In this document: positions 1 to 64,000 of the stretch, piece after piece
Layout of the letters: every line of letters begins with the position of its first letter
Numbering within the stretch: the stretch's first letter is position 1
NCBI GenBank assembly: GCA_022821985.1
Contig: JAJECP010000021.1
Location: 1 to 64,000 of the forward strand
From: Acidimicrobiia bacterium
Lineage (GTDB): Bacteria > Actinomycetota > Acidimicrobiia > Acidimicrobiales > Poriferisodalaceae
Reading direction: 5' to 3'
Length of the DNA: 64,000 bases
Notes under the pieces: model-generated
Seen by the model: the letters and a program-made list of their open reading frames with translations, nothing else
Told to the model about the DNA's origin: nothing
Database searches by the model: none
Translations under genes and position numbers: made by a program

Positions 1-1
1 C

Positions 2-190
2 GACCGCGTGGTTGCCGTGGAGGCCAAGCTGTCAGCCACCGTGTCAGACGATGACGTCCGCCACCTGCATTGGCTGCAGCGCGCCATCGGCCCCGGCCTG
101 GCAGACGCCGCCGTCATCACCACCGGTCCCTACGCCTACCGTCGCCGCGACGGCATCGCCGTCATTCCCGCCGCACTTCTGGCGCCCTGA
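2..190 (+). CDS. C-terminal fragment of a DUF4143-type AAA ATPase (cut by window edge)
   Basis: The reading frame is open from the window edge and ends with TGA at 188-190. The 62 visible residues resemble the C-terminal end of the DUF4143 part of AAA+DUF4143 proteins: a VVAVEAKLS strand, which is the valine/glutamate/lysine part of a restriction-nuclease-like core, then a helix and a strand ending in AVIPAALL. The ATPase domain would lie upstream, outside the window. Two complete proteins of the same class sit at 3552-4718 and 20679-21962. The family has no firmly established biochemical role. The last 29 bases overlap convergently with the PIN-toxin gene on the other strand. Confidence 0.6.
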   Translation, partial: DRVVAVEAKLSATVSDDDVRHLHWLQRAIGPGLADAAVITTGPYAYRRRDGIAVIPAALLAP

Positions 191-647
191 GCCGCCCCGC
201 CACACCTGCGCCACCGTCGGCGGCGGCGTCGCGCCATGGATTGATGACGTTCAGGCCGCTGAATCGACTGAAGTCGCCGGCGTCGCGCGTCACCACGCTC
301 ATCGAGTGAACCAGGGCTGTGGCCGCGATGAGGGCGTCGCTCACCGGAGCGGGGTCGGGAATGTGCAGGGTTGCTGCGGTGCGGGCGACCTCCACATGGA
401 CCGGGAGGATGCGGCCCTCGAACGCTGCATGGACGTCGTTGTTGAGCCATTGGCGCAGCACCATCCCCGATGAGCGATCACGACGCTCCACGAGCTGCAC
501 GCCGATCTCCAGCTCCATGGCAGTCACCGCCGAGATGTACGCAAGCGCCGGCTCGATCCCTGAAGCCCAATTCACAACCTGCTCGTCGGCCTTGCCCGAC
601 GCGGCACGGCGAAGCTCCGACACCACGTCGGTGTCGAGCACGTACAT
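162..647 (-). CDS. PIN-domain ribonuclease toxin, VapC/FitB type
   Basis: 161 residues starting at an ATG. The N-terminus MYVLDTDVVSEL carries the first PIN acidic residues. Further motifs are SAVTAMELEIGV (second acidic motif), PVSDALIAATA (third) and VVTRDAGDF (fourth), so the Mg-dependent RNase active site looks complete. Known VapC toxins cleave tRNA or rRNA and are neutralised by a small DNA-binding antitoxin. The start overlaps the stop of a short upstream frame as TGATG, the usual coupling in such operons, but that upstream product is not a recognisable VapB or Phd. About 22 C-terminal residues after NPWRD look like an extension into neighbouring DNA. A longer in-frame extension upstream of ATG 647 shows no PIN-like character and was rejected. 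Confidence 0.75.
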   Translation of the reverse strand: MYVLDTDVVSELRRAASGKADEQVVNWASGIEPALAYISAVTAMELEIGVQLVERRDRSSGMVLRQWLNNDVHAAFEGRILPVHVEVARTAATLHIPDPAPVSDALIAATALVHSMSVVTRDAGDFSRFSGLNVINPWRDAAADGGAGVAGRLRAPEVRRE

Positions 648-874
648 CAGCCGAGTTCTGGGGCAAGATCTACGATCTCGGCACCGTTGACGTGCCCGAC
701 AGCGTTCTGCGCGACACTCTGGTGGCCGCGGGCTTTGCGCAAGGCAGACAGAAGGACACCCGACAGTCCCGGACTGGGGTCGGCGGTGACAACCACCCTG
801 TGCCAGTCGGCTGACCGCGGCCTCGCAGCGCTGCACCCCCAAACGACACTGCTGATAGCAACCTGACGGCCCAC
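647..874 (-). CDS. Possible (eroded) antitoxin frame coupled to the PIN toxin
   Basis: A 75-codon frame with a GTG start whose TGA overlaps the ATG of the PIN toxin. The overlap and position are what one expects of an antitoxin. The product matches no antitoxin fold that I recognise: there is no ribbon-helix-helix, AbrB or Phd pattern, only a terminal AEIVDLAPEL stretch that could be a toxin-binding tail. Either the antitoxin has decayed or frameshifted, or this is a spurious frame. Confidence 0.25.
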   Translation of the reverse strand: MGRQVAISSVVWGCSAARPRSADWHRVVVTADPSPGLSGVLLSALRKARGHQSVAQNAVGHVNGAEIVDLAPELG

Positions 875-1018
875 CGCGCACCGTCACCGTCGAGCTCGGG
901 ACGATGTCTCAGGCGAACTCGGTCTCAGGCGAACTCGGCTTGCCCCAGTCGTCCTTCTCGGCCCCGCTCAGGCCGTCGTGAGGCGCGAGTCGCAGCAACG
1001 TTGGGGGCTCTGCGCGTT

Positions 1019-1229
1019 TTAGCGTGGGGTGAGTGTGTCGAGCAGGGTCCAGTCGGGTTTGCCTGCATACAGCAGGACTCGTGTGCGGTAGCTGATCAAG
1101 CGCACCTCGTTCGGGAACGCCAACTTCGACCGCTACCGGCACCGCATCCTCCTCGCCGCAGCCCGACAACCATGCCAAACTCAACCCGCCGCACGAATCC
1201 GAACCCGACGTCCCAGCTCAGATACGTAG
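1019..1229 (-). pseudogene. ISL3-family transposase remnants
   Basis: On the minus strand, codons 1132 down to 1019 read a 37-residue tail containing SYRTRVLLYAGKPDWTLL followed by a stop. This strongly resembles the conserved C-terminal end of ISL3-family transposases (the YR-R-LLYAGKP-W signature). An in-frame stop immediately precedes it, so only the end survives. On the plus strand, 1107-1229 reads NFDRYRHRILLAA, which is weakly similar to the same region and may be a second, inverted remnant. No terminal inverted repeats or intact transposase are present. The remainder of 875-1290 holds nothing else that I can recognise. Confidence 0.4.
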
Positions 1230-1293
1230 AGCCGGATATTCCGACCTCATGTGCGCAAGCCACACTGTCCCCGGACAATGCCTGAAGGCATCT

Positions 1294-2721
1294 TCACTGA
1301 TAGCGGTGCTGTTTGTCAGTGTGCGGCCGGCGGATGCATTGTTTCCGTGAGCGAACTCCGACATGCTTGCATCTCGCGCTGCGGTTTGAAGCATCCTTGC
1401 GCTGTGCGGCAGATCTCTTGTTGCGACGCGCCTGGACAGCCTGTGCATGCGCTGTTTCAGCAATCTGACGGCATTGTTCGCCGCGAATTCCGATTTCTTG
1501 CCCATGACGCTCGACGGCTTCTTCGTCATATGGGATCGACGGCAGCTTTGAGATCGCGTCCTGTGTTGCCGCTGCCACAGAACCTGACAACTCGACAGCG
1601 CGAGCGCTCACCACTTCAGGACTCTGGCCGAGGCGATCGGCAAACTGTTCAAGCATCTCGAACTTGTCGCAGGTGCGCAGGTTGAAACCGGATCCCATAC
1701 TCATTGCCATTCTGATCTTCGAGACGGGACGGTTCCGCCGATACGGCAGCCAACTACAGGCGTCGTACAGCGGAGCGAGCACATACTGTCCGGCCGCTCC
1801 GTGCAATATGCTGTAGTTCTTGGCGTGACCGTCGTTGTTCGCTATCAGCCAGCCGTACAGCAGCTGGTCACGAAAACGGTCAATGCTCGTGTCGGCTGTT
1901 CCCGCACGGGATGCTCGCAGTGCTCGGCTGATGTCTGCGATGGACGGGCCGCGGTCGTATTCGTATTTTTCGTTGGGATGTCGGCCGGTCACCTGGCACA
2001 TGTCCTCTTGGTGTATGCGATGCAGGCCTTCTGATGTGCGGTCGTAGCGTTCGACTATGAGGATTTGCATGCCGTCAAAGTCGACTACGTCGGTAGGAGG
2101 CGCGGCGATGCCGAGCCGCACTGCTGCGCTCAGGGCGATGTGCTCAAAGACGCACTCATCGGGGAAGTGATCGCTGCGTGCTGCTTTCAGGATGTGCGTG
2201 GTGGGAAGCTGCCCCCACGGACGTGACCAGGCTCCGTCAGATCCCTGCCGAAGAGCGACTTTCGGCTGCATCCCGGCGAGACTGAACCCGGTGTCGGGAT
2301 ATTCGCCGTGCGGAGGCAGAGGACGAATCGGGTACTGTCGCAGCCATTCAGATATTTCGTTCTCGCTGACAGGTATTTCGCCGCCTTGCTGTGCAAGCAC
2401 GGAGGGCAATTGGTCGTCAGGGCAGAACTGCACTGCGCCGGCGCAGTCGAGACCTATGGGTGTATCCAGCAGATGCAGGGGATCGACCGAAGGAACGTCG
2501 TATTCGGAGCGCAGAAAGCGGATGACATCCTGATCTTCCGGCAGCAAGTTCAGCAGCCAGTTGCGAACCGGCGAACCAGTGAAGGCGGTGTTGCCGACGG
2601 GCAGATTGATGGACAGCGGAATTGCGTCAGCGGACTGATACGACGGCTCATATGCCAGAACCGGTTTCTTGTCCAGTGTCAGTGTCGCCGCATGTTCGCC
2701 ATTGATGATGACTGCTGTCAT
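1294..2721 (-). CDS. hipA: HipA-type serine/threonine kinase toxin
   Basis: 475 residues. The N-terminal HipA_N domain spans roughly residues 1-110. The kinase core has a glycine-rich SLAGMQPK loop (147-154) with ATP-binding lysine, ERYDR (224-228), the catalytic loop NNDGHAKN (295-302) with the general-base Asp, and the metal-binding YDACS (319-323). E. coli HipA phosphorylates glutamyl-tRNA synthetase and triggers dormancy. The target here is unknown. The gene overlaps hipB by 4 bp (ATGA), so the two are translationally coupled with antitoxin first. The last ~40 residues are Arg/Lys/Gln-rich and lie beyond the usual HipA end, so they may be an extension through neighbouring sequence. Confidence 0.92.
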   Translation of the reverse strand: MTAVIINGEHAATLTLDKKPVLAYEPSYQSADAIPLSINLPVGNTAFTGSPVRNWLLNLLPEDQDVIRFLRSEYDVPSVDPLHLLDTPIGLDCAGAVQFCPDDQLPSVLAQQGGEIPVSENEISEWLRQYPIRPLPPHGEYPDTGFSLAGMQPKVALRQGSDGAWSRPWGQLPTTHILKAARSDHFPDECVFEHIALSAAVRLGIAAPPTDVVDFDGMQILIVERYDRTSEGLHRIHQEDMCQVTGRHPNEKYEYDRGPSIADISRALRASRAGTADTSIDRFRDQLLYGWLIANNDGHAKNYSILHGAAGQYVLAPLYDACSWLPYRRNRPVSKIRMAMSMGSGFNLRTCDKFEMLEQFADRLGQSPEVVSARAVELSGSVAAATQDAISKLPSIPYDEEAVERHGQEIGIRGEQCRQIAETAHAQAVQARRNKRSAAQRKDASNRSARCKHVGVRSRKQCIRRPHTDKQHRYQ

Positions 2722-3008
2722 GATTCGTCAGTGTATGAGTATCGACTGATGTGCTCTTGCAAATCGAAAGCAGCAGTCGGTTGTTTCGCCAGCTGCAATG
2801 TGAAGCCCAATGCTTGCAGAACAGCGAGGACTGGCTTGATCTCAGCGTTCGGTTTGGCGTTTTCCAATTCGGAGAGCCATTTCCGTGACACACCGGCAAG
2901 ATCAGCCAGTGCCTGCTGCGACAGTCCTCGGCTCTTGCGTTCGGCGCGCACGACGTGCCCAATGGTGCTGACATTCGGCAGCAGCGGGAGAAACGCCTCA
3001 CTTGACAT
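2718..3008 (-). CDS. hipB: HipB-type helix-turn-helix antitoxin/repressor
   Basis: 96 residues with a Xre/HipB-type helix-turn-helix at about residues 15-75 (RGLSQQALADLAGVSRKWLS is the recognition unit). HipB proteins bind operators upstream of hipBA and sequester HipA. The ATG is immediately preceded by a TACAAT box 6 nt upstream on the minus strand (3019-3014), so the transcript may be leaderless. Three copies of an 11-bp motif lie 20-83 bp upstream and are the obvious operator candidates. Confidence 0.9.
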   Translation of the reverse strand: MSSEAFLPLLPNVSTIGHVVRAERKSRGLSQQALADLAGVSRKWLSELENAKPNAEIKPVLAVLQALGFTLQLAKQPTAAFDLQEHISRYSYTDES

Positions 3009-3027
3009 GCCGCTATTGTATCACGGC

Positions 3028-3091
3028 ACGGTTACATTCTGTAAATGAGGCCATACGGTTACATTTCGGCATGAGGCCGAACGGTTACATT
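3028..3091 (-). promoter_or_regulatory. Three-copy operator-like repeat upstream of hipBA
   Basis: The 11-mer ACGGTTACATT occurs exactly at 3028-3038, 3055-3065 and 3081-3091, spaced 27 and 26 bp, about 2.5 helical turns. The sequence ATGAGGCC recurs between copies (3045-3052 and 3071-3078), so the true unit is about 26 bp. The first copy forms part of a short palindrome, TTACA-TTC-TGTAA (3032-3044). HipB family regulators bind repeated operators in front of their own genes; assignment to this HipB is inference from position. Confidence 0.6.
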
Positions 3092-3114
3092 GCGCACCTC
3101 ATTGGCGGAGCAGC

Positions 3115-3222
3115 GTGGCGTGGGTCGTCGGATGGATCATCCTCGTCCCGTTGTGGCTCATCGGGACACTCAAAGCCAGATCATGGACAGACCAACACAA
3201 CACCGCCATCACAGCAGCATGA
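3115..3222 (+). CDS. Possible 35-residue single-pass membrane peptide
   Basis: GTG at 3115, preceded by GGAG 4 nt upstream, opens a 35-residue frame ending in TGA. The first half is strongly hydrophobic (WVVGWIILVPLWLIG), followed by a basic/polar tail beginning KARSW. It is divergent from hipBA and begins just beyond the operator repeats, so it would be read from the same intergenic region. It is equally possible that this is the tail of a vanished larger membrane protein, because the frame is open upstream without an ATG. Confidence 0.25.
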   Translation: MAWVVGWIILVPLWLIGTLKARSWTDQHNTAITAA

Positions 3223-3551
3223 CACCACGACGGCAAACGGCTGGGGTCGGGGCGCTTGACAGGTGCAGCCGACGGCTCGCTGACGATGCGTGCGAGTCAG
3301 CGCCATCGTCTCGCGAGCAGCGATTGGCGTGGCTGCTCTCGCCGGCCCGCAGCTGCTGGAACGAGAACATGTAGCTCTCAACGATGTCGAACATCTCGGC
3401 GGCAGGCTGGTTCTTGATCCGCACAAGCGTGGAATTCCGGATCGAACCTTCTTCTCGTCTCTGGCATGTCTCCCTTTCCTCAAAGAGCATGCCTCCCAGA
3501 TTCCGGGGGAAGCCCACCCTCGACCCCCAGCGGCCGGGACTGTGTTCTGTG
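3223..3551. other. Intergenic stretch without a recognisable gene
   Basis: About 330 bp between the small hydrophobic frame and the DUF4143 ATPase gene. A 102-codon minus-strand frame (3517-3209) contains a plausible helical stretch (AAEMFDIVESYMFSFQQL) but the rest is low-quality Arg/Ser-rich sequence and I cannot match it to a family. It may be debris of a mobile element. Confidence 0.3.
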
Positions 3552-4718
3552 TCAGCAGGCGTCTTGGGCTGCTGGCTCTGCCGGGAATGGCTCGCTGGCC
3601 GGGATGGCGGTGATGTGCTCGCTGACGGGGTAGCGGAGGCGGCCGGGGTAGATCACCCAGAGAGCGTCGAGCGAGAGGTCGCGCAGCGCGGCGGTCATGG
3701 ATGGGGTGCGGCGGGGTGCATCGATTCTCTTGATCTCCACGCCGATCCTGCGGCCCCGCATGAAGAGAAGCAGGTCGAGCTCGGCGCCGGCGTGGGTCGC
3801 CCAGAAGTACGCATGATCCGGGCGGGCCTCCGCGAGGATCTTCTCGAGGACGAAGCCTTCCCAGGATGCTCCGAGCCGGGGGTCGGTCAGCAGTTCGTCC
3901 ATGGTGGCTTTCCCGATGAGGTGGTGAAACAGTCCGGAGTCGCGGAAGTAGAGCTTGGGGCGCTTGACCTGGCGTTTCTTGAGGTTCTCATGCCACGGGC
4001 GCAGTTGGCGTATGAGGAAGAGGTGCTCCATCAGGTCGAGGTAGCGCCGGACCGTGGTCTCGCTGATGCTCAAGGCTGTCGCGAGCGCCCGGAGGTTGGC
4101 TACTTGGCCGTGGAAGTGGGCCAGCATGTGCACGAGGCGGTGGATGGTCGGCGCGGCGAGCCCCGTCCCGAACTGCGGCAGGTCGCGCTCCACGAACGAC
4201 TGCATGTACGACTTTCGCCATGCCAGGCTGTTCTCGTCGCTGTCGGCGAGCAGCGAGCGGGGGAACCCGCCGCGCAGCCACAGCGCCTCCATGTTCTCGG
4301 CGCCGACTTCGGCCACCTGCAAGCCGGCGAGCTCCAGGTACTCGATGCGCCCGGCGAGCGACTCCGCGCCCTGACGGAGCAGTTCGGGGCCGGCGCTGCC
4401 CAGCACCAGGAATCTGGCCGGGTTGCGCTCGCGGTCCGCGAGGACGCGCAGCACCGGAAACAGATCGGGCCGACGCTGAACTTCGTCTATGACCACCAGT
4501 CCCGACAGAGGACCCAGCGCTGTCATCGGCTCGTCGAGGCGAGCAAGGCTGAGCGGGTCCTCGAGATCGAAGTAGCTGGGCGAGTCGGCCGCGACGAATT
4601 GCCGTGCCAGTGTTGTCTTGCCGCACTGCCTCGCCCCGATGAGCGCCACCACCGGGCTCCGCCCGAGCGCGGCTTCTACGACAGGAGCAGCCGCACGCGG
4701 GATCGGCTGTGTGTCCAC
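3552..4718 (-). CDS. AAA ATPase with DUF4143 C-terminal domain
   Basis: 388 residues from a GTG. The N-terminal AAA module has Walker A GARQCGKTT (28-36) and Walker B LVVIDEVQ. A winged-helix-like segment follows (LATALSISETTVRRYLDLME). The C-terminal DUF4143 domain ends in a nuclease-fold signature, AELDLLLF then IGVEIK (E/D-x-K type). This architecture is widespread in bacteria and archaea, but its function is not established. The gene is monocistronic, next to hipBA, with a 33-bp palindrome over its promoter. The putative -10 box ends 6 nt before the GTG, so a leaderless mRNA is likely. Confidence 0.85.
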   Translation of the reverse strand: MDTQPIPRAAAPVVEAALGRSPVVALIGARQCGKTTLARQFVAADSPSYFDLEDPLSLARLDEPMTALGPLSGLVVIDEVQRRPDLFPVLRVLADRERNPARFLVLGSAGPELLRQGAESLAGRIEYLELAGLQVAEVGAENMEALWLRGGFPRSLLADSDENSLAWRKSYMQSFVERDLPQFGTGLAAPTIHRLVHMLAHFHGQVANLRALATALSISETTVRRYLDLMEHLFLIRQLRPWHENLKKRQVKRPKLYFRDSGLFHHLIGKATMDELLTDPRLGASWEGFVLEKILAEARPDHAYFWATHAGAELDLLLFMRGRRIGVEIKRIDAPRRTPSMTAALRDLSLDALWVIYPGRLRYPVSEHITAIPASEPFPAEPAAQDAC

Positions 4719-4721
4719 ACC

Positions 4722-4754
4722 TTGAAATTACACAGCAAAGTGCTGTTATTTCAA
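4722..4754 (-). promoter_or_regulatory. Palindromic operator/promoter of the DUF4143 ATPase gene
   Basis: The two arms, TTGAAAT(4722-4728)...ACAGCA(4732-4737) and TGCTGT(4741-4746)...ATTTCAA(4748-4754), form an AT-rich imperfect palindrome with a 3-nt centre. Read on the minus strand it contains -35 TTGAAA (4754-4749), an 18-nt spacer and -10 TAATTT (4730-4725). The predicted transcription start falls on or next to the GTG at 4718. A dimeric repressor at this palindrome would block RNA polymerase directly. The identity of the regulator is unknown. Confidence 0.55.
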
Positions 4755-4755
4755 T

Positions 4756-4807
4756 GCTTGTGTCGGCTGCTTGTGCCGGCTGCTTGTGTCGGCTGCTTGT
4801 GTCGGCT
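4756..4807. repeat. Four tandem 13-bp repeats
   Basis: The unit GCTTGTGTCGGCT is repeated four times head to tail, with one T-to-C change in the second copy. It begins directly after the palindrome of the divergent ATPase promoter and lies about 120 bp upstream of the recA promoter. It may be a slippage-prone minisatellite; no function is evident. Confidence 0.75.
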
Positions 4808-4929
4808 GCGAAGCTGTCCGCCGCCAGGGCAGGGGTTGGCCGCGGCGCTTCCTCCCGTTCGGGCTGCGGCTCCGCGATTCGGCGTGGCCGCTTGGGGCTG
4901 TTGCGGTGATGCTTGCAGGATGCAGAGCC

Positions 4930-4959
4930 TTGACACGAACTGACGTTCGGAACTACATT
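4930..4959 (+). promoter_or_regulatory. recA promoter with embedded LexA (SOS) box
   Basis: A perfect -35 TTGACA (4930-4935) and -10 TACATT (4954-4959) are separated by 18 bp. The spacer begins with CGAAC-TGAC-GTTCG (4936-4949), an exact match to the actinobacterial LexA operator CGAAC-N4-GTTCG. LexA binding would therefore occlude RNA polymerase, giving DNA-damage induction of recA. The implied 5' leader is about 200 nt before the start codon at 5172. Confidence 0.88.
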
Positions 4960-5171
4960 GCTGTCATTCGAAATGGCCGCTTTTGCGGCGTGCAGTGCAC
5001 GCTGGCAACGGTCGCCAGCGCATGGGTTCGCGGTGCCCTGGTCGATGCCGCTGCCCCGAGGAGACTGACCGGCAGAAAATCACCCGTGAGTTGTCACACC
5101 CGGCTTCTACGGTGCCTCCAAGACGGCATCGCACGCCGGGTGCGGCCGAACGGGAGTCCGAGGAGGACGAC

Positions 5172-6257
<1,086 letters not shown>

Positions 6258-6414
6258 CGCCCCCGATCTGCCCGGCACAGGTGCCACAGCGGGCAGCCCA
6301 TGGGCCATCCTGACGAACCGGCACCGCACGGCGGTGTTGTCGTAGCCTGATCCGGTCGCAGGCGAGCGGGGCGATCCGGCTTCGGATCAGGAGTCTCGGA
6401 TCGGGGAGAGTCAG

Positions 6415-8217
6415 GTGGCGCAGCAGACCGGGAAGCAGAAGACCGACAAACAGAAGACCGACAAGCCGCAGAACGTCTTCAACTTCGACTATTCCCGTGA
6501 CGTCGACGGGCGCCCGCCGCAGTCGTACTACGACGACATCAAGCAGCGGTTCGCTGAAGAACGCGATCTGCGGCTGAGCTACCGGCCGCCGGGCACGCAG
6601 ATCTACACGTCAGAGTTCGTCGGCGAATTCGCCCGCTACGAGGAAGATCCGTACGCAGCCGAGCGCATCGAGCGCCCGCCCGTGCACGACGAGGTCGAGG
6701 TGCTGTTCATCGGGGGCGGGTTCTCGGCACTGCTGACCTCAGCCCGGCTGCGCCAGAAGGGCGTCGAGAGCATCCGCATCGTCGAGCGCGGCGCCGATGT
6801 GGGCGGCACGTGGTACTGGAACCGGTACCCGGGGGTGGCCTGCGACGTCGTCTCCTACGACTACCTGCCCTTGCTGGACGAGACCGGCTACGTGCCGTCG
6901 CGGCACTACGCCACCGGCGACGAGATCTACGAGTACTGCCGGCTGATCGCCCGCAAGTACGACCTCTACGACCTGGCGATGTTCCAGACCACCGTGACGT
7001 CGACCGTCTGGGACGGCGAGGCGGAGCTGTGGCGCATCGGCACCGACCGTGGCGATGAGATCAGCGCACAGTTCGTCATCTGCGCGAACGGGACTCTTGC
7101 CAAGCCGAAGCTGGCCGTCATCGAGGGCATGGAGCGCTTCGCCGGGCACTCCTTCCACACGTCGCGGTGGGACTACGACTACACCGGCGCCGACCTCGAG
7201 AACCTCGGCGACAAGCGGGTGGGCATCATCGGCACCGGCGCAACTGCGGTGCAGGCCATCCCGCAGCTCGGCGAGATGGCCAAGGAGCTCTACGTCTTCC
7301 AGCGGACGCCGTCCTCGATCGACATCCGCGACGACTGGGAGACCGACGCCGAGTGGGCGGCGAAGCTGAAGCCGGGCTGGCAGGCGCGCCGGCGCGAGCG
7401 AGCCATGGCCGGGCCTCGCCTCAGCGACGAGCAGAAGGCGCGCCGCGCGGCAATGTCACGCGAGGAGAAGATCCGCCGCCAGGAGAACGCCAACATCGAC
7501 GCCATGATGCGCATCCACCGGCGCATCGACGAGGTCGTGGAAGACCCCGCAACGGCCGAGGCACTCAAGCCCTGGTACATGCTGATGTGCAAGCGGCCGT
7601 GCTTCCACAACGACTACCTGCCCACGTACAACCGGCCGAATGTGCACCTGGTCGATACCCAGGGCAAGGGCATCACCCAGATCACCGAGCAGGGCCCGCT
7701 CTTCGACGGCATCCAGTACGAGCTCGACCTGCTGATCTACGCCACCGGGTTCGAGGTGCAGAAGACCGGCATCTACAACCGCATCGTCGGCGAGAACGAC
7801 CTGGAACTGGCCGACAAGTACGCAGACGGCATCCGCACGTTGCTGGGCATCCACACCGCCGGTTACCCGAACCTGTTCATCATGGGGGGCTACCAGGCGT
7901 TCTTCGCGTTCAACCTGACCGACGTGCTCAACAGCCAGGGCGAGCACATCTCCGAGTGCATCGACTTCGTCCGCCGGGGCGGCCTGCAGACCATGGACTG
8001 CCTGCCCGAGGCCGAGGAATGGTGGGTGCAGCAGGTCATCGCCAACCGCGGCAAGACCACCCGCAACCGCGACTGCACCCCCGGCTACTACAACTTCGAA
8101 GGCGCCGAGAATCGCCGCCAGGACGGCAACTTCAACGGCAACATCAAGCAGTACCTGGGCTTCATGGCCCACGCCCGCGAGAACATGTCGGAGAACTTCG
8201 CCTTCACCCAGCGCTAG
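6415..8217 (+). CDS. FAD-dependent Baeyer-Villiger-type monooxygenase
   Basis: 600 residues from GTG 6415, preceded by GGGGAGAG. An FAD-binding glycine motif is seen in VLFIGGGFSALL (about residue 100) and an NADPH-binding one in VGIIGTGATAVQ. Between them lies the Baeyer-Villiger fingerprint F-x-G-x3-H-x3-W-D, seen as FAGHSFHTSRWD. Such enzymes insert oxygen next to a ketone or oxidise sulfides, using NADPH and O2. The substrate cannot be read from sequence. The N-terminus carries a 15-bp tandem duplication encoding KQKTD twice. It sits alone between recA and miaB. Confidence 0.85.
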   Translation: MAQQTGKQKTDKQKTDKPQNVFNFDYSRDVDGRPPQSYYDDIKQRFAEERDLRLSYRPPGTQIYTSEFVGEFARYEEDPYAAERIERPPVHDEVEVLFIGGGFSALLTSARLRQKGVESIRIVERGADVGGTWYWNRYPGVACDVVSYDYLPLLDETGYVPSRHYATGDEIYEYCRLIARKYDLYDLAMFQTTVTSTVWDGEAELWRIGTDRGDEISAQFVICANGTLAKPKLAVIEGMERFAGHSFHTSRWDYDYTGADLENLGDKRVGIIGTGATAVQAIPQLGEMAKELYVFQRTPSSIDIRDDWETDAEWAAKLKPGWQARRRERAMAGPRLSDEQKARRAAMSREEKIRRQENANIDAMMRIHRRIDEVVEDPATAEALKPWYMLMCKRPCFHNDYLPTYNRPNVHLVDTQGKGITQITEQGPLFDGIQYELDLLIYATGFEVQKTGIYNRIVGENDLELADKYADGIRTLLGIHTAGYPNLFIMGGYQAFFAFNLTDVLNSQGEHISECIDFVRRGGLQTMDCLPEAEEWWVQQVIANRGKTTRNRDCTPGYYNFEGAENRRQDGNFNGNIKQYLGFMAHARENMSENFAFTQR

Positions 8218-8380
8218 CGGGTTGCGCCCGTGGCGGAAGCGGCAGAACCCTCTGCGACCAGCGATCCAGCAGGTCACGACGTCGCCGAGCCTCCTGCTGA
8301 CTCCGCGGCTGTGGCATCAGTGCTTGCCGGCGCAGTTCCACGAGGCGGGGCCTGTGGGGGTCGCTCGTAGCCTTGGGTCC

Positions 8381-9925
8381 GTGGCGGCCACAGGCGACGG
8401 CGAGCGGCGCAGCTATTTCGTGCGCACCTACGGGTGCCAGATGAACGAGCACGACTCCGAGCGGATTGTCGGCCTGCTGGAAGCCGACGATCTTGTGGTC
8501 GCACCCACGATGGCCGACGCCGACGTGATCGTGCTCAACACCTGCTGCATCCGCGAGAACGCCGACAACAAGCTCTACGGGCAGCTCGGACACCTCAAGC
8601 GCCTCAAGGAGGAACGGCCCGAGGTGCAGATTGCTGTCGCCGGCTGCCTGGCACAGAAGGATCAGGAGCTCGTGCGCCAGCGGGCGCCCCACGTGGATGT
8701 GGTCTTCGGCACGCACAACGTGGGCCGTGCTGCCGACTTGCTGAACGAGGCCCGCGTCTCAGGACCGGTGACGGAGATCCTGGCCGAGTCCGACGAGTTC
8801 CCGTCGGCCCTGCCCGTGCGACGGGATGCCCAGCACGCTGCCTGGGTCACGATCCAGATCGGCTGCGACAACACCTGCGCGTTCTGCATTGTGCCCTCGG
8901 TGCGAGGCCGGGAGATCTCCCGACCTTTCGGCGAACTCATCGACGAGGTGCGCCGCTTGGCCGCCGATGGCGTCAGCGAGGTGACGCTGCTGGGCCAGAA
9001 CGTCAACAGCTACGGCCGCGACGTCACCTTGGCGCTCCGCCGCACGAACGGCGCCCGCACCGGGCCTGCAGCGGCGACTGCGCCGAGCAGCGATGCCGTC
9101 TCGCGACCGGCTGCGCCGGCGCGCACCGGTGCCGCGGACCCAAGGTGGCAGGCGGGCAGCCGCTGGGCCGACGGACGGCGCACGGCCCGCCCGTTGTTCG
9201 GCGATCTGCTGCGGGCGGTCGGCGCGGTCGACGGCATCGAGCGGGTGCGATTCACCAGCCCGCACCCGAAGGACCTGCGCGCCGACGTCATCGCAGCCAT
9301 GGCCGAGACGCCAGCGGTGTGCCAGCACCTGCACCTGCCGCTGCAATCCGGCAGCGACGAAGTGCTCGCCGCCATGCACCGGGGCTACACCGCCCAGCGC
9401 TACCTGGAGCGGCTGGACGCTGCCCGCGTCGGCATCGACGACCTCGCAGTCAGCACCGACATCATCGTGGGCTTTCCCGGCGAGACCGAGCGCGACTTCG
9501 CCGACACGCTCGAACTGGCGGCGGCTGCCCGATTCGACAGCGCGTTCACGTTCGTGTTCTCGCCGCGGCCGGGCACCGAAGCCGCTGAGCTGGCCGATCA
9601 GTTCGTGGACCCCCGTGTATCGGCCGAACGCATGGAGCGGCTGCGAACCGTGATCGAGCGATCAGCTCGCCTCGGCAACGAGTCACGGGTGGGTCGCATC
9701 GAAGAGGTGCTGGTGGAGGGACCGTCAAAGCGAGATCCGGGCACGCTCACCGGTCGCACCCGGCAGAACCGCCTCGTGCACTTTGCCGCTGATGAGCCGT
9801 TGCGGACGGGCACCTACGCACGGGTGCGGGTCACCGGCGCTGCCACCTTCCACCTCAGCGGTGAACTCATTGAGGTCACCGCCCCAGCGCGACACCGCAC
9901 CCGCATTCCGGTTGCTGCCCGCTGA
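8381..9925 (+). CDS. miaB: tRNA-2-methylthio-N6-isopentenyladenosine synthase MiaB
   Basis: 514 residues. The UPF0004 domain holds the three auxiliary-cluster cysteines in YGCQMN, NTCCIREN and VAGCLAQK. The radical-SAM triad is CDNTCAFC. A C-terminal TRAM domain follows. The enzyme methylthiolates i6A37 in tRNA. I chose GTG 8381 because a TAGCCT box lies 7 nt upstream (8368-8373) and homology begins a few residues later. An insertion of about 55 Ala/Arg/Pro-rich residues sits after LGQNVNSYG, before the conserved GDLLRAVGAVDGIERVRF. It is 13 bp upstream of miaA, which makes the substrate of MiaB. Confidence 0.95.
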   Translation: MAATGDGERRSYFVRTYGCQMNEHDSERIVGLLEADDLVVAPTMADADVIVLNTCCIRENADNKLYGQLGHLKRLKEERPEVQIAVAGCLAQKDQELVRQRAPHVDVVFGTHNVGRAADLLNEARVSGPVTEILAESDEFPSALPVRRDAQHAAWVTIQIGCDNTCAFCIVPSVRGREISRPFGELIDEVRRLAADGVSEVTLLGQNVNSYGRDVTLALRRTNGARTGPAAATAPSSDAVSRPAAPARTGAADPRWQAGSRWADGRRTARPLFGDLLRAVGAVDGIERVRFTSPHPKDLRADVIAAMAETPAVCQHLHLPLQSGSDEVLAAMHRGYTAQRYLERLDAARVGIDDLAVSTDIIVGFPGETERDFADTLELAAAARFDSAFTFVFSPRPGTEAAELADQFVDPRVSAERMERLRTVIERSARLGNESRVGRIEEVLVEGPSKRDPGTLTGRTRQNRLVHFAADEPLRTGTYARVRVTGAATFHLSGELIEVTAPARHRTRIPVAAR

Positions 9926-9938
9926 GAGGCGCGACGCC

Positions 9939-10958
9939 ATGGGTGGTGACAGCGGCCATCGGCCCCTGGTCATCGTGGGCCCGACGGCGTCGGGCAAGTC
10001 GGCGCTTGCGCTGGAACTGGCCAGGCGAACCCACTCGCGGCCGGACATCGCGGGTACGACGGAATTGGTGTCGGTTGACTCGATGCAGGTGTACCGGGGC
10101 ATGGACATCGGCACCGCCAAGCCCACGGCCGCTGAGCAGGCCGACGTGCCGCACCACCTCATCGACCTTGTCGATCCCGCAGAGCGGTTCACTGTGGTCG
10201 ACTACGCCACTGCGTTCGAAGCGGCCATGGCCGACATCACCGGCAGAGGCGCTGCCCCGCTGCTGGTCGGCGGCACCGGCCTGTACCTGCGTGCCGTCGT
10301 CGACGGTCTCACGCCGCCCCCCGAGTTCGCCGACATCGCCGCCGACCTCGAGGCCGAGGCCGCCGCCGTTTCCGATACGGCAGCCGAACAGGACGGGGGC
10401 GCCGCCGAGCTGCACCGTCGGCTTGCCGAGCTGGATCCTCTGGCCGCGTCGCGCATGGAGCCGACGAACCTGCGGCGGATCGTCCGAGCGCTGTCCGTGT
10501 GCTTGGGCACCGGCCGACCGTTCTCGTCATACGGTCCAGGGCTCGCGAGCTATGCGCCGGTGCCGTACAGGATCGTCGGCGTCGATATCGACCGAGACGC
10601 GCTCGATCGACGTATCGCAGAGCGCTACCGGCAGCAGATCGAGACAGGCTTCGTGGAAGAAGTCCGACAGCTCATGATCGACCACGCGCCGCACGAGTCG
10701 GAATCGTTAGCCGGTGTGGCGTCCCAGCCCCCTGCGCCGCTGTCACGCACGGCCGCTCAAGCGCTCGGATACAAGGAACTGGGTGCGCATCTGGCAGGGG
10801 AGTGCACGCTGGACGAGGCACTCGACGTTGCCATCGCACGAACCCGGCGATTTGCCCGCCGCCAGCAGCGCTGGTTCGCCCGAGACCCCAGGATCACCTG
10901 GATCCCGCACGCAAGCTCCGTGGAGATGGCAGACCGGGCAGACCAGCTCGAAGCCTGA
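9939..10958 (+). CDS. miaA: tRNA dimethylallyltransferase MiaA
   Basis: 339 residues. The P-loop is GPTASGKSALA near the N-terminus, and VSVDSMQVYRGMDIGTAKP and LVGGTGLYLRAVVDGL are family signatures. It transfers a dimethylallyl group to A37 of UNN-reading tRNAs, the step before MiaB. ATG 9939 has GAGAGG about 9 nt upstream. Earlier in-frame starts would run back into miaB. Two alanine-rich insertions in the swinging-domain region make it slightly longer than E. coli MiaA. Confidence 0.96.
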   Translation: MGGDSGHRPLVIVGPTASGKSALALELARRTHSRPDIAGTTELVSVDSMQVYRGMDIGTAKPTAAEQADVPHHLIDLVDPAERFTVVDYATAFEAAMADITGRGAAPLLVGGTGLYLRAVVDGLTPPPEFADIAADLEAEAAAVSDTAAEQDGGAAELHRRLAELDPLAASRMEPTNLRRIVRALSVCLGTGRPFSSYGPGLASYAPVPYRIVGVDIDRDALDRRIAERYRQQIETGFVEEVRQLMIDHAPHESESLAGVASQPPAPLSRTAAQALGYKELGAHLAGECTLDEALDVAIARTRRFARRQQRWFARDPRITWIPHASSVEMADRADQLEA

Positions 10959-10999
10959 CAGCTCTCGGCCCACCGAAGCCTTAAGCATTGATCGAAGGT

Positions 11000-12232
11000 T
11001 CAGCTGAGGCGGGATTCGACTATGTCGAGGGCGTCATCGGTCAGTACGGCAGCTACCCGGACACGATCGGCAGCGGCTGGACCGTAGAACTCACCCGGCG
11101 AAACGAGGATGCCCACCTCGGTGAGCAGTGTGCGAGTGAACGCCCACGCGTCGCCGTCGGGAGCCGCGGCCCAGAGGTAGAACCCGCCGCGTGGCATCGG
11201 AGGCTCGGGACCGAAGCGGCCGACGATGCGCGCGAGTCGCTCCAGCCGGTTCCGGTAGCGCTCTCGCTGTTCGGCGACGTGGACTTGGTCGGCCAGTGCT
11301 GCGACTGCCGCCGCCTGCGCAGGGCCCGGCACCATGAAGCCGGCGTGCTTGCGAACCTCTCGCAGGTAGTGGACGAGCTCGGTATCACCCGCGTAGAAAC
11401 CCACCCTCACGCCAGCCAGGTTCGACCGTTTGGAGAGCGAGTGAACCGCGACGACGCCGTCGACCTCGGCGCGCACGCTGCCGTCCGGCTCCGCGTCGCC
11501 CTCACGGCGGTCGGTGATGGCATCGTGCTGCACCGCTCCGGCCGTGCCGAGCTGCGAAGCCGGCGTGCTGGGCGCGAGGACCGTGCGCGGCGGTCCGTCC
11601 CAGGTGAACTCGGCGTAGCACTCGTCGCTGAACACCGGCACACCCCGCTCGCGTCCCCACTGCGCGGCGGCGGCGAGATCGTCCAAACCTCCGGCGGGAT
11701 TGCCGGGCGTGTTGATCCACAGCACCAGCGCCCGCTCAGCGTCGGCGTCGGATATGGCGTCGAGCTGGATCGACCAGTGCTCGTCTGCCGGCACCGGCAC
11801 AGCCCGGCAGCCAGCCAGTTCGGCTCCCATGGCGTAGCTGGGATAGCTCACTTCGGGGAACAGCACCGTGTCCCGTTCGGGGGTGCGCAGTCGCAGCCAG
11901 TGCGGCAGCCCGGCCACGAACTCCTTCGAGCCGATCGTCGCTGCTACTTCTGCAGCGCTGTTGACCTGTACGCCGAGCCGTTCCGCGCACCAACGCGCAG
12001 CAGCCTCCCGAAGCTCTGGCGTCCCGATCGATGGCGGGTAGCCGCGCTCAGAGTCCGACCCGCCCAGCGCCGCCAACACCGCCGGCGTGGGCGGATCCAC
12101 CGGCGTGCCGATGGACAGGTCGACCAGCCCGCCGTCGTGCCGATTAGCGAGCGGCTTCAGCTCGTCCAGCCGGTCATAGGGATACGGCGGCGGCACGTAT
12201 CCGGGGCGTGCGCTCACCGCATCAGTGTGCAC
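11000..12232 (-). CDS. Class I/II aminotransferase, succinyldiaminopimelate aminotransferase (DapC) type
   Basis: 410 residues of the PLP fold-type I family. NTPGNPAGG is the conserved Asn-Pro-Gly segment, VFSDECYAEF contains the PLP-pyridine Asp and Tyr, and HSLSKRSNLAGVRVGF contains the Schiff-base Lys. The overall pattern is that of actinobacterial DapC, which makes N-succinyl-LL-diaminopimelate for lysine and peptidoglycan. A dapF-like gene lies 2 kb upstream on the same strand. The GTG at 12232 overlaps the vapC end by 11 bp; GTG 12217 is an alternative without overlap. An insertion of about 20 residues precedes the active-site lysine. Confidence 0.8.
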   Translation of the reverse strand: MHTDAVSARPGYVPPPYPYDRLDELKPLANRHDGGLVDLSIGTPVDPPTPAVLAALGGSDSERGYPPSIGTPELREAAARWCAERLGVQVNSAAEVAATIGSKEFVAGLPHWLRLRTPERDTVLFPEVSYPSYAMGAELAGCRAVPVPADEHWSIQLDAISDADAERALVLWINTPGNPAGGLDDLAAAAQWGRERGVPVFSDECYAEFTWDGPPRTVLAPSTPASQLGTAGAVQHDAITDRREGDAEPDGSVRAEVDGVVAVHSLSKRSNLAGVRVGFYAGDTELVHYLREVRKHAGFMVPGPAQAAAVAALADQVHVAEQRERYRNRLERLARIVGRFGPEPPMPRGGFYLWAAAPDGDAWAFTRTLLTEVGILVSPGEFYGPAAADRVRVAAVLTDDALDIVESRLS

Positions 12233-12620
12233 TGATCGGCGTCCAGACGATCCCGTCGACGTGTTCGAAGTGTCGGTCGGCGGAGACGAGGTCGGCGCCT
12301 GTTTCCATTGCGTGGGCAGCGATCCAAATGTCGTTGGTAGGAATCGGGCGCCCCTTCGTCCGAAGCGCGGCCGCGATGCGTGAGTAACGGTCGGCGGTCA
12401 CCGGTCCGACGTCCACGAGCGAGATGCGGGGGCTGTCCAAGAATGACCGCAGTGCATCCAGGTTTTGCTCCTGACGTGAACCGCAGCGGAATCCGTGCAT
12501 CAACTCGCCGACCACGACTGCGGAGAGCAGCAGCTCACGAGCTCTCCTCACGAGCTGCGTGACTTCCTGCTGGCCTCGCATCAGCAGGGCGTAGGCATTG
12601 GTGTCAAGCAGCAGTCTCAC
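12222..12620 (-). CDS. vapC: PIN-domain toxin VapC
   Basis: 132 residues from GTG. PIN motifs are in order: LLLDTNAYALL (first Asp), SAVVVGELMHGF (Glu), TNDIWIAAHAME (Asp), and LVSADRHFEHV (last Asp). It is predicted to be a Mg-dependent endoribonuclease. It overlaps vapB by 4 bp (GTGA at 12617-12620). A longer in-frame extension upstream only reads the vapB region in the wrong frame. Confidence 0.88.
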   Translation of the reverse strand: MRLLLDTNAYALLMRGQQEVTQLVRRARELLLSAVVVGELMHGFRCGSRQEQNLDALRSFLDSPRISLVDVGPVTADRYSRIAAALRTKGRPIPTNDIWIAAHAMETGADLVSADRHFEHVDGIVWTPISAH

Positions 12621-12880
12621 TTCCAGATCGCTTCGTCGATGACGGCGAGTTCCTTCAGCACGGCATCCATCTCGTCGTATTCCTCCTGCGACCACTTGCC
12701 GATGAGATGATCGAGCGACGAGCCGATGGAGTCATCGGCACCTGCGATTTCGGACAATCCGGCGCCCTTGCGCAGCAGACGCAGCGCCGCCTTGTTCAGC
12801 GAGACGCCTTCGCGTTGAGCGAAGCGCCGCATCGCGTCCTCGAGATCGTCATCGAAACCCCTGACTGTGAGTTGCTTCAT
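12617..12880 (-). CDS. vapB: VapB-type ribbon-helix-helix antitoxin
   Basis: 87 residues. The N-terminal KQLTVRGFDDDLEDAMRRFA is an Arc/CopG ribbon-helix-helix unit, and the acidic C-terminal tail (SQEEYDEMDAVLKELAVIDE) would bind the toxin. ATG 12880 is chosen because AGGAG lies 7 nt upstream. Such antitoxins repress their own operon together with VapC. Confidence 0.85.
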   Translation of the reverse strand: MKQLTVRGFDDDLEDAMRRFAQREGVSLNKAALRLLRKGAGLSEIAGADDSIGSSLDHLIGKWSQEEYDEMDAVLKELAVIDEAIWK

Positions 12881-12895
12881 GTTCGGGCTCCTGGG

Positions 12896-12935
12896 TGAGT
12901 CAGTCATGAGTCACTATAGGTCGTCATATGACTCA
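12896..12935 (-). promoter_or_regulatory. vapBC operator/promoter region
   Basis: TGAGTCA occurs at 12896-12902 and 12907-12913, and its inverse TGACTCA at 12929-12935, flanking a TATAGT -10 candidate on the minus strand (12918-12913). The arrangement suits binding by a ribbon-helix-helix repressor over the promoter. Assignment is by position only. The region is squeezed between vapB and the stop codon of hflX. Confidence 0.45.
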
Positions 12936-12939
12936 GCCA

Positions 12940-14358
12940 TCATGCGTCAGCATCTTGAGTGCCGCTTTGGGCAGATGCCGGGCCGACGACTTCTGGCTCT
13001 TGGCTGTCGCCGGTCGCGAACTCAGCAAAGAGGCTGCGGGAGACGTCGTCGAGCCGTGCGTGCAGCAGGGTTCCGTGGTCTTCGTGCATCTCCGAGAGCA
13101 CCTCGCCTTCCCGATGGACGGCCGCCAGGACGTCGCCGCGGCTGTAGGGGATGCGCAGCTCGGTGATCTCAGTGAGGTGCCTTAGCCGGTCGCCGACAGC
13201 AAGCAGGAGTTCCTCGACGCCGTCGCCGCTGCTGGATGAGATTGCATGGGAGCCCTCATGGCGCTCCAGCAACCGCCGCACAACCTCGCCATCGGCGGCA
13301 TCGCACTTGTTGAACGCGATGAGCTCTTCGACGTCGCCGGCGCCGATCTCGCGCAGCACGGAGCGCACCACATCGATATGCATCTCCGGCTCCGCCGCTG
13401 AGGCGTCGACCAGGTGCACCAGCAGGTCGGCCTCGGCCACCTCCTCCAGCGTCGACATGAATGCCTCCACCAGTGACGTGGGCAGCTTCTTGATGAAGCC
13501 GACCGTGTCGGTGACCAGCACCGTCTCGCCGCCGGGCAATTGCAGCCGCCGGGTGGTGGCGTCGAGTGTGGCGAACAGGCGGTCTTCCACCAGCACATTG
13601 GCGCCGGTCAGGCGCCGCAGCAGGGTCGACTTGCCGGCGTTGGTGTAACCCACGATCGCGACCGTGTGGTAGCGGGAGCGCCGGCGCGACTTGCGTTGAT
13701 TCAGACGGGTCCGCCGCAGCCCGCGCAGATCCTTCTCGAGCCGCGCCAGCCGCCGCTGGATACGTCGGCGATCCACCTCGAGCTGGGTCTCGCCCGGTCC
13801 CCGTGTGCCGATGCCGCCCGCCTGCTGGGAGAGCTGCCGCCCCCGACCGCGCAGGCGGGGGAGCCGGTAGCGAAGCTGGGCCAACTCCACCTGCGCCTTG
13901 CCTTCCAGCGTTGTGGCGTTCTGGGCGAAGATGTCGAGGATCACGGCTGTGCGGTCGAGCGCAGTGCGCTTCAGAATCCGCTCCAAGTTGAACTGCTGTG
14001 CCGGCGACAGCTCGTCGTCGAACACCACGGTGTCGGCGTCGTGCTCCAGCGACGCATCCAAGATCTCGTCGGCCTTCCCCCGTCCCACGAACGTCGCCGG
14101 GTCGGGCGCATCCCGCCGCTGAACAATTCGCTCCACCGAGTCTGCGCCCGCTGTGTCCACCAACCGTTCCAGCTCGTCAAGATTGGCGTCCACCTCGTCA
14201 GCAGTCCGCTCCGCCAGCTGTACCCCCACCAACACGATCTGCTCCCGAAATGCCCGATCAATCAGCCCCGACTCAGCCCCCCCAAACTCCCCAAAACCCC
14301 CACGATGACTCTCGTCGTCTCGGCGGTCGCTCGTCGGGGTTTGGGCCTTCTCGTCCAT
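12940..14358 (-). CDS. hflX: Ribosome-associated GTPase HflX
   Basis: 472 residues. The HflX N-terminal domain (VGRGKADEI, VVFDDELSPAQQFNLE) is followed by the Gly-rich linker RGRGRQLSQQAGGIGTRGPG and the GTPase domain with G1 GYTNAGKST, G3 DTVGF and G4 NKCD. HflX splits stalled or heat-damaged ribosomes into subunits. The ATG overlaps the dapF stop (TGATG), so the two genes are co-transcribed and coupled. Confidence 0.95.
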   Translation of the reverse strand: MDEKAQTPTSDRRDDESHRGGFGEFGGAESGLIDRAFREQIVLVGVQLAERTADEVDANLDELERLVDTAGADSVERIVQRRDAPDPATFVGRGKADEILDASLEHDADTVVFDDELSPAQQFNLERILKRTALDRTAVILDIFAQNATTLEGKAQVELAQLRYRLPRLRGRGRQLSQQAGGIGTRGPGETQLEVDRRRIQRRLARLEKDLRGLRRTRLNQRKSRRRSRYHTVAIVGYTNAGKSTLLRRLTGANVLVEDRLFATLDATTRRLQLPGGETVLVTDTVGFIKKLPTSLVEAFMSTLEEVAEADLLVHLVDASAAEPEMHIDVVRSVLREIGAGDVEELIAFNKCDAADGEVVRRLLERHEGSHAISSSSGDGVEELLLAVGDRLRHLTEITELRIPYSRGDVLAAVHREGEVLSEMHEDHGTLLHARLDDVSRSLFAEFATGDSQEPEVVGPASAQSGTQDADA

Positions 14359-15503
14359 CAGGGCTTCGGCTCGGTCATCGCGGCGAGGTCATGGAGCAAC
14401 GCCGGTAGCTGGTCAAGCCGCAAACAGAGGTCGGTCTCGATCCGTTCTGCTTCGACTCCCAGCTGTGGTCGGACAAAGTCCTCGCGAAGTATCGGGACAC
14501 AATCGACCCAGTACCGAAAGCCAGAACCGCTATCGCCGGGAAAGGGTGCCGTTCGCATGTCAACCCGGTACCGATTCGGCGGCATGACGTCGACGTCTTC
14601 GGCAGATACGCGTGGCGGATCGTTCAGGCTGCGCACGAATCCCCACCGGTGAGCGAGCGTCGCCGCCACTACGGAGCCGCTGCCGCAGGAAACAGTCAAT
14701 CCTGCGCCGCGCTCCCACACCGACATCATCAGTGTCCATGCCTGCTCCGGCCGGACGGGGTTCATCGAATATGGCCAGATGAACTCGACATTTATGCCGG
14801 TTGAGAAGTACGCCTCGTAGGTACGTCCGAGCCGTGCAACTAGGTCACCTAACTCGGCGGCATGGTTGCCTAGTTCCGAAGTAGGACTGTCCAAGGGCGG
14901 ACGCGCAAGCGCGATGACCAAGTGCGGGTTCCCCACGTCTCCGGTGCCGAGATGACGCAGATCGCCGCCAAAACTGCTGGTGATGCGCTCTTCCAGCTCC
15001 CGTGGGATCTCTGGACCGCGCCCCACCTTCCTCATGGCGACATGGATGAAGCGACCCTTTGAGTTCGGCCTGTTCTTCGAGCCGATGTCACTTGAGTTGA
15101 TGGTGCAGTACTGCGTGCCGGCGTCTGTCTCGAACGGCACCACACCCGCCGGAACGATCCCGGAATCGAAAGACGCCAGAGCGAGGCATGCCAGTCCGTT
15201 GCCGCTGGTCTCTGCGAATGAACCGTCAGCGTTGAGCAAGTGCATGCGGACGCCATCTGCCGGTCGGCCATCGACAGCGTCATGCACGCCGACGATGAAT
15301 CCGTCAGCGCCTCGCGAATGCACGTAGCCCGGACGAGCGCCGACTCCAAGAAGCCGATCACAGATGGCCAGCGCCACATCAGGGAGCGTCTGTCCGTGGG
15401 CGGCCAGAGACGCGTCAAAGTCAAGCAGTTCGCGTTCGGTCAGCAAGGCAATCAGGAAGTCGTTGCCTTGGGCCTCGTAACGGGAGAGCCGTAGTTCCTC
15501 CAC
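14358..15503 (-). CDS. dapF: Diaminopimelate epimerase (DapF) homologue with Ser in place of the first catalytic Cys
   Basis: 381 residues, about 100 longer than typical DapF. The fold signatures are present: QGNDF near residue 12, NADGSFAETSGNG (91-103) and WERGAGLTVSCGSGS (second catalytic Cys at 273). In classical DapF the first motif reads N-x-D-G-S-x4-C-G-N with a conserved Arg three residues after that Asn. Here Ser100 replaces the Cys, and Ala replaces the Arg. The enzyme converts LL- to meso-diaminopimelate using a two-cysteine acid/base pair, so activity is uncertain. I chose GTG 15503 because homology begins at once and a GACAAT box lies 6 nt upstream. It leads the dapF-hflX unit. 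Confidence 0.7.
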   Translation of the reverse strand: MEELRLSRYEAQGNDFLIALLTERELLDFDASLAAHGQTLPDVALAICDRLLGVGARPGYVHSRGADGFIVGVHDAVDGRPADGVRMHLLNADGSFAETSGNGLACLALASFDSGIVPAGVVPFETDAGTQYCTINSSDIGSKNRPNSKGRFIHVAMRKVGRGPEIPRELEERITSSFGGDLRHLGTGDVGNPHLVIALARPPLDSPTSELGNHAAELGDLVARLGRTYEAYFSTGINVEFIWPYSMNPVRPEQAWTLMMSVWERGAGLTVSCGSGSVVAATLAHRWGFVRSLNDPPRVSAEDVDVMPPNRYRVDMRTAPFPGDSGSGFRYWVDCVPILREDFVRPQLGVEAERIETDLCLRLDQLPALLHDLAAMTEPKP

Positions 15504-15576
15504 CGCTCCATTGTCACACCTGGACCCTGAAATCCACGAGCGAATTGCATCACAAGGTGAACGACCGGACCGCCGA

Positions 15577-15692
15577 GGGGTGGGCGGGGGCAGGGGTGCC
15601 CACGCGCAGTTCGCAGCGCCACAGCCCATCCACCCTGTTACGGGCGGCGCTGCGCTTGTTTGAGCATGGGTGCGCCTGCTCCCGCCCACCCC
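15577..15692. repeat. 116-bp nested inverted repeat between SDR and dapF
   Basis: The outer arms, 15577-15594 and 15675-15692, are 18 bp each and complementary at 17 of 18 positions. Inside, CGCAGCGCC (15612-15620) pairs perfectly with GGCGCTGCG (15646-15654). The element lies downstream of the SDR stop and upstream of dapF, both on the minus strand. It could be a large factor-independent terminator, a structured RNA, or a MITE-like relic. No target-site duplication is obvious. Confidence 0.6.
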
Positions 15693-15719
15693 GGACGACA
15701 GCGGCCAGCACCCAAGGCG

Positions 15720-16679
15720 CTACGTGGTGGGTTCGCGCTGGCCGTAGTTCTTGAAGGTGTCCCCGATCGAGGTGGCTACCGAAGCCAGCTTCGAACGGCC
15801 CTCGTTCAGCCGGGGAGCCATGGCGGTCAGACCTTCGACGGTCCAGCGCCCCTCAGTGACGATGATGTCGTCATCGGCGAGTGACCAGCCCTGATAGAGG
15901 CCGACCTCGTTGGCGCCCACATGGAATACCCCGCCTGTGAACGGGCAGTCTTCGGTTGAGAGGTACGCCACCAGCGGGCTGACGTTTGCCGGGTCGTACA
16001 CATCGAACTGCGCGGGGTCGTCGGGCGCCTTCACCACGTCGCCCAGCCCGGGCGTCTGCAGCGTCAGGCGGGTGCGTGCCACCGGCGCCAGGCAGTTGAC
16101 GCGCACGCTGTAGCGGGCGAGTTCGCCGGCTGCCACGAGCGTCATCGCAGCAATGCCCGCCTTGGCGCCCGTGTAGTTGAACTGACCCAGGTTGCCGAGC
16201 ATCGCGCCCGATGCCGTATTGATGATCGAGCCGTTGACTTCCTTGCCCGCCTTGGACTGCTCGCGCCAATACGCAGCCGCCCACCGGGTCGGGCAGAAGT
16301 GGCCCTTCATGTGCACTTCCACGACGGCATCCCACTCCGGCTCGGTCATGTTGACCACGACACGGTCGCGCAGGATCCCTGCGTTGTTGACCAGCACGTG
16401 CAGGTCGCCGAAGGCCTCGACGGCCTGATTCACCATGCGCTGGGCGCCCTCCCAGTCGGTGACGCTGTCGCCGTTCGCTACGGCCTCACCGCCCATGGCC
16501 TCGATCTCGGACACCACCTCTTGCGCTGGTCCCTGGTCTGCGCCGGTGCCGTCGGCGGAGCCGCCGAGATCGTTCACGACGATCTTCGCCCCCTCCGACG
16601 CCATCAGCAGCGCATGCTCACGGCCGATGCCGCGGCCGGCGCCGGTGATCAGCACGACACGTCCGTCGAGTGCACCCAT
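15720..16679 (-). CDS. Short-chain dehydrogenase/reductase (3-hydroxyacyl-CoA dehydrogenase-like)
   Basis: 319 residues, longer than the classical ~250. The NAD-binding motif is TGAGRGIG, followed by VVNDLGGSADG, LVNNAGI, the catalytic Ser in NTASGAMLG and YTGAK (Tyr/Lys). The NDLGG turn and long C-terminus resemble the dehydrogenase part of peroxisomal multifunctional enzyme type 2, so a role in oxidation of acyl-CoA or steroid-type hydroxyls is likely. GGGAGA precedes the ATG by about 5 nt. It lies directly downstream of tRNA-Gly on the same strand. Confidence 0.85.
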   Translation of the reverse strand: MGALDGRVVLITGAGRGIGREHALLMASEGAKIVVNDLGGSADGTGADQGPAQEVVSEIEAMGGEAVANGDSVTDWEGAQRMVNQAVEAFGDLHVLVNNAGILRDRVVVNMTEPEWDAVVEVHMKGHFCPTRWAAAYWREQSKAGKEVNGSIINTASGAMLGNLGQFNYTGAKAGIAAMTLVAAGELARYSVRVNCLAPVARTRLTLQTPGLGDVVKAPDDPAQFDVYDPANVSPLVAYLSTEDCPFTGGVFHVGANEVGLYQGWSLADDDIIVTEGRWTVEGLTAMAPRLNEGRSKLASVATSIGDTFKNYGQREPTT

Positions 16680-16701
16680 GTTGTTCTCCCGTGATGGAAC
16701 T

Positions 16702-16778
16702 TGGAGCGGATGACCGGGGTCGAACCGGCGACCTCAACCTTGGCAAGGTTGCGCTCTAACCAACTGAGCTACATCCGC
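16702..16778 (-). tRNA. tRNA-Gly (GCC), CCA encoded
   Basis: On the minus strand the acceptor arm GCGGATG (16778-16772) pairs with CATCCGC. The D-arm AGCTCAGTTGG, anticodon loop TTGCCAA (anticodon GCC) and TPsiC arm GGTTCGA are all present. After the discriminator T the genome encodes CCA (16704-16702). Confidence 0.95.
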
Positions 16779-16865
16779 GTGGGCCGATCACTGTAGCAAG
16801 CACCTGCCGGAGCGACGCGTCAGATCGACCCGCCTCAGCGCTCGCGCAGTGCCGTTGCGGCAGCG

Positions 16866-17090
16866 CTATTCCGTTGGTGAGCGCAGGTCGATGCGCAGCG
16901 TCAGGATGCCGTCGGCGAGCGCGGCCTCGGCGTCGCCGATCATGGCGAAGTCCATGAAGTCCAGCTCTGCCTGGCGGATGAAGTGGCGCCGTTCCTCGCC
17001 GCCGATGGCGGGCAGATTCCGCTTCCGGACGGCCTGAGCGCGCTCGGCGAATCGATCGATCATCTCCTGCGGGTCGAAGGTGTCGCTCAT
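16866..17090 (-). CDS. Small hypothetical protein (74 aa)
   Basis: A charged, apparently soluble and mostly helical protein (FDPQEMIDRFAERAQAVRKR, then a Gly-Gly turn). I do not recognise the family. Its ATG overlaps the stop of the small membrane protein gene by 4 bp (ATGA), so it is the last gene of a metX-led operon. Confidence 0.65.
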   Translation of the reverse strand: MSDTFDPQEMIDRFAERAQAVRKRNLPAIGGEERRHFIRQAELDFMDFAMIGDAEAALADGILTLRIDLRSPTE

Positions 17091-17296
17091 GGAGCCTCCC
17101 CTACGGTGCTGTCTTCACCTTGCCACTGATCCGGGGCTGTTCGCCGCAGGTACACGAAGAAGCCCACGGCGCACGCAACGGTCAGCAGTGCGCACAGCGC
17201 GACCAGCAGCCACCACACCGTCAGGCCCGAGCCGACTGCCTCGGAGGGCACGCTGGTATGCCCATCGGCCAGCAGTGCCAAGCCCACGCCGATCAA
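17087..17296 (-). CDS. Small single-pass membrane protein (69 aa)
   Basis: One strong transmembrane helix (about residues 25-50, VWWLLVALCALLTVACAVGF) followed by a basic YLRR stop-transfer and a short acidic tail. The TTG start overlaps the metX stop (TTGA), and a GTG three codons later is an alternative start. Its position between metX and another small gene, both with overlaps, argues that it is translated. Function unknown. Confidence 0.6.
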   Translation of the reverse strand: MIGVGLALLADGHTSVPSEAVGSGLTVWWLLVALCALLTVACAVGFFVYLRRTAPDQWQGEDSTVGEAP

Positions 17297-18531
17297 CCGG
17301 TCGCTCCCGAAGAACCCGCATCGCTCTTGTAGATGTCGTCGATGAACTCGCCCATCGGCGGGCCGGTCTGGTCGGGCTCGGTGAGGAAGCCGTCGTGGCC
17401 GTTGTCGCTGTCGATGTCGACGTGCTCGACCCGCATCGTGCCGCGGCTCCGCAGCGCCTCGACGATCCTGAGCTGCTGGGGTCGCGGGTAGAGGAAATCG
17501 GTGCGCACGCTCATCACCATGGTCGGCGCCACGATGCGTGCGAGCGCGGCATCGATGCCGCCGCGGCCCCGCCCGACATCGTGCAGGTCCATCATCTTGT
17601 TGAGCACTAGGTAGGTGTTGGCGTCGAAGCGGGGCACGAACTTCGCTCCCTGGTAGTCGAGATAGCTCTCGACGTCGAAGCGCTGCTCGAGGCGCAGCGG
17701 CAGCACCGGGTCTTCGCTGTGGCGGGCGAACCGGCGATCGAACTCGTCGCCGGAGCGGTAGTGGATCATGGCGATCCGCCGTGCATTGGCGAGACCGCGA
17801 TGGGGCCCGTCGCCGTCGGGCGCGCCGTAGTAGCGACCGCCCCTGAAGTTGGGGTCGTCATGGATCGCCTGCCGCCCGACCTTGCTCCAGGCGATCTGCT
17901 GCGCGGATGCCTCCGCTGACGCGGCGATCACGACCAGCGAGCCGACCCGCTGGGGGTAGGTGATGCCCCACTCCAGCACGGCCATGCCCCCCATCGAGCC
18001 GCCGACGACGCTGAGCCAACGGTCGATGCCGAGGTGCCGGCCGAGCGCCCACTGCGAACGCACGACGTCGCGGTTGGTGACCACGGGAAAGTCGGGTCCG
18101 TAGCGCTCGCCGGTGGACGGGTTCAACGACGACGGGCCGGTGCTGCCTTGGCAGCCGCCGAGCACGTTCGCGCACACGATGAAGTAGCGGTTGGTGTCGA
18201 GCGGGCGGCCGGGGCCGATGAAGTCGTTCCACCAGCCCTCAGTGACCTGAGCGGGCGGGTGTGCTGCGCCATGAGCGTGCGCATCGCCGGTCAGGGCATG
18301 GCAGACCAGCACCGCGTTGGAAACGTCAGCATCGAGTGCGCCCCAGGTCTCATACGCGAGCACCGGCTTGTGGAGCACGCCGCCGCCCTCCAGCGTGAAC
18401 GGACGATCCGGCGACAGCTCGAAGAACTGCCGCTCGGCCGCGCCGAGGCCCGGGTGCCATGCACCCGAGGCGGGCAGCGGCCAGGCCGCCGCATCGTCGT
18501 TCGGGGCGCTCGCGCGCCTCGCACTGTCCAC
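17293..18531 (-). CDS. metX: Homoserine O-acetyltransferase (MetX/MetXA family)
   Basis: 412 residues of alpha/beta-hydrolase fold. The nucleophile elbow is GGSMGGM; the catalytic Asp lies in the segment with RTDFLYP, and the His is in DNGHDGFL. NVLGGCQGSTGPSS is the family signature. It acylates homoserine for methionine synthesis. Acetyl versus succinyl donor specificity cannot be settled by eye. GTG 18531 is the start. About 150 nt of leader upstream contains several short hairpins, but I could not match it to a known SAM riboswitch. Confidence 0.92.
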   Translation of the reverse strand: MDSARRASAPNDDAAAWPLPASGAWHPGLGAAERQFFELSPDRPFTLEGGGVLHKPVLAYETWGALDADVSNAVLVCHALTGDAHAHGAAHPPAQVTEGWWNDFIGPGRPLDTNRYFIVCANVLGGCQGSTGPSSLNPSTGERYGPDFPVVTNRDVVRSQWALGRHLGIDRWLSVVGGSMGGMAVLEWGITYPQRVGSLVVIAASAEASAQQIAWSKVGRQAIHDDPNFRGGRYYGAPDGDGPHRGLANARRIAMIHYRSGDEFDRRFARHSEDPVLPLRLEQRFDVESYLDYQGAKFVPRFDANTYLVLNKMMDLHDVGRGRGGIDAALARIVAPTMVMSVRTDFLYPRPQQLRIVEALRSRGTMRVEHVDIDSDNGHDGFLTEPDQTGPPMGEFIDDIYKSDAGSSGATG

Positions 18532-18680
18532 ATCTGAGCCTTCGTCCTGGGGCCTTCGATTCCGGAGGCCGGGTTCCAGCGGCCAGATTGTCGCTGGACA
18601 GGCAAGGGTACCGGTCGCTTCTGGCCGGTCTAAAGGGATTGTTCAGATGGCTGCACCCATCCGCTGCGATGCCTGATGCT

Positions 18681-18745
18681 TCCCGCTCTTGTTCGCTGCG
18701 CTCACGGGCCGCTCGGGCCACGGCTTCGCCTGCCGGCTCAGCCTC
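18681..18745 (-). repeat. Dispersed in-frame repeat, copy A (behind the helicase stop)
   Basis: A 65-bp sequence read on the minus strand as the peptide [20 protein letters not shown]. It begins 9 nt after the stop of the DEAD-box helicase and is in the same frame as that gene. It is 63/65 identical to copy B (29551-29615) and 61/65 to copy D (56025-56089). The rest of 18532-18754, upstream of metX, holds no gene. Confidence 0.85.
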
Positions 18746-18754
18746 TGGGGAGTT

Positions 18755-19924
18755 TCAGCGGCTGGCGTTGTCGCTGCTGGCCGCAAACGCCGCGAGATCG
18801 TCGAGACGCTCGTCATTCGAGAACACATCGTGCAGCTGCAGCCGCAGGCCCAGCCGGCGCTGCAGCTGGCGCACCTCGAGCTCTTCGTCCCACAGGAACA
18901 TGGTGACGGCGGTGCCGCTGCGGCCAGCGCGAGCCGTCCGACCGGAGCGGTGCAGGTAGGTCTTGTGCTCGGGGGGCACGTTGTAATGCACCACCACGTC
19001 GACCTCATCGATGTGCAGCCCTCGGGCGGCCACGTCGGTAGCCACAAGTGCGGCCAGCTTGCCCTTGGTGAAGCTGGCGAGCGCACGCTCCCGCTTGACC
19101 TGGGGCAGGTCGCCGTGGATGGCGCCTGCTTGCACTCCCGCCTCTCGCAGGTCACGGGTGAGCTGGTCGGCGCCCCGCTTTGTGCGTGTGAACAGCAGCG
19201 TGCGCCCGTTCGCCTCGATGATGCGGGCGGCGACCCGTACCCGGTCCATCTTGTGCACCGACAGGAACAGGTGCCCCATCTCCGAGACAGTCACCTCGCG
19301 TTCGGTGACTTCGTGGAAGACCGGGTCTCGCAGGTGCCGCTTCACCAGCGTGTCCACCACGCCGTCGAGAGTCGCCGAGAACAGCAGCGTCTGATGCTGG
19401 CCGTCGATGTGACGCAGCACCCACTCGACCTGGGGCAGAAACCCCATGTCGGCCATCCGGTCGGCTTCGTCGACCACCACTCGCTGGATGCCCGACACAT
19501 TGACCGCACCGCGGTCGATGAGATCGATGAGCCGTCCGGGGGTGGCGATGACGACGTCCATGCCGTCCGACAGCAGCTCGATCTGCCGATCGAGGTTGGT
19601 GCCGCCATAGGTGGCGATCGACCGCAGGTCGGCTGCTTTGGCCAGCGGCTCGACCACGGCGGCGATCTGGTTCGCCAGCTCGCGGGTCGGCGTGAGCATG
19701 AGGGTGGTGGGGTGGCCGTCGGCGGCACGAGGCGTCAGCGCCAGCATGGGCAGGCTGAACGCCAGCGTCTTGCCGGAACCCGTCTTGGCTTTGCCGCAGA
19801 CGTCTCGGCCGGCGAGTGCTTCGCCGATGGTCAATTCCTGGATTGCGAACGGCTCGGTGATTCCTTGGTCAGCCAGGGTGTCGCAGAGGGGTTCGGGTAC
19901 GCCTAGTTCACTGAATGTTGTCAC
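18755..19924 (-). CDS. DEAD-box RNA helicase
   Basis: 389 residues. The motifs run in order: Q motif (FAIQELTI, one residue off the usual PIQ), motif I AKTGSGKT, Ia PTRELANQ, II DEAD in VVVDEADRM, III FSATL, IV LLFTRTK, V ATDVAARGLH, VI HRSGRTARAG. These enzymes unwind short RNA duplexes in ribosome assembly and RNA decay. GTG 19924 is chosen because homology starts there (TTFSELGVPEPL) and GAAGAG precedes it. The C-terminal tail is short, without an RNA-binding extension. Confidence 0.93.
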   Translation of the reverse strand: MTTFSELGVPEPLCDTLADQGITEPFAIQELTIGEALAGRDVCGKAKTGSGKTLAFSLPMLALTPRAADGHPTTLMLTPTRELANQIAAVVEPLAKAADLRSIATYGGTNLDRQIELLSDGMDVVIATPGRLIDLIDRGAVNVSGIQRVVVDEADRMADMGFLPQVEWVLRHIDGQHQTLLFSATLDGVVDTLVKRHLRDPVFHEVTEREVTVSEMGHLFLSVHKMDRVRVAARIIEANGRTLLFTRTKRGADQLTRDLREAGVQAGAIHGDLPQVKRERALASFTKGKLAALVATDVAARGLHIDEVDVVVHYNVPPEHKTYLHRSGRTARAGRSGTAVTMFLWDEELEVRQLQRRLGLRLQLHDVFSNDERLDDLAAFAASSDNASR

Positions 19925-20161
19925 GGGGGTCTCTTCGAAGGTCGTGGCCCAAGGGTTGCGGAGCCGCGACCTCGGCTGCGACAACGCTGGGCAGTGGGGC
20001 CACACGGCGAACTGCCTTGGCTGCCGAGTGTATGGGAGCAACGGTGCGGGGCGGCGGAGCAAGGCCTGCGCCGCACCGTTTGGCTACCAGTGCGCCGCAG
20101 CGCACGCCGCAGGAAATGCCGCCGTCATTCGGGAGGCAGACCACTACCCTGCGAAGTCCCG

Positions 20162-20232
20162 GGCGGAGTGGCCGAGTGGTTAGGCAGCGGCCTGCAAAGC
20201 CGTGTACGCCGGTTCGAATCCGGTCTCCGCCT
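20162..20232 (+). tRNA. tRNA-Cys (GCA)
   Basis: The acceptor GGCGGAG (20162-20168) pairs with CTCCGCC (20225-20231), the anticodon loop CTGCAAA gives GCA, the TPsiC arm is GGTTCGAATCC, and the discriminator is T. CCA is not encoded. A TACCCT box at 20145-20150 is a plausible -10. Confidence 0.95.
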
Positions 20233-20342
20233 CGCCGGCCGGCCGGACCGGGATGGGACTCAGGCGCTCGTCGATTGACCCCGAGCAGGCCCAGAGCGTC
20301 GGCAGAGCGCTGCGGACAGAGTGCTAGCGTGAGTCGCCCTCA

Positions 20343-20416
20343 GGGCGATTGGCGCAGTTGGTTAGCGCGCTTGCATGACACGCAAGAGGTCACAGGTTCG
20401 ACTCCTGTATCGCCCA
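20343..20416 (+). tRNA. tRNA-Val (GAC)
   Basis: The acceptor GGGCGAT pairs with ATCGCCC, the anticodon stem CTTGC/GCAAG encloses loop ATGACAC (anticodon GAC), and the TPsiC arm is CAGGTTCGACTCCTG. CCA is not encoded. Confidence 0.95.
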
Positions 20417-20417
20417 C

Positions 20418-20435
20418 CCCGAGGGTCTCCTCGGG
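20418..20435 (+). terminator. Hairpin directly behind tRNA-Val
   Basis: CCCGAGG-GTCT-CCTCGGG forms a perfect 7-bp GC-rich stem with a 4-nt loop, 1 nt after the tRNA. There is no T-tract, which is common for terminators in high-GC actinobacteria. Confidence 0.6.
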
Positions 20436-20678
20436 TTCGCGGCCGGTGATGCTGCCAACCCCAAACCCACCACTCCACGGGACATAGTCGGATCGTGCCT
20501 GCGGTCATGTTCCTCTCAGCAGACGCGGTGGTCCTCGTTCGGCTCTGAACTGCCGCACGACCGAGGAGGCCTGCCGCGAGATATGGGGCGATGAATTCGA
20601 GGGAATCATGGTCAGGCGAACATAAAAATTCTGGTTAGATAACCGTAATCTCTGTGGTTAGCGGGTAGTCTCCTGGCT

Positions 20679-21962
20679 GTGGAGTACGTGAGACGCCACT
20701 CGGAAACGACGCTCGACGACTCGCTCGAGGCATCTCGTGTCGTCGTGCTGCACGGCGCGCGTCAGTCGGGGAAGACCACGCTGGCGCGTCAGGTTGCGCA
20801 GCGGCGCGGGGGCTCGTACGTGACGCTCGACGACGACGCATCGCGGCTTGCCGCACTGGACGACCCGATGGCGTACCTGTCCGGATTGCAGGCACCCGCG
20901 GTGGTCGATGAGGTCCAGGTCGGCGGCGACCGCGTCGTGCGGGCCGTCAAACGCCTCGTCGACGAGTCCGACGAGCGGGGCCGGTTCCTGCTGACCGGCT
21001 CCACGAACTTCTTGTCGGTGCCTGCGATCAGCGAGTCGCTGGCCGGTCGGGCACGCATCTTGCGCCTGTTCCCTTTCTCGCAGGCTGAGCTCGACCACAG
21101 CTCTCCGGTCGACCTCGCAGGCTGGTTCGACGCTTGCGAAGTCGAGCCCCCACGCGAGATCGAAGACCGCGCGCAGTACATGAGTCGCTTGTGCAGAGGC
21201 GGCTTTCCCGAGGCGGTCGCACTGTCGCCACAGCAGCGCCGAGGCTGGCACGACAGCTACCTCGAGACAGTCATCCAGCGCGACGTCACCGAGCTCGGCG
21301 ACATCCGCCGAGCCGACGCACTCGTCGAGCTGGTCCGCTGGTCGGCAGCGAGCACCGCAGGCGAACTCAACGTCCAGGCGGCCTGCGGGCAGCTCGGCAT
21401 CGATCGGTCCACGTTCGATCGCTACTTCGCGTGGCTCCGCACCGTGTTCATGGTCCACACGGTGCCTGCGTGGTCGCGCAAGCACGCCGCCCGCGTCGTC
21501 CGACGGCCCAAGCTGCACTTCGCCGACACCGGCATGGCAGCGGCGCTGCTGGGCATCGACGCCGACGCCTTGGCCTCACCCACCTCGACAGTCGCCGGCC
21601 CCCTGCTGGAAACGTTCGTCGTGAACGAACTGGCGCAGCAGAACGTCGGCGCAGCGGGCGTGCGAATTCACCACCTGCGCGACTACGACGGCAACGAAGC
21701 AGACCTCGTGCTCGAACGCCCCGACGGCGCCGTCGCAGCGGTCGAGGTCAAAGCGACAGGCAGCCCCGGCGAGAACCACCTCAAACCGCTCCGATGGCTG
21801 CGAGACCGCCTCGACCGCACCGCGCCAGGCACCTTCCGCATCGGCGTGCTGATGCACACCGGCCCCCACTGTCACCCCATCGGCGACCGCCTCTGGCTAG
21901 CCCCCATCAACAGCCTCTGGAACCAGCCAGAAACACGTGATCTCCGATGTGCATCCGGATGA
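20679..21962 (+). CDS. AAA ATPase with DUF4143 C-terminal domain
   Basis: 427 residues from GTG. Walker A is GARQSGKTT and Walker B is APAVVDEVQ. LLTGSTNFLS is the sensor region. The C-terminal domain ends with EADLVLERPDGAVAAVEVKA, the nuclease-like D-E-x-K strand pair. It is the third member of this family in the window and diverges clearly from the one at 3552-4718. Upstream, an AT-rich patch contains GGTTA-GA-TAACC (20633-20644) and another GGTTA at 20656, possible operator elements. A TAGTCT box 7 nt before the GTG suggests a leaderless transcript. The remaining 240 bp back to the tRNA hold no recognisable gene. Confidence 0.82.
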   Translation: MEYVRRHSETTLDDSLEASRVVVLHGARQSGKTTLARQVAQRRGGSYVTLDDDASRLAALDDPMAYLSGLQAPAVVDEVQVGGDRVVRAVKRLVDESDERGRFLLTGSTNFLSVPAISESLAGRARILRLFPFSQAELDHSSPVDLAGWFDACEVEPPREIEDRAQYMSRLCRGGFPEAVALSPQQRRGWHDSYLETVIQRDVTELGDIRRADALVELVRWSAASTAGELNVQAACGQLGIDRSTFDRYFAWLRTVFMVHTVPAWSRKHAARVVRRPKLHFADTGMAAALLGIDADALASPTSTVAGPLLETFVVNELAQQNVGAAGVRIHHLRDYDGNEADLVLERPDGAVAAVEVKATGSPGENHLKPLRWLRDRLDRTAPGTFRIGVLMHTGPHCHPIGDRLWLAPINSLWNQPETRDLRCASG

Positions 21963-21985
21963 CGATGCCCCCGAAGCGGCAGAGT

Positions 21986-22279
21986 TCAGGCATCCGCCAA
22001 GGCCCGCAGGCCCGGCAGGATCTCTTCGGGTTCGCGGCCGGTGATCTCGAGGTAGACGGCGTCGGCGCAGAGTTCTGCGTCGTCAGACCAGCGGATCGTG
22101 CGGTGCGGCGTGATGCTGGCTGACTCGAACACGCCGCGTTCGTTCCAGATTGCAAAGACGCCACGACCGGCGCGGTGTGACAAGTCGATCTCGCCTTCGA
22201 CGCCGTCGTCGAAGCAGACCCACAGCCGGTAGTCGCTTCGTGCCTCTATAGCGACGGGGTGCAGCTGGTCATCCGGCAT
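21986..22279 (-). CDS. DUF2442 protein
   Basis: 97 residues. The core (LHPVAIEARSDYRLWVCFDDG, then an EGEIDLS strand, FAIW, and ADAVYLEI) is the DUF2442 pattern. These small proteins are often encoded beside DUF4160 partners in toxin-antitoxin-like pairs. No DUF4160 gene is seen here, only a short open frame overlapping the start. GGAG 7 nt upstream supports ATG 22279. Confidence 0.75.
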   Translation of the reverse strand: MPDDQLHPVAIEARSDYRLWVCFDDGVEGEIDLSHRAGRGVFAIWNERGVFESASITPHRTIRWSDDAELCADAVYLEITGREPEEILPGLRALADA

Positions 22280-22455
22280 GTCGAGTCTCCGAGGACATCC
22301 CCTGCGAGGGCCGCAGGTTGAGAACCCCCTCGATGACACAGGCTAAAGCGCTGCGCAGATCGGCGATGTCGTGACTCGAGCCGTTGCCGGTCGGACTGCG
22401 GTCCGATCTCCCGATCCTGAATGTTCTGGGTCGGCGTGCCAGAATTCGCGGCGCT

Positions 22456-23658
22456 ATGAGCGACAGCAGCGGGGACACGGCGGCGGAGCGGCCGCTTGAC
22501 GGCATCCGGGTGCTGGACTTCACGCGGGTGGTGGCCGGGCCGCTGGCCACCCGGATGATGGCCGACATGGGAGCCGAGGTCATCAAGATCGAGCCGGTCG
22601 ACGGCGATCTGAGTCGCACGTTCCCGCCCTATGTGCCGGGCGACGTCAACCCGTACTTCTCCCAGCAGAACGCCGGCAAGCGCTTCTGCTCGATCGACCT
22701 GCGGGCGCCCGGGGCGCCGGAGCTGGTGCGGGAACTCGTCGGCCGCTGCGATGCGGTGGTGGAGAACTACCGGCCCGGCGTGATGGCCAAGTTCGGGCTC
22801 GGGCCCGACGAGATGTGCGCCGCACACCCCGCACTCGTGTACTGCTCGGTCACCGGATTCGGCCAGACCGGTCCGTGGGCCGACAAGCGGGCATACGCAC
22901 CTGTCGGCCACATGGAGTCGGGCTACATCGACTACGCCGTCCGCGAGACCGGCGCCCGACCTGAGAACCCGCCGCTGGTGGTGGGCGACATCGTGACAGC
23001 GATGTCGGCGGCTGCAACCGTCAACGCCATGCTGGTCAAGGCGGCCCGCACGGGCCGGGGCGGCCACATCGACGTGTGCATGGTGGAAGCGATGGTGTAC
23101 ATCCAAGAGTGGTCAGCGCTGGAGCTGGCCGGTGGCTGGACCGAGCCCAACGCAGGCCTCGCCCACGAATGCCCGATCCTGGTGCTGCCCGACGGTCGGG
23201 TGTGGGCCATCGCCGGCAACCCTGCCGCATGGTTCGACGACCTGCTCAAGGCCATGGGCCGACCAGAGCTGGCTGACGACCCCCGATTCGCCACACCTGC
23301 AGCACGCATGGCCAATCGCTACGAGCTGTACGACGAGATGACCCAGTGGGCCGCGGGCTTCGCCGATGTGGACGACTTCCGGCGAGCGATCGAAGCGGGC
23401 ACACCGTTCAGCGTGGCCGAGATGCGCTCCATCACCGAGCTGGCTGAGACTGACTGGGCCGCTCATCGCGGGCTGCTGGCCGAGACTGCCTCGGGCTTCG
23501 CTGTGCCCGCACGCCCAGCGCTCGGATCGGGCATCGGCACTGACGGCCATGTTGCGGCCCGCGGTGCCGACAACCGTGACGTCATCGGCGGTCTGCTCGG
23601 CTATGACGATCAGCAGCTCGACGAGCTCGAGTCTGCCGGGGTGCTCGTCACCGCTTGA
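22456..23658 (+). CDS. Family III (CaiB/BaiF) acyl-CoA transferase
   Basis: 400 residues. The N-terminus LDGIRVLDFTRVVAGPLATRMMADMGAEV, split here only for description, carries the family motif, and VENYRPGVM, with the catalytic Asp expected further on (about residue 176 in VVGDIVTAM), completes it. These enzymes transfer CoA between carboxylic acids such as in carnitine, bile-acid or formyl/oxalyl metabolism. The substrate is not predictable. ATG 22456 begins the conserved segment after a short acidic leader. Confidence 0.85.
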   Translation: MSDSSGDTAAERPLDGIRVLDFTRVVAGPLATRMMADMGAEVIKIEPVDGDLSRTFPPYVPGDVNPYFSQQNAGKRFCSIDLRAPGAPELVRELVGRCDAVVENYRPGVMAKFGLGPDEMCAAHPALVYCSVTGFGQTGPWADKRAYAPVGHMESGYIDYAVRETGARPENPPLVVGDIVTAMSAAATVNAMLVKAARTGRGGHIDVCMVEAMVYIQEWSALELAGGWTEPNAGLAHECPILVLPDGRVWAIAGNPAAWFDDLLKAMGRPELADDPRFATPAARMANRYELYDEMTQWAAGFADVDDFRRAIEAGTPFSVAEMRSITELAETDWAAHRGLLAETASGFAVPARPALGSGIGTDGHVAARGADNRDVIGGLLGYDDQQLDELESAGVLVTA

Positions 23659-23694
23659 AACCTCCCTCGCGAGGCTCGCCATTAGCTTGAGCCC

Positions 23695-24762
23695 GTGCGA
23701 ATCGGGGTGCTGACCGGTGGGGGCGACTGCGCTGGCCTGAACGCGGCCATCCGGGGGGTCGTGCGCGCGGCCGGTCATGAGCTCGACCGCAGCGTCATCG
23801 GCTACCGGCGCGGCTGGAACGGCGTGCTCGACGGCGACAGCGTGAAGCTGGATTCCGAGGCGATGCGGGGCGTGCTGCCGCGGGGCGGCACGATGCTCGG
23901 CACCTCCCGCAGCAGCCGTCGCCTCGAAACCGAGGGTGCGGCGCCGCTGATCGCTCAGCTCGAGCGAGACGGCGTCGACGCGCTGGTGACCATCGGCGGC
24001 GACGGCACGCTGATCACCGCCGGACGGCTCTCCGAGGCCGGGTTCCCGGTGATCGCAGTGCCCAAGACGATCGACAACGATGTGCAGGGCACCGATGTCT
24101 GCATCGGATTCGACACGGCGCTGGGAGTCGCCACCGAGGCGGTCGACCGGTTGCACACCACCGCCGAGTCGCACAACCGGATCATGGTGCTCGAAGTGAT
24201 GGGCCGCCAGGCCGGACACATTGCGGCAGGTGCGGGCATCGCCGGGGGCGCCGCCGCGATCTTGGTGCCCGAAGCTCCGTTCGACATCGACGCCATCGCC
24301 GAGCGCCTCATTGCCCGGCATCACCGCGACCGCAATGCGTCCATCGTGGTGGTCGCCGAAGGTGCGCTTCCTGGCAGCAGCGTCGAGGCGCCCGACACTG
24401 GCACCGACGAATGGGGCAACCGGATCCTCGACGGCATGGGGCAGTTCGTCGGCGATCTGCTTGCGGAGCGCACCGGCTACGACACGCGCACAACCGTGCT
24501 CGGATACATCCAGCGCGGCGGGCCGCCCACGCCGGCTGACCGGCTGCTCGGCAGCCGACTCGGCGCTCGTGCGGTCGAGGTGCTCATGGAGGGCACGTCG
24601 GGATGCATGGTGGGGGTGCACTCCACCGGCATCGCCCTGCGGCCCCTCGCCGAAGTCGCGGGCCGCACCCGCTATCTCAGCGAGGACCAACTGGAGCTGT
24701 TGGATCTCATCTCCACGGCACCGGTGCTGACACCGTTGCACACCTCGCGGCGCTGGTTCTGA
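23695..24762 (+). CDS. pfkA: 6-phosphofructokinase, mixed-type group III
   Basis: 355 residues. The glycine-rich MRIGVLTGGGDCAGLN is the nucleotide-binding start, GGDGT (101-105) and PKTIDNDV (123-130) are the phosphoryl-donor and catalytic regions, and VLEVMGRQAGHIA binds fructose-6-phosphate. Gly at the position that is Asp in PPi enzymes predicts ATP use, while Lys124 is the residue seen in PPi and group III enzymes. It commits fructose-6-phosphate to glycolysis. GTG 23695 lies 6 nt behind a TAGCTT box. Confidence 0.9.
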   Translation: MRIGVLTGGGDCAGLNAAIRGVVRAAGHELDRSVIGYRRGWNGVLDGDSVKLDSEAMRGVLPRGGTMLGTSRSSRRLETEGAAPLIAQLERDGVDALVTIGGDGTLITAGRLSEAGFPVIAVPKTIDNDVQGTDVCIGFDTALGVATEAVDRLHTTAESHNRIMVLEVMGRQAGHIAAGAGIAGGAAAILVPEAPFDIDAIAERLIARHHRDRNASIVVVAEGALPGSSVEAPDTGTDEWGNRILDGMGQFVGDLLAERTGYDTRTTVLGYIQRGGPPTPADRLLGSRLGARAVEVLMEGTSGCMVGVHSTGIALRPLAEVAGRTRYLSEDQLELLDLISTAPVLTPLHTSRRWF

Positions 24763-24829
24763 GGCCGGTTCCGAGACGGGCCGACCGGCACCGCACGCTG
24801 GGCCGCACGGTAGGGTGACGGCGACAACA

Positions 24830-24917
24830 CATACCGGGGAGCCCATGGGGCTGAGAGGGCGACAGCAGTGCCGTCGCCGACCCGAGAACCTGATCTGGGT
24901 AATGCCAGCGGAGGAAG
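24830..24917 (+). ncRNA. TPP riboswitch (THI element)
   Basis: The conserved elements are in order: ACCGGGGAGCCC, GGCTGAGAG (pyrimidine-sensor T-loop), a variable hairpin of GGCGACAGCAGTGCCGTCGCC type, ACCCGAGAACCTGATCTGG and GTAATGCCAGCGGAGGAAG. This is the classical thi-box layout. The 3' strand contains GGAGG (24910-24914), which is also the Shine-Dalgarno sequence of thiB, so TPP binding should block translation. A TAGGGT box at 24811-24816 is the likely -10. Confidence 0.95.
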
Positions 24918-24920
24918 CAC

Positions 24921-26054
24921 ATGAACGCCCACCGAATGCACAGGCCATTTCGTCTCGCTGTTGCCGTTGCGGCAACGACGCTGCTCATTGCGGCTTGCGG
25001 CAGCGACGACGTCCCCGAGACAGATTTTCCGGCGCCACCGCCCGAGACGGAGTCTCCGTCGGAGGACGCGGCGGCCCGGGCGACGACCACCACCGAGCCG
25101 TCCATCGACGGCACGACGGTGACGCTGATCACCCATGACTCGTTCAATCTGTCCGACGGGACGCTCGAGGAGTTCACGGCGCTGACCGGCGTGACGGTGG
25201 AGCTGCTCGAAGTCGGCGATGCGGGCACCCTCGTGGCCGAAGCCATCCTCACCAAGAATGCGCCGCTGGGCGATGTGCTGTTCGGCATCGACAACACGTT
25301 CCTGCAGCGCGGCCTCGACGCCGGCATCTTCGAGCGGTATGAATCGCCTGCGCTTGCCGGCGTGCCCGAGGAGCTGCAGATCGATCAGCGCCATCGCGTC
25401 ACCCCGGTGGACTACGGCGACGTGTGCGTGAACTACTGGAAGGACGCGGTGCCGTGGGAGCCCGTGACCCTCGACGAGCTGACATTTCCCGAGTTCGCCG
25501 ACCAACTGGTCGTGCAGCATCCCGAGACCTCGTCGCCGGGTCTGGCCTTCCTGCTCGCCACCATCGCCGCCTTCGGCGACGGGTGGGAGCTGTACTGGGA
25601 GGACTTGCGGGCCAACGGTGTCACGGTTACCGCCGGCTGGGAGGACGCTTACTACGGCGAGTTCATCTCCGGCGGGGGCAACCGGTCAATGGTCGTGTCG
25701 TACGCCTCCAGCCCGCCGGCCGAGGTGATCTACGCCGATCCGCCGACCGACACAGCTCCCACCGGCGTCATCACCGAGTCGTGTTACCGCCAGATCGAAT
25801 TCGCCGGCATCTTGACGGGTACCGACAACGAGGCCGGGGCACGCGCGCTCATCGACTTCATGCTGAGCGAGACATGGCAGAACGATGTGCCGCTCAACAT
25901 GTTCGTGTACCCCGTCATCGAGAGCGCGACCCTCCCGCCCGAGTTTGTCGAGCACACCGCAGTGCCCCCGCATCCGCTGATGCTCGACCCGGCCGAGATC
26001 GAGGCCAACCGCGACGCCTGGACCGAGCGGTGGGTGGAGATCGTGCTGCGCTGA
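24921..26054 (+). CDS. thiB: Thiamine ABC transporter, substrate-binding lipoprotein
   Basis: 377 residues. A signal peptide with lipobox LIAAC is followed by a Thr/Glu/Pro-rich linker (about 25-55) and a periplasmic-binding fold of the ThiB/iron(III) class (VTLITHDSF at the start, GIDNTFLQRG, VDYGDVCVNYW, GVITESCYRQIEFAG). Regulation by the TPP riboswitch directly upstream makes thiamine or a derivative the expected ligand. The start ATG lies 6 nt behind the riboswitch-embedded GGAGG. Confidence 0.92.
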   Translation: MNAHRMHRPFRLAVAVAATTLLIAACGSDDVPETDFPAPPPETESPSEDAAARATTTTEPSIDGTTVTLITHDSFNLSDGTLEEFTALTGVTVELLEVGDAGTLVAEAILTKNAPLGDVLFGIDNTFLQRGLDAGIFERYESPALAGVPEELQIDQRHRVTPVDYGDVCVNYWKDAVPWEPVTLDELTFPEFADQLVVQHPETSSPGLAFLLATIAAFGDGWELYWEDLRANGVTVTAGWEDAYYGEFISGGGNRSMVVSYASSPPAEVIYADPPTDTAPTGVITESCYRQIEFAGILTGTDNEAGARALIDFMLSETWQNDVPLNMFVYPVIESATLPPEFVEHTAVPPHPLMLDPAEIEANRDAWTERWVEIVLR

Positions 26055-26082
26055 GCGCACGGCACGCCCACTCGCCGAGCCG

Positions 26083-27738
26083 ATGGGCAATGTGACGGTG
26101 GCCCAGCCGCCGCGGCGCCAGGTGGCGGCTGTGCTCGGCTGGGCACTCGCCGCCGCAGCGCCGCTCGCGTTCCTGGCGGTGTTCTTCGCCTACCCGGTGC
26201 TCACCGTGGTGGCAGACGGGCTCAACAGCCTCGGTGACCTCCTGGGGCGCTCGTCGATTCGCGGGGTGATGTGGTTCACGGTCTGGCAAGCCGTCGCGTC
26301 GACGGCGCTCACCCTTGCGGTCGGCATTCCCGCGGCGGCAGCGCTGGCCCGCCTGCAACCGAGGACGCGGCGGGTCGTTCGCGCCGTCATCACCGTTCCG
26401 TTCGTGCTGCCGACGGTGGTCGTGGCCGGTGCGTTCGAAGCGGTCTTCGATCGATTCGGTCTCGACGGCGGCACGCTGTCGCTGCACCACACCGTGTGGG
26501 CAATCCTGCTGGCGCATGTCTTCTTCAACTACGCCGTGGTGGTGCGGACAGTGGGCTCGTGGTGGGCCGGCCTGGACGGTCGCAACGCGGATGCGGCGGC
26601 GGTGCTCGGCGCGACGCCGCTGCGAGGGTTCCGCCACGTGACCTGGCCGCTCCTGCGGCCTGCGGTCGCGGCCTCGGCGGCGGTCACGTTCCTGTTCTCG
26701 TTCACGTCGTTCGGGGTGATCCTGATTCTCGGCGGCCCGACACGCGCCACGGTCGAAACCGAGATCTACCGGTATGCCATCACCCGGCTCGACTTCGCGA
26801 CGGCCTCGGCGCTGGCGCTGTGCCAGCTCGTTGCCGTTGCCGCTCTCGTTGGGTTGGCGGGTGTGGCCGAGCGGCGCCGGGCGGTCGCTCGGCGGGCACC
26901 TGGACGTACGGCGCCGCGGTCGCGGCGCGGCGTGATCGCTGTCAATGCCGCAGTGGCCGTGCTGCTGCTGGGCGTGCCGATTGTCACGCTGGTGGAGCGG
27001 TCATTCGCGACCGGCGGCGGCTACGGCGTCGCCAACTTTGCTGCGCTGGCCGACCGGGTGCAGATGCTGCCGACAACTGCGCTCGCGGCTCTGCGCCACT
27101 CGCTGGCATTCGCCGTGCTCGCAACGTTGATTGCTACCGGCATCGGCGCACTGGCGTCGTTCGTGGTGGTGGGGGGCCGAGCGCACGCCGCCGCAAACGG
27201 CCGCACGGGCTGGCTGCGGCGGCTGTTCGATGTAGGACTGACCTTGCCGCTCGGCGTGTCCGCCGTGACCGTGGGTCTCGGGATGCTGCTGGCGCTTGAC
27301 ACCCCCCCGCTCGAGTTCCGCACGGCGTGGTGGATCATTCCCGTTGCGCACGCCCTGGTCGGGATGCCGTTCGTCGTCCGCACGCTGGTGCCGACGCTGC
27401 GCTCGATCGATGACCGGTTGCGGGAAGCGGCATCGGTGCTCGGTGCCTCGCCGCTGCGCACCCGCCGGGAGGTCGACGTGCCGATTGCGTCCCGAGCGGT
27501 GGCGGTGGGTGCGGCATTCGCCTTTGCCGTGTCACTCGGCGAGTTCGGCGCAACCGCGTTCCTGCCGCGGCGGCCCGACACGCTCACTGCGCCGCTGGCG
27601 CTGTTCCGGCTCCTCGGCACACCGGGGGAGACGCTGCAGGGTCAAGCCATGGCGCTCGCCGTCGTGCTCATGGCTGCGACGGCTGCGTCGGTGCTGGTCA
27701 TCGAAGGTCTGCGCCGCACCGACGAGTCGCTGTTCTAG
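26083..27738 (+). CDS. thiP: Thiamine ABC transporter, fused permease
   Basis: 551 residues, a tandem of two MetI-like permease halves with about 12 transmembrane helices, as in ThiP. Each half has an EAA-like loop (DAAAVLGATPLRGFRHV and EAASVLGASPLRTRREV) that docks the ATPase. It sits 28 bp behind thiB and is under the same riboswitch. The matching ATPase ThiQ is not encoded next to it; the following gene is unrelated and on the other strand. Confidence 0.9.
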   Translation: MGNVTVAQPPRRQVAAVLGWALAAAAPLAFLAVFFAYPVLTVVADGLNSLGDLLGRSSIRGVMWFTVWQAVASTALTLAVGIPAAAALARLQPRTRRVVRAVITVPFVLPTVVVAGAFEAVFDRFGLDGGTLSLHHTVWAILLAHVFFNYAVVVRTVGSWWAGLDGRNADAAAVLGATPLRGFRHVTWPLLRPAVAASAAVTFLFSFTSFGVILILGGPTRATVETEIYRYAITRLDFATASALALCQLVAVAALVGLAGVAERRRAVARRAPGRTAPRSRRGVIAVNAAVAVLLLGVPIVTLVERSFATGGGYGVANFAALADRVQMLPTTALAALRHSLAFAVLATLIATGIGALASFVVVGGRAHAAANGRTGWLRRLFDVGLTLPLGVSAVTVGLGMLLALDTPPLEFRTAWWIIPVAHALVGMPFVVRTLVPTLRSIDDRLREAASVLGASPLRTRREVDVPIASRAVAVGAAFAFAVSLGEFGATAFLPRRPDTLTAPLALFRLLGTPGETLQGQAMALAVVLMAATAASVLVIEGLRRTDESLF

Positions 27739-27753
27739 GCGTCCTTGGCGGGG

Positions 27754-28200
27754 CTAGGAGGCCTTCCAGAGGCGGTGTCCCTCGATCCACAGCAGGATCG
27801 GCAACGCAGTATCGATCAGGTGCCAGATCGTGAAGTTGTCGCCGCCGTCGACCATCGCTCGAAACCAGTTCGGGACGAAGGCGATCGTCACGGCGACAGC
27901 GAAGATGAACATGGCCCGGGCGCCTCGATCGTGGAAGCTGGCCGTCGACCGCCGCTGCCATGTGGTGAGCAGCACCAGTGCCAGTGCGGCCGCCATGAAC
28001 CAGTCGAGGACGTTCCACACATCGAGGTTGGCGGGATCGCCGGGTTCGTCGCCGGGGCCATAGAAGGGGAACGCGAAGAAGTTGACCACCACGGCGGCGG
28101 CGACCAGCTTGAGATAGATCGCTACGGGCTTGGCGAGGATCATGTGTCGGGCCTCCTTCGGCAGGGCTGTCAGACCCAGCACCATGGTGGTCGCCGTCAC
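27754..28200 (-). CDS. Hypothetical four-helix membrane protein
   Basis: 148 residues with about four hydrophobic segments (IYLKLVAAAVVVNFFAFPF, WFMAAALALVLLTTW, MFIFAVAVTIAFVPNWF, LIDTALPILLWIEG). I do not recognise the family. Its GTG overlaps the stop of the acetoacetyl-CoA synthetase gene (GTGA), so it is co-translated with it. Confidence 0.7.
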   Translation of the reverse strand: MTATTMVLGLTALPKEARHMILAKPVAIYLKLVAAAVVVNFFAFPFYGPGDEPGDPANLDVWNVLDWFMAAALALVLLTTWQRRSTASFHDRGARAMFIFAVAVTIAFVPNWFRAMVDGGDNFTIWHLIDTALPILLWIEGHRLWKAS

Positions 28201-30356
28201 GCCTCCAGTGCGGGATGATCGACGAAGTGGTCGAGCGCGCTGGGATCGTCGATGGCCTCGACGTTGGCCACCGGTCGGCCCTCCACGACGTCTCGAATCG
28301 CCAGCTCCACGAGCTTTCCTGAACGGGTGCGCGGGATCGCCGGCACTTGGGCGATCACTGCGGGCACGTGGCGCGGCGACGCCCCCGAACGGATCTGCGA
28401 GCGGATCCGGCCGATCAGCTCGTCGCCGAGCGTCACGCCCTCGCGCAGCTTCACGAACAGCACCACCCGGGTGTCGCTGCTGGCTGCCGCGCTGCCGCTG
28501 GCCGGCGCTCGTTGGCCGATGACCACGCTCTCGAGCACCTCATCGATCTGGTCGACCTGGCGGTAGATCTCCGCAGTGCCGATGCGCACCCCGCCGGGAT
28601 TCAGCGTGGCGTCGGATCGCCCGCTGATGATCATGCCGCCGGCGGGCGTCCATTCGGCGAAGTCCCCGTGGTGCCACACGCCCTCGAAGCGTTCGAAGTA
28701 CGCAGATCGGTAGCGCGCGTCATCCGGGTCGTCCCAGAAGCGCAGCGGCATGGACACGAACGCGTTGCGGCACACCAGCTCGCCCTGCGTGCCGGCGCCG
28801 AGCGACGCGCCGTCTGCATCGGCCACGTCGACATCGAGGCCGAGTGCAGCCGCTTGGATCTCGCCGCGGCGGACCGGGCCGGTTGGGTCGCCGATCACGA
28901 AGCCGCCGCAGATGTCGGTGCCCCCGGAGAACGATGCCAGATGAACGTCGGCCTTCACCTGCTGGTACACCCAATCGAAGCCCTCGGGCGCCAGGGGAGA
29001 ACCGGTGGAGGAGATCGTGCGCACGGTGTCGAGCGCATGGGTCTGCGCCGGCCGCAGGCCGGCCTTCATGGCGCCTTCGATGAACTTGGCGCTGACGCCG
29101 AGCAGCGTGACGCCCCAGTTGTCGGCCACGTCGAAGAGCCGTGCCGGATCGGGATGGAACGGCGACCCGTCGTACAGAACCAGCGATGCGCCGCTGGCCA
29201 GCCCGGCGACGAGCCAGTTCCACATCATCCAGCCGGTGGTGGTGAAGTACATGACGCGATCACCGGGGCGGACGTCGAAGTGCAGCCGTTGCTCGCTCCA
29301 CAGCTTGAGCAGCGCGCCGCCCGCACGATGCACGATGCACTTCGGCTTCCCGGTAGTGCCCGACGAGTACAGGATGTACACCGGCTGGTCGAATCCGAGC
29401 CGTTCGAAGGTCAGGTCGTCGCCGTTGGCGACGCGATGAGGTGCCAGCCACTCTGTCCACGATGTCGCCGATCCCGGCACATCGCCTGATGGAGCGGGTG
29501 CGCTGCGGTCGTACGGAGCGATGACGAGCCGGGGCCCAGCCCCTGTTGCATCCCGCTCTTGTTCGCTGCGCTCACGGGCCGCTCGGGCCACGGCTTCGCC
29601 TGACGGTTCAGCCTCTGTTGCTGCCAGGCTGGCGGCCACCTCGGCCGCCTTGCTGGCCGTGTGATGGCGCACGCCGTTGTAGTAGTAGCCGTCGACGGCG
29701 ACCATGACGGTCGGGGAGATCTGGCCGAAGCGGTCGAGCACGCCGTCGATGCCGAAGTCGGGGCTGACCGACGAGTACACGGCGCCCAGCGACGCCGTGG
29801 CCAGGAACACGATGAGCGCTTCGGGGCCGTTGGGGAGCATTGTGGCCACCCGGTCGCCCACGCCGACTCCGTCGGCCGCCAGCGCCCGCTGGCACGCTGC
29901 CACCTCGGCGCGCAGCTCGCCGTGCGTCATCGTCAGCTGCGCTGCGTCCTCGCCGATGAACGCCAGGGCCGTGTCGTCTGCGTGTGGCCCGCCCGCAGTG
30001 ACGGGCCGCAGGTAGTGCTCGGCGATGTTCAGGCTGGAGCCGGCGAAGAACTCCAGATCAGGGCCTGGCGTCGCGCCACCTGCTGTCGAGGCAGCACCGC
30101 CCTGCGACCCTGCGGAGACGAAATTGGGGCCGAGCTCGCCGATGCCGTCGCAGAACTCCCACACGGCGCGCCAGAACGCCCCTGGATGCTGCACGGACCA
30201 CGCATGCAGATCCGCGTAGGTGTACCGGCCGAGCCCGATTCCTACCTGTTCGGCGAACTGCCAGAGCTGGGTTCCCACACGTCGCTCGGCATCAGGCCGC
30301 CACAACACGTTTGCGTCGGCGACCGCGGCACTCTCGCTGTCTGCTGAGCTGCTCAT
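28197..30356 (-). CDS. Acetoacetyl-CoA synthetase (acetoacetate-CoA ligase)
   Basis: 719 residues of the acyl-adenylate family. The A3 motif is YSSGTTGKPKCIVH, then FTTTGWMMWNW, SFSGGTDICGGF, the hinge region GRSDATLNPGGVRIG, and the catalytic Lys in RTRSGKLVELAIRD. N-terminal ACAS_N and overall sequence fit acetoacetyl-CoA rather than acetyl-CoA synthetases. It activates acetoacetate with ATP and CoA. ATG 30356 is preferred because TATGTT lies 7 nt upstream. The loop after AEVAASLAAT carries a 65-bp in-frame repeat (copy B), adding a charged peptide just before RLVIAPY. Confidence 0.88.
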   Translation of the reverse strand: MSSSADSESAAVADANVLWRPDAERRVGTQLWQFAEQVGIGLGRYTYADLHAWSVQHPGAFWRAVWEFCDGIGELGPNFVSAGSQGGAASTAGGATPGPDLEFFAGSSLNIAEHYLRPVTAGGPHADDTALAFIGEDAAQLTMTHGELRAEVAACQRALAADGVGVGDRVATMLPNGPEALIVFLATASLGAVYSSVSPDFGIDGVLDRFGQISPTVMVAVDGYYYNGVRHHTASKAAEVAASLAATEAEPSGEAVARAARERSEQERDATGAGPRLVIAPYDRSAPAPSGDVPGSATSWTEWLAPHRVANGDDLTFERLGFDQPVYILYSSGTTGKPKCIVHRAGGALLKLWSEQRLHFDVRPGDRVMYFTTTGWMMWNWLVAGLASGASLVLYDGSPFHPDPARLFDVADNWGVTLLGVSAKFIEGAMKAGLRPAQTHALDTVRTISSTGSPLAPEGFDWVYQQVKADVHLASFSGGTDICGGFVIGDPTGPVRRGEIQAAALGLDVDVADADGASLGAGTQGELVCRNAFVSMPLRFWDDPDDARYRSAYFERFEGVWHHGDFAEWTPAGGMIISGRSDATLNPGGVRIGTAEIYRQVDQIDEVLESVVIGQRAPASGSAAASSDTRVVLFVKLREGVTLGDELIGRIRSQIRSGASPRHVPAVIAQVPAIPRTRSGKLVELAIRDVVEGRPVANVEAIDDPSALDHFVDHPALEA
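29551..29615 (-). repeat. Dispersed in-frame repeat, copy B (inside acetoacetyl-CoA synthetase)
   Basis: 65 bp, 63/65 identical to copy A. It is read in frame as [20 protein letters not shown] within the synthetase, at a position where relatives have a variable loop between the DGYYYNG strand region and the next core strand RLVIAPY. Confidence 0.88.
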
Positions 30357-30454
30357 CGAGCGCAACATAGTCAGCCGCTGTCACGTCCTCCGTTTCGATG
30401 GGTGAGGCAACAACCACGGAATCGCTCTGAGCCGTGCGGGTAGTGTCCCCACCC

Positions 30455-31234
30455 ATGGACGGCATCTGCGACGACCTTCAGGCAGAGAACGACGCGCTCG
30501 GCGACGTGGTCGGCGACCTCAGCGAGGAGCAGTGGCGCCTGCCCACGCCTGCGGAGGGCTGGGACAGCCGCGAGACCATGGTGCATCTGGGCATGACCGA
30601 CTGGGTGGCCACGGTGGCCGTTGTCGATCCCGAGCACTTCGACGACTTCAAGGCCGCTGCCGCGCGTGGCGAGATGGATCTGCACACCGCAGCCGGGTTC
30701 GACTTCGCCTCCATGTCCGGGGCGGAGATCTGGGACTGGCTCTGTGCCGAGCGCACCAAGATGCTGGACGCCGTGCGCCCGCTCGATCCCAAGGACCGGA
30801 TTCCCTGGTTCGGACCATCCATGGGAGCGCTGTCGTTCGTGACCGCCCGGCTCATGGAGACCTGGTCGCACGGGCATGACGTGGCCGACACTCACGGCAG
30901 GGAGTTGCCGCGCACCGATCGCCTTCGCCACGTTGCGCACATCGGAGTAAGCACGCGCGGCTGGAGCTACGCGAACCGGGGCCTTGAGGTACCTGAGGGA
31001 CCGGTACGAGTCGAGCTGGATGCCCCGAGCGGGGACGTGTGGACGTGGGGTCCCGAAGATGCGGCCGACAGGGTGAGCGGCGACGCCTACGAGTTCTGCC
31101 TCGCGGTCACCCAGCGGCGACACCACACCGAAACCGGGTTGTCGGTCACCGGCCCGCTGGCAACTGGGTGGATGGACATCGCCCAGGCATTCGCCGGGCC
31201 GCCGACCGACGCCGAGAGCCGCCGCGCCGCCTGA
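30455..31234 (+). CDS. DinB/MDMPI-fold protein of the mycothiol-associated TIGR03084 type
   Basis: 259 residues. The N-terminal four-helix bundle has a potential metal triad: His in ETMVHLGMTDW, and Glu/His in LMETWSHGHDVAD. The C-terminal half is the small domain typical of this family. The mycothiol-dependent maleylpyruvate isomerase and related thiol-transferases share this fold. An mshC gene elsewhere in the window fits mycothiol use. ATG 30455 lies 8 nt behind a TAGTGT box. The exact reaction is unknown. Confidence 0.75.
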   Translation: MDGICDDLQAENDALGDVVGDLSEEQWRLPTPAEGWDSRETMVHLGMTDWVATVAVVDPEHFDDFKAAAARGEMDLHTAAGFDFASMSGAEIWDWLCAERTKMLDAVRPLDPKDRIPWFGPSMGALSFVTARLMETWSHGHDVADTHGRELPRTDRLRHVAHIGVSTRGWSYANRGLEVPEGPVRVELDAPSGDVWTWGPEDAADRVSGDAYEFCLAVTQRRHHTETGLSVTGPLATGWMDIAQAFAGPPTDAESRRAA

Positions 31235-31292
31235 GCGCGATGCGGATCGGCGCTCGGGCGAAGGCAGTGCTGAGGCGCGCACAGGGGGCGCG

Positions 31293-31919
31293 GTGCTGAT
31301 CGTCGGTCTGACAGGCGGAATCGGGGCGGGCAAGAGCACCGTGGCGCGGCTGCTGGCCGGTCACGGAGCAGCGGTGGTGGATGTCGATGCCTTAGGCCGC
31401 GAGATCATTGCTCCCGGCGGTTCGGCGGTGCAGGCCGTGCTCGAGCGGTTCGGCAGCGAACTGGCCGGTCCCGACGGCGGCATCGACCGTCCTGCGCTCG
31501 CCTCGATCGTGTTCAACGATCCCGACGAGCTCGCAGACCTCAACGACATCAGCCATCCGGCGATCAACGAGCTCCTCGACGAGCGGATCGAGTCCATCGG
31601 CGAGGCTGGCACAACCGACGTCGTCGTGCTCGACATGGCCGTGCTCACCGAGAGCACGCTGGGCCGCGACACCCGCTTCCCCTATGAGATCGTGGTCACC
31701 GTCGAGGCGCCGCCCGACATACGGCTGGAGCGGCTCATCGAGCGCGGCATGACCTCCGAAGATGCCAAAGCGCGACTGGCTTCCCAGGCAACCGACGAGC
31801 AGCGACGCGAAGTATCCAATTTCGTCATCGGCAACGGCGGCGGGAACGACGAGTTGGCCGATGCCACGGAGAAGCTGTGGGAAGCCCTGTGCCGTCTGGC
31901 AGACGAGCGCGCTGCATGA
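31293..31919 (+). CDS. coaE: Dephospho-CoA kinase
   Basis: 208 residues. The P-loop is GLTGGIGAGKST at the N-terminus, followed by VVDVDALGREII (substrate Asp), FGSELAGPDGGIDRPALASIVF and ISHPAI, all CoaE signatures. It phosphorylates the 3'-OH of dephospho-CoA in the last step of CoA synthesis. GTG start. The stop overlaps the next gene as ATGA. Confidence 0.95.
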   Translation: MLIVGLTGGIGAGKSTVARLLAGHGAAVVDVDALGREIIAPGGSAVQAVLERFGSELAGPDGGIDRPALASIVFNDPDELADLNDISHPAINELLDERIESIGEAGTTDVVVLDMAVLTESTLGRDTRFPYEIVVTVEAPPDIRLERLIERGMTSEDAKARLASQATDEQRREVSNFVIGNGGGNDELADATEKLWEALCRLADERAA

Positions 31920-32773
31920 GCCCCGAAGCGCCGCCGCCCGCTCGGTACCCGCCGCAGAACCACATTCTCCGGCACCTGCGCCTCAGCCATCAGATGAGGG
32001 GTGACGGCACGCTGACAGCAACCATGCCGATCCTCGACGACCTCGCCGATGGTCCTCTGGCCGAGGGGGGCTGGCTGCGGCTCGGCGCCGTAGCCACGCT
32101 GGTGGACTCGGTGGCGGGACATCACGCCGTGCTGCAGGTGACGCCCGACTGGTCGGCCACGCTGCACCTGTCGACGGTGCTGGCTGCCCGCGCCGAGGGC
32201 GAGGCAGTGACCGCTCGCTGCACGCCGTTGCGAGTCGGCCGGAACCAAGTGGTCACCGAAACCTCGGTGACGGATGAAGCGGGAACCGAGGTTGCCCGCT
32301 CGACCTGTACCTATGCGCGCCTGCCCCGGCGCGACGACACGCCGGTCGTGGATTCCACAGCGCGCGAGAACACGGTGGACTATCGGGAGGACCACGAACT
32401 CGATCCTCGGCCGGCGCTCGACGATTACTTGCAGATCACCCCAGTGCCCGGCGAGCCGCGCATTGAGCTGCCGATGCACAACCGCATCCGTAACTCCTTC
32501 GGCTCGCTGCAAGGGGGCGCGTCGATCGTCGTCGCCGAGGTCATGGCGAATCACCTCGCCGGCATGGCGGCTGGCGGCGAGCGCACCTCACGCTGCGTGT
32601 TCGCCGATGTGCATTACTTGGCGCCGGGCCGCGGCGGTCCGTTTCGCGTCGACGGCGAACTGCTCGCACGCACCGATCACCTGGTGACGACCCGCACCCG
32701 GATCTTCGAGACCGCTGGCGACACTGACCGGCTGCTGCAAACCGCCACTGCGACGGCTGCCTATCTCGACTGA
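31916..32773 (+). CDS. Tandem hot-dog (thioesterase-like) protein
   Basis: 285 residues with two hot-dog halves. The first is about 20-130, with the central helix GAVATLVDSVAGHHAV and the strands LHLSTVLAARAEGEAV. The second is about 160-285 (RNSFGSLQGGASIVVAEVMANHLAG, CVFADVHYLAPG). Such proteins usually hydrolyse or dehydrate acyl-CoA thioesters. Coupling to coaE by a 4-bp overlap is consistent with CoA-ester metabolism. The specific substrate is unknown. Confidence 0.75.
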   Translation: MSPEAPPPARYPPQNHILRHLRLSHQMRGDGTLTATMPILDDLADGPLAEGGWLRLGAVATLVDSVAGHHAVLQVTPDWSATLHLSTVLAARAEGEAVTARCTPLRVGRNQVVTETSVTDEAGTEVARSTCTYARLPRRDDTPVVDSTARENTVDYREDHELDPRPALDDYLQITPVPGEPRIELPMHNRIRNSFGSLQGGASIVVAEVMANHLAGMAAGGERTSRCVFADVHYLAPGRGGPFRVDGELLARTDHLVTTRTRIFETAGDTDRLLQTATATAAYLD

Positions 32774-32831
32774 GCGAGCTGGGCCGAAATAGGCATGCCG
32801 CGTGTCACACCGGCCCTCTACCGTGCAGGGC

Positions 32832-33749
32832 ATGACCACACCGCCGCGCAACGCTCCGGCCCGGCCTCGAGCCGGCTTGCCGCGGCTGGCAGCGTTCGAT
32901 GTGGACGGAACGCTGATCAACCGCCATGGCGTGCTCACCGAGCGGACTGCTTCGGCGCTGCGAGCGCTTGCCGCGGCGGGCGTCATCACCGCTTTGGCCA
33001 CCGGCCGCCCGTGGCCGCAGGCCCAGTCGGTCGTGCGCCAGGCGTCGGGCGTGTCGTATGCGGTGTGTCTCAATGGGGCGGTGGTGATGGACGCCGTCGC
33101 GGGCGAGCAGATCGCCGATCGCGCAATGACGCACATCGAGGCCATCGAGGCGGCGGAGATTGCCCGCAAGCTGGTGCCAGACGTGCGGTTCGGGCTCGAC
33201 ATGGCCGACGGCCGGCACGTGTGGGAGCACGATTTCGCTCCGGTCATGCCCGTCGACCTGCTTGCAGACATCAGCGTTGACCGCGTCGACGATGCACTCG
33301 GCGCCGTCGACGGGCCTGTCCTGACGTGGCTGGTGCATGCCCCCGGCGTCGACACGCTGACGCTCATTGACGAGCTCGCTCCGGAAATGCCGCTCGGCAC
33401 CGAGATCCGCCCGTCCGGCTTGGACATGGCAGAGATCGCGGCGGCTGGGGTGAGCAAGTCGGCGGGGCTGGAGATCATCTGCCAGCGCTACGGCTTCGAC
33501 GCCGCAGACGTCCTGGCATTCGGCGATGGGTTGAACGACATCGACATGCTGCGCTGGGCCGGCCAGGCGGTCGCGATGTCCAATGCTCCCGACTCGGTCC
33601 GCGATGCTGCCGACCGGGTCGCACCGAGCAATGAGCACGATGGCGTGGCGGCTGTTGTCGAGGCGATCCTTGCCCCCGAAGGCGGGCCGCCGGCTGGGTG
33701 CGGCGGTGCGTTCGCCGCTGCGCCGCCCGACGGGAGGTCCGATGGCTGA
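32832..33749 (+). CDS. HAD-superfamily hydrolase, Cof/type IIB
   Basis: 305 residues. Motif I is FDVDGTL with the nucleophile Asp, motif II is ALATGR, and motifs III/IV are VSKSAGLEII and AFGDGLNDIDML. The C2B cap between motifs II and III is typical of sugar-phosphate or nucleotide phosphatases. ATG 32832 lies 7 nt behind TACCGT (32819-32824). The C-terminal 25 residues are Gly/Ala/Pro-rich and unstructured. The stop overlaps the next gene by 8 bp. Confidence 0.85.
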   Translation: MTTPPRNAPARPRAGLPRLAAFDVDGTLINRHGVLTERTASALRALAAAGVITALATGRPWPQAQSVVRQASGVSYAVCLNGAVVMDAVAGEQIADRAMTHIEAIEAAEIARKLVPDVRFGLDMADGRHVWEHDFAPVMPVDLLADISVDRVDDALGAVDGPVLTWLVHAPGVDTLTLIDELAPEMPLGTEIRPSGLDMAEIAAAGVSKSAGLEIICQRYGFDAADVLAFGDGLNDIDMLRWAGQAVAMSNAPDSVRDAADRVAPSNEHDGVAAVVEAILAPEGGPPAGCGGAFAAAPPDGRSDG

Positions 33750-34203
33750 GGAGGAGCGCCGTTCGGTATGGGAGCGAATGCGGCGCGGCATGGCCGACCA
33801 CAACGCCAAGGCCCCGCGCACGCCCCTGGGAATGCCCGAAGTTGTCGATGACGACGACGCCACCGACGCTGAGAACGACACGCCCGACGGGGCGACCGCC
33901 GAACTCGTGCTGGAGCGCATCCATCACTACCGGGACACCATCCGCAGCTACCAGGTTCTCATTGAGAACCAGCGAGTCGGGCAGATCCGCGACGACCAGA
34001 CCGAGCACTTCGTGCTGCGTCCAGGCAGCTACACGCTGCGTCTGCAACTGCTGTGGATCTTCAGCCCCAGAGTGGTCGTCGAGCTGCCCGCCGGCACCGA
34101 GACGCGCCTGATCTGTGGCCCCAACGGAGGGATCCTGCAAGCGTGGCGACTGTTCTTCGCCCCGACGACGGCAATCTTCCTTCGTTTTGCGCCCGAAGCG
34201 TGA
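33742..34203 (+). CDS. Hypothetical protein (153 aa) with beta-rich C-terminus
   Basis: Residues 1-50 are charged and disordered with a poly-Asp run (VVDDDDATDAEN). Residues 55-150 alternate hydrophobic strands (YQVLIENQRVGQI, HFVLRPGSYTLRLQLLWI, VVVELPAGTETRLIC), suggesting a small beta-sandwich. GGGAGG 5 nt before ATG and the overlap with the HAD gene support translation. I do not recognise the family. Confidence 0.7.
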   Translation: MAEEERRSVWERMRRGMADHNAKAPRTPLGMPEVVDDDDATDAENDTPDGATAELVLERIHHYRDTIRSYQVLIENQRVGQIRDDQTEHFVLRPGSYTLRLQLLWIFSPRVVVELPAGTETRLICGPNGGILQAWRLFFAPTTAIFLRFAPEA

Positions 34204-34261
34204 TGCAGTCTGCGCTTTGCAGCCGAAGCCTGAGCAGGGGGCAACGGTAGGGTTCGCCGCC

Positions 34262-35539
34262 ATGAGCGAGCGGCGGGCATCTGTAAGCGCAACGTCGGAT
34301 GGCGAGCTCAGGTCCGAGCTCGATGCCTGGCTCGCGGACAACTGGGATCCCGAAGCGAGCGTGCAGGAATGGTGGCAGCGCCTGGCTGCCGCCAAGCTGT
34401 CGAACCCGACGCTGCCCGAGCCGCACGGCCGGGGCTGGGGTCGCAGTGAGACACGGGTACTGGTCGAAGCGATGCGTGCCGCTGGTGCCATCGGGGCACC
34501 GGCAGGGCTGGGCATGTTGCTGGCGGCGCCCACCGTTCTCGAGCACGGCACACCCGAACAGATCGAGCGCTTCGTGCCGGCCATTTTGAACGGCACCGAA
34601 TCGTGGTGCCAGCTCTTCTCAGAGCCTGGAGCGGGCAGCGACCTCGCCGGTCTGCAGACCAAGGCCATCCGCGACGGCGACGAGTGGATCGTCACCGGCC
34701 AGAAGGTGTGGACCTCTGAGGGCGCGCATGCAGATCTCGGCATGCTGGTCGCGCGCACCGACCCTGAAGCCCCCAAGCACCGGGGCCTCACTTGGTTCGC
34801 CTTCGAGATGGACCAGGACGGCGTGGAGGTTCGGCCGCTGCGCGAGATGACCGGCCGGTCGCTGTTCAACGAGGTGTTCATCGACGGGGCACGGGTGCCC
34901 CATGCGAATGTCATCGGCGAGCTGAACGACGGCTGGCGGGTGACCAATACCACGCTCATGGTTGAGCGGGCGGGCATCGGCGGCAGCCACGGCCTCGCAT
35001 TCGCAGCGGCGCATCCCGGCTCCATCGCCGGTCACCTCGACCGGCCAGCCGGCACGTTTCGCGGCAAGCGGCTCCCGCTGGCGGCTGGGGGAGTGGGCCC
35101 CGGCACGTTCAACCAGCTCAGCGAAGAAGCTCGCACCCGCGGCCGTGCCGGCGACCCGGTCGTCCGCCAGGAACTTGCGGCGCTGCACACCGATCTCGAG
35201 GTGATGCGGCTGTCGGCAATGCGCAGCCGCCAGAAATCCCAGCGCACCGGCGGCGAGGGTAACTTGGCGAAGCTGCGCATGACCGCGGCCCTGCGCCGCG
35301 CCCGGTCGCTCGCAAGCACCATCCTCGGCGCGGACATGACCCTGTGGGGCGACGAAGCCGCGACCGACGGCGTGCTGCAGGAGATGGCGGTCTTCTCGCC
35401 GGCGCCGTCGATCTACGGCGGTACCGACGAGATCCAGCGGAACATCCTCGGCGAGCGGGTGCTCGGTCTCCCCAGAGAGCCCGGCCCCGATCCGGCTACG
35501 CCGTTCCGGGAACTTGCCCAGAACGCCACGTCTTGGTAG
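34262..35539 (+). CDS. Acyl-CoA dehydrogenase
   Basis: 425 residues. LFSEPGAGSDLAGLQTKA is the flavin/substrate-binding signature of the middle domain, WIVTGQKVWTS follows it, and the C-terminal IYGGTDEIQRNILGERVLGLPRE is the FadE-type tail. It oxidises an acyl-CoA to the enoyl-CoA with FAD. Chain length or branched specificity is unclear. ATG 34262 is preferred over upstream starts because it begins the homologous region and TAGGGT lies 8 nt before it (34248-34253). Confidence 0.9.
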   Translation: MSERRASVSATSDGELRSELDAWLADNWDPEASVQEWWQRLAAAKLSNPTLPEPHGRGWGRSETRVLVEAMRAAGAIGAPAGLGMLLAAPTVLEHGTPEQIERFVPAILNGTESWCQLFSEPGAGSDLAGLQTKAIRDGDEWIVTGQKVWTSEGAHADLGMLVARTDPEAPKHRGLTWFAFEMDQDGVEVRPLREMTGRSLFNEVFIDGARVPHANVIGELNDGWRVTNTTLMVERAGIGGSHGLAFAAAHPGSIAGHLDRPAGTFRGKRLPLAAGGVGPGTFNQLSEEARTRGRAGDPVVRQELAALHTDLEVMRLSAMRSRQKSQRTGGEGNLAKLRMTAALRRARSLASTILGADMTLWGDEAATDGVLQEMAVFSPAPSIYGGTDEIQRNILGERVLGLPREPGPDPATPFRELAQNATSW

Positions 35540-35605
35540 CGCGCTGTACCTTGCTCGAGGCCATCGGGGAACGCACGCCCAGCGGGCGGCACAGAATGTG
35601 AAGCG

Positions 35606-37003
35606 GTGAGCATGACCGAACCGCCCGAGGGTCCGGAGTCGCCGCAGGGCCTTGAGATCCTGCCGGAGGGCGGCGCCGATTTCGCCAGCGTGCAGGAGAC
35701 GGTGGTGGAGCGACGGCCGTCGTCGGCGCCGCGCTTGGCCGTGTTCGCAAGCCTCGCCGCGGCCTTGGCCGTGGCTGCGCTGGTCGTGGCGTGGGTACGC
35801 AGCGACAGCGAGCCGGATGCCGCACTGGCGCCGACGACCACCACGACCGAACCCCCCGCGACGACGACCACCACGGCACCGGCGCAGCCGCCGCGCACGA
35901 CACTGCCACCGCCGACTGCGCTCGACGCGGCCGTCGGCGAGCTGCCGCCAGCCCGTCCCGCCGCCGAGATGATCGCCACGCTCGCCGGTGACCCGACGGG
36001 CGACATCCGCGGCTTCCTGTACCAGCTCGATCTGCTGACCGGCGAGGCACGGTTCGTGCCATTGCCGGGCCTGCCGCACACGCTCGTTGATCTCGACGGG
36101 GCGCTCGTGGTGGGCATCAGGCGCGACGTGCTGCGGGTGGACATCGACAGCGGCGACACCGTCGTCATCGCCGAAGACGTAGCCGAAGTGCTGCCCGCCT
36201 ACAGCCCGCCGGGGATCGTGGGGGTGGTGCGCGGCACTGAGCATCTGTTCGCCCGGGTGGTCGGCCCCGACGGCGTGTTCCGCTCGGCGGTGCAGATGCC
36301 CAACGAGGCGATCGTGCACGGGGCGCTCGGCGATCACGTCGTCGTGTCGATGGCGGGCAGCGTCATGGCGCTCGACGGGCGAAACGCAGCGCTGCAGCTC
36401 GGTACCGGCCGGGTGCTCGCCGTTGGCGATGGTCATGTTGTTCGGCTGCAGTGCGAGGAGTACGGCTGCCAGATCACTGACATCTCATTCAGTGCCACTG
36501 TGGGCCCAGATCGCCGCGATGACTGGTGCGAGGAGATCTGCGCAGAGGCGTCGGGCCGCTTCGGCGAGCGCGACGACCAGGCCGAGCTGGCGCAGGACTG
36601 CTCGACGTTCTGCGAGGGCTACCCGATTTCCACCGGGGTGATCTCAGAGCGGCGAGTGGAGCTGCCCGCAGAGCTGCAGGCGGCGTCGCCTGACAGATGG
36701 AGCGAGCAAGGATTGATGTCGCCGGACGGCAATCGCATCGCGCTGCGGCTCCTGCATGGCAACGGCACGCCAGCGGGTGTGGTGGTGGTGGACTTGGCCG
36801 AGGATTGGGGTCGCCACTCGCCCGAGATCGGCATTGACCTCGGAGACATGGCGTGGGCGCCCGACAGCCGGTACCTGCTGTACACGCTCGACAACGATGT
36901 CATGGTTTGGGATGTCGAGGCTGCCGAGGGGGAGCTGCCGTCTGGCCGGGCTCATGTGGGCGAGCCGCTGGGGCAGCTCATTTTGCGTTCACCGAGTGGC
37001 TGA
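35606..37003 (+). CDS. Membrane-anchored beta-propeller-like protein
   Basis: 465 residues. A cytoplasmic N-terminus of about 40 residues precedes one transmembrane helix (VFASLAAALAVAALVVAWV), a Thr/Pro-rich linker (about 70-105) and an extracytoplasmic domain with repeated short strands, as in WD40/PD40 propellers (LMSPDGNRIALRL, MAWAPDSRYLLYT). Paired cysteines (RLQCEEYGC, WCEEICAE, DCSTFCEG) would form disulfides outside the cell. No enzymatic motif is seen. A second start, ATG 35612, is possible. Confidence 0.7.
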   Translation: MSMTEPPEGPESPQGLEILPEGGADFASVQETVVERRPSSAPRLAVFASLAAALAVAALVVAWVRSDSEPDAALAPTTTTTEPPATTTTTAPAQPPRTTLPPPTALDAAVGELPPARPAAEMIATLAGDPTGDIRGFLYQLDLLTGEARFVPLPGLPHTLVDLDGALVVGIRRDVLRVDIDSGDTVVIAEDVAEVLPAYSPPGIVGVVRGTEHLFARVVGPDGVFRSAVQMPNEAIVHGALGDHVVVSMAGSVMALDGRNAALQLGTGRVLAVGDGHVVRLQCEEYGCQITDISFSATVGPDRRDDWCEEICAEASGRFGERDDQAELAQDCSTFCEGYPISTGVISERRVELPAELQAASPDRWSEQGLMSPDGNRIALRLLHGNGTPAGVVVVDLAEDWGRHSPEIGIDLGDMAWAPDSRYLLYTLDNDVMVWDVEAAEGELPSGRAHVGEPLGQLILRSPSG

Positions 37004-37038
37004 GTCTCCTGCCGCCTCCGCAGCTCGGTCGTCTGTGC

Positions 37039-37749
37039 TTAGCCGTTGTCGGCGAGTTGATCTGCGGTGACGATGACGAACAGGCCGGTGGCCTCTATGA
37101 GCGGGGGTGCGCCGGGTGCTGCGCTGGCTGCGTGCACGGTGAGTTCCACGTGTGACTTGCGCCCCTCACGCCGGGTTTCGCGCCCGGCGAAGATCACCGG
37201 CTCGTCGATCGGGACACCGCCCCGGTAGTCGATCTCCAGGCGTGCGGTGTAGGCGGCGATGCCCAGGCACACCATCAGGTAGCCGAGCACGTCGTCGACC
37301 ACGGCACACACTGAGCCGCCGTGCGCACGTCCCGGAGCACTCTCGAACGCGGCGCCGAAGGTGACCAGCGCCCTCACCCCGTCGCCGTCGCGGCGCATGT
37401 CGACTTCCATCGCCGTGGGATTGGCTGGCCCGCTGAAGGCTCGGTCGCTGAATGCCGTCACCTCGGCGCCGTCAGCGGGCCGAGGATCGGTGTAGCGACG
37501 CGCGAAGTAGTCGGCCGGTCTCGGAACCGGTGCTGAGCCGGCTTCGAGCCGCCCGGCGGTCGCCTCGGCCCACGCGGCGATCTCCGCCAGCGTCTCGGGG
37601 TCGGTGCGATGACGCACGAAGGCGTGTGCCAGCCGCCGCAGCGCCCCGGCCGCAGCGCTGCGCTCGGCGAGCTGGGTGTCGGGATAGATGAGGTGCAGGT
37701 CACCGGCCGCTTCGAGATCGGCGTCGCGGCGCGGCGACGGGTCGTTCAC
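37039..37749 (-). CDS. PaaI-type hot-dog thioesterase
   Basis: 236 residues. The first ~100 residues form a helical extension; the hot-dog domain follows with GRAHGGSVCAVVDDVLGYL, where the HGG and Asp are the catalytic elements of PaaI-like acyl-CoA thioesterases, then ARLEIDYRGGVPID and a C-terminal beta-strand region. Substrate unknown. It lies 7 nt downstream of the SnoaL-like gene on the same strand. Confidence 0.82.
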   Translation of the reverse strand: MNDPSPRRDADLEAAGDLHLIYPDTQLAERSAAAGALRRLAHAFVRHRTDPETLAEIAAWAEATAGRLEAGSAPVPRPADYFARRYTDPRPADGAEVTAFSDRAFSGPANPTAMEVDMRRDGDGVRALVTFGAAFESAPGRAHGGSVCAVVDDVLGYLMVCLGIAAYTARLEIDYRGGVPIDEPVIFAGRETRREGRKSHVELTVHAASAAPGAPPLIEATGLFVIVTADQLADNG

Positions 37750-37755
37750 GGGCTG

Positions 37756-38247
37756 TCAGCTGCCGAGCCGGTCAAACTCGCCGTAGGGGTAGTCGACCAG
37801 TTCGCTGGACGGGTGCTCGAGGTCGAATGTCCAGTACTGGCGGATCTCGGCGATCAGCCGCTCGCCGGAGTCGTCGCGCGGGCCGAAGTCGTAGTGCTCG
37901 CTGCCCCGCACGGCGAACGGCACCTCGCCGTCGGCGCCTGCTGCGCTCGTGCCAGACATCTTCCATTCGATCGCTGCGGTGTCGCCGTCGGTCACCAGCC
38001 GCTCGCAGTGCCACGACGCGCCTTGCCACTTGGAGGCGATGCGCGACCAGAAGCGCCCGATCGTTGCCGCACCTCGCACTGGGGCATGGTTCGTGTCGTA
38101 GACCACGGCGTCATCGGTGAAGTGTCCCGCCACTGCCGCCGCGTCGCCGCTGGTGCAGGCATCGAAGTAGCCGGTGATCCGCGCTTCGATGTCCGCGGCC
38201 GCTGCCGGAGTGCCTTCGGTGATGCCTGTGCTGGCGTGCTCGCTCAT
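37756..38247 (-). CDS. SnoaL/ketosteroid-isomerase-fold protein (NTF2-like)
   Basis: 163 residues. ITGYFDACTSGDAAAVAGHFTDDAVVYD is the first helix and strand of the cone-shaped NTF2 fold, and RGAATIGRFW and IAEIRQYWTFD complete it. Members range from isomerases to binding proteins, so the reaction is not predictable. ATG 38247 is favoured over an upstream start because the first 20 residues of the longer form look non-coding. Confidence 0.75.
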   Translation of the reverse strand: MSEHASTGITEGTPAAAADIEARITGYFDACTSGDAAAVAGHFTDDAVVYDTNHAPVRGAATIGRFWSRIASKWQGASWHCERLVTDGDTAAIEWKMSGTSAAGADGEVPFAVRGSEHYDFGPRDDSGERLIAEIRQYWTFDLEHPSSELVDYPYGEFDRLGS

Positions 38248-38275
38248 GCCGCCAGTCTCGCAGGCCCCCTTTTGG

Positions 38276-39142
38276 CTAGTCCACCGCCCATGACAGCCAG
38301 CGGCCATCGCGCCGTTCGAGCCTCAGCTTGTGCGAGAAACACTCCGACAGCGACTCGGCGGTGAGCACGTCGCCCAGAGGGCCGCACGCCAGCGGCAGAC
38401 CGTCGCGCAGCAGCAGCCCGTGGGTGAACGACGGCGGGATCTCATCGGTGTGGTGGGTCACCAGCACCGTTGGCGGAGTCTCAGGATCCGCGGCCAGCGA
38501 TTCCAGACTGGCCACGAGCTGCTCCCGGCCTGCGAGGTCCAGACCGGCGGTCGGCTCGTCGAGCAGCAGCAGCTCCGGACGGCCCATGAGCGTGCGAGCC
38601 AGCTGCACGCGCTGCTGTTCGCCCGACGACAGCGTGGCGAACGCCCGGTCAGCCAGCGGACCGGCGCCCACGCGTTCCAGGCACGCCCGCGCGCTCGATC
38701 GGTCGGCATCGGTGTAGGTGTGCCACCACGTCTCCAACGCGGCGTATCGCGCTGTCATCACGATGTCGAGGGCGCTGATGTTCGGCCGGAACTGATCGCG
38801 CAGCGACGAACTCGCCAGCCCGATGCGCCGCCGGTGTTCGCGCACATCGACGGCACCCCACCGCTCGCCCAGCACCTCGACTGTGCCAGTGGTGGGGAAC
38901 CGGTAGAGCGACAGGATCTTGATGAGACTGGTCTTGCCCGATCCGTTCGGTCCCAGCACGATCCAACGCTCGTGGGGAGCGATCTGCCAGTCGAGCGGTC
39001 CCAGCACGGTGGTGCCGTCGTAGACGACTGACACATTCCGCAGGGATGCGGTCACATTCCGCAAGGATGCGGTCACATTCCGCGGGGAGACTGTCGGCTG
39101 GGCTGAAGGCCGATCTGCGGGCAGAGGATGGGCGTCACTCAC
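38276..39142 (-). CDS. Stand-alone ABC-type ATPase
   Basis: 288 residues. Walker A GPNGSGKTS, signature LSSGEQQRV (LSSGE variant of LSGGQ), Walker B LLLLDEPTAGLD and the switch His in VTHHTDE are all present. No permease is encoded beside it. It resembles the YlmA/ModF-like class of ABC ATPases without membrane partner. The N-terminus (residues 18-37) contains a short tandem duplication (VTASLRN twice). It is the last gene of the exporter operon, 6 nt behind it. Confidence 0.82.
   Translation of the reverse strand: MSDAHPLPADRPSAQPTVSPRNVTASLRNVTASLRNVSVVYDGTTVLGPLDWQIAPHERWIVLGPNGSGKTSLIKILSLYRFPTTGTVEVLGERWGAVDVREHRRRIGLASSSLRDQFRPNISALDIVMTARYAALETWWHTYTDADRSSARACLERVGAGPLADRAFATLSSGEQQRVQLARTLMGRPELLLLDEPTAGLDLAGREQLVASLESLAADPETPPTVLVTHHTDEIPPSFTHGLLLRDGLPLACGPLGDVLTAESLSECFSHKLRLERRDGRWLSWAVD
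39032..39089 (-). repeat. 21-bp tandem repeat inside the ABC ATPase gene
   Basis: The unit CACATTCCGCAGGGATGCGGT (plus strand) occurs twice (39032-39052 and 39053-39073, one mismatch) plus a partial third copy. In the protein it duplicates VTASLRN just before the first core strand. Because the unit is 21 bp, copy-number changes stay in frame. Confidence 0.8.
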
Positions 39143-39148
39143 GAGTGC

Positions 39149-41362
39149 TCACGTCTCGCCGCGGCGGCCTTCGCCGGCGTGTGCCACCCACGTCGCATAC
39201 ATCCCGGCGTACTGCCCGCCCAGCGCCACCAACTCGTCGTGGGTGCCCAGCTCCACCACGCCACCCTCGTCGATCACGGCGATGCGGTCGGCTCGCATCG
39301 CCGTCGCCAGCCTGTGCGCAATGAGCACCGCCGTGCGGCCTTCCAGTAGCAGGTCCAGCGCACCCTCGATCTCGGCCTCGGTGCTGAGATCGACGCTGGA
39401 CGTGGCCTCGTCGAGCACGATCACCCTCGGCCGCGCCACGAACGCCCGGGCCAGCGCCAAGAGCTGCCGCTCGCCGGCCGACAGCGACACGCCCCGCTCG
39501 TGTACCTGGGTGTCCGCGCCCTCGGGCAGGCTGTCGATCAACCGGCGCAGACCGACCAGGTCGATCGCCGCGTCGATGTCGGCGTCGAGCTGGGTGTCGC
39601 CCTCGCTCCCGGCGCGGTCGCGCAGGCCGAATGCCACGTTGTCGCGGATGGTGCCGTGGAACAGGAACGGCTCCTGGGGAACAACGCCGAGCTGGTTGCG
39701 CAGCGACGACAGCGTGACGTCACGCAGGTCCCAGCCGTCGATCGTGATCCGGCCGGCTGTCGGGTCGTAGAAGCGGATGATCAGTTTTGCGATCGTGCTC
39801 TTGCCCGCGCCCGTCGGCCCCACTAGGGCGAACGTCTCGCCGGGGCGGATGTCGAGGCTGACATCGCTCAGCACCTCGGGCGGGTCATCGCCAAACGGCT
39901 CGTCGCTGCCGGCAATGCCGCCCTCGGCATCGCCAAAGGGTGGCTCGCCGGCGCCGTTGCGCTCTGCGTGCTCGCCATTCGCCGTCGGCCCCATCCCCAG
40001 TGGGTCGAACGACACTCGCATCCGTCGCGACTCGTCTGCGTCGCCATTCACCCTGTCGCCGGCTGTGCTGTTGTTGCCGTCGCCGGCAGTGCTGTTGCTG
40101 CCGTCGCCGGCAGTGCCCGCGGTGGCCGCATCGTCGTCATAGGCGAACGACACGTTCTCGAGCCGGATGTGACCGCTCACCGGTGGCAGCTCAGCCGCGT
40201 CGGGATGCTGGCGCACGGTCGGCTGTGTTGCCAGCACCTCGCTGATCTTGCGGAGACCGGACTGGCCTTGCTGGTAGGTGCTGTAGAGCTGCGCGAGCTG
40301 CTGGATCGGGGCGAAGAACCTGGTGACATACAGCACGAACGCGCCGAGCTCCCCGACGGTGAGGCTGCCTCGCACCACCATCGCCCCGCCGATCGCCAGC
40401 ACCAGTCCCTGGGCGGCAATGCCGATCGCCTCGGTGCTCGGCCCGTAGATCGCCTGCACCCGGGACATGGACAGGTTGGCGTCGCGGAAGCGAGCGGTCA
40501 CCTTGCGGTGCCGCACCGCGTTCTCCAGGCGACGCCCGGTGGCTGCAATCACCCGGATCCCGGCCAGATTCTCGGACAGGTCGGCCAGCACGTCGGCGAT
40601 GCGGTCGCGGATCTCGCCGTAGCCCGCCTCGCTGCGTGCCCGGAACCACAGCGTCAGCGCCACCAAAGGCGGCACGATCCCTACGAGCAGGATCACCGCC
40701 AAGACCGGGTTGTAGGTGAACAGCACCACGGTCACGACGCACACCGTGAGCACCTGGATCAGCAGGTTCACGAAGCCTTCGTTGATGAGCAGCGCCACGT
40801 ACTCCATGTCGGAGGTCATGCGGCTGAGCAGCACGCCGGACTTGGCCGTGGTGTACCAGTCGAGCGAGAGCCGTTGGTAGTGGCTGAACAGGCGCAACCG
40901 CAGGTCGAACATGACCTGTTCGGCAATGCGCCCGTTCAGGCGTTGACGCAGCCGGCTGAGCAGGATGCTCACTGCGACAACGCCGAGAAAGATCAGCACC
41001 ACCATGTTGAGCGCGAAGCGGTCGCCCGCCTCGATGCCGCGATCGATGCCCTGCTGGAAGAGCACCGGCACCGCTTGCATCGCCGTGGTCTCGAGGCAGA
41101 GCAGCAGCAGTGCCAGGCCCACGCTCCAGCTGTGCGGCACCAGCATGTCCCGCAGGCCGAACGGGCGCGCCCGCCCGCCCCCGGCACCTCCGGCCACATG
41201 GTCGAAGTCGACGTCCGGCTCGGGGTGGGCCGGCTCGGCCTCCAGCAGCTTGTTCGCGCCTTCCTGCATCTCGGTCGGCACGCCGGCGAACGGCAGCCCC
41301 GCTGCGGCGCTGGCCTGTGTCGCAGTCGGCCCCATGTGGCCGGGGCCGCCGACCATCACCAT
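39149..41362 (-). CDS. ABC exporter half-transporter, canonical-site subunit
   Basis: 737 residues. An N-terminal extension of about 75 residues is followed by six transmembrane helices (about 75-370) and a nucleotide-binding domain with Walker A GPTGAGKST, Q-loop VVPQEPFLF, signature LSAGERQ and Walker B VIVLDEATSSVD with the catalytic Glu. Between the membrane part and the core Walker A lies a Gly/Asn/Thr-rich insertion of about 90 residues containing STAGDGNN repeats. It pairs with the overlapping upstream gene as a heterodimeric exporter of lipids, drugs or peptides. Confidence 0.88.
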   Translation of the reverse strand: MVMVGGPGHMGPTATQASAAAGLPFAGVPTEMQEGANKLLEAEPAHPEPDVDFDHVAGGAGGGRARPFGLRDMLVPHSWSVGLALLLLCLETTAMQAVPVLFQQGIDRGIEAGDRFALNMVVLIFLGVVAVSILLSRLRQRLNGRIAEQVMFDLRLRLFSHYQRLSLDWYTTAKSGVLLSRMTSDMEYVALLINEGFVNLLIQVLTVCVVTVVLFTYNPVLAVILLVGIVPPLVALTLWFRARSEAGYGEIRDRIADVLADLSENLAGIRVIAATGRRLENAVRHRKVTARFRDANLSMSRVQAIYGPSTEAIGIAAQGLVLAIGGAMVVRGSLTVGELGAFVLYVTRFFAPIQQLAQLYSTYQQGQSGLRKISEVLATQPTVRQHPDAAELPPVSGHIRLENVSFAYDDDAATAGTAGDGSNSTAGDGNNSTAGDRVNGDADESRRMRVSFDPLGMGPTANGEHAERNGAGEPPFGDAEGGIAGSDEPFGDDPPEVLSDVSLDIRPGETFALVGPTGAGKSTIAKLIIRFYDPTAGRITIDGWDLRDVTLSSLRNQLGVVPQEPFLFHGTIRDNVAFGLRDRAGSEGDTQLDADIDAAIDLVGLRRLIDSLPEGADTQVHERGVSLSAGERQLLALARAFVARPRVIVLDEATSSVDLSTEAEIEGALDLLLEGRTAVLIAHRLATAMRADRIAVIDEGGVVELGTHDELVALGGQYAGMYATWVAHAGEGRRGET
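40056..40120 (-). repeat. 24-bp tandem repeat inside the exporter gene
   Basis: A 24-bp unit starting TCGCCGGCAGTGCTG occurs at 40056-40079 and 40080-40103 with a partial third copy. It encodes the (N)STAGDG(N) repeats of the linker in front of the nucleotide-binding domain. It stays in frame and is a likely site of length variation. Confidence 0.8.
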
Positions 41363-43374
41363 GATCCGCTGCTCCCGGGCGTGCCGTCGGCGGTGGCGAA
41401 TCGGTCCGGATCGCTCGTGTCGCCCCCCGCGGCCAGCACCTCGACATAGCGGGGCTCGGTGGCCATCAGCTCTGCGTGGGTGCCGTCGGCGGCAACTCGC
41501 CCGCCGTCCAGCAGGATCACCCGGTCAGCCAGGCTGATCGTGGACAGCCGGTGAGCGATCACGATGGTCGTGCGCTCGGCGAGCAGCTCGGTGAGTGCCT
41601 CGTGGATCCTCGCCTCGTGCGCCACGTCGATGGAGCTCGTGGCGTCGTCGAGAATCAGCACGGCGGGATCGGCGAGGATCGCCCGTGCGATTGCGATGCG
41701 CTGGCGCTGGCCGCCCGAGAGGTCGTAGCCGCGCTCGCCGACCACGGTGTCGTAACCCTCGTCGAGCTCGCTGATGAAGTCGTGGGCCTGTGCCGCGGTG
41801 GCAGCGGCGACCACATCTGACCTGGCGGCATCGGGCCGTGCGTAGGCGATGTTGTCGTGAATGCTGGCCGAGAACAAGAACGGCTCGTCGGGCACGAGGC
41901 CGACGGCTCGGCGCAGGCTGTCGCCGGTGAGGGCGTTCACGTCGTGACCGCCGACCGAGATGGTGCCGCTGCCGAGGCTGTAGAAGCGCATCAGCAGCCG
42001 GGCGAGCGTCGATTTGCCGCAGCCGGTACGCCCGACGACCGCGACCCGCTCGCCGGCGCCGATGTGCAGGTCGAGCCCGTCGAAGACCAGCGGCGCATCG
42101 CTATCGGCGCTCGCTGTTCCCGCTACGCCTCCGACCGTCTCGGTGCCGTAGGCGAATCGCACGCCGTCGAATCGCACTTCCATACCTACCGGACCATCTG
42201 GCGTTGTTTCCCGCTCATGTTCCCCGTCTTCATTCGATACGGGCTCCCGGGCCGCTCGGGCCACGGCTTCGCCATGCGGCTCAGCCTCTGGGCGCTGCGG
42301 CAGGTCGATGGCACCGGGACGGTCTGCCACCAGCACCGGCTCATCGAGCACCTGGAAGATGCGCTCTGCGGACGCCTTGGCCCGCTGGCCGAAGATGAAC
42401 AGCATCCCGATGAACCGGAACGGCGCCTGCAGCAGCAGGATGTACAGGTAGAAGGTGGCCAGATTGCCTACCGAGAGCGAGTCGCCGATGATCAGGTGAC
42501 CGCCCACCAGCAGCACCATCGCCATTGCCAAGTTCGGAAGGTTCTCGACGACCGGCGTGTAGTGCGCCCTGGTGTTGTGCTGCAGCATGTTGGCCCAGCG
42601 CAGCCGTTGGGTGGCCCGGGCCATCTCTTCCACCTGACGGGCCTCGGCGGCAAAGGCCTTCACGACACGAACGCCGTTCACGCTCTCGTGGGTGACGGTG
42701 GCGACCTCGGCGTTGCGTGACTGGATGATCCACGACAGCGGGAACATGATGCGTCGCAGCCGCTGGCCCAGCACGTAGACGGCGGGCATGATCAGCATCG
42801 TGATGGCGGTCAGCGGCAGGCTGATCCATGCCATGACCGCGATCGCCACCACGAAGCTCAAGAGCTGCACCGACACAATCGGCGCGAAAGCCAGATACAT
42901 CTGCACCGAGCGGATGTCGGAGTTGGAGCGGGAGATGATCTCGCCGGTCTGCACCCTGTCGTAGAACGCGAACGACAGCCGGCTGAGGTGGGAGAAGAGC
43001 AGCGTGCGCAGCTGGAACTCCACCCGGTGGCCCATGGAGAAGAGCCCGTAGCGGTAGGCGTAGGTGAAGATGCCGCGTGCGATGCCGAGCCCCACCAGGG
43101 CGATGACAAACGCCCACAACGCGCCTGAGCCGGCGCCTTCGAGACCGGTCACTGCGGCGTCGACGGCCAAGCCGGCGATCCATGGAGCGATGGCTCCCGC
43201 GCCCGTCGCCAAGATGGCGGCGATCACCGCGGTGACGATGCGCGCCCGCTGGTGCCGCAGCAATGGCCCGAGCCGCCGGATCCAGCTCAGCGACGGGTCG
43301 GCGCGAATCCAGTCGGCGTCAGGATCGGGCTGCGCGGCGGACTCCGCGGGCGCAGTGGGTGGGGCCACCCGCAT
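41356..43374 (-). CDS. ABC exporter half-transporter, degenerate-site subunit
   Basis: 672 residues from ATG 43374, chosen because a TAGCCT box lies 7 nt upstream; an upstream start would add 22 residues. Six transmembrane helices are followed by an ATPase domain with Walker A GRTGCGKST, signature LSGGQRQ and Walker B VLILDDATSS, where Asp replaces the catalytic Glu. The Q-loop reads VPDEPFLF, Asp for Gln. This pattern marks the non-catalytic partner of heterodimeric exporters. The linker between membrane and ATPase parts contains the dispersed repeat (copy C). Confidence 0.88.
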   Translation of the reverse strand: MRVAPPTAPAESAAQPDPDADWIRADPSLSWIRRLGPLLRHQRARIVTAVIAAILATGAGAIAPWIAGLAVDAAVTGLEGAGSGALWAFVIALVGLGIARGIFTYAYRYGLFSMGHRVEFQLRTLLFSHLSRLSFAFYDRVQTGEIISRSNSDIRSVQMYLAFAPIVSVQLLSFVVAIAVMAWISLPLTAITMLIMPAVYVLGQRLRRIMFPLSWIIQSRNAEVATVTHESVNGVRVVKAFAAEARQVEEMARATQRLRWANMLQHNTRAHYTPVVENLPNLAMAMVLLVGGHLIIGDSLSVGNLATFYLYILLLQAPFRFIGMLFIFGQRAKASAERIFQVLDEPVLVADRPGAIDLPQRPEAEPHGEAVARAAREPVSNEDGEHERETTPDGPVGMEVRFDGVRFAYGTETVGGVAGTASADSDAPLVFDGLDLHIGAGERVAVVGRTGCGKSTLARLLMRFYSLGSGTISVGGHDVNALTGDSLRRAVGLVPDEPFLFSASIHDNIAYARPDAARSDVVAAATAAQAHDFISELDEGYDTVVGERGYDLSGGQRQRIAIARAILADPAVLILDDATSSIDVAHEARIHEALTELLAERTTIVIAHRLSTISLADRVILLDGGRVAADGTHAELMATEPRYVEVLAAGGDTSDPDRFATADGTPGSSGSW
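42209..42288 (-). repeat. Dispersed in-frame repeat, copy C (inside the ABC exporter)
   Basis: 80 bp. The half beginning [15 protein letters not shown] matches copies A, B and D (37 of 40 bases against A). The other half is replaced by a 15-bp longer segment encoding PVSNEDGEHERE, with the same terminal bases as copy A. The length difference is a multiple of three, so the frame is kept. It sits exactly in the linker between the membrane domain (ends DEPVLVADRPG) and the ATPase domain (starts MEVRFDGVRFAYG). Confidence 0.82.
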
Positions 43375-43469
43375 CCCGGCGAGGCTACCGGCGCCCCTGT
43401 TCGGCAGGCCGGAGCTTGCGGGTACCGTGGACGGCGCCACTGGGGCGCGCGGGGGTGCACGGCACCGGC

Positions 43470-44804
43470 ATGACGCTGGGACTCATCGCAGGACTCGGGA
43501 TTGTCGTCGCGCTCATCGTCTTGAATGGCGTGTACGTGGCAGGCGAGTTCTGCTTGCTCGCTGTGGATACCTCGCAGGTCGACGTTCTGGCCGGCCAAGG
43601 GCAACGACGAGCCCGCGGCGTACGGTCGCTGCTGCGGCGGCTCAACTTTCATCTCGCCGGCGCTCAGCTCGGCATCACGCTGACGTCGCTGGTACTCGGC
43701 ATCATCGCCGAAGACACCGTGGGCCGGTTGATCGAATGGGCGCTGGGCGGCTGGGGCTCCTCGCTGGCATCGGCCGGGGTGGTCGCCGTGGTGGCGATCG
43801 CGCTCGCCGCGGCCTTCCAGATGGTCTTCGGTGAGCTGCTCCCGAAGAATCTGGCCGTGTCGCGGCCGCTGGGCACCTCGCTCGCACTGGCACCGGTCCT
43901 GCGCCTCTACGGCACCATCGCCGCGCCCCTCACGCTGCTGTTCAACGGCATAGCCAACGCCACTGTGCGCGGGCTGGGCCTCGAGCCCACCGAAGAGCTC
44001 CGAATCGTGCGCACCCGCGACGAGCTGGAGTACGTGGTGCGCTCGTCGCGCCGCAGGACGCTCAGCGACGCCCAGGCCGATCTGCTGGTGCGAACGCTGC
44101 GCCTGGGTCGCAAGGACGCAGCCGACGCGCTGACGCCGCGTACGTCGATGTCGGCCGCGAGCGCTGCAGCAACGCTCGCGGAGCTGGTGGAACTGGCGCG
44201 CACCAGCGGGCATTCCCGGTTCCCGGTGCTCGGCGCAAGCTCTGACGACGTGCTCGGCATCGCCGAAGTCCGCGATGTGTTCAGTATCGACGCGGCCGAG
44301 CGTGACCGCACGCTCGTGGAGTCGATCATGCGGCCCGTCGTCGCGGTGGCCGAGAGCCGCAAACTCGATGGCGTCCTCGCCGACATGGCAGCCTCGGACT
44401 GCCGGCTGTGCGTGGTGGTGGACGAGCACGGCGGCACCGCCGGCATTCTCACCCGCGAGGACATCGCCGAGGAACTCGTGGGCGACATCGCCGACGAGTT
44501 CGACGAGCCCGCTGTGCTCACGTTCAGCCGGCCGGGCCAACCGGTGACGCTTGCCGGCACGGCCACGCTCGACGAGGTGGAGGAGGCAGCAGGCCTGACG
44601 GTGCCGCCAGGGCCCTACGAGACGCTGGCGGGTTTCGTGCTGGAACGCCTGGGCGAGATCCCCTCGGTGGGAGCAGCTGCCATGTGGAACGGCTGGCGCC
44701 TCGAGGTCACGCAGACCGATGGGCTCCGCGTGGTCGAGGTGCGCATCAGGCCTCCTGAGGTGGCCGAAGAAGGCGGCGCTGATGCGGGGGGCGGCGCATC
44801 ATGA
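43470..44804 (+). CDS. CNNM/CorC-family membrane protein (DUF21-CBS-CorC_HlyC)
   Basis: 444 residues. The DUF21 membrane domain (about 1-190) starts with LGLIAGLGIVVALIVLNGVYVAGEF and includes FGELLPKNLAVSRP. A CBS pair (about 215-340) has TSGHSRFPVLG and VVVDEHGGTAGILTREDIAEEL. The CorC_HlyC domain closes the protein. Such proteins take part in Mg2+ export or resistance. It is divergent from the ABC exporter and overlaps the next gene by 4 bp (ATGA). A TACCGT box at 43423-43428 is a possible -10. Confidence 0.88.
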   Translation: MTLGLIAGLGIVVALIVLNGVYVAGEFCLLAVDTSQVDVLAGQGQRRARGVRSLLRRLNFHLAGAQLGITLTSLVLGIIAEDTVGRLIEWALGGWGSSLASAGVVAVVAIALAAAFQMVFGELLPKNLAVSRPLGTSLALAPVLRLYGTIAAPLTLLFNGIANATVRGLGLEPTEELRIVRTRDELEYVVRSSRRRTLSDAQADLLVRTLRLGRKDAADALTPRTSMSAASAAATLAELVELARTSGHSRFPVLGASSDDVLGIAEVRDVFSIDAAERDRTLVESIMRPVVAVAESRKLDGVLADMAASDCRLCVVVDEHGGTAGILTREDIAEELVGDIADEFDEPAVLTFSRPGQPVTLAGTATLDEVEEAAGLTVPPGPYETLAGFVLERLGEIPSVGAAAMWNGWRLEVTQTDGLRVVEVRIRPPEVAEEGGADAGGGAS

Positions 44805-45922
44805 CCACGCTGGCCATTGCGGTGGGTCTGGTGCTCATCGTGTTCAACGGCGCCTTCGTCGCCATCGAGTTCGGCCTCATCGGCGCGAAGCGCGCCGTGG
44901 TGGACGGCGCCGCAGCGACGGGCAAGCGTTCGGCCCTGGCAGCGCAGCGCATGCAGTCCGATGTGCTGACCACGCTCGGGGGAGCGCAGTTGGGCATCAC
45001 CCTGTGCTCGCTGGCAGTGGGTCGCCTGACTGAGCCGGCCATCGCCAGGCTGATCGAGAGCGCCGTGCACGGGATCGTCGAGATCCCCGACGCCGTGCTG
45101 CACACCATCGGCTTCGGCATCGGGCTGGGCATCGTGACCGTGCTGCACATGGTGTTCGGCGAGATGGTGCCCAAGAACCTGGCGCTCATCGGGCCCGAGC
45201 GCACCCTGTTGGTGCTCGCCCGGCCCATGGCTGCCTACCTGTATGTGGCCCGTCCCATCGCCCGGGCGCTGCAATGGGTGGCAAATGGCATGACCCGCAT
45301 GCTCCGTGTCCAGCCGACCTCGGAACTGGCCGATGTGGCAACTCCTGCCGAGCTGACGCTCATGGCGCGCGACTCGCTGGCCGAGGGCCACATCGCACCC
45401 ACCGACGTCGCTCTGCTCGAACGGGCGATGCGTTTCGAAGCCACCACCATCAGCGAGGTCATGGCGCCAGCGGGGGAAGTCGCGGCCGCGCGCCTTGCCG
45501 ATGGGATCGCCACGGTCGAGCAGCAGTTCGCTCGGACGGGCCACTCGCGGCTGGTGGTGCTGGGCAGTGGTCCCGACGATGTGCGGGGAATGCTGCACAG
45601 CAACGATCTGGCGGCGTTCGTCGAGCGTGATGCCGTGGATCTGGCCGCGGCGGACCGGATGGTCGCTGCGACCCGGCCCGCGGGCCGCGGCCTCGTGCGC
45701 TGGATGCTGCAGTTCGGTCCCGACGTGGCGCTCGATGAGGCACTGCGCCGCATGCAGCGCGCTCGCATCCATCTCGCCGTCGTCGCCGATGCACAAGGGC
45801 GCACGCTCGGGGTCGTTGCGCTGGACGATCTGCTGCGCAGCCTGATCGGCGAGCCGGACGCCGGCATCCCAGATATTGCGAGGACTGGTGGGCCCGGGGG
45901 TGGCACACTCCCTTCTGACTAG
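44801..45922 (+). CDS. CNNM/CorC-like membrane protein, second copy
   Basis: 373 residues, a diverged relative of the preceding gene. The DUF21 part is clear (VLIVFNGAFVAIEFGLIGAKR, GAQLGITLCSLAVGR, FGEMVPKNLALIGPER). The CBS pair is more diverged and the C-terminal CorC_HlyC domain is missing. Tandem pairs of this kind are common in actinobacteria. They may act as a heteromeric ion transporter. Confidence 0.85.
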   Translation: MTTLAIAVGLVLIVFNGAFVAIEFGLIGAKRAVVDGAAATGKRSALAAQRMQSDVLTTLGGAQLGITLCSLAVGRLTEPAIARLIESAVHGIVEIPDAVLHTIGFGIGLGIVTVLHMVFGEMVPKNLALIGPERTLLVLARPMAAYLYVARPIARALQWVANGMTRMLRVQPTSELADVATPAELTLMARDSLAEGHIAPTDVALLERAMRFEATTISEVMAPAGEVAAARLADGIATVEQQFARTGHSRLVVLGSGPDDVRGMLHSNDLAAFVERDAVDLAAADRMVAATRPAGRGLVRWMLQFGPDVALDEALRRMQRARIHLAVVADAQGRTLGVVALDDLLRSLIGEPDAGIPDIARTGGPGGGTLPSD

Positions 45923-45982
45923 GCCCTGCTGGTTAGGCTTCGCCGCTCGTTGCGAGGCCCCGTGCGGCCGAGGCCCCACATC

Positions 45983-47611
45983 ATGACTTGGATCGACAAA
46001 GCGCTCGACGGCTGCTCTGGGCAGGTCGTGATCAATGACTCCAAGACGCCCAGCGGCCGTGCGCACGTCGGTTCGCTGCGTGGCGTGCTGATCCACGACG
46101 CGTTGGCCCGGGTGGCCCGTGAGCGCGGCCTGGACACGATGTTCATGTACGGCTGCGACGACATGGATGCGGTCGACGAGATTCCGCACGGCACCGGTGA
46201 GCGCTTCGTGGAGCACTTGGGCAAGCCGCTGTGGGCGGCCCCGGCGCCCGAGGGTCTTCGAGGCGCTTCGATGGCAGAGGCGTACTTCGGCGAGTTCACC
46301 GGGAATTGGTTCGATACTGCTCGCATGCCGTCCGATTCCGCTGGCTCGCCAGCGGCGGCGGCGGGGCCGTTCGAGACGCTCGGCGTCGAGGTCGAGTTCT
46401 ACCGCATGAGCGACGTCTACCGGTCTGGCCGGCTCGACGACGTCATCGACACCTTCCTGCGAGCTGCGGCCGATGTGCGGCAGATCTACCTCAGGCTCAG
46501 CGGGGCCGAGCGTTCAGACGACTGGCTGCCGTTCCAGCCCATCTGCGAGCGGTGCGGCCGCATCGGCACCACCTACGCCTCCGATTACGACGGCGAAACC
46601 GTGGCGTACGAGTGCAGGCCCGATCTGGTGACCTGGGCCAAAGGCTGCGGGCACCGCGGCCGCATCAGCCCGTTCGGCGGCAACGGCAAGCTGCCGTGGA
46701 AGCTGGAGTGGGCCGCCAAATGGAAGCTCTTCGGCGTCTCGATCGAGGGTGCTGGCAAGGACCACATGGCCGCCAGCGGATCGCACGAGGTGTCCTCCGC
46801 GCTCGCCCGCCAAGTGCTCCGGTGCCCGGTGCCCGTGCCCGTGCCGTACGAGTTCTTCACGCTCGGCGGCGCCAAGATGAGTTCGTCGCGGGGCATCGGC
46901 ATGACCTCGTCAGACCTGGTCGAGATGCTGCCGCCCGAGCTGCTGCGCTATCTCGTGCTGCGAACACAGCCTCGGCGCTCCATCAATTTCGACCTTGACG
47001 TGCCCAGTCTCACCAAGGCATTTGTGGAGTATGAGCGGCTCTGGCGATCCGCGGCCGGCAGCGAACCTCGCCCCAACGACAGCCAGCTCTACTCGATGAC
47101 ACGTGCATCGCTGGGGCCAGATGTGCCGGCGGCGCCCGAGTTCAGCCCGCCGTTCGACTCGGTGCTGAGCCTCGCCCAGCAGCCGCACATGCAGCTCGCG
47201 GACCACGTCGCATCGCTCGGCGTCGATCTGTCTGCAGCAGAGTCGGAGTGGCTGTCTCGCAAGGAGGCCACCGCACGACGGCTGATGGCAAGCAGCCCCG
47301 AGCTCGCTGGTGTGGTCAAGATGCTCGATGCATCCGAGGCCTCGCAGCAGCGCAGTGCGCTGGACGAACGCCAGCGCAACTTCCTCGACCATTGCTTGCA
47401 GCGACTGAAGAATCTGCCCGAGTGGGATTCCAAGGCCATTCAGGACGAGATCTTTGAGTCGGCCCGCGATGTCGGGATCGACCCGCGCTCGGATGCAGCA
47501 CTCGTATTCGGAGCTCTGTATCAGGTGCTTTTCGGATCTGAGACTGGACCGCGAGCAGGCAGTTACCTGGCATTCCTCGGGCGCGAAGAAACACTCCAGC
47601 GATTGGGCTGA
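45983..47611 (+). CDS. lysS: Lysyl-tRNA synthetase, class I
   Basis: 542 residues of the class I (archaeal/spirochaete-type) LysRS. The HIGH-equivalent is in TPSGRAHVGSLRG, the KMSKS-equivalent is AKMSSSRG, and a zinc-type CERCGRIG lies between. It charges tRNA-Lys. ATG 45983 begins the conserved MTWIDKAL; an upstream TTG start is possible. A TAGGCT box near 45932 may be the -10. A class II LysRS is not seen in the window. Confidence 0.93.
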   Translation: MTWIDKALDGCSGQVVINDSKTPSGRAHVGSLRGVLIHDALARVARERGLDTMFMYGCDDMDAVDEIPHGTGERFVEHLGKPLWAAPAPEGLRGASMAEAYFGEFTGNWFDTARMPSDSAGSPAAAAGPFETLGVEVEFYRMSDVYRSGRLDDVIDTFLRAAADVRQIYLRLSGAERSDDWLPFQPICERCGRIGTTYASDYDGETVAYECRPDLVTWAKGCGHRGRISPFGGNGKLPWKLEWAAKWKLFGVSIEGAGKDHMAASGSHEVSSALARQVLRCPVPVPVPYEFFTLGGAKMSSSRGIGMTSSDLVEMLPPELLRYLVLRTQPRRSINFDLDVPSLTKAFVEYERLWRSAAGSEPRPNDSQLYSMTRASLGPDVPAAPEFSPPFDSVLSLAQQPHMQLADHVASLGVDLSAAESEWLSRKEATARRLMASSPELAGVVKMLDASEASQQRSALDERQRNFLDHCLQRLKNLPEWDSKAIQDEIFESARDVGIDPRSDAALVFGALYQVLFGSETGPRAGSYLAFLGREETLQRLG

Positions 47612-47637
47612 GCAGCGGGTGATGCCGTCTCCGCTGC
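47612..47637. terminator. Bidirectional hairpin between convergent lysS and fabI
   Basis: GCAGCGG (47612-47618) and CCGCTGC (47631-47637) are perfectly complementary, with a 12-nt loop. The hairpin starts directly after the lysS stop and ends 22 bp before the fabI stop. There is no T-tract. Confidence 0.55.
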
Positions 47638-47659
47638 GAGCGCAACGGCCTGTGCAGCG

Positions 47660-48439
47660 TCAGGCGCCCATGGCGTGGTAGCCGCCGTCGACATGCACGA
47701 TCTCGCCGGTGGTGCCGCCGAACCAGTCCGACATCAGTGCGAGAGTGCTGCGGGCCACGGCCTCGCTGTCGGTGATGTCCCAGCCCAGCGGCGCCCGTTC
47801 GGTCCATGCGTCTTCGAATTCGGCGAAACCGGGGATCGACTTGGCAGCCATGGTGCGGATGGGTCCCGCCGAGATCAGGTTCACCCGGATGCCCTGCGGT
47901 CCGAGCGACTTGGCCAGATAGCGCGCCGCTGATTCGAAGGCTGCCTTGGCCACACCCATCCAGTCGTAGACCGGCCAGGCCACGCTGGCATCGAAGGTGA
48001 GTCCGACCACTGAGCCCTTCGCTTCGGCCAGCAACGGCGCCAGCGGCGACGTCAGCGAAGCGAGGCTGTAGGCGGAGATGTTCAGCGCCGTGGCGACATC
48101 CTCCCAGGGGGCGTGGAGGAAGTTGCCGCCCAGGCAGCTCGCCGGCGCGAAACCGATGGCATGCAGCAGGCCGTCCAGTCGGCCCCAGCGCTGCTCCAGA
48201 TCGGCTCGCACAGCGTCGATTTCGTCGGGCAGGGTGACATCGCACGGCAGCACATCGGGCGGGTCGGGCAGTCGCCTGGCTGCTCGCTCGGTAAGCCGGA
48301 TGCCCCTGCCGGCGCCGGTGAGCACCACCTCGGCGCCGTGCTCCTGCGCCAAGCGCGCCACGTTGAACGCCAGCGAGGCATCGGTGAGCACGCCGGTGAT
48401 GAGGAATTTCTTGCCTTCCACGATTCCGCTGCCCGCCAC
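47660..48439 (-). CDS. fabI: Enoyl-[acyl-carrier-protein] reductase (NADH), FabI/InhA type
   Basis: 259 residues of the divergent SDR subgroup. GVLTDASLAFNVA replaces the classical glycine motif, HAIGFAPAS follows, and the catalytic Tyr and Lys are in YDWMGVAKAAFES (Y-x6-K). SAGPIRTMAAKSIPGF is the substrate-loop signature. It reduces the double bond in the last step of fatty-acid elongation. GGAGG lies 7 nt before GTG 48439. Confidence 0.93.
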   Translation of the reverse strand: MAGSGIVEGKKFLITGVLTDASLAFNVARLAQEHGAEVVLTGAGRGIRLTERAARRLPDPPDVLPCDVTLPDEIDAVRADLEQRWGRLDGLLHAIGFAPASCLGGNFLHAPWEDVATALNISAYSLASLTSPLAPLLAEAKGSVVGLTFDASVAWPVYDWMGVAKAAFESAARYLAKSLGPQGIRVNLISAGPIRTMAAKSIPGFAEFEDAWTERAPLGWDITDSEAVARSTLALMSDWFGGTTGEIVHVDGGYHAMGA

Positions 48440-48601
48440 GCTCTCGCCTCCGCTGGGTGTCTGGGCGCTGCCGCGTACAGCACCGTTCTTCGCCGGACGC
48501 TACCGCTGCGCAACGCGCCACTTGGGTGCCGCCGCCGGCGGGAGTGCACGTGATCCGGCGCGCCGAGGCCGAGCCACCGGGCGAGACGCCGGCCGGTCAC
48601 A

Positions 48602-48630
48602 TTGCCGTGGGGCGCGCTCGGCCGTACCGT
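48602..48630 (+). promoter_or_regulatory. Promoter of the F420/NADP reductase gene
   Basis: TTGCCG (48602-48607) and TACCGT (48625-48630) with a 17-bp spacer. The predicted start is at or next to GTG 48638, implying leaderless translation. Confidence 0.55.
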
Positions 48631-48637
48631 GAGCGCC

Positions 48638-49444
48638 GTGCCGGCAGATGCAACCCCCAACGGGTCCGCTGACGGGGTCGCAGCAGCGAGTCCCTCGAGC
48701 AGTGCCGAACCCACCCGGATCGGCATCATCGGCGGCACCGGGCCCGCGGGCGCCGCATTGGCAGCCCGGCTGGCCGACATCGGCTGCGAGATCACGCTGG
48801 GCTCGCGTTCGAAGTACCGGTCGATGGAGGTGGTGGACAACATCGTGGATCGGTGGCCCGACCGCCGCCTGCGCATCCATCCCGGCGCCAACAGCCTCGC
48901 TGCGGCCGAGCCCACGGTGGTGATCGCAACGCCCTGGGATGCGGCGGCGATTACGGCACGGGACGTGGCCGAGCACCTGCGCGGCAAGGTGGTGGCCACC
49001 ATGTCCAACGCGCTGGCCCGCGTCGACGACGAGTTCGTGCCGCTCATCCCGCCGAGAGGCTCCGTGGCTGCGTCGGTGCAGGCCACCCTGCCTGAGTCGC
49101 GGGTTGCTGCAGCCCTCCAGCACGTGCCCGCGACCGAGCTCGGCAATCTCGACGAGCCGGTGCACGGCGACATCCTCATCTGCAGCGACCATCGCGAGGC
49201 CACGTGGCACATCGCCGAGATCGTGGACCGCATGCCCGGCGCACGGGCGCTCGACTGCGGCAATCTGTCCAACGCTACCGCCATCGAAGCGTTCACTGCT
49301 GTGCTGATGCAGCTCAATACCCGGTACCGCACCCGGGTCGCGCTCCGCCTCGTGGGTCTGGATCACGTGCCGATCAGCGTGCTGGGCGGCGGGCCGAGCG
49401 GTGCCGATGTGGCCCAACCGGCCGCTGAGACCGTCCCCGACTGA
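48638..49444 (+). CDS. npdG: F420-dependent NADP reductase (NpdG-like)
   Basis: 268 residues. IGIIGGTGPAGAALAARLADIG is the Rossmann start, described here in two parts, with the NADP-phosphate-binding TLGSRS after it. VVIATPWDA, GKVVATMSNAL and RALDCGNLSNA are shared with NpdG/Fno and related F420-linked oxidoreductases, which exchange hydride between F420 and NADP(H). The first ~28 residues are a disordered Ala/Ser/Pro leader, unusual for the family. GTG 48638 is chosen from the promoter spacing. Confidence 0.8.
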   Translation: MPADATPNGSADGVAAASPSSSAEPTRIGIIGGTGPAGAALAARLADIGCEITLGSRSKYRSMEVVDNIVDRWPDRRLRIHPGANSLAAAEPTVVIATPWDAAAITARDVAEHLRGKVVATMSNALARVDDEFVPLIPPRGSVAASVQATLPESRVAAALQHVPATELGNLDEPVHGDILICSDHREATWHIAEIVDRMPGARALDCGNLSNATAIEAFTAVLMQLNTRYRTRVALRLVGLDHVPISVLGGGPSGADVAQPAAETVPD

Positions 49445-49498
49445 TCCGGCCTGGCTGGTCCGATGAGCCGGGCTCTGCAAGCAGGGCGATGAAGCTGG

Positions 49499-50617
49499 AT
49501 GAAGCTGTACGAAACCCAGCAGCGAGCCGTCGTGCCGCTCGACGCGCAGCCGGGGCGCACCGTGCGGATGTACGTGTGCGGCATCACGCCCTACGACGCC
49601 ACCCACGTCGGTCACGCTGCCACGTTCCTGGCCTATGACGTGCTCCAACGCCGACTGCGCGACCTGGGATGCCGCACCCGCTGCGTGCGCAACATCACCG
49701 ACGTCGACGACGACCTGCTGTCGCGGGCGCGTGCCATGGGCGTGCACTACCTCGACCTGGCGGCAGGGTCGCTCGCCGCATTCGACGCAGACATGGCGGC
49801 GCTGGGCCTGCTGCCCGCCGACGCCGAGCCCCGAGCGACATCGGCAATCGCCGACATCCGGCGACTGATCGGACGGCTGCTCCGCAGCGGCCACGCCTAT
49901 CGCACGAGCGACAACGTGTACTTCGACGTCTCGGCCGCACAGAGCTTCGGCGAGCTGAGCGGCCTCGATGCCGCCGAGATGGTGGAGCTGGCGCGCAGCC
50001 GTGGCGGCCGGCCCGACGACCCCGACAAGCGCAACCCGCTCGACTTCGTGCTCTGGCAGCGTTCGGCGCCCGGTGAGCCCGAGTGGTCCTCTGCGTGGGG
50101 TCTCGGCCGTCCGGGATGGCACGTGGAGTGTTCGGCGCTGGCGCTGGAGCATCTCGGCGAGACGGTCGACGTGCACGGCGGCGGCAGCGACCTGGTGTTC
50201 CCGCACCACGAGTGCTCGCGGGCGCAGTCGGAGGCCGCTACCGGGCGACCGTTCGTGCGTCACTGGATGCACACGTCGATGGTGCGGCACGGCGGCGCCA
50301 AGATGGCCAAATCGGCGGGCAACCTGGCGTTCGTGGCCGACCTGCGGGCGCGCTGGGAGCCCATGGCAGTGCGTCTGGCGTTGCTGGGCGCGCACTACCG
50401 GTCAGATTGGGACTGGTCCCCCGAGCTGGTTGCCGATGCAGCCCGCCGTCTCGAACGCTGGCGCGCCGCGGGCCGCGGCGATGGTGCGCTGGCACGGGTG
50501 CGCGAGCGTCTCGACGATGATCTCGACACACCGGGTGCCCTCGCCGAAATCGACGCTGCCGCCGAAGCCGGTGAGCCGGTCAGCGACGCTGCAGCCCTGC
50601 TGGGCGTGGTCTTATAG
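49499..50617 (+). CDS. mshC: Mycothiol ligase MshC (cysteinyl-tRNA synthetase-like)
   Basis: 372 residues. MYVCGITPYDATHVGHA has the zinc Cys and the HIGH-equivalent, GWHVECSALALEHLG the second zinc ligands, FPHHECSRAQSEA the third, and AKMAKSAGN the KMSKS-equivalent. The GITPYDATH variant and the length (CysS is ~460 and has an anticodon-binding tail) point to MshC, which couples cysteine to GlcN-inositol. A short CysS cannot be fully excluded. The phosphatidylinositol block follows closely, and both pathways draw on inositol. Confidence 0.88.
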   Translation: MKLYETQQRAVVPLDAQPGRTVRMYVCGITPYDATHVGHAATFLAYDVLQRRLRDLGCRTRCVRNITDVDDDLLSRARAMGVHYLDLAAGSLAAFDADMAALGLLPADAEPRATSAIADIRRLIGRLLRSGHAYRTSDNVYFDVSAAQSFGELSGLDAAEMVELARSRGGRPDDPDKRNPLDFVLWQRSAPGEPEWSSAWGLGRPGWHVECSALALEHLGETVDVHGGGSDLVFPHHECSRAQSEAATGRPFVRHWMHTSMVRHGGAKMAKSAGNLAFVADLRARWEPMAVRLALLGAHYRSDWDWSPELVADAARRLERWRAAGRGDGALARVRERLDDDLDTPGALAEIDAAAEAGEPVSDAAALLGVVL

Positions 50618-50779
50618 GCTCTTGGATAGGAGGACCGGCCCGCTGTGTCGCTTGGCAGAGCCAGCGGGCCAGTCCCTCCGGCACCCTACGTTCCGGGTTG
50701 CAGTCGACTGCTGTCGATTTCGCTGCGCTTGCTAGAGCGCAGCAGGGCCGGTCTCAGAGCGCAGGTAGCGTTGGCCGCG

Positions 50780-51376
50780 ATGGCCGAGCCAGACGAACTT
50801 GGCGAGGTACGCGACGAGCTTCCGGAGGACTTGGACCGAGGATTTGTCGGCGCGTACAAGTTCCCCGACAATTCGCGGCGCAAGATCACCGGCGCGTTGT
50901 GTTTTGCGGTGGGCGTCTGGGCCGCCACGGCAGCGCTCGCATGGGGCGGCGATGCGGTGCTGCTCAACACCGGGGTGGCCACCGGCGGCGTGCTCCTTGC
51001 TCTCGTCGGCATCTACCAATTCGCAGCGGGTCGCCGGTTTGCGGTCAACGAGAACGAGGCGCTGGTTGCCGCCGTCGCCGACGTCGGTTTTGCTGTGGGG
51101 CACGCCAGCGCCCAGCTCGGCTGGCGCGGCTGGATGAGCCGCCCGACATGGCGGGTGCTCGTCTATTCGGCGGAGGATCCGCCTGAGCAGCGCGGCTTGG
51201 TGCTGGTGGACGCTCTGAACGGAGCTGTGCTGGAGAAGTGGGTCGAAGACAATCCCGAGACGTGGATCGAGACGGCCTCGGACCCTGATGCTGCCGACGA
51301 GCATGAGGCCGCTGCCGACGAGGATCAGGCCGGCATCGAGACAAGCGCGGCGACGGCGTCCGGCGACGGGGGCTGA
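50780..51376 (+). CDS. Hypothetical membrane protein with two transmembrane helices
   Basis: 198 residues. ITGALCFAVGVWAATAALAWG and VLLNTGVATGGVLLALVGIYQFA are adjacent hydrophobic helices, followed by a cytoplasmic-like domain (WRVLVYSAEDPPEQRGLVLVDALNG) and an acidic Asp/Glu/Ala tail. Function unknown. ATG 50780 lies 8 nt behind a TAGCGT box (50766-50771). The gene is 2 bp upstream of the phosphatidylinositol phosphate synthase gene, so it heads this operon. Confidence 0.72.
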   Translation: MAEPDELGEVRDELPEDLDRGFVGAYKFPDNSRRKITGALCFAVGVWAATAALAWGGDAVLLNTGVATGGVLLALVGIYQFAAGRRFAVNENEALVAAVADVGFAVGHASAQLGWRGWMSRPTWRVLVYSAEDPPEQRGLVLVDALNGAVLEKWVEDNPETWIETASDPDAADEHEAAADEDQAGIETSAATASGDGG

Positions 51377-51378
51377 CG

Positions 51379-51972
51379 GTGTTCGACGGCAAGTTCCGCA
51401 AGGGCGTCGACAGCGTCACGGCGCCGATCGGGCGTGGCCTCGCGGCGATCGGCCTGAGCGCAGACGTGCTTACCGGGTTCGGCCTCGTCATGTCGGCTGC
51501 CAGTGCCATCGCCATCGGCGCCGGCCGGCTCGTGCTGGGAACCGTGCTGCTGGTGATCACCGCGCTCTCGGACCTCCTCGACGGGCCGGTCGCAGCAGCC
51601 CGGGGCACCTCGTCGAGCAGGGGCGCTTTCTTCGACTCGACGGCAGACCGGGTCACCGACGGCCTGCTGCTCGGCGGCATCGCGTGGTATCTCGCCGGTG
51701 AGCACGGCGCGCAGTGGGCGGTGCTGCCGATGGCAGTGCTCGGTGTCAGCGCAGTGATCTCCTACGAGCGAGCCAAGGCCGAGCTGCTGGGCTTCGAGGC
51801 CAAGGGCGGGCTGATGGAGCGTGCTGAGCGGACGGTGGTGCTGGCCGTCGCAGTCGCCTTCGAAGTGCTGCTCATTCCATTGCTCTGGGTGCTGCTGGCG
51901 CTGTCGGTGGTGACTGCGGTGATGCGCTTTGTGAAGGTGTGGTGCCAAGCCAGCGCACGCATGTCGCAGTGA
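51379..51972 (+). CDS. pgsA1: Phosphatidylinositol phosphate synthase-like CDP-alcohol phosphotransferase
   Basis: 197 residues with about six transmembrane helices. The CDP-alcohol motif reads SDLLDGPVAAARGTSSSR then GAFFDSTAD: D65, D68, G69, A72, G82, D86 and D90 fit D-x2-D-G-x2-A-R-x8-G-x3-D-x3-D, but the Arg is Ala73. Position between an inositol-linked gene and a PatA/PimA pair matches pgsA1 of mycobacteria, which joins inositol-1-phosphate to CDP-diacylglycerol. The stop overlaps the next gene by 4 bp. Confidence 0.82.
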   Translation: MFDGKFRKGVDSVTAPIGRGLAAIGLSADVLTGFGLVMSAASAIAIGAGRLVLGTVLLVITALSDLLDGPVAAARGTSSSRGAFFDSTADRVTDGLLLGGIAWYLAGEHGAQWAVLPMAVLGVSAVISYERAKAELLGFEAKGGLMERAERTVVLAVAVAFEVLLIPLLWVLLALSVVTAVMRFVKVWCQASARMSQ

Positions 51973-52967
51973 ACGCAGCGCCGCTTCGCGGGCGTGTGCG
52001 CGGCCTCCTTCGTCCCGTGCGAGGGCGTGACATGGCTCGCCGCCCGGTAGGGCGGGACAAGGCGATAGTGCTGGGGTACCAGGCAGGGGCATCAGCCGCC
52101 CGGCTGGCCCCGCTGTGGCTCACCGAGCGTGTGGCCGAGCTGGCCGGACCGGTACTCGCCCGGCTGATGCCTGCCAAGGCGGCGATGGTCCGGCGGCATC
52201 AGGCCCGCGCGCAACGCTGGGCCGCAGACTCGACGGACGATCTCGACCGGGCCACAGCGGCTGCGTTCAGCTCCTATGCCCGCTACTGGCTGGAATCGTT
52301 CCGCCTGCCCGCGCTGAGCGAGCTCACCTTGGACCGGGGCATCGACGTGCCGGCGTATCACCATGTGGAGGAAGCCCTCGAACGCGGCAACGGCGTCATC
52401 TTGGCCCTCCCGCACCTCGGGGGCTGGGAGTGGGCCGGGTTCTGGATGGCCACGGTCAATCGACTGCCGATCACCGTGGTGGTGGAGCCGCTCGACCCGC
52501 CTGAACTGTTCGAGTGGTTCGCCGACTTCCGTGAGCGATTGGGCATGCGGGTCGTGCCGCTCGGGCCGAACGCGGGACGCGAGGTGCTCGGCGCCCTGCG
52601 ACGGAACGAGATCGTCTGCCTGCTGTGCGACCGCGACCTCACCAACGACGGCGTCGAGGTGACCTTCGGGGATGAGCGAACAACCCTGCCGGCGGGCCCG
52701 GCAATGCTGGCGCTGCGATCAGGCGCTGCCCTGCTGCCGACCGCTGTGTACTTCCGCCCCCGGGGCAGGCACCTGGGCACGGTTCGGCCGCCGATCGATG
52801 TCACGCGGCACGGCCGCCTGCGCGACGACGTGACTGCCGTCACCCAGCGACTCGCCGACGATCTGGTCACGCTGATCGCCGCAGAACCGCACCAGTGGCA
52901 TCTCTTCGGCCCGAATTGGCCATCAGATCGCCTCGCCGGATCAGGCGACGCGGGCGAGGCGCCATAA
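51969..52967 (+). CDS. patA: Phosphatidylinositol mannoside acyltransferase (PatA/LpxL-HtrB family)
   Basis: 332 residues. The acyltransferase motif H-x4-E is seen in ALPHLGGWEWAG, and CDRDLTNDGVEVTFGDE and PAGPAMLALRSGAALLP are further family blocks. In mycobacteria the enzyme in this position acylates the mannose of PIM1/PIM2. It overlaps pgsA1 (GTGA) and is followed by pimA, preserving the mycobacterial order pgsA1-patA-pimA. Confidence 0.85.
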   Translation: MNAAPLRGRVRGLLRPVRGRDMARRPVGRDKAIVLGYQAGASAARLAPLWLTERVAELAGPVLARLMPAKAAMVRRHQARAQRWAADSTDDLDRATAAAFSSYARYWLESFRLPALSELTLDRGIDVPAYHHVEEALERGNGVILALPHLGGWEWAGFWMATVNRLPITVVVEPLDPPELFEWFADFRERLGMRVVPLGPNAGREVLGALRRNEIVCLLCDRDLTNDGVEVTFGDERTTLPAGPAMLALRSGAALLPTAVYFRPRGRHLGTVRPPIDVTRHGRLRDDVTAVTQRLADDLVTLIAAEPHQWHLFGPNWPSDRLAGSGDAGEAP

Positions 52968-52986
52968 AAGCAAGCCCCGAACGGCC

Positions 52987-53016
52987 TTGTTGTGGCATCT
53001 GTGCCGCGCCTAGCGT
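52987..53016 (+). promoter_or_regulatory. Candidate pimA promoter
   Basis: TTGTTG (52987-52992), 18-bp spacer, TAGCGT (53011-53016). A short leader carries GAGGAG (53030-53035), 7 nt before the GTG of pimA. So pimA may be transcribed on its own as well as with patA. Confidence 0.45.
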
Positions 53017-53042
53017 CGCGTTCGACTGTGAGGAGCGGCTGA

Positions 53043-54128
53043 GTGAGAGTCGGGATCATCTCGCCGTACAGCCTGACCAGCGCCGGCGGCGTCCAGGTGC
53101 AGGTGCTGGGCCTGGCCCGTGCGCTGGCCGCGAACGGCCATGAGACCAGGGTGCTGGCGCCCTGCGACGGCGCACCGCCCCAGACCGGCGTCACACCGTT
53201 GGGCGCCAGCATTCCTACGTTCGCTAACGGGTCGGTCGCCCCGATCGCACCCGATTTTGCATGCACGCTGCGCACCGTTCGGGCACTGCGCGACGAGGAG
53301 TTCGACGTCGTGCACCTGCACGAGCCGCTGTGTCCGGGGCCCACGCAGACGGCGCTCTTCCTGAACTCGACGCCCATCGTGGGAACCTGGCACGCGGCAG
53401 GCGGCAGCATGGCGTATCTGGTGCCGGGAACGCGATGGCTGGCGTCTCGGATCGACGTTCGGGCCGCAGTCTCGGCTGATGCTGCCGAGATGGCCCGCAA
53501 CGGCGTCGGCGGCAGCTACGAACTCGTCTTCAACGGCGTCGAGCTCGACCACTTCGACGATGCGGTTCCCAAGCGCAACGAAGCACCCACCATCGCTTAC
53601 ATCGGCCGCCACGAGCCGCGCAAGGGCCTCACCGTGCTGCTCGACGCCATGTCGCGTCTGCCTGAGGGCGTCAGGCTGTGGGTGATGTCGCGCGGCCCGC
53701 AGACCGAGGAGCTGCAGCGCCGGTACCAGCGCGACACGCGCATCGAATGGCTGGGTCGCGTCAGCGAGGCCGAGAAGCTGGCGCGCATCAAGGGTGCCGA
53801 CGCGCTGTGCGTGCCGTCGCTGCACGGCGAGAGCTTCGGCGTGGTGCTCCTGGAAGCGATGGCAGCGCGCACGCCGGTGGTCGCGAGCGACCTGCCCGGC
53901 TATCGCAACGTTGTCAGCGTCGGCGACGAGGCGGTGCTCGTTCCCCCCGGCGCCCCGAAGGCGCTGGCGAAGGCACTCATCGGTGTGCTCAGGCGTCCCG
54001 ACCGGGCGGCCGACCTGGTCGCCGCGGGCCGTCAGCGGGCCGAGCAGTTCTCGATGGCCCGCCTGGCGGACATCTACGCGGACATGTACGAGCGCGCCAT
54101 CGCCCGACGCGTCTCCACCAAGGGCTGA
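53043..54128 (+). CDS. pimA: Phosphatidylinositol mannosyltransferase PimA (GT4)
   Basis: 361 residues of the GT-B fold. MRVGIISPYSLTSAGGVQVQ is the N-terminal donor/acceptor loop, FDVVHLHEPLCPG and GTWHAAGG line the cleft, and HGESFGVVLLEAMA is the E-x7-E GDP-mannose motif. It adds the first mannose to phosphatidylinositol at the cytoplasmic face. Sequence and neighbourhood agree well. Confidence 0.93.
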   Translation: MRVGIISPYSLTSAGGVQVQVLGLARALAANGHETRVLAPCDGAPPQTGVTPLGASIPTFANGSVAPIAPDFACTLRTVRALRDEEFDVVHLHEPLCPGPTQTALFLNSTPIVGTWHAAGGSMAYLVPGTRWLASRIDVRAAVSADAAEMARNGVGGSYELVFNGVELDHFDDAVPKRNEAPTIAYIGRHEPRKGLTVLLDAMSRLPEGVRLWVMSRGPQTEELQRRYQRDTRIEWLGRVSEAEKLARIKGADALCVPSLHGESFGVVLLEAMAARTPVVASDLPGYRNVVSVGDEAVLVPPGAPKALAKALIGVLRRPDRAADLVAAGRQRAEQFSMARLADIYADMYERAIARRVSTKG

Positions 54129-54254
54129 GCCGCCGGCCGACGCGGCGGCGCAGCGGGCCGGGTGGTCGCCTGCGACTGAGTGCGACGGCAGAGAGTGTCG
54201 CTTCACCGCGATCGCTGTGGGGCGAGGGTGTTGCGGGGGAGCCGGGCCGGTTGA

Positions 54255-55070
54255 ATGCTGCGGGTGGACCCGCTGTTCGCCATCTATCGCAGTCGAGCCG
54301 ACAAGCTGCTGGCGGAGTTCTGGGCCGTGCACCTGGTTGCGGCGACCATCGTCGGCGTGCCGGTGGCGCTGTTCACCGGGCTCGGCTGGTGGGCGCTGCC
54401 GATTGCGCTCGCTGCGACGAGCGTGCTCGCAGCCGGCGAACTGGCTGTGGGGGAGCGGCGCCTGCAACGAGCGCTCCTCGGAGCCGGCTCAGGGCCGAGC
54501 GATGCTGACAGCCATCCTCGCCTGGAAAACGTTGTCGACGGCGTCTGCCTGCTCGTGGGCGTTCCGGTGCCGACGCTCGCTGTCGCGCCGAGCTCGGCTG
54601 CGAATGCGACGGCATTTGGCCGGCGACCGGATCGCTCGACCCTCGTCGTCACGCAGGGACTGCTTGACGCGCTCAATCGCATCGAGCTGGAGGCCGTCGT
54701 GGCGCGGCTGCTGACGCAGATTCGTGACGGGCGGGCTGCCTACCTGACCACCGCGGTCACCACGGTGGGGTTTCCGGCGCTGGTGTGGCCGGCCCTGTGG
54801 CCGCTGGTGCAGGCTCGCACCGAGCGCGAGGCCAGCACCGGCAGCGACTTCGACGACGACGACGAAGCCGTGCGGCTGACCCGTTACCCGCCCGGTCTCG
54901 CCGATGCGCTCCAGACGATGTCGGCGGCCGGTGTGCGCACCGATGCACCTCGGGTGACCTGGCCGCTGTGGTTGGCCGATCCGAGGGCCGACGCAGCCGA
55001 TGCTCCCGACAGCCTGCCCGACTACCGGGCAGATCTCGAGACACGGGTTGCGGTGCTGCGCGAATTCTGA
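54255..55070 (+). CDS. M48/HtpX-like membrane protein lacking the HExxH zinc motif
   Basis: 271 residues. Two N-terminal hydrophobic helices precede a region that follows M48 peptidases closely: ENVVDGVCLLVGVPVPTLAV, SSAANATAFGRRPDRSTLVV and GLLDALNRIELEAVVARLLTQI. The zinc motif HExxH is expected where RLLTQ (151-155) stands. So the protein keeps the fold signature but should not bind zinc or cleave peptides. It may be a pseudoprotease with a structural role. It lies alone between pimA and pdxS. Confidence 0.7.
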   Translation: MLRVDPLFAIYRSRADKLLAEFWAVHLVAATIVGVPVALFTGLGWWALPIALAATSVLAAGELAVGERRLQRALLGAGSGPSDADSHPRLENVVDGVCLLVGVPVPTLAVAPSSAANATAFGRRPDRSTLVVTQGLLDALNRIELEAVVARLLTQIRDGRAAYLTTAVTTVGFPALVWPALWPLVQARTEREASTGSDFDDDDEAVRLTRYPPGLADALQTMSAAGVRTDAPRVTWPLWLADPRADAADAPDSLPDYRADLETRVAVLREF

Positions 55071-55124
55071 GCTCGGCGGGATAATCCCCGGGGCAGCACT
55101 GGGGCCGTTCCCTACACTGAGCGC

Positions 55125-56024
55125 ATGAATTCAGGTGACGGAGCGTCTCATCTGGTCGGAACGGTGCGGGTCAAGCGCGGGCTTGCCGACATGCTCCGGG
55201 GCGGCGTCATCATGGATGTCGTCACGCCCGAGCAGGCCAAGATCGCGGAAGACGCCGGAGCGGTTGCCGTCATGGCGCTCGAACGCGTGCCGGCCGACAT
55301 TCGCCGTGACGGCGGTGTGGCCCGCATGAGCGACCCGGCGATGATCGAGGGCATCCAGGCGGCCGTGACGATCCCGGTCATGGCCAAGGCCCGGATCGGC
55401 CATTTCGGCGAGGCCCAGGTGCTCGAATCCCTCGATGTCGACTACATCGACGAGTCTGAGGTGCTGACACCCGCAGACGAGGCACATCACATCGACAAGT
55501 GGGCGTTCACCGTCCCGTTCGTCTGCGGCGCCACCAATCTGGGCGAGGCGCTGCGGCGCATCTCCGAGGGTGCCTGCATGATTCGCTCCAAGGGCGAGGC
55601 CGGCACCGGCAACATCGTCGAGGCCGTGCGTCACCTGCGCTCGATCACGGGCGACATCCGCAAGATCACCCAGGCCGATGCCGCCGAGCTGTTCGATTGG
55701 GCGAAGCAGCTGCAGTCGCCGCTCGGCTTGGTGCAGGAGATTGCCGAGACCGGCCGCCTGCCGGTGCCCCTGTTCTGCGCCGGCGGCATTGCCACACCGG
55801 CCGATGCGTCGCTGGTGATGCAGCTCGGCGCCGAGGCAGTGTTCGTCGGCTCGGGCATCTTCAAGAGCGAAGACCCGGGGCCGAGGGCCGAGGCCATCGT
55901 CGAGGCCACCACGCACTACCGCGACCCGTCGGTGGTGGCCAAGGTGAGCCGGGGTCTCGGCAGCGCCATGCCGGGCCTCGAGATGGAGGGTCTCGATACC
56001 AAGCTCGCCGAACGCGGCTGGTAG
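55125..56024 (+). CDS. pdxS: Pyridoxal 5'-phosphate synthase subunit PdxS
   Basis: 299 residues of the (beta/alpha)8 PdxS family, typical length. [20 protein letters not shown] contains the first catalytic region, [10 protein letters not shown] the ribose-phosphate lysine, SKGEAGTGN and [13 protein letters not shown] the phosphate-binding loops. It makes PLP from ribose-5-phosphate, glyceraldehyde-3-phosphate and ammonia from PdxT. ATG 55125 lies 6 nt behind TACACT (55113-55118). The stop is followed without spacing by dispersed repeat copy D. Confidence 0.97.
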
Positions 56025-56089
56025 GAGGCTGAGCCGAATGGCGAAGCCGTGGCCCGAGCGGCCCGTGAGCGCAGCGAACAAGAGCGGAA
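56025..56089 (+). repeat. Dispersed in-frame repeat, copy D (between pdxS and pdxT)
   Basis: 65 bp, 61/65 identical to copy A in the same sense. Starts at the first base after the pdxS stop and reads in pdxS frame [20 protein letters not shown], continuing in frame into the pdxT reading frame. Its 3' end (GAGCGGA) is 4-5 nt before the pdxT ATG and may serve as its ribosome-binding site. Confidence 0.88.
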
Positions 56090-56093
56090 AATA

Positions 56094-56753
56094 ATGCCGG
56101 CGCGGAAGAGCGCCACCGCAAGCGACAGCCAGCCGCTGATCGGCGTTGTCGCGCTGCAGGGAGCTGCCGCCGAGCACGTTGCCGCCTTCCGGCGCGCCGG
56201 GGCCAGAGCAGTCGAGGTCCGCGTGCCCGCAGATCTCGACGGTGTCGATGCTGTGGCGCTCCCGGGCGGCGAGTCGACCACCATGTCGCACCTGCTCCGC
56301 ACGAGCGGGCTGTTCGATGCGCTGTCTGAACGCCTCGCCGGCGGCATGCCGGCGTTCGGCACCTGCGCGGGAATGATCCTGCTCGCCGTCGATGTGCTCG
56401 ACGGCCGCCCGGATCAACGCTGCTTCGGAGCGATCGACATCTCGGTGCGTCGCAATGCATTCGGCCGCCAAGTCGCCAGCTTCGAGGCGGAGCTCACCGC
56501 CGACGGCCTCGATGAGCCCTTCAAGGCGGTGTTCATTCGAGCACCGTGGGTGGAGCGTGCAGGCGACAGCGTAGAGGTGCTCGCCGAGATCACGCCCGCC
56601 TCGAACTCGTCGACCGACGGCGTCCCGTCGTCGGTGCCGGTGCTGTGCCGGTCAGGACCGATCCTGGTGTCGAGCTTCCACCCGGAGCTGACGGCCGACG
56701 ACCGCATTCACCAGATCTTCCTCGACATGGTCGGCGCATCCATGGCCCGCTGA
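56094..56753 (+). CDS. pdxT: Pyridoxal 5'-phosphate synthase glutaminase subunit PdxT
   Basis: 219 residues of class I glutaminase. [16 protein letters not shown] is the N-terminus, [12 protein letters not shown] the oxyanion region, [10 protein letters not shown] carries the nucleophile Cys, and SFHPEL the His/Glu pair. It feeds ammonia to PdxS. ATG 56094 is preferred; an upstream GTG would start inside the repeat. A Ser/Thr/Val insertion precedes the last strand. Confidence 0.94.
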
Positions 56754-56820
56754 GCGGCCGCGCCCGGCAGACTGTCGCGGCTGCACTGCCTGATGGCAGG
56801 TCTCGTTCGGGAGGGGGTCT

Positions 56821-57609
56821 GTGTCTGGTCATTCCAAGTGGGCCACGATCAAGCACCGCAAGGGCGCTGCCGACAAGGCGCGCGGGAAGCTGTTCGCCAA
56901 GCTGATCCGCCAGGTCGAGGTGGCCGCACGCGAGGGCGGCGGCGATCTGGATGCCAACGCGACGCTGCGGACCATGTACCAGAAGGCACGCGACAACTCG
57001 GTGCCGCTGGACACGATCGAACGCGCCATCAAGCGAGGCACCGGCGAGCTCGAGGGCGTGTCGTACGAGCAGGTCACCTATGAGGGCTACGCGCCAGGGG
57101 GCGTGGCGATGTACGTGGACGTGCTGACGGACAACCGCAATCGCACCGGGTCGGAGATCCGCAGCGTGTTCACCCGTGCCGGCGGATCGCTGGCCGAGCC
57201 GGGCGCGGTGGCGTGGCAGTTCGAGCGCAAGGGCGTGGTGGTGGTGCCCGCGTTCGAGCCGGCGCCCGATGGGTCTGCGGCCGCAGGCACGGTGCCCGAC
57301 GAAGACGAGTTGATCCTGGTGGCGCTCGATGCCGGCGCAGAGGACGTCGAGCAGGAGGGCGATACCTGGCGAGTCACCGCCGCTGCCGCCGACACGATGG
57401 CGGTGCGCGAGGCGATCGAGGCAGCGGGCATCGCGGTGACGTCGGCCGACCTGACGTACGCGCCGCAGAACCTCATCGAATTGACCAGCGTGTCGGAGGC
57501 CAAGCAGGTCATGGCGGTGCTCGACGCGCTCGACGATCACGACGATGTGCAGGGCGTGTACGCCAATTTCGACATCAGCGATTCGCTGCTGGAGGCGATC
57601 GCCGGCTAG
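56821..57609 (+). CDS. yebC: YebC/PmpR-family protein
   Basis: 262 residues. SGHSKWATIKHRKGAADKARGK, given in two halves, is the universal YebC start, and YEGYAPGGVAMYVDVLTDNRNRT the core. Members act as transcription regulators or help ribosomes past polyproline. It precedes ruvCAB, as in most actinobacteria. GTG 56821 is preceded by GGGAGGGGG. An insertion of about 15 residues (PDGSAAAGTVPDED) sits in domain 3. Confidence 0.95.
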   Translation: MSGHSKWATIKHRKGAADKARGKLFAKLIRQVEVAAREGGGDLDANATLRTMYQKARDNSVPLDTIERAIKRGTGELEGVSYEQVTYEGYAPGGVAMYVDVLTDNRNRTGSEIRSVFTRAGGSLAEPGAVAWQFERKGVVVVPAFEPAPDGSAAAGTVPDEDELILVALDAGAEDVEQEGDTWRVTAAAADTMAVREAIEAAGIAVTSADLTYAPQNLIELTSVSEAKQVMAVLDALDDHDDVQGVYANFDISDSLLEAIAG

Positions 57610-57668
57610 GGCGGAGCGGTGTCACGCATACCCGGCTCGGACGGTGTCAAAGGCTACGGTTCGTACTG

Positions 57669-58229
57669 ATGTTCGTATTGGGGATCGACCCGGGATTGTC
57701 GCGCTGCGGGTACGGCGTGGTGGAGCGGATTGCGGGCTCGGGGGCACAGCGCACTCGCACCGAAGCGGTCGCCCTGGGCGTCATCCGCACTGATGCCGAC
57801 GAGCCGCACGCAGCGCGCCTGGCGACGCAGATGGGTGAGCTGCAGGCCCTCATCTCCGAATTCCAGCCCTCGGTGGTGGCCGTGGAGCGGGTGTTCTTCC
57901 AGGTCAATGCGCGCACTGCGATTGGTGTCGCGCAAGTGGCCGGTCTCGCCATGGCGATCGCGGCCGCTGCCGGGCTGGAGGCGGTGGAATACACGCCGAC
58001 CCAGGTCAAGCAGGCCGTTGCAGGCTGGGGCGGGGCCGACAAGGACCAGATGAAGCGCATGGTCGCCGAGCTGCTCGCGCTGCCGGGGCCGCCTGAGCCA
58101 GCCGATGCCGCCGACGCGGCTGCGGTCGCGCTGTGCCACCTGTCCCAGGCTTCCTGGCACGGGGCGGCAACCCATGCCCGGGCGCGCGTGCTGCTGCCCG
58201 CTTCGGGCGCAGTGGCACCCACGTCGTGA
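57669..58229 (+). CDS. ruvC: Holliday-junction resolvase RuvC
   Basis: 186 residues. The catalytic acids are in LGIDPGLSRCGYG (first Asp), VAVERVFF (Glu), and PADAADAAAVALCH (last Asp cluster). It cleaves four-way junctions. ATG 57669 lies 8 nt behind TACGGT, so the ruvCAB unit may begin with a leaderless message. The stop overlaps ruvA by 4 bp (GTGA). Confidence 0.96.
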   Translation: MFVLGIDPGLSRCGYGVVERIAGSGAQRTRTEAVALGVIRTDADEPHAARLATQMGELQALISEFQPSVVAVERVFFQVNARTAIGVAQVAGLAMAIAAAAGLEAVEYTPTQVKQAVAGWGGADKDQMKRMVAELLALPGPPEPADAADAAAVALCHLSQASWHGAATHARARVLLPASGAVAPTS

Positions 58230-58843
58230 TCGGCTCAGTGCGCGGGCGCCTGCTCGACAAAGATCCCGGCGGCGAGCTGCTGATCGAGGCCGGCGGGGTG
58301 GGGTACCGCGTCGTCGTGGCGCCGTCCACGCTGGCCGGCGTCGGACCGGTGGGCGACGAGTGCTTCGTGTACGTCCACCACCACGTGCGCGAGGACGCTT
58401 CCGACCTGTACGGATTCGCCGAGCTCGACGAGCGGCGCTGTTTCGAGGCCCTGCTCAGCGCGCACGGCGTGGGCCCCGCGCTGGCGCTTGCCGTGCTCTC
58501 GCACCTGCCGCCCGACGAGCTGCGGCGTGCGGTAGCCGCCGATGACGCCGCGGCGCTGGAGCTGGTGCCCGGCATCGGCGCCAAGACGTCCAAGCGGATG
58601 GTGCTGGACCTGAAGTCGCGGCTCGGCGCGCCCGAGACTGCCGGCGCTGCCGCTGTGGCGGCGGCCGGCGACGGCGCCGGATCTGCGGTTGCGGAAGTGC
58701 GGGCCGCACTGAGCCAGATGGGATTCGCCCCGGCCGAGATACGCGACGCCATGGCCGCCGTCACGATCGAGGCAGCACGCGACGGCGATGCCGACACCGG
58801 CGCGTTGCTGCGTGTGGCACTGCACGAGCTCGGTCCGCGATGA
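58226..58843 (+). CDS. ruvA: Holliday-junction DNA-binding protein RuvA
   Basis: 205 residues. The OB domain is [28 protein letters not shown] (shown for position, residues 2-29), followed by two helix-hairpin-helix motifs ([16 protein letters not shown] and [16 protein letters not shown]) and the flexible acidic-Ala linker with domain III that binds RuvB. The tetramer holds the junction open. It overlaps ruvB (ATGA). Confidence 0.95.
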
Positions 58844-60090
58844 GCGCTGGGGGAGCCCGCAGCGAGGGCTACCGGCGCGACGAATCGGAGGTGTCAGAAG
58901 CGGGCCGGAGCGAGGTCACCGACCCGGCGCGCTCGGCGGCCGACGACGGCGACGCCGAGGCCTCGCTGCGACCGCGCTCGCTGGAGGAATTCGTCGGCCA
59001 GCCTGAGGTGCGAGAACACGTGGCCATCACGCTGCGGGCTGCGCTGGCCCGGGGCCAAACGCCCGACCATCTGCTGTTCGCCGGCCCGCCGGGCCTGGGC
59101 AAGACGACTCTGGCCGGCATCATCGCCGTCGAGTTGGGTGCTGCGCTGCACCTGACCTCGGGGCCAGCGGTGGAGCGGGCAGGCGATCTTGCAGCAATCC
59201 TGACCAACCTGGCCGACGGCGATGTGCTGTTCATCGACGAGATCCACCGCCTGCCCAAGGTGGTCGAGGAAGTGCTGTACCCGGCCATGGAGGACTTCGC
59301 GATCGACATTGTGCTGGGCAAGGGACCGGCCGCGCGCTCGATCAGATTCGAGCTGCCCCGGTTCACCCTGGTCGGCGCCACGACTCGCACCGGGCTGATC
59401 TCGGGACCGCTGCGAGACCGCTTCGGCCTGGTCGAGCGCCTCGACTACTACTCGACGGAAGATCTCACGGCGATTGTGGTCCGTGCGGCCGGGATTCTGG
59501 GTGCGGATGTTGACGCTGAGGGGGCTGCGGAGATTGCTTCACGCAGCCGGGGCACGCCGCGGATCGCCAACCGGCTGCTTCGCCGGGTTCGCGACTTCGC
59601 CGAGGTGCGCGCCAGCGGTGCCGTCGATGTGGCGGTGGCGCAGGCAGGGCTCGCTGCATTCGGCGTCGACGAGCTCGGCCTCGACAAGGTCGACCGGGCG
59701 ATTCTCGACGCTCTCGCTGTCACTCACGCCGGGCGACCGTTGGGGCTGTCGACGCTGGCGATCACCGTCGGCGAGCAGACCGAGACGGTGGAGGACGTGT
59801 ACGAGCCCTTCCTGATCCAGCGCGGGCTGCTGCAGCGCACGCCGCGGGGCCGCATCGCCACCGCCGCGGCGTATGCACACCTCGGCGTCGAGGCCCCACC
59901 GTTCGCCGACCTCGCCGGGGCTTCCGTGGGCGGCGACGACATCACGCTGTTCGATGCGTCAGGGCGGGCGGCCGACGATGCCGCCGTCTCCCCTGAGCGG
60001 ATGCAGCATCCCGCAGCAGAACCATCGGCCGCGCCAGCCGCCGAGCTGTCCGCCGACGCACCCGTGGAAATCGACGACTCAGCGTGGTGA
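58840..60090 (+). CDS. ruvB: Holliday-junction branch-migration ATPase RuvB
   Basis: 416 residues. Walker A is GPPGLGKTT, Walker [10 protein letters not shown], sensor I GATTRTG, arginine finger in SGPLRDRFG, and the winged-helix domain ends with [17 protein letters not shown]. An N-terminal charged extension of about 40 residues and an acidic C-terminal tail of about 55 residues are longer than in most RuvB. Confidence 0.97.
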
Positions 60091-60180
60091 GCCTGCACGG
60101 CGCTGGGCGATCCGCGGCGATTGGCGTCCGCTGGAGCGGCCCCGGCTGCTGAATTGCGAGCCGACGTAGCCTCCCCGCTG

Positions 60181-61488
60181 ATGAGCGCGTCGCGGCTGCG
60201 GATGGACGAGTTCGACTATGAGCTGCCGCCGTCGTCGATAGCGCACGTTCCTGCCGAGCCGCGCGACTCGGCCCGGCTGCTGGTTGACCCGGGGCCGTGC
60301 CGAGCACCTGAGCACCGGCACGTCACCGATCTCCCGTCGCTGCTCGGCCCCGGGGATCTGCTGGTGGTCAACGAGACCCGCGTGATGCCTGCCCGCCTGC
60401 CGCTGCGCAAGCGCACTGGCGGCGCGGCCGAAGTACTGCTGCTCGAACCGCTCGGACGCCGGCCGTCGGGCAGCGACGCAGCCCACCCGAGGGCCGCCGC
60501 CCGAGCGACTGCTCCAGAGGGTTCCCGCAGGGCGACACTGCCGCCGCGCAGCGACGCGGGCTGGGCGGCGCTGGTGCGGCCGTCTCGCCGGATCGCGGAC
60601 GGCACGGTGCTGGTCTCCGAGCGGGACCCGAGCGTGCGGGTGGTGGTGGGCGAGCGCCTGGACCGGCAACGCCGGGCTGTGCGTGTGCTCGTCGGCGAGA
60701 CGTCGCTCGCCGATGTGTCGCAGGCTCGCTTGCTCGAACGGGCGGGGGAGGCGCCGCTGCCGCCCTACATCGACCCGGACATGGCTCGGGGCGCCATCGC
60801 CCAGCGACTTGGTGTCAATGCCGCCGACAGCGATGCTGCTCGGACGGCGCTGGCCGATCGCTACCAGACAGTCTACGCCCGCTCGGATGGTTCAGCCGCG
60901 GCGCCCACGGCAGGGCTTCACCTGACCGAACGCGTGCTGGACGCACTGCGCTCGAACGGCGTGGGCATCGCGACCGTCGATCTCACCGTCGGCCTGGCCA
61001 CGTTCGCACCGGTGACTGCCGAGCACGCCGATGAGCACGAAATGCACACCGAGCACTACCGGGTGTCCGCGCAGACGCTCGCCGCCTGCGCTGAGGCCGA
61101 ACGCGTCGTTGCGGTGGGAACCACCACCGTGCGCGCACTGGAGGCTGCGGCCCGCCAGCAGCGCGACCTGCGTGTGGCCAGCGCTGCGTGCACGCCCGAA
61201 GCGGCCTGCGCGTCGTCCGGCGGACACGGCGACCGGGGCGGCTTGGCACCGACGGTCAGCAGCGACATCAGCGGCTCGACCGATCTGTTCCTGCGGCGGG
61301 GTGCTGAGTTCCTGCTGGTCGACGCTCTGCTCACCAACTTCCACCTGCCCCGATCATCCCTGCTGCTGCTGATCGACGCGTTCATCGGGCCGCGCTGGCG
61401 TGACCTGTACGAGACGGCGCTCGCGGACGGCTACCGCTTCCTGTCCTTCGGCGACGCGATGCTGCTCCGGCGGACACCGCCCTCGTGA
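60181..61488 (+). CDS. queA: tRNA preQ1-34 S-adenosylmethionine ribosyltransferase-isomerase QueA
   Basis: 435 residues, longer than the usual ~350. MDEFDYELPPSSIAHVPAEPRDSARLL is the start (residues 8-34), then DLLVVNETRVMPARL, SAAAPTAGLHLTERVL, TVDLTVGLATFAPV, TTTVRALEAA and LLTNFHLPRSSLLLLIDAF. It builds epoxyqueuosine on tRNA. The surplus lies in two Ala/Arg/Ser-rich insertions (about 80-130 and 330-360). It lies 10 bp upstream of tgt, the preceding step in the same pathway. Confidence 0.95.
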   Translation: MSASRLRMDEFDYELPPSSIAHVPAEPRDSARLLVDPGPCRAPEHRHVTDLPSLLGPGDLLVVNETRVMPARLPLRKRTGGAAEVLLLEPLGRRPSGSDAAHPRAAARATAPEGSRRATLPPRSDAGWAALVRPSRRIADGTVLVSERDPSVRVVVGERLDRQRRAVRVLVGETSLADVSQARLLERAGEAPLPPYIDPDMARGAIAQRLGVNAADSDAARTALADRYQTVYARSDGSAAAPTAGLHLTERVLDALRSNGVGIATVDLTVGLATFAPVTAEHADEHEMHTEHYRVSAQTLAACAEAERVVAVGTTTVRALEAAARQQRDLRVASAACTPEAACASSGGHGDRGGLAPTVSSDISGSTDLFLRRGAEFLLVDALLTNFHLPRSSLLLLIDAFIGPRWRDLYETALADGYRFLSFGDAMLLRRTPPS

Positions 61489-61498
61489 GGCTGGCGAG

Positions 61499-62707
61499 AT
61501 GAGCGTTCCGGACAACCCGCTGGCGTTCGAGCTGCTGGCCACTGACGGCTCAGCTCGACGGGGACAGGTCACGACGGCTCGCGGGACCTTCCAGACGCCG
61601 GTGTTCATGCCAGTAGGAACCCGCGGTGCTGTGATCCATCTCGACGCCACCGACTACGAGCACCTCGGCCTCGAGGTCGTGCTGGCCAACACGTATCACT
61701 TGCTGGCGCGGCCCGGAATCGAGGTGGTGGAAGCGCTCGGCGGGCTTCACGGCTTCTCCGGCTGGGACGGCCATTTCCTCACCGATTCCGGCGGCTTCCA
61801 GATCATGTCCCTCGGCCGCCGTCCCGGCGGCGCAGATCAGCCCGGCCGCCGTCCCGGCGGTTCCTCTCAGGATGCGAAATCCAAGGTGGACGACGAAGGC
61901 GTGACTTTCCGCTCGACCTACGACGGCGCCCAGATGCGGCTGACACCCGAAGATGCGGTCGATGCCCAGCGCCGCCTGGGATCGGACATCCAGATGGCGC
62001 TCGACATCTGCCCCGAACTGCCCGCGCCACCCGACCAGGTGCGCGAAGCGACCGAACGCACCCACCTGTGGGCGGCCAGAGCAGCGGCAGCCATGGACGC
62101 TGCGCGACGGGACGGGATCGCCGGTGGGCAGGCACTGTTCGGCATCTGCCAGGGCGGCATCGATCCCGGCCTCCGGCGCGCCAGCGCCGAGACGCTGGCG
62201 TCGATCGGCTTCGACGGGTACGGCATCGGCGGGCTGTCGGTGGGCGAGTCGCGCAGCGAGATGGGCCCGGCCCTGCACGCAGCAACCGAGGTGCTGCCCG
62301 CCGACCGGCCTCGCTACCTGATGGGTGTGGGCGATCCGGCCCGCATCGTCGACGCCATCGCCGCCGGAGTGGACATGTTCGACTGCGTACTGCCGAGCCG
62401 GCTCGGCCGCCATGGAACCGCGCTCACACCCCAAGGTCGCATCAACATTCGCAATGCCCGGTTCGCCCGCGACGCCACGCCCCTCGACACTCGTGAAGAA
62501 GGCGCCGACAGCCGCCCCAAGGCAGGCGCCCGCTTCAGCCGCGGCTATCTCCGGCACCTGATGAGCGTGAATGAACCCACGGCCAGCCGCATCCTGACGC
62601 TGCACAACATCACGTTCCTCAACGACCTGGTGGCCGACGCACGAGCCGCCATCGAAGCCGGCCGCTTCAGCGCATTCCGTGAGCAGGTCAATGAAGTCTG
62701 GGGCTGA
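61499..62707 (+). CDS. tgt: tRNA-guanine transglycosylase homologue without the zinc cysteines
   Basis: 402 residues. Asp96 in FLTDSGGFQ and nucleophile Asp295 in VDMFDCVLPSRLGRHG are present, as are GGLSVGE and MGVGDP. The usual C-x-C-x2-C zinc site between PLD and YLRHL is absent: residues 330-350 read DTREEGADSRPKAGARFSRGY and contain no cysteine, although the fourth ligand His (LTLHN, 369) remains. A short tandem duplication (GRRPGG twice) sits after the DSGGFQ loop. The enzyme should exchange G34 for preQ1; without zinc its stability or activity is open. Confidence 0.85.
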   Translation: MSVPDNPLAFELLATDGSARRGQVTTARGTFQTPVFMPVGTRGAVIHLDATDYEHLGLEVVLANTYHLLARPGIEVVEALGGLHGFSGWDGHFLTDSGGFQIMSLGRRPGGADQPGRRPGGSSQDAKSKVDDEGVTFRSTYDGAQMRLTPEDAVDAQRRLGSDIQMALDICPELPAPPDQVREATERTHLWAARAAAAMDAARRDGIAGGQALFGICQGGIDPGLRRASAETLASIGFDGYGIGGLSVGESRSEMGPALHAATEVLPADRPRYLMGVGDPARIVDAIAAGVDMFDCVLPSRLGRHGTALTPQGRINIRNARFARDATPLDTREEGADSRPKAGARFSRGYLRHLMSVNEPTASRILTLHNITFLNDLVADARAAIEAGRFSAFREQVNEVWG

Positions 62708-62766
62708 GCCGCTGCTGGCGGAGGAAGCCCGGTACGCTGACCCGCCGTCACGCTGAGGGGTACATC

Positions 62767-63081
62767 ATGGGTTCGATCATCATCCTCGTCGCACTGTTCG
62801 CCATCATGTATTTCCTGATGATCCGGCCGCAGCGCAAGCGTGCAGCCGAGCGGGCCGCGATGCTGCGCGCTGCAGACATCGGCGACGAGGTCGCCACGGT
62901 CGGCGGGGTCATCGGCAAGATCGTGGCAGTCGAGGAGCCCGGCGAGGTGGTCTGCCTCGAGGTGGACAGCGACGTGGAGCTGCGGGTGCAACGCCGCGCC
63001 ATCGGCGAGATCATCACGTCCGCCGACGGCGGCGGTGCAGACGATCCGCCCGCATCGGACGGCGTCAACGAATCGGAATGA
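62767..63081 (+). CDS. yajC: Sec translocon auxiliary protein YajC
   Basis: 104 residues. A single N-terminal helix (SIIILVALFAIMYFLMIRPQRKR) and the IGDEVATVGGVIGKIV core are typical. It associates with SecDF. It lies 59 bp behind tgt and is followed by secD, the standard order. Confidence 0.95.
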   Translation: MGSIIILVALFAIMYFLMIRPQRKRAAERAAMLRAADIGDEVATVGGVIGKIVAVEEPGEVVCLEVDSDVELRVQRRAIGEIITSADGGGADDPPASDGVNESE

Positions 63082-63126
63082 TCCCGGCCGCAGCGCGCAG
63101 CGCAGGCATCGGCGCATTGGTCTGAC

Positions 63127-64000
63127 GTGCGCCGCTCGCAGATCGTCTCGCTCCTTCTCGCGATCCTGATCGGGTTCGGCTCGCTCGCGGGCGTGCTGGC
63201 CGCGGGCTGGGCGCCTGTGCTGGGCGTGCAGCTGCAGGGCGGCGTGGAGGTGCTGCTGCGGCCCACAGCCCCAGCCGACGATGAGCAGCTCGACCGTGCC
63301 ATCGAGATCATCCGGTCGCGTGTCGATGCGCTCGGCGTGGCCGAGCCCGACATCACGCGTCAAGGCGAGCAGGTGGTGGTGCAGCTGCCCGGCGTGAAGG
63401 ACAAGCAGCGTGCGGTGGACTTGGTGGGGCAGACAGCGGAGCTGCGGTTCCGGCCAGTGCTGCTGACGTTCAACCGCTTCGACGAGACCGAGCTCCGCTC
63501 TGCATTGGACCTCGCCAACGCTTACAACAGCGCGATTGCCGACGCCGCGGATGCCGAGAGTGAATCCGAGACGAGTGCAGACGACGAGCCGGCGCTCGAC
63601 GGGGAGGCTGCCGATGACTCGCTGGGCGATTCACCGGCAGCTCTGGCGGACGGGCCCGAATCGGTCGAAGACCCTGAGATCATCGAGCCCGCAACGGATG
63701 CGTCGGAGGCAGACAAACCCGACGAGATCGAGCCCGACGAGACGCTGGAGCTCACGCAGTCGGAGGACGACCTGGCAGAGCGGACGGTCGTACTCACTGA
63801 CCATGGCGAGATCGTGGGGTATGTGCTCGGCCCGGCCGAGCTCACCGGCGAAGCGGTCGCCGAGGCAGCGGCAACGTTCAACAACGAGTGGGTCGTCAAT
63901 GTCGATCTCACCGACGAGGGCGCTGTCGGCTTCGACGAGATCGCGGCCCGCTACTTCGGCCAGCAGGTGGCCATCGTGCTCGACGGGGTCGTGGAATCTG
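63127..64000 (+). CDS. secD: Protein-export membrane protein SecD (N-terminal part, cut by window edge)
   Basis: 291 codons are visible from GTG 63127. The first helix (IVSLLLAILIGFGSLAGVLA) is followed by the P1 head domain: GVQLQGGVEVLLRPTAP, AIEIIRSRVDALGVAEPDI, VVVQLPGVKD and LVGQTAELRFRPVL are SecD signatures. A strongly acidic Glu/Asp/Ser insertion of roughly 80 residues (about 135-215) interrupts P1 before ERTVVLTD. SecDF uses the proton gradient to pull secreted proteins across the membrane. The gene continues beyond the window. Confidence 0.94.
   Translation, partial: MRRSQIVSLLLAILIGFGSLAGVLAAGWAPVLGVQLQGGVEVLLRPTAPADDEQLDRAIEIIRSRVDALGVAEPDITRQGEQVVVQLPGVKDKQRAVDLVGQTAELRFRPVLLTFNRFDETELRSALDLANAYNSAIADAADAESESETSADDEPALDGEAADDSLGDSPAALADGPESVEDPEIIEPATDASEADKPDEIEPDETLELTQSEDDLAERTVVLTDHGEIVGYVLGPAELTGEAVAEAAATFNNEWVVNVDLTDEGAVGFDEIAARYFGQQVAIVLDGVVES

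Follow-up and report, generated by a model that had tools for sequence, protein, structure and literature searches.

The question raised by this locus is what kind of sequence recurs four times, with the same 15-residue peptide, in a stretch of 64,000 nt of an Acidimicrobiia genome (hereafter the window), inside two proteins and behind two other genes, and whether it is a mobile element. The positions listed for the four copies in a first-pass annotation were recovered in the window sequence, and the copies are real and above chance; in fact, the 24-nt core has 4 exact matches in the window and a mean of 0.00 in 100 shuffles. The copies and the genes around them are as follows.

18633..18745, minus strand: copy 1, found with nhmmer, near full length (model positions 2-114 of 117), with its start 9 nt past the helicase stop codon
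18755..20062, minus strand: DEAD-box RNA helicase (PF00270/PF00271), neighbour of copy 1
28197..30368, minus strand: acetoacetate-CoA ligase (TIGR01217 and NF002937 above cut-off), host of copy 2
29541..29616, minus strand: copy 2, 3'-truncated, in frame within the acetoacetate-CoA ligase
41356..43440, minus strand: ABC exporter (PF00664/PF00005), host of copy 3
42202..42288, minus strand: copy 3, carrying the CCGTATCGAATGAAGACGGG hairpin module, in frame within the ABC exporter
55125..56024, plus strand: pdxS (TIGR00343), neighbour of copy 4
56025..56095, plus strand: copy 4, 3'-truncated; it immediately follows the stop codon of pdxS and extends into the start of pdxT
56038..56094, plus strand: small ORF in copy 4, 18 residues, with AGGAGG ahead of it at 56023-56028
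56094..56753, plus strand: pdxT (TIGR03800), starting at the end of copy 4

Domain and family models identify the hosts and neighbours as an acetoacetate-CoA ligase, an ABC exporter, a DEAD-box RNA helicase and PdxS/PdxT; for the exporter the best NCBIfam models are MsbA-like, with scores below their cut-offs, and copy 3 is located between its transmembrane region (residues 70-341) and its ATPase domain (454-602). The length of about 65 bp given to the repeat has to be revised, since the unit is modular and measures ~115 nt (117 positions in the nhmmer model), the four window copies being its conserved part. From the 5' end it is composed of AGAGG, stem P2, CCGTGGCCCGAGCGGCCCG, stem P4, which often has a GNA loop, and AAGAGCGGGAA, followed by a variable tail with the weaker stem P5 and by ATCCGCGC..CTCT. 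The 15-nt longer middle of the exporter copy was correctly noticed and corresponds to the CCGTATCGAATGAAGACGGG hairpin module, which is also present in other copies; the P2 stem is able to enclose a whole extra module, as in L143 with the arms GCAC/GTGC (by eye). The two ends are less general: AGAGG is found at the 5' end of 22 of 35 cross-family copies (16/25 genomes) and a ATCCGCGC-like motif at the 3' end of 10 of them (7/25 genomes), while in the within-genus structure analysis a terminal helix of 3 pairs has 72.7% of its cells paired.

Mobility, at first an inference, now has support from relatives in which the sites are empty. At the copy 1 site an insert of ~112 nt is absent in G009, G008, G010, G005 and G006, which are all five alignable relatives, and the copy 3 site is empty in 6/6 aligned relatives (G006, G008, G003, G005, G004 and G010). 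Ten relatives could be aligned at each of the other two sites; copy 2 is absent in G009, G010, G006, G005 and G007, with different short content in G004 and G008 and, at the identical spot, a shorter element variant in G001, G002 and G003, and copy 4 is present in G007 and G010, left as remnants in G008 and G005, and absent in six. Each window copy is therefore missing at the matching site in some relatives, which indicates that the element moves or turns over quickly. The own genome (G000) contains about 75 loci and each of ten other genomes of the genus at least 15 matches, and a covariance model finds the element in 20/296 Acidimicrobiia genomes, belonging to 13/149 genera.

In the comparison between G000 and its sister species G009, the 31 pair records filled in the own genome are 13 empty (11 loci), 8 shared and 10 other. 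Such natural pairs of filled and empty sites let the insertion chemistry of orphan repeats, an old question, be read directly. No fixed target duplication is found in the filled and empty pairs examined, whose junctions are untidy (by eye); direct repeats of 3-5 nt occur at three sites (TTG or CTTGG, CCCT and CTGAA), no duplication is present at the other clean sites L193 and L134, and a preference at the 5' junction was detected. Long direct repeats of 62 nt (L336) and 17 nt (L344) were seen among 21 class copies, and others of 22 nt (L071) and 29 nt (L075) by eye; as a general feature they were rejected because direct repeats around 50 own copies show no excess.

Placement was counted for 75 loci in fetched stretches of the own genome, with ORFs called while the element was masked. 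That the repeat is always in sense and in frame is true of the four window copies, all of which follow the strand and frame of the preceding coding sequence, and does not hold genome-wide: 46/75 loci are outside called genes and 29/75 within an ORF, and in the intervals between tandem genes 39 copies are sense and 17 antisense, a strand bias (binomial p 0.005) rather than a rule. In G009 the sense to antisense ratio is 15:6 (p 0.08 alone, at sites that are partly the same as the own ones). A further 13 loci are between divergent genes and 6 between convergent genes. Reading is open through the element in 14 of the 29 in-ORF loci, eight of which are sense and flanked on either side by 30 codons or more, five in the EAEP frame and three in another; two are antisense with weak coding scores and the remaining four have one shorter side. 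The frame-keeping, protein-tolerated repeat first described is thus a minority case (8/75 loci, in two frames). Over the first 66 nt of the element, five of the six frames are open in 21 to 30 of 30 copies, and over 113 nt in 14 to 25 of 30; since the element is short and most frames are open, its survival within a protein needs no special design. The EAEP frame is open in 24/30 copies over 113 nt, and its conservation also fits the stems and core letters kept throughout the class.

The earlier remark that the repeat is not strongly palindromic holds for sequences taken singly, the folding of which gives z-scores from -0.77 to 0.60, and is misleading for the family, as the stems covary across the class. 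In the alignment across families, itself fitted to the covariance model, 94.0% of cells are paired, and both partners have changed in 16 of the 21 pairs, with 102 cells of this kind; by each of the five measures used, 0/500 shuffles are as good, and sliding the pairing partners leaves 29-46% paired. The predicted P2 and P4 stems maintain their pairing while their letters differ between genera. Within the genus P2-P4 are nearly invariant, and P5 has both-side changes in 5/6 pairs, yet only 67.2% of its cells are paired; the within-genus covariation score is reached by 54/500 shuffles and the percentage paired by 82/500, and RNAalifold on this alignment proposes a different core pairing in which no pair has changed on both sides. 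Because P2-P4 hardly vary in the genus, where the structure resembles shuffles on several measures, the structure rests on the model-fitted cross-family alignment. An alignment-free scan for P2, whose pattern has no match in 11/28 copies, gives a weak signal (stems of at least 8 pairs in 3/17 versus 1.8% in shuffles; mean 5.1 versus 4.0). The two copies compared per genome share their P2 and P4 letters in G133, G297, G170 and G074 (by eye) and differ in P2 in G156 and in P4 in G211 and G245; these differences argue against one master copy per genome, a pattern that is therefore also less general.

Covarying stems and sense bias could be due to a cis-acting RNA that serves the host at the 3' ends of genes, in stability, re-initiation or termination, and is selected site by site. 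In particular, 16 of the 46 loci outside called genes begin 0-11 nt behind a sense gene, and three sense elements are located behind tRNAs, namely tRNA-Ala, tRNA-Arg and, 30 nt on, tRNA-Ile (ARAGORN on 8/55 own stretches); moreover, conserved mRNA structure behind stop codons has a precedent in another system, according to the available portion of PMC7518266. The element is frequently close behind genes, a nearness that the compact genome, with its median tandem gap of 44 nt, may by itself bring about. However, of the own sites that can be compared 13/31 lack the element in the sister species, 17/56 copies in tandem intervals are antisense and some are inside proteins, so that this explanation appears unlikely; a host function may favour sense copies.

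The other explanations concern the mobiliser. A MITE, that is, a short derivative of a DNA transposon with terminal inverted repeats and a transposase elsewhere in the genome, would account for the terminal AGAGGC/GCCTCT of some copies (by eye; inverted ends of about 4-7 bp, extended to GGAGGACATAGAGGGC/GGCCCTCTATGTCCTCC in one G043 copy), the 3-5 nt repeats at three sites and the 5' junction preference; it is a possibility of some substance, though on balance doubtful, given the clean sites L193 and L134 and the fact that an unsystematic look turned up no autonomous parent with such ends. The fold, the lack of a fixed target duplication and the sense bias are also what would be expected of a transposon's guide-type RNA (TnpB, IS110) or of a retro-mobile RNA that depends on a reverse transcriptase for its copying, which is nevertheless improbable: the TnpB zinc-ribbon (PF07282) is found in 0/11 genus genomes, IS110 (PF01548) is over cut-off in 7/11, weak in G000 and without match in G006, G009 and G010, and the reverse transcriptase (PF00078) is matched in 7/11, five over cut-off, and not in G000, G003, G004 and G010. 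A REP/REPIN with a RAYT (Y1) transposase as its mobiliser shares the high copy number, the hairpins and the location mostly outside genes, and can hardly be the answer, as Y1_Tnp (PF01797) has no match in 11/11 genus genomes (completeness 84-98%) compared with matches in 5/14 control genomes, and the element exceeds the 20-40 bp reported for REPs in the accessible text of PMC3733652. None of these four enzyme kinds is matched in G010, which is 95% complete and yet carries many copies; all four were rejected as common mobilisers.

The many copies per genome, the site differences between sister species, the sense bias and the frequent placement near gene 3' sides are probably explained by a non-autonomous family of small mobile repeats of the class Acidimicrobiia. 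A trans-acting factor would recognise a folded single strand, RNA or ssDNA, together with the core letters and insert copies; lineages would amplify their own master copies, in which case pairing would be selected for spread and not for any benefit to the local host gene. An element so short, with most of its frames open, would persist wherever a copy causes little damage, which means between genes, in protein linkers and behind stop codons or tRNAs. The fuller version, in which a class-wide family is inserted mainly in sense at gene 3' ends as folded ssRNA or ssDNA, through recognition of fold and core by an enzyme outside the four kinds tested, is tentative and rather unlikely as a whole; in it, modules nesting in P2 would allow the element to grow and shrink while staying foldable.

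Rfam has no match at gathering scores at the four window copies, and its single match at four element loci with E up to 1, mir-1641 (E 0.017, 28.5 bits versus a gathering score of 104), adjoins the L321 element. The phage, plasmid and IMG/VR collections, one of them searched with an exact 19-mer, gave no match. A limited literature search found nothing on this repeat; by that search, a small, protein-tolerated, covarying mobile repeat is reported here in a class with none described, and one metabolic enzyme and one transporter have recently received it in frame.

Compared by their descriptions, known repeats resemble the element in part. The RPEs can likewise sit in frame in unrelated proteins, but nearly half of them are in ORFs, as far as the available text of PMC10969869 goes, versus 8/75 sense loci here. 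ERIC and RU-1 to RU-3 are enterobacterial mobile intergenic repeats of 100-170 bp, sometimes with ORFs inside genes (available part of PMC2759123), whereas this element has a measured covarying core; REP/REPIN differ in their shorter length and lack of nested modules. The first-pass statement that no actinobacterial case is described was wrong in kind, because the mycobacterial MIRUs are small, apparently mobile repeats coupled to reading frames and found, like this element, at gene junctions (PMC12548453, in the portion available). According to the same portion, MIRUs insert at start codons and keep a spacing of -4 nt; in contrast, this element uses both strands and other sites, and the idea of a portable start codon was rejected since the ATG of such small ORFs has no general link with the preceding stop codon across 47 copies (Fisher p 1.0). 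The element behaves much as MIRU and RPE do, but looks like a family of its own with a structure-constrained core. In copy 4 the TAA of the small ORF overlaps the pdxT ATG (TAATG), a coupling that resembles that of the MIRU ORFs.

The repeat found in the window is most suitably classified as a new family, with a covarying core, within the known kind of small non-autonomous interspersed repeats. Its relatives in kind, as far as the available parts of the sources describe them, are MIRUs (PMC12548453), RPEs and other MITEs (PMC10969869), enterobacterial RUs (PMC2759123), and REPs. Among the open-access papers listed no description was found for Acidimicrobiia of a repetitive, palindromic, interspersed or dispersed repeat, or of a MITE. 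The first-pass annotation had proposed a repeat of about 65 bp that is always in sense and in frame; it proves to be real, more widely spread and more structured than was claimed, but less bound to the reading frame.

All four proposed window copies, behind the helicase stop codon (copy 1), in acetoacetate-CoA ligase (copy 2), in the ABC exporter (copy 3), and between pdxS and pdxT (copy 4), were borne out, while the length had to be revised since the complete form, as read from the copies, spans about 115 nt, AGAGGCTGAGCC-loop-GGCGAAGCC-GTGGCCCGAGCGGCCCGTGAGC-hairpin-GAACAAGAGCGGGAAACAACAGGTG...ATCCGCGC..CTCT. The hairpin 3' of GTGAGC has three main forms, one short (GNAGC and variants) and two longer, one of which is carried by the exporter copy. 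Two modules are present at some loci, the second nested in the loop of stem P2, whose arms by eye are still complementary (at locus L143, GGCTGAGCAC/GTGCGAAGCC); one such module makes the difference between sister genomes (L090 versus L203).

In the own genome (3.31 Mb, completeness 89.87%), BLAST scored at least 41 places, one being a 13-nt scrap, and 58 places matched the core pattern exactly; only exact or repeat-fitting places were used in the latter search because, with mismatches, the reversed control was nearly as frequent. A profile search returned 79 matches in 75 loci in the window and in 55 stretches retrieved around matches, a count that weak copies elsewhere would escape; both ends are present in 29 of these loci. 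Among named public genomes the exact 24-nt core occurs in at least 115 stretches, and 78 of the 80 core matches listed are titled Acidimicrobiia or Acidimicrobiaceae; several of the isolates, judging from their names, presumably come from marine sponges. At E up to 1e-4, and under filters that miss weak matches, a covariance model built from 30 copies matched 20 of 296 class genomes, the own included, in 13 of 149 genera. The element was not found in plasmid, phage, and IMG/VR collections at the sensitivity used.

Folding of single copies was no better than that of shuffles, and the first 63 nt are nearly invariant within the genus. The cross-family alignment comprises 36 matches from 35 of 38 loci outside the genus set and, having been fitted to the covariance model, is biased in its favour; 94.0% of its cells are paired, both sides change in 16 of 21 pairs, all 500 shuffles fall short on each of five structure measures, and pairing drops to 29-46% in slid structures. 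Stem P3 is invariant and hence uninformative on covariation. A putative covarying stem structure is supported by plain reading of the arms of P2 (GGCT..AGCC, GGCC..GGCC, GGGC..GCCC, GGCTGCGCC..GGCGCAGCC, GGCCGACGCC..GGCGTCGGCC) and of the P4 stems (GGCGGC-GAA-GCCGCC, GGCCC-GAA-GGGCC, GGCGC-GAA-GCGCC, GGTGC-GTA-GCACC). The 5' AGAGG is found in 22 of 35 cross-family copies (16/25 genomes) and a 3' ATCCGCGC-like motif in 10 (7/25 genomes), therefore the core and the stems are more widely common than the ends.

P2 and P4 letters are identical between the two printed copies in each of four genomes (G133, G297, G170, G074); two P2 types occur in G156, and two P4 types in G211 and G245. This pattern fits amplification, lineage by lineage, from a single master copy or a few, in which the fold would matter for spread. 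The G156 subfamilies (L332, L347) have different P2 arms, each self-complementary (GGCTGCGCC/GGCGCAGCC versus GGCCGACGCC/GGCGTCGGCC). As regards candidate mobilisers, neither a Y1 transposase nor a TnpB zinc-ribbon was matched in the 11 genus genomes; IS110 is above cut-off in 7 of them and reverse transcriptase is matched in 7, 5 above cut-off. The genus genome G010 matched none of these four families.

Where both flanks could be aligned, the site of copy 1 is empty in 5/5 relatives and that of copy 3 in 6/6. Copy 2 (29541-29616) is absent in five of ten relatives, with other short content in two and a shorter element variant at the same spot in three, so that two groups of species carry differing versions of the element there; from the alignments, the spot may be either a hot spot or an old insertion lost repeatedly. 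Copy 4 is present in two of ten relatives, left as remnants in two and absent in six. The type of the pdxS-pdxT junction (55900-56240) varies across species against overall similarity: the sister genome G009, elsewhere close to the own genome, has an element-free junction of the same type as G001 and G002, and G007 and G010 share the own type, which suggests possible recombination or repeated gain and loss. Comparison with the sister gave 45 pair records, with classes "empty" and "shared" assigned by gap length; own-filled records were 13 empty (11 loci), 8 shared, and 10 other, and sister-filled records 3 empty, 7 shared, and 4 other.

By eye, junction repeats were seen at L124 (TTG/CTTGG), L137 (CCCT), and copy 1 (CTGAA) and none at L193 and L134, and several left flanks are unlike the empty site over 5-13 nt. 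The 5' junction (n=71) prefers C at -4 (46), C/T at -3 (62), and A/G at -1 (63), with little preference further out. Long direct repeats flank some copies in distant genera (L336, 62 nt; L344, 17 nt); by eye, those at L071 and L075 measure 22 and 29 nt.

Based on codon-score gene calls made for this analysis, the 75 own loci lie between tandem genes in sense (39) or antisense (17), or between divergent (13) or convergent (6) genes; the 30 sister loci give 15, 6, 6, and 3 (p 0.08 alone), and the two sets are non-independent because several sites are common to both. By our own count, in a compact genome, 16 of 46 loci outside called genes begin 0-11 nt behind a sense gene. When the element was masked, 29 loci fell within a called ORF, 14 of them open through the element; eight of these are in sense and have 30 or more codons on each side, five in the EAEP frame and three in another, including L136, whose upstream side is weakly coding. 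The two frames and the 17 tandem antisense loci loosen the proposed rule of constant sense and frame. Only one of the six element frames is regularly closed, so the sense bias needs more than a filter by stop codons to account for it.

In eight scanned stretches three elements lie behind tRNA genes, in sense; those at L091:11404-11517 and L107:17411-17486 begin 1-3 nt past the 3' end of tRNA-Ala and of tRNA-Arg, respectively. One further feature was recorded in the window:
24825-24933, + strand, TPP riboswitch, above the gathering score.
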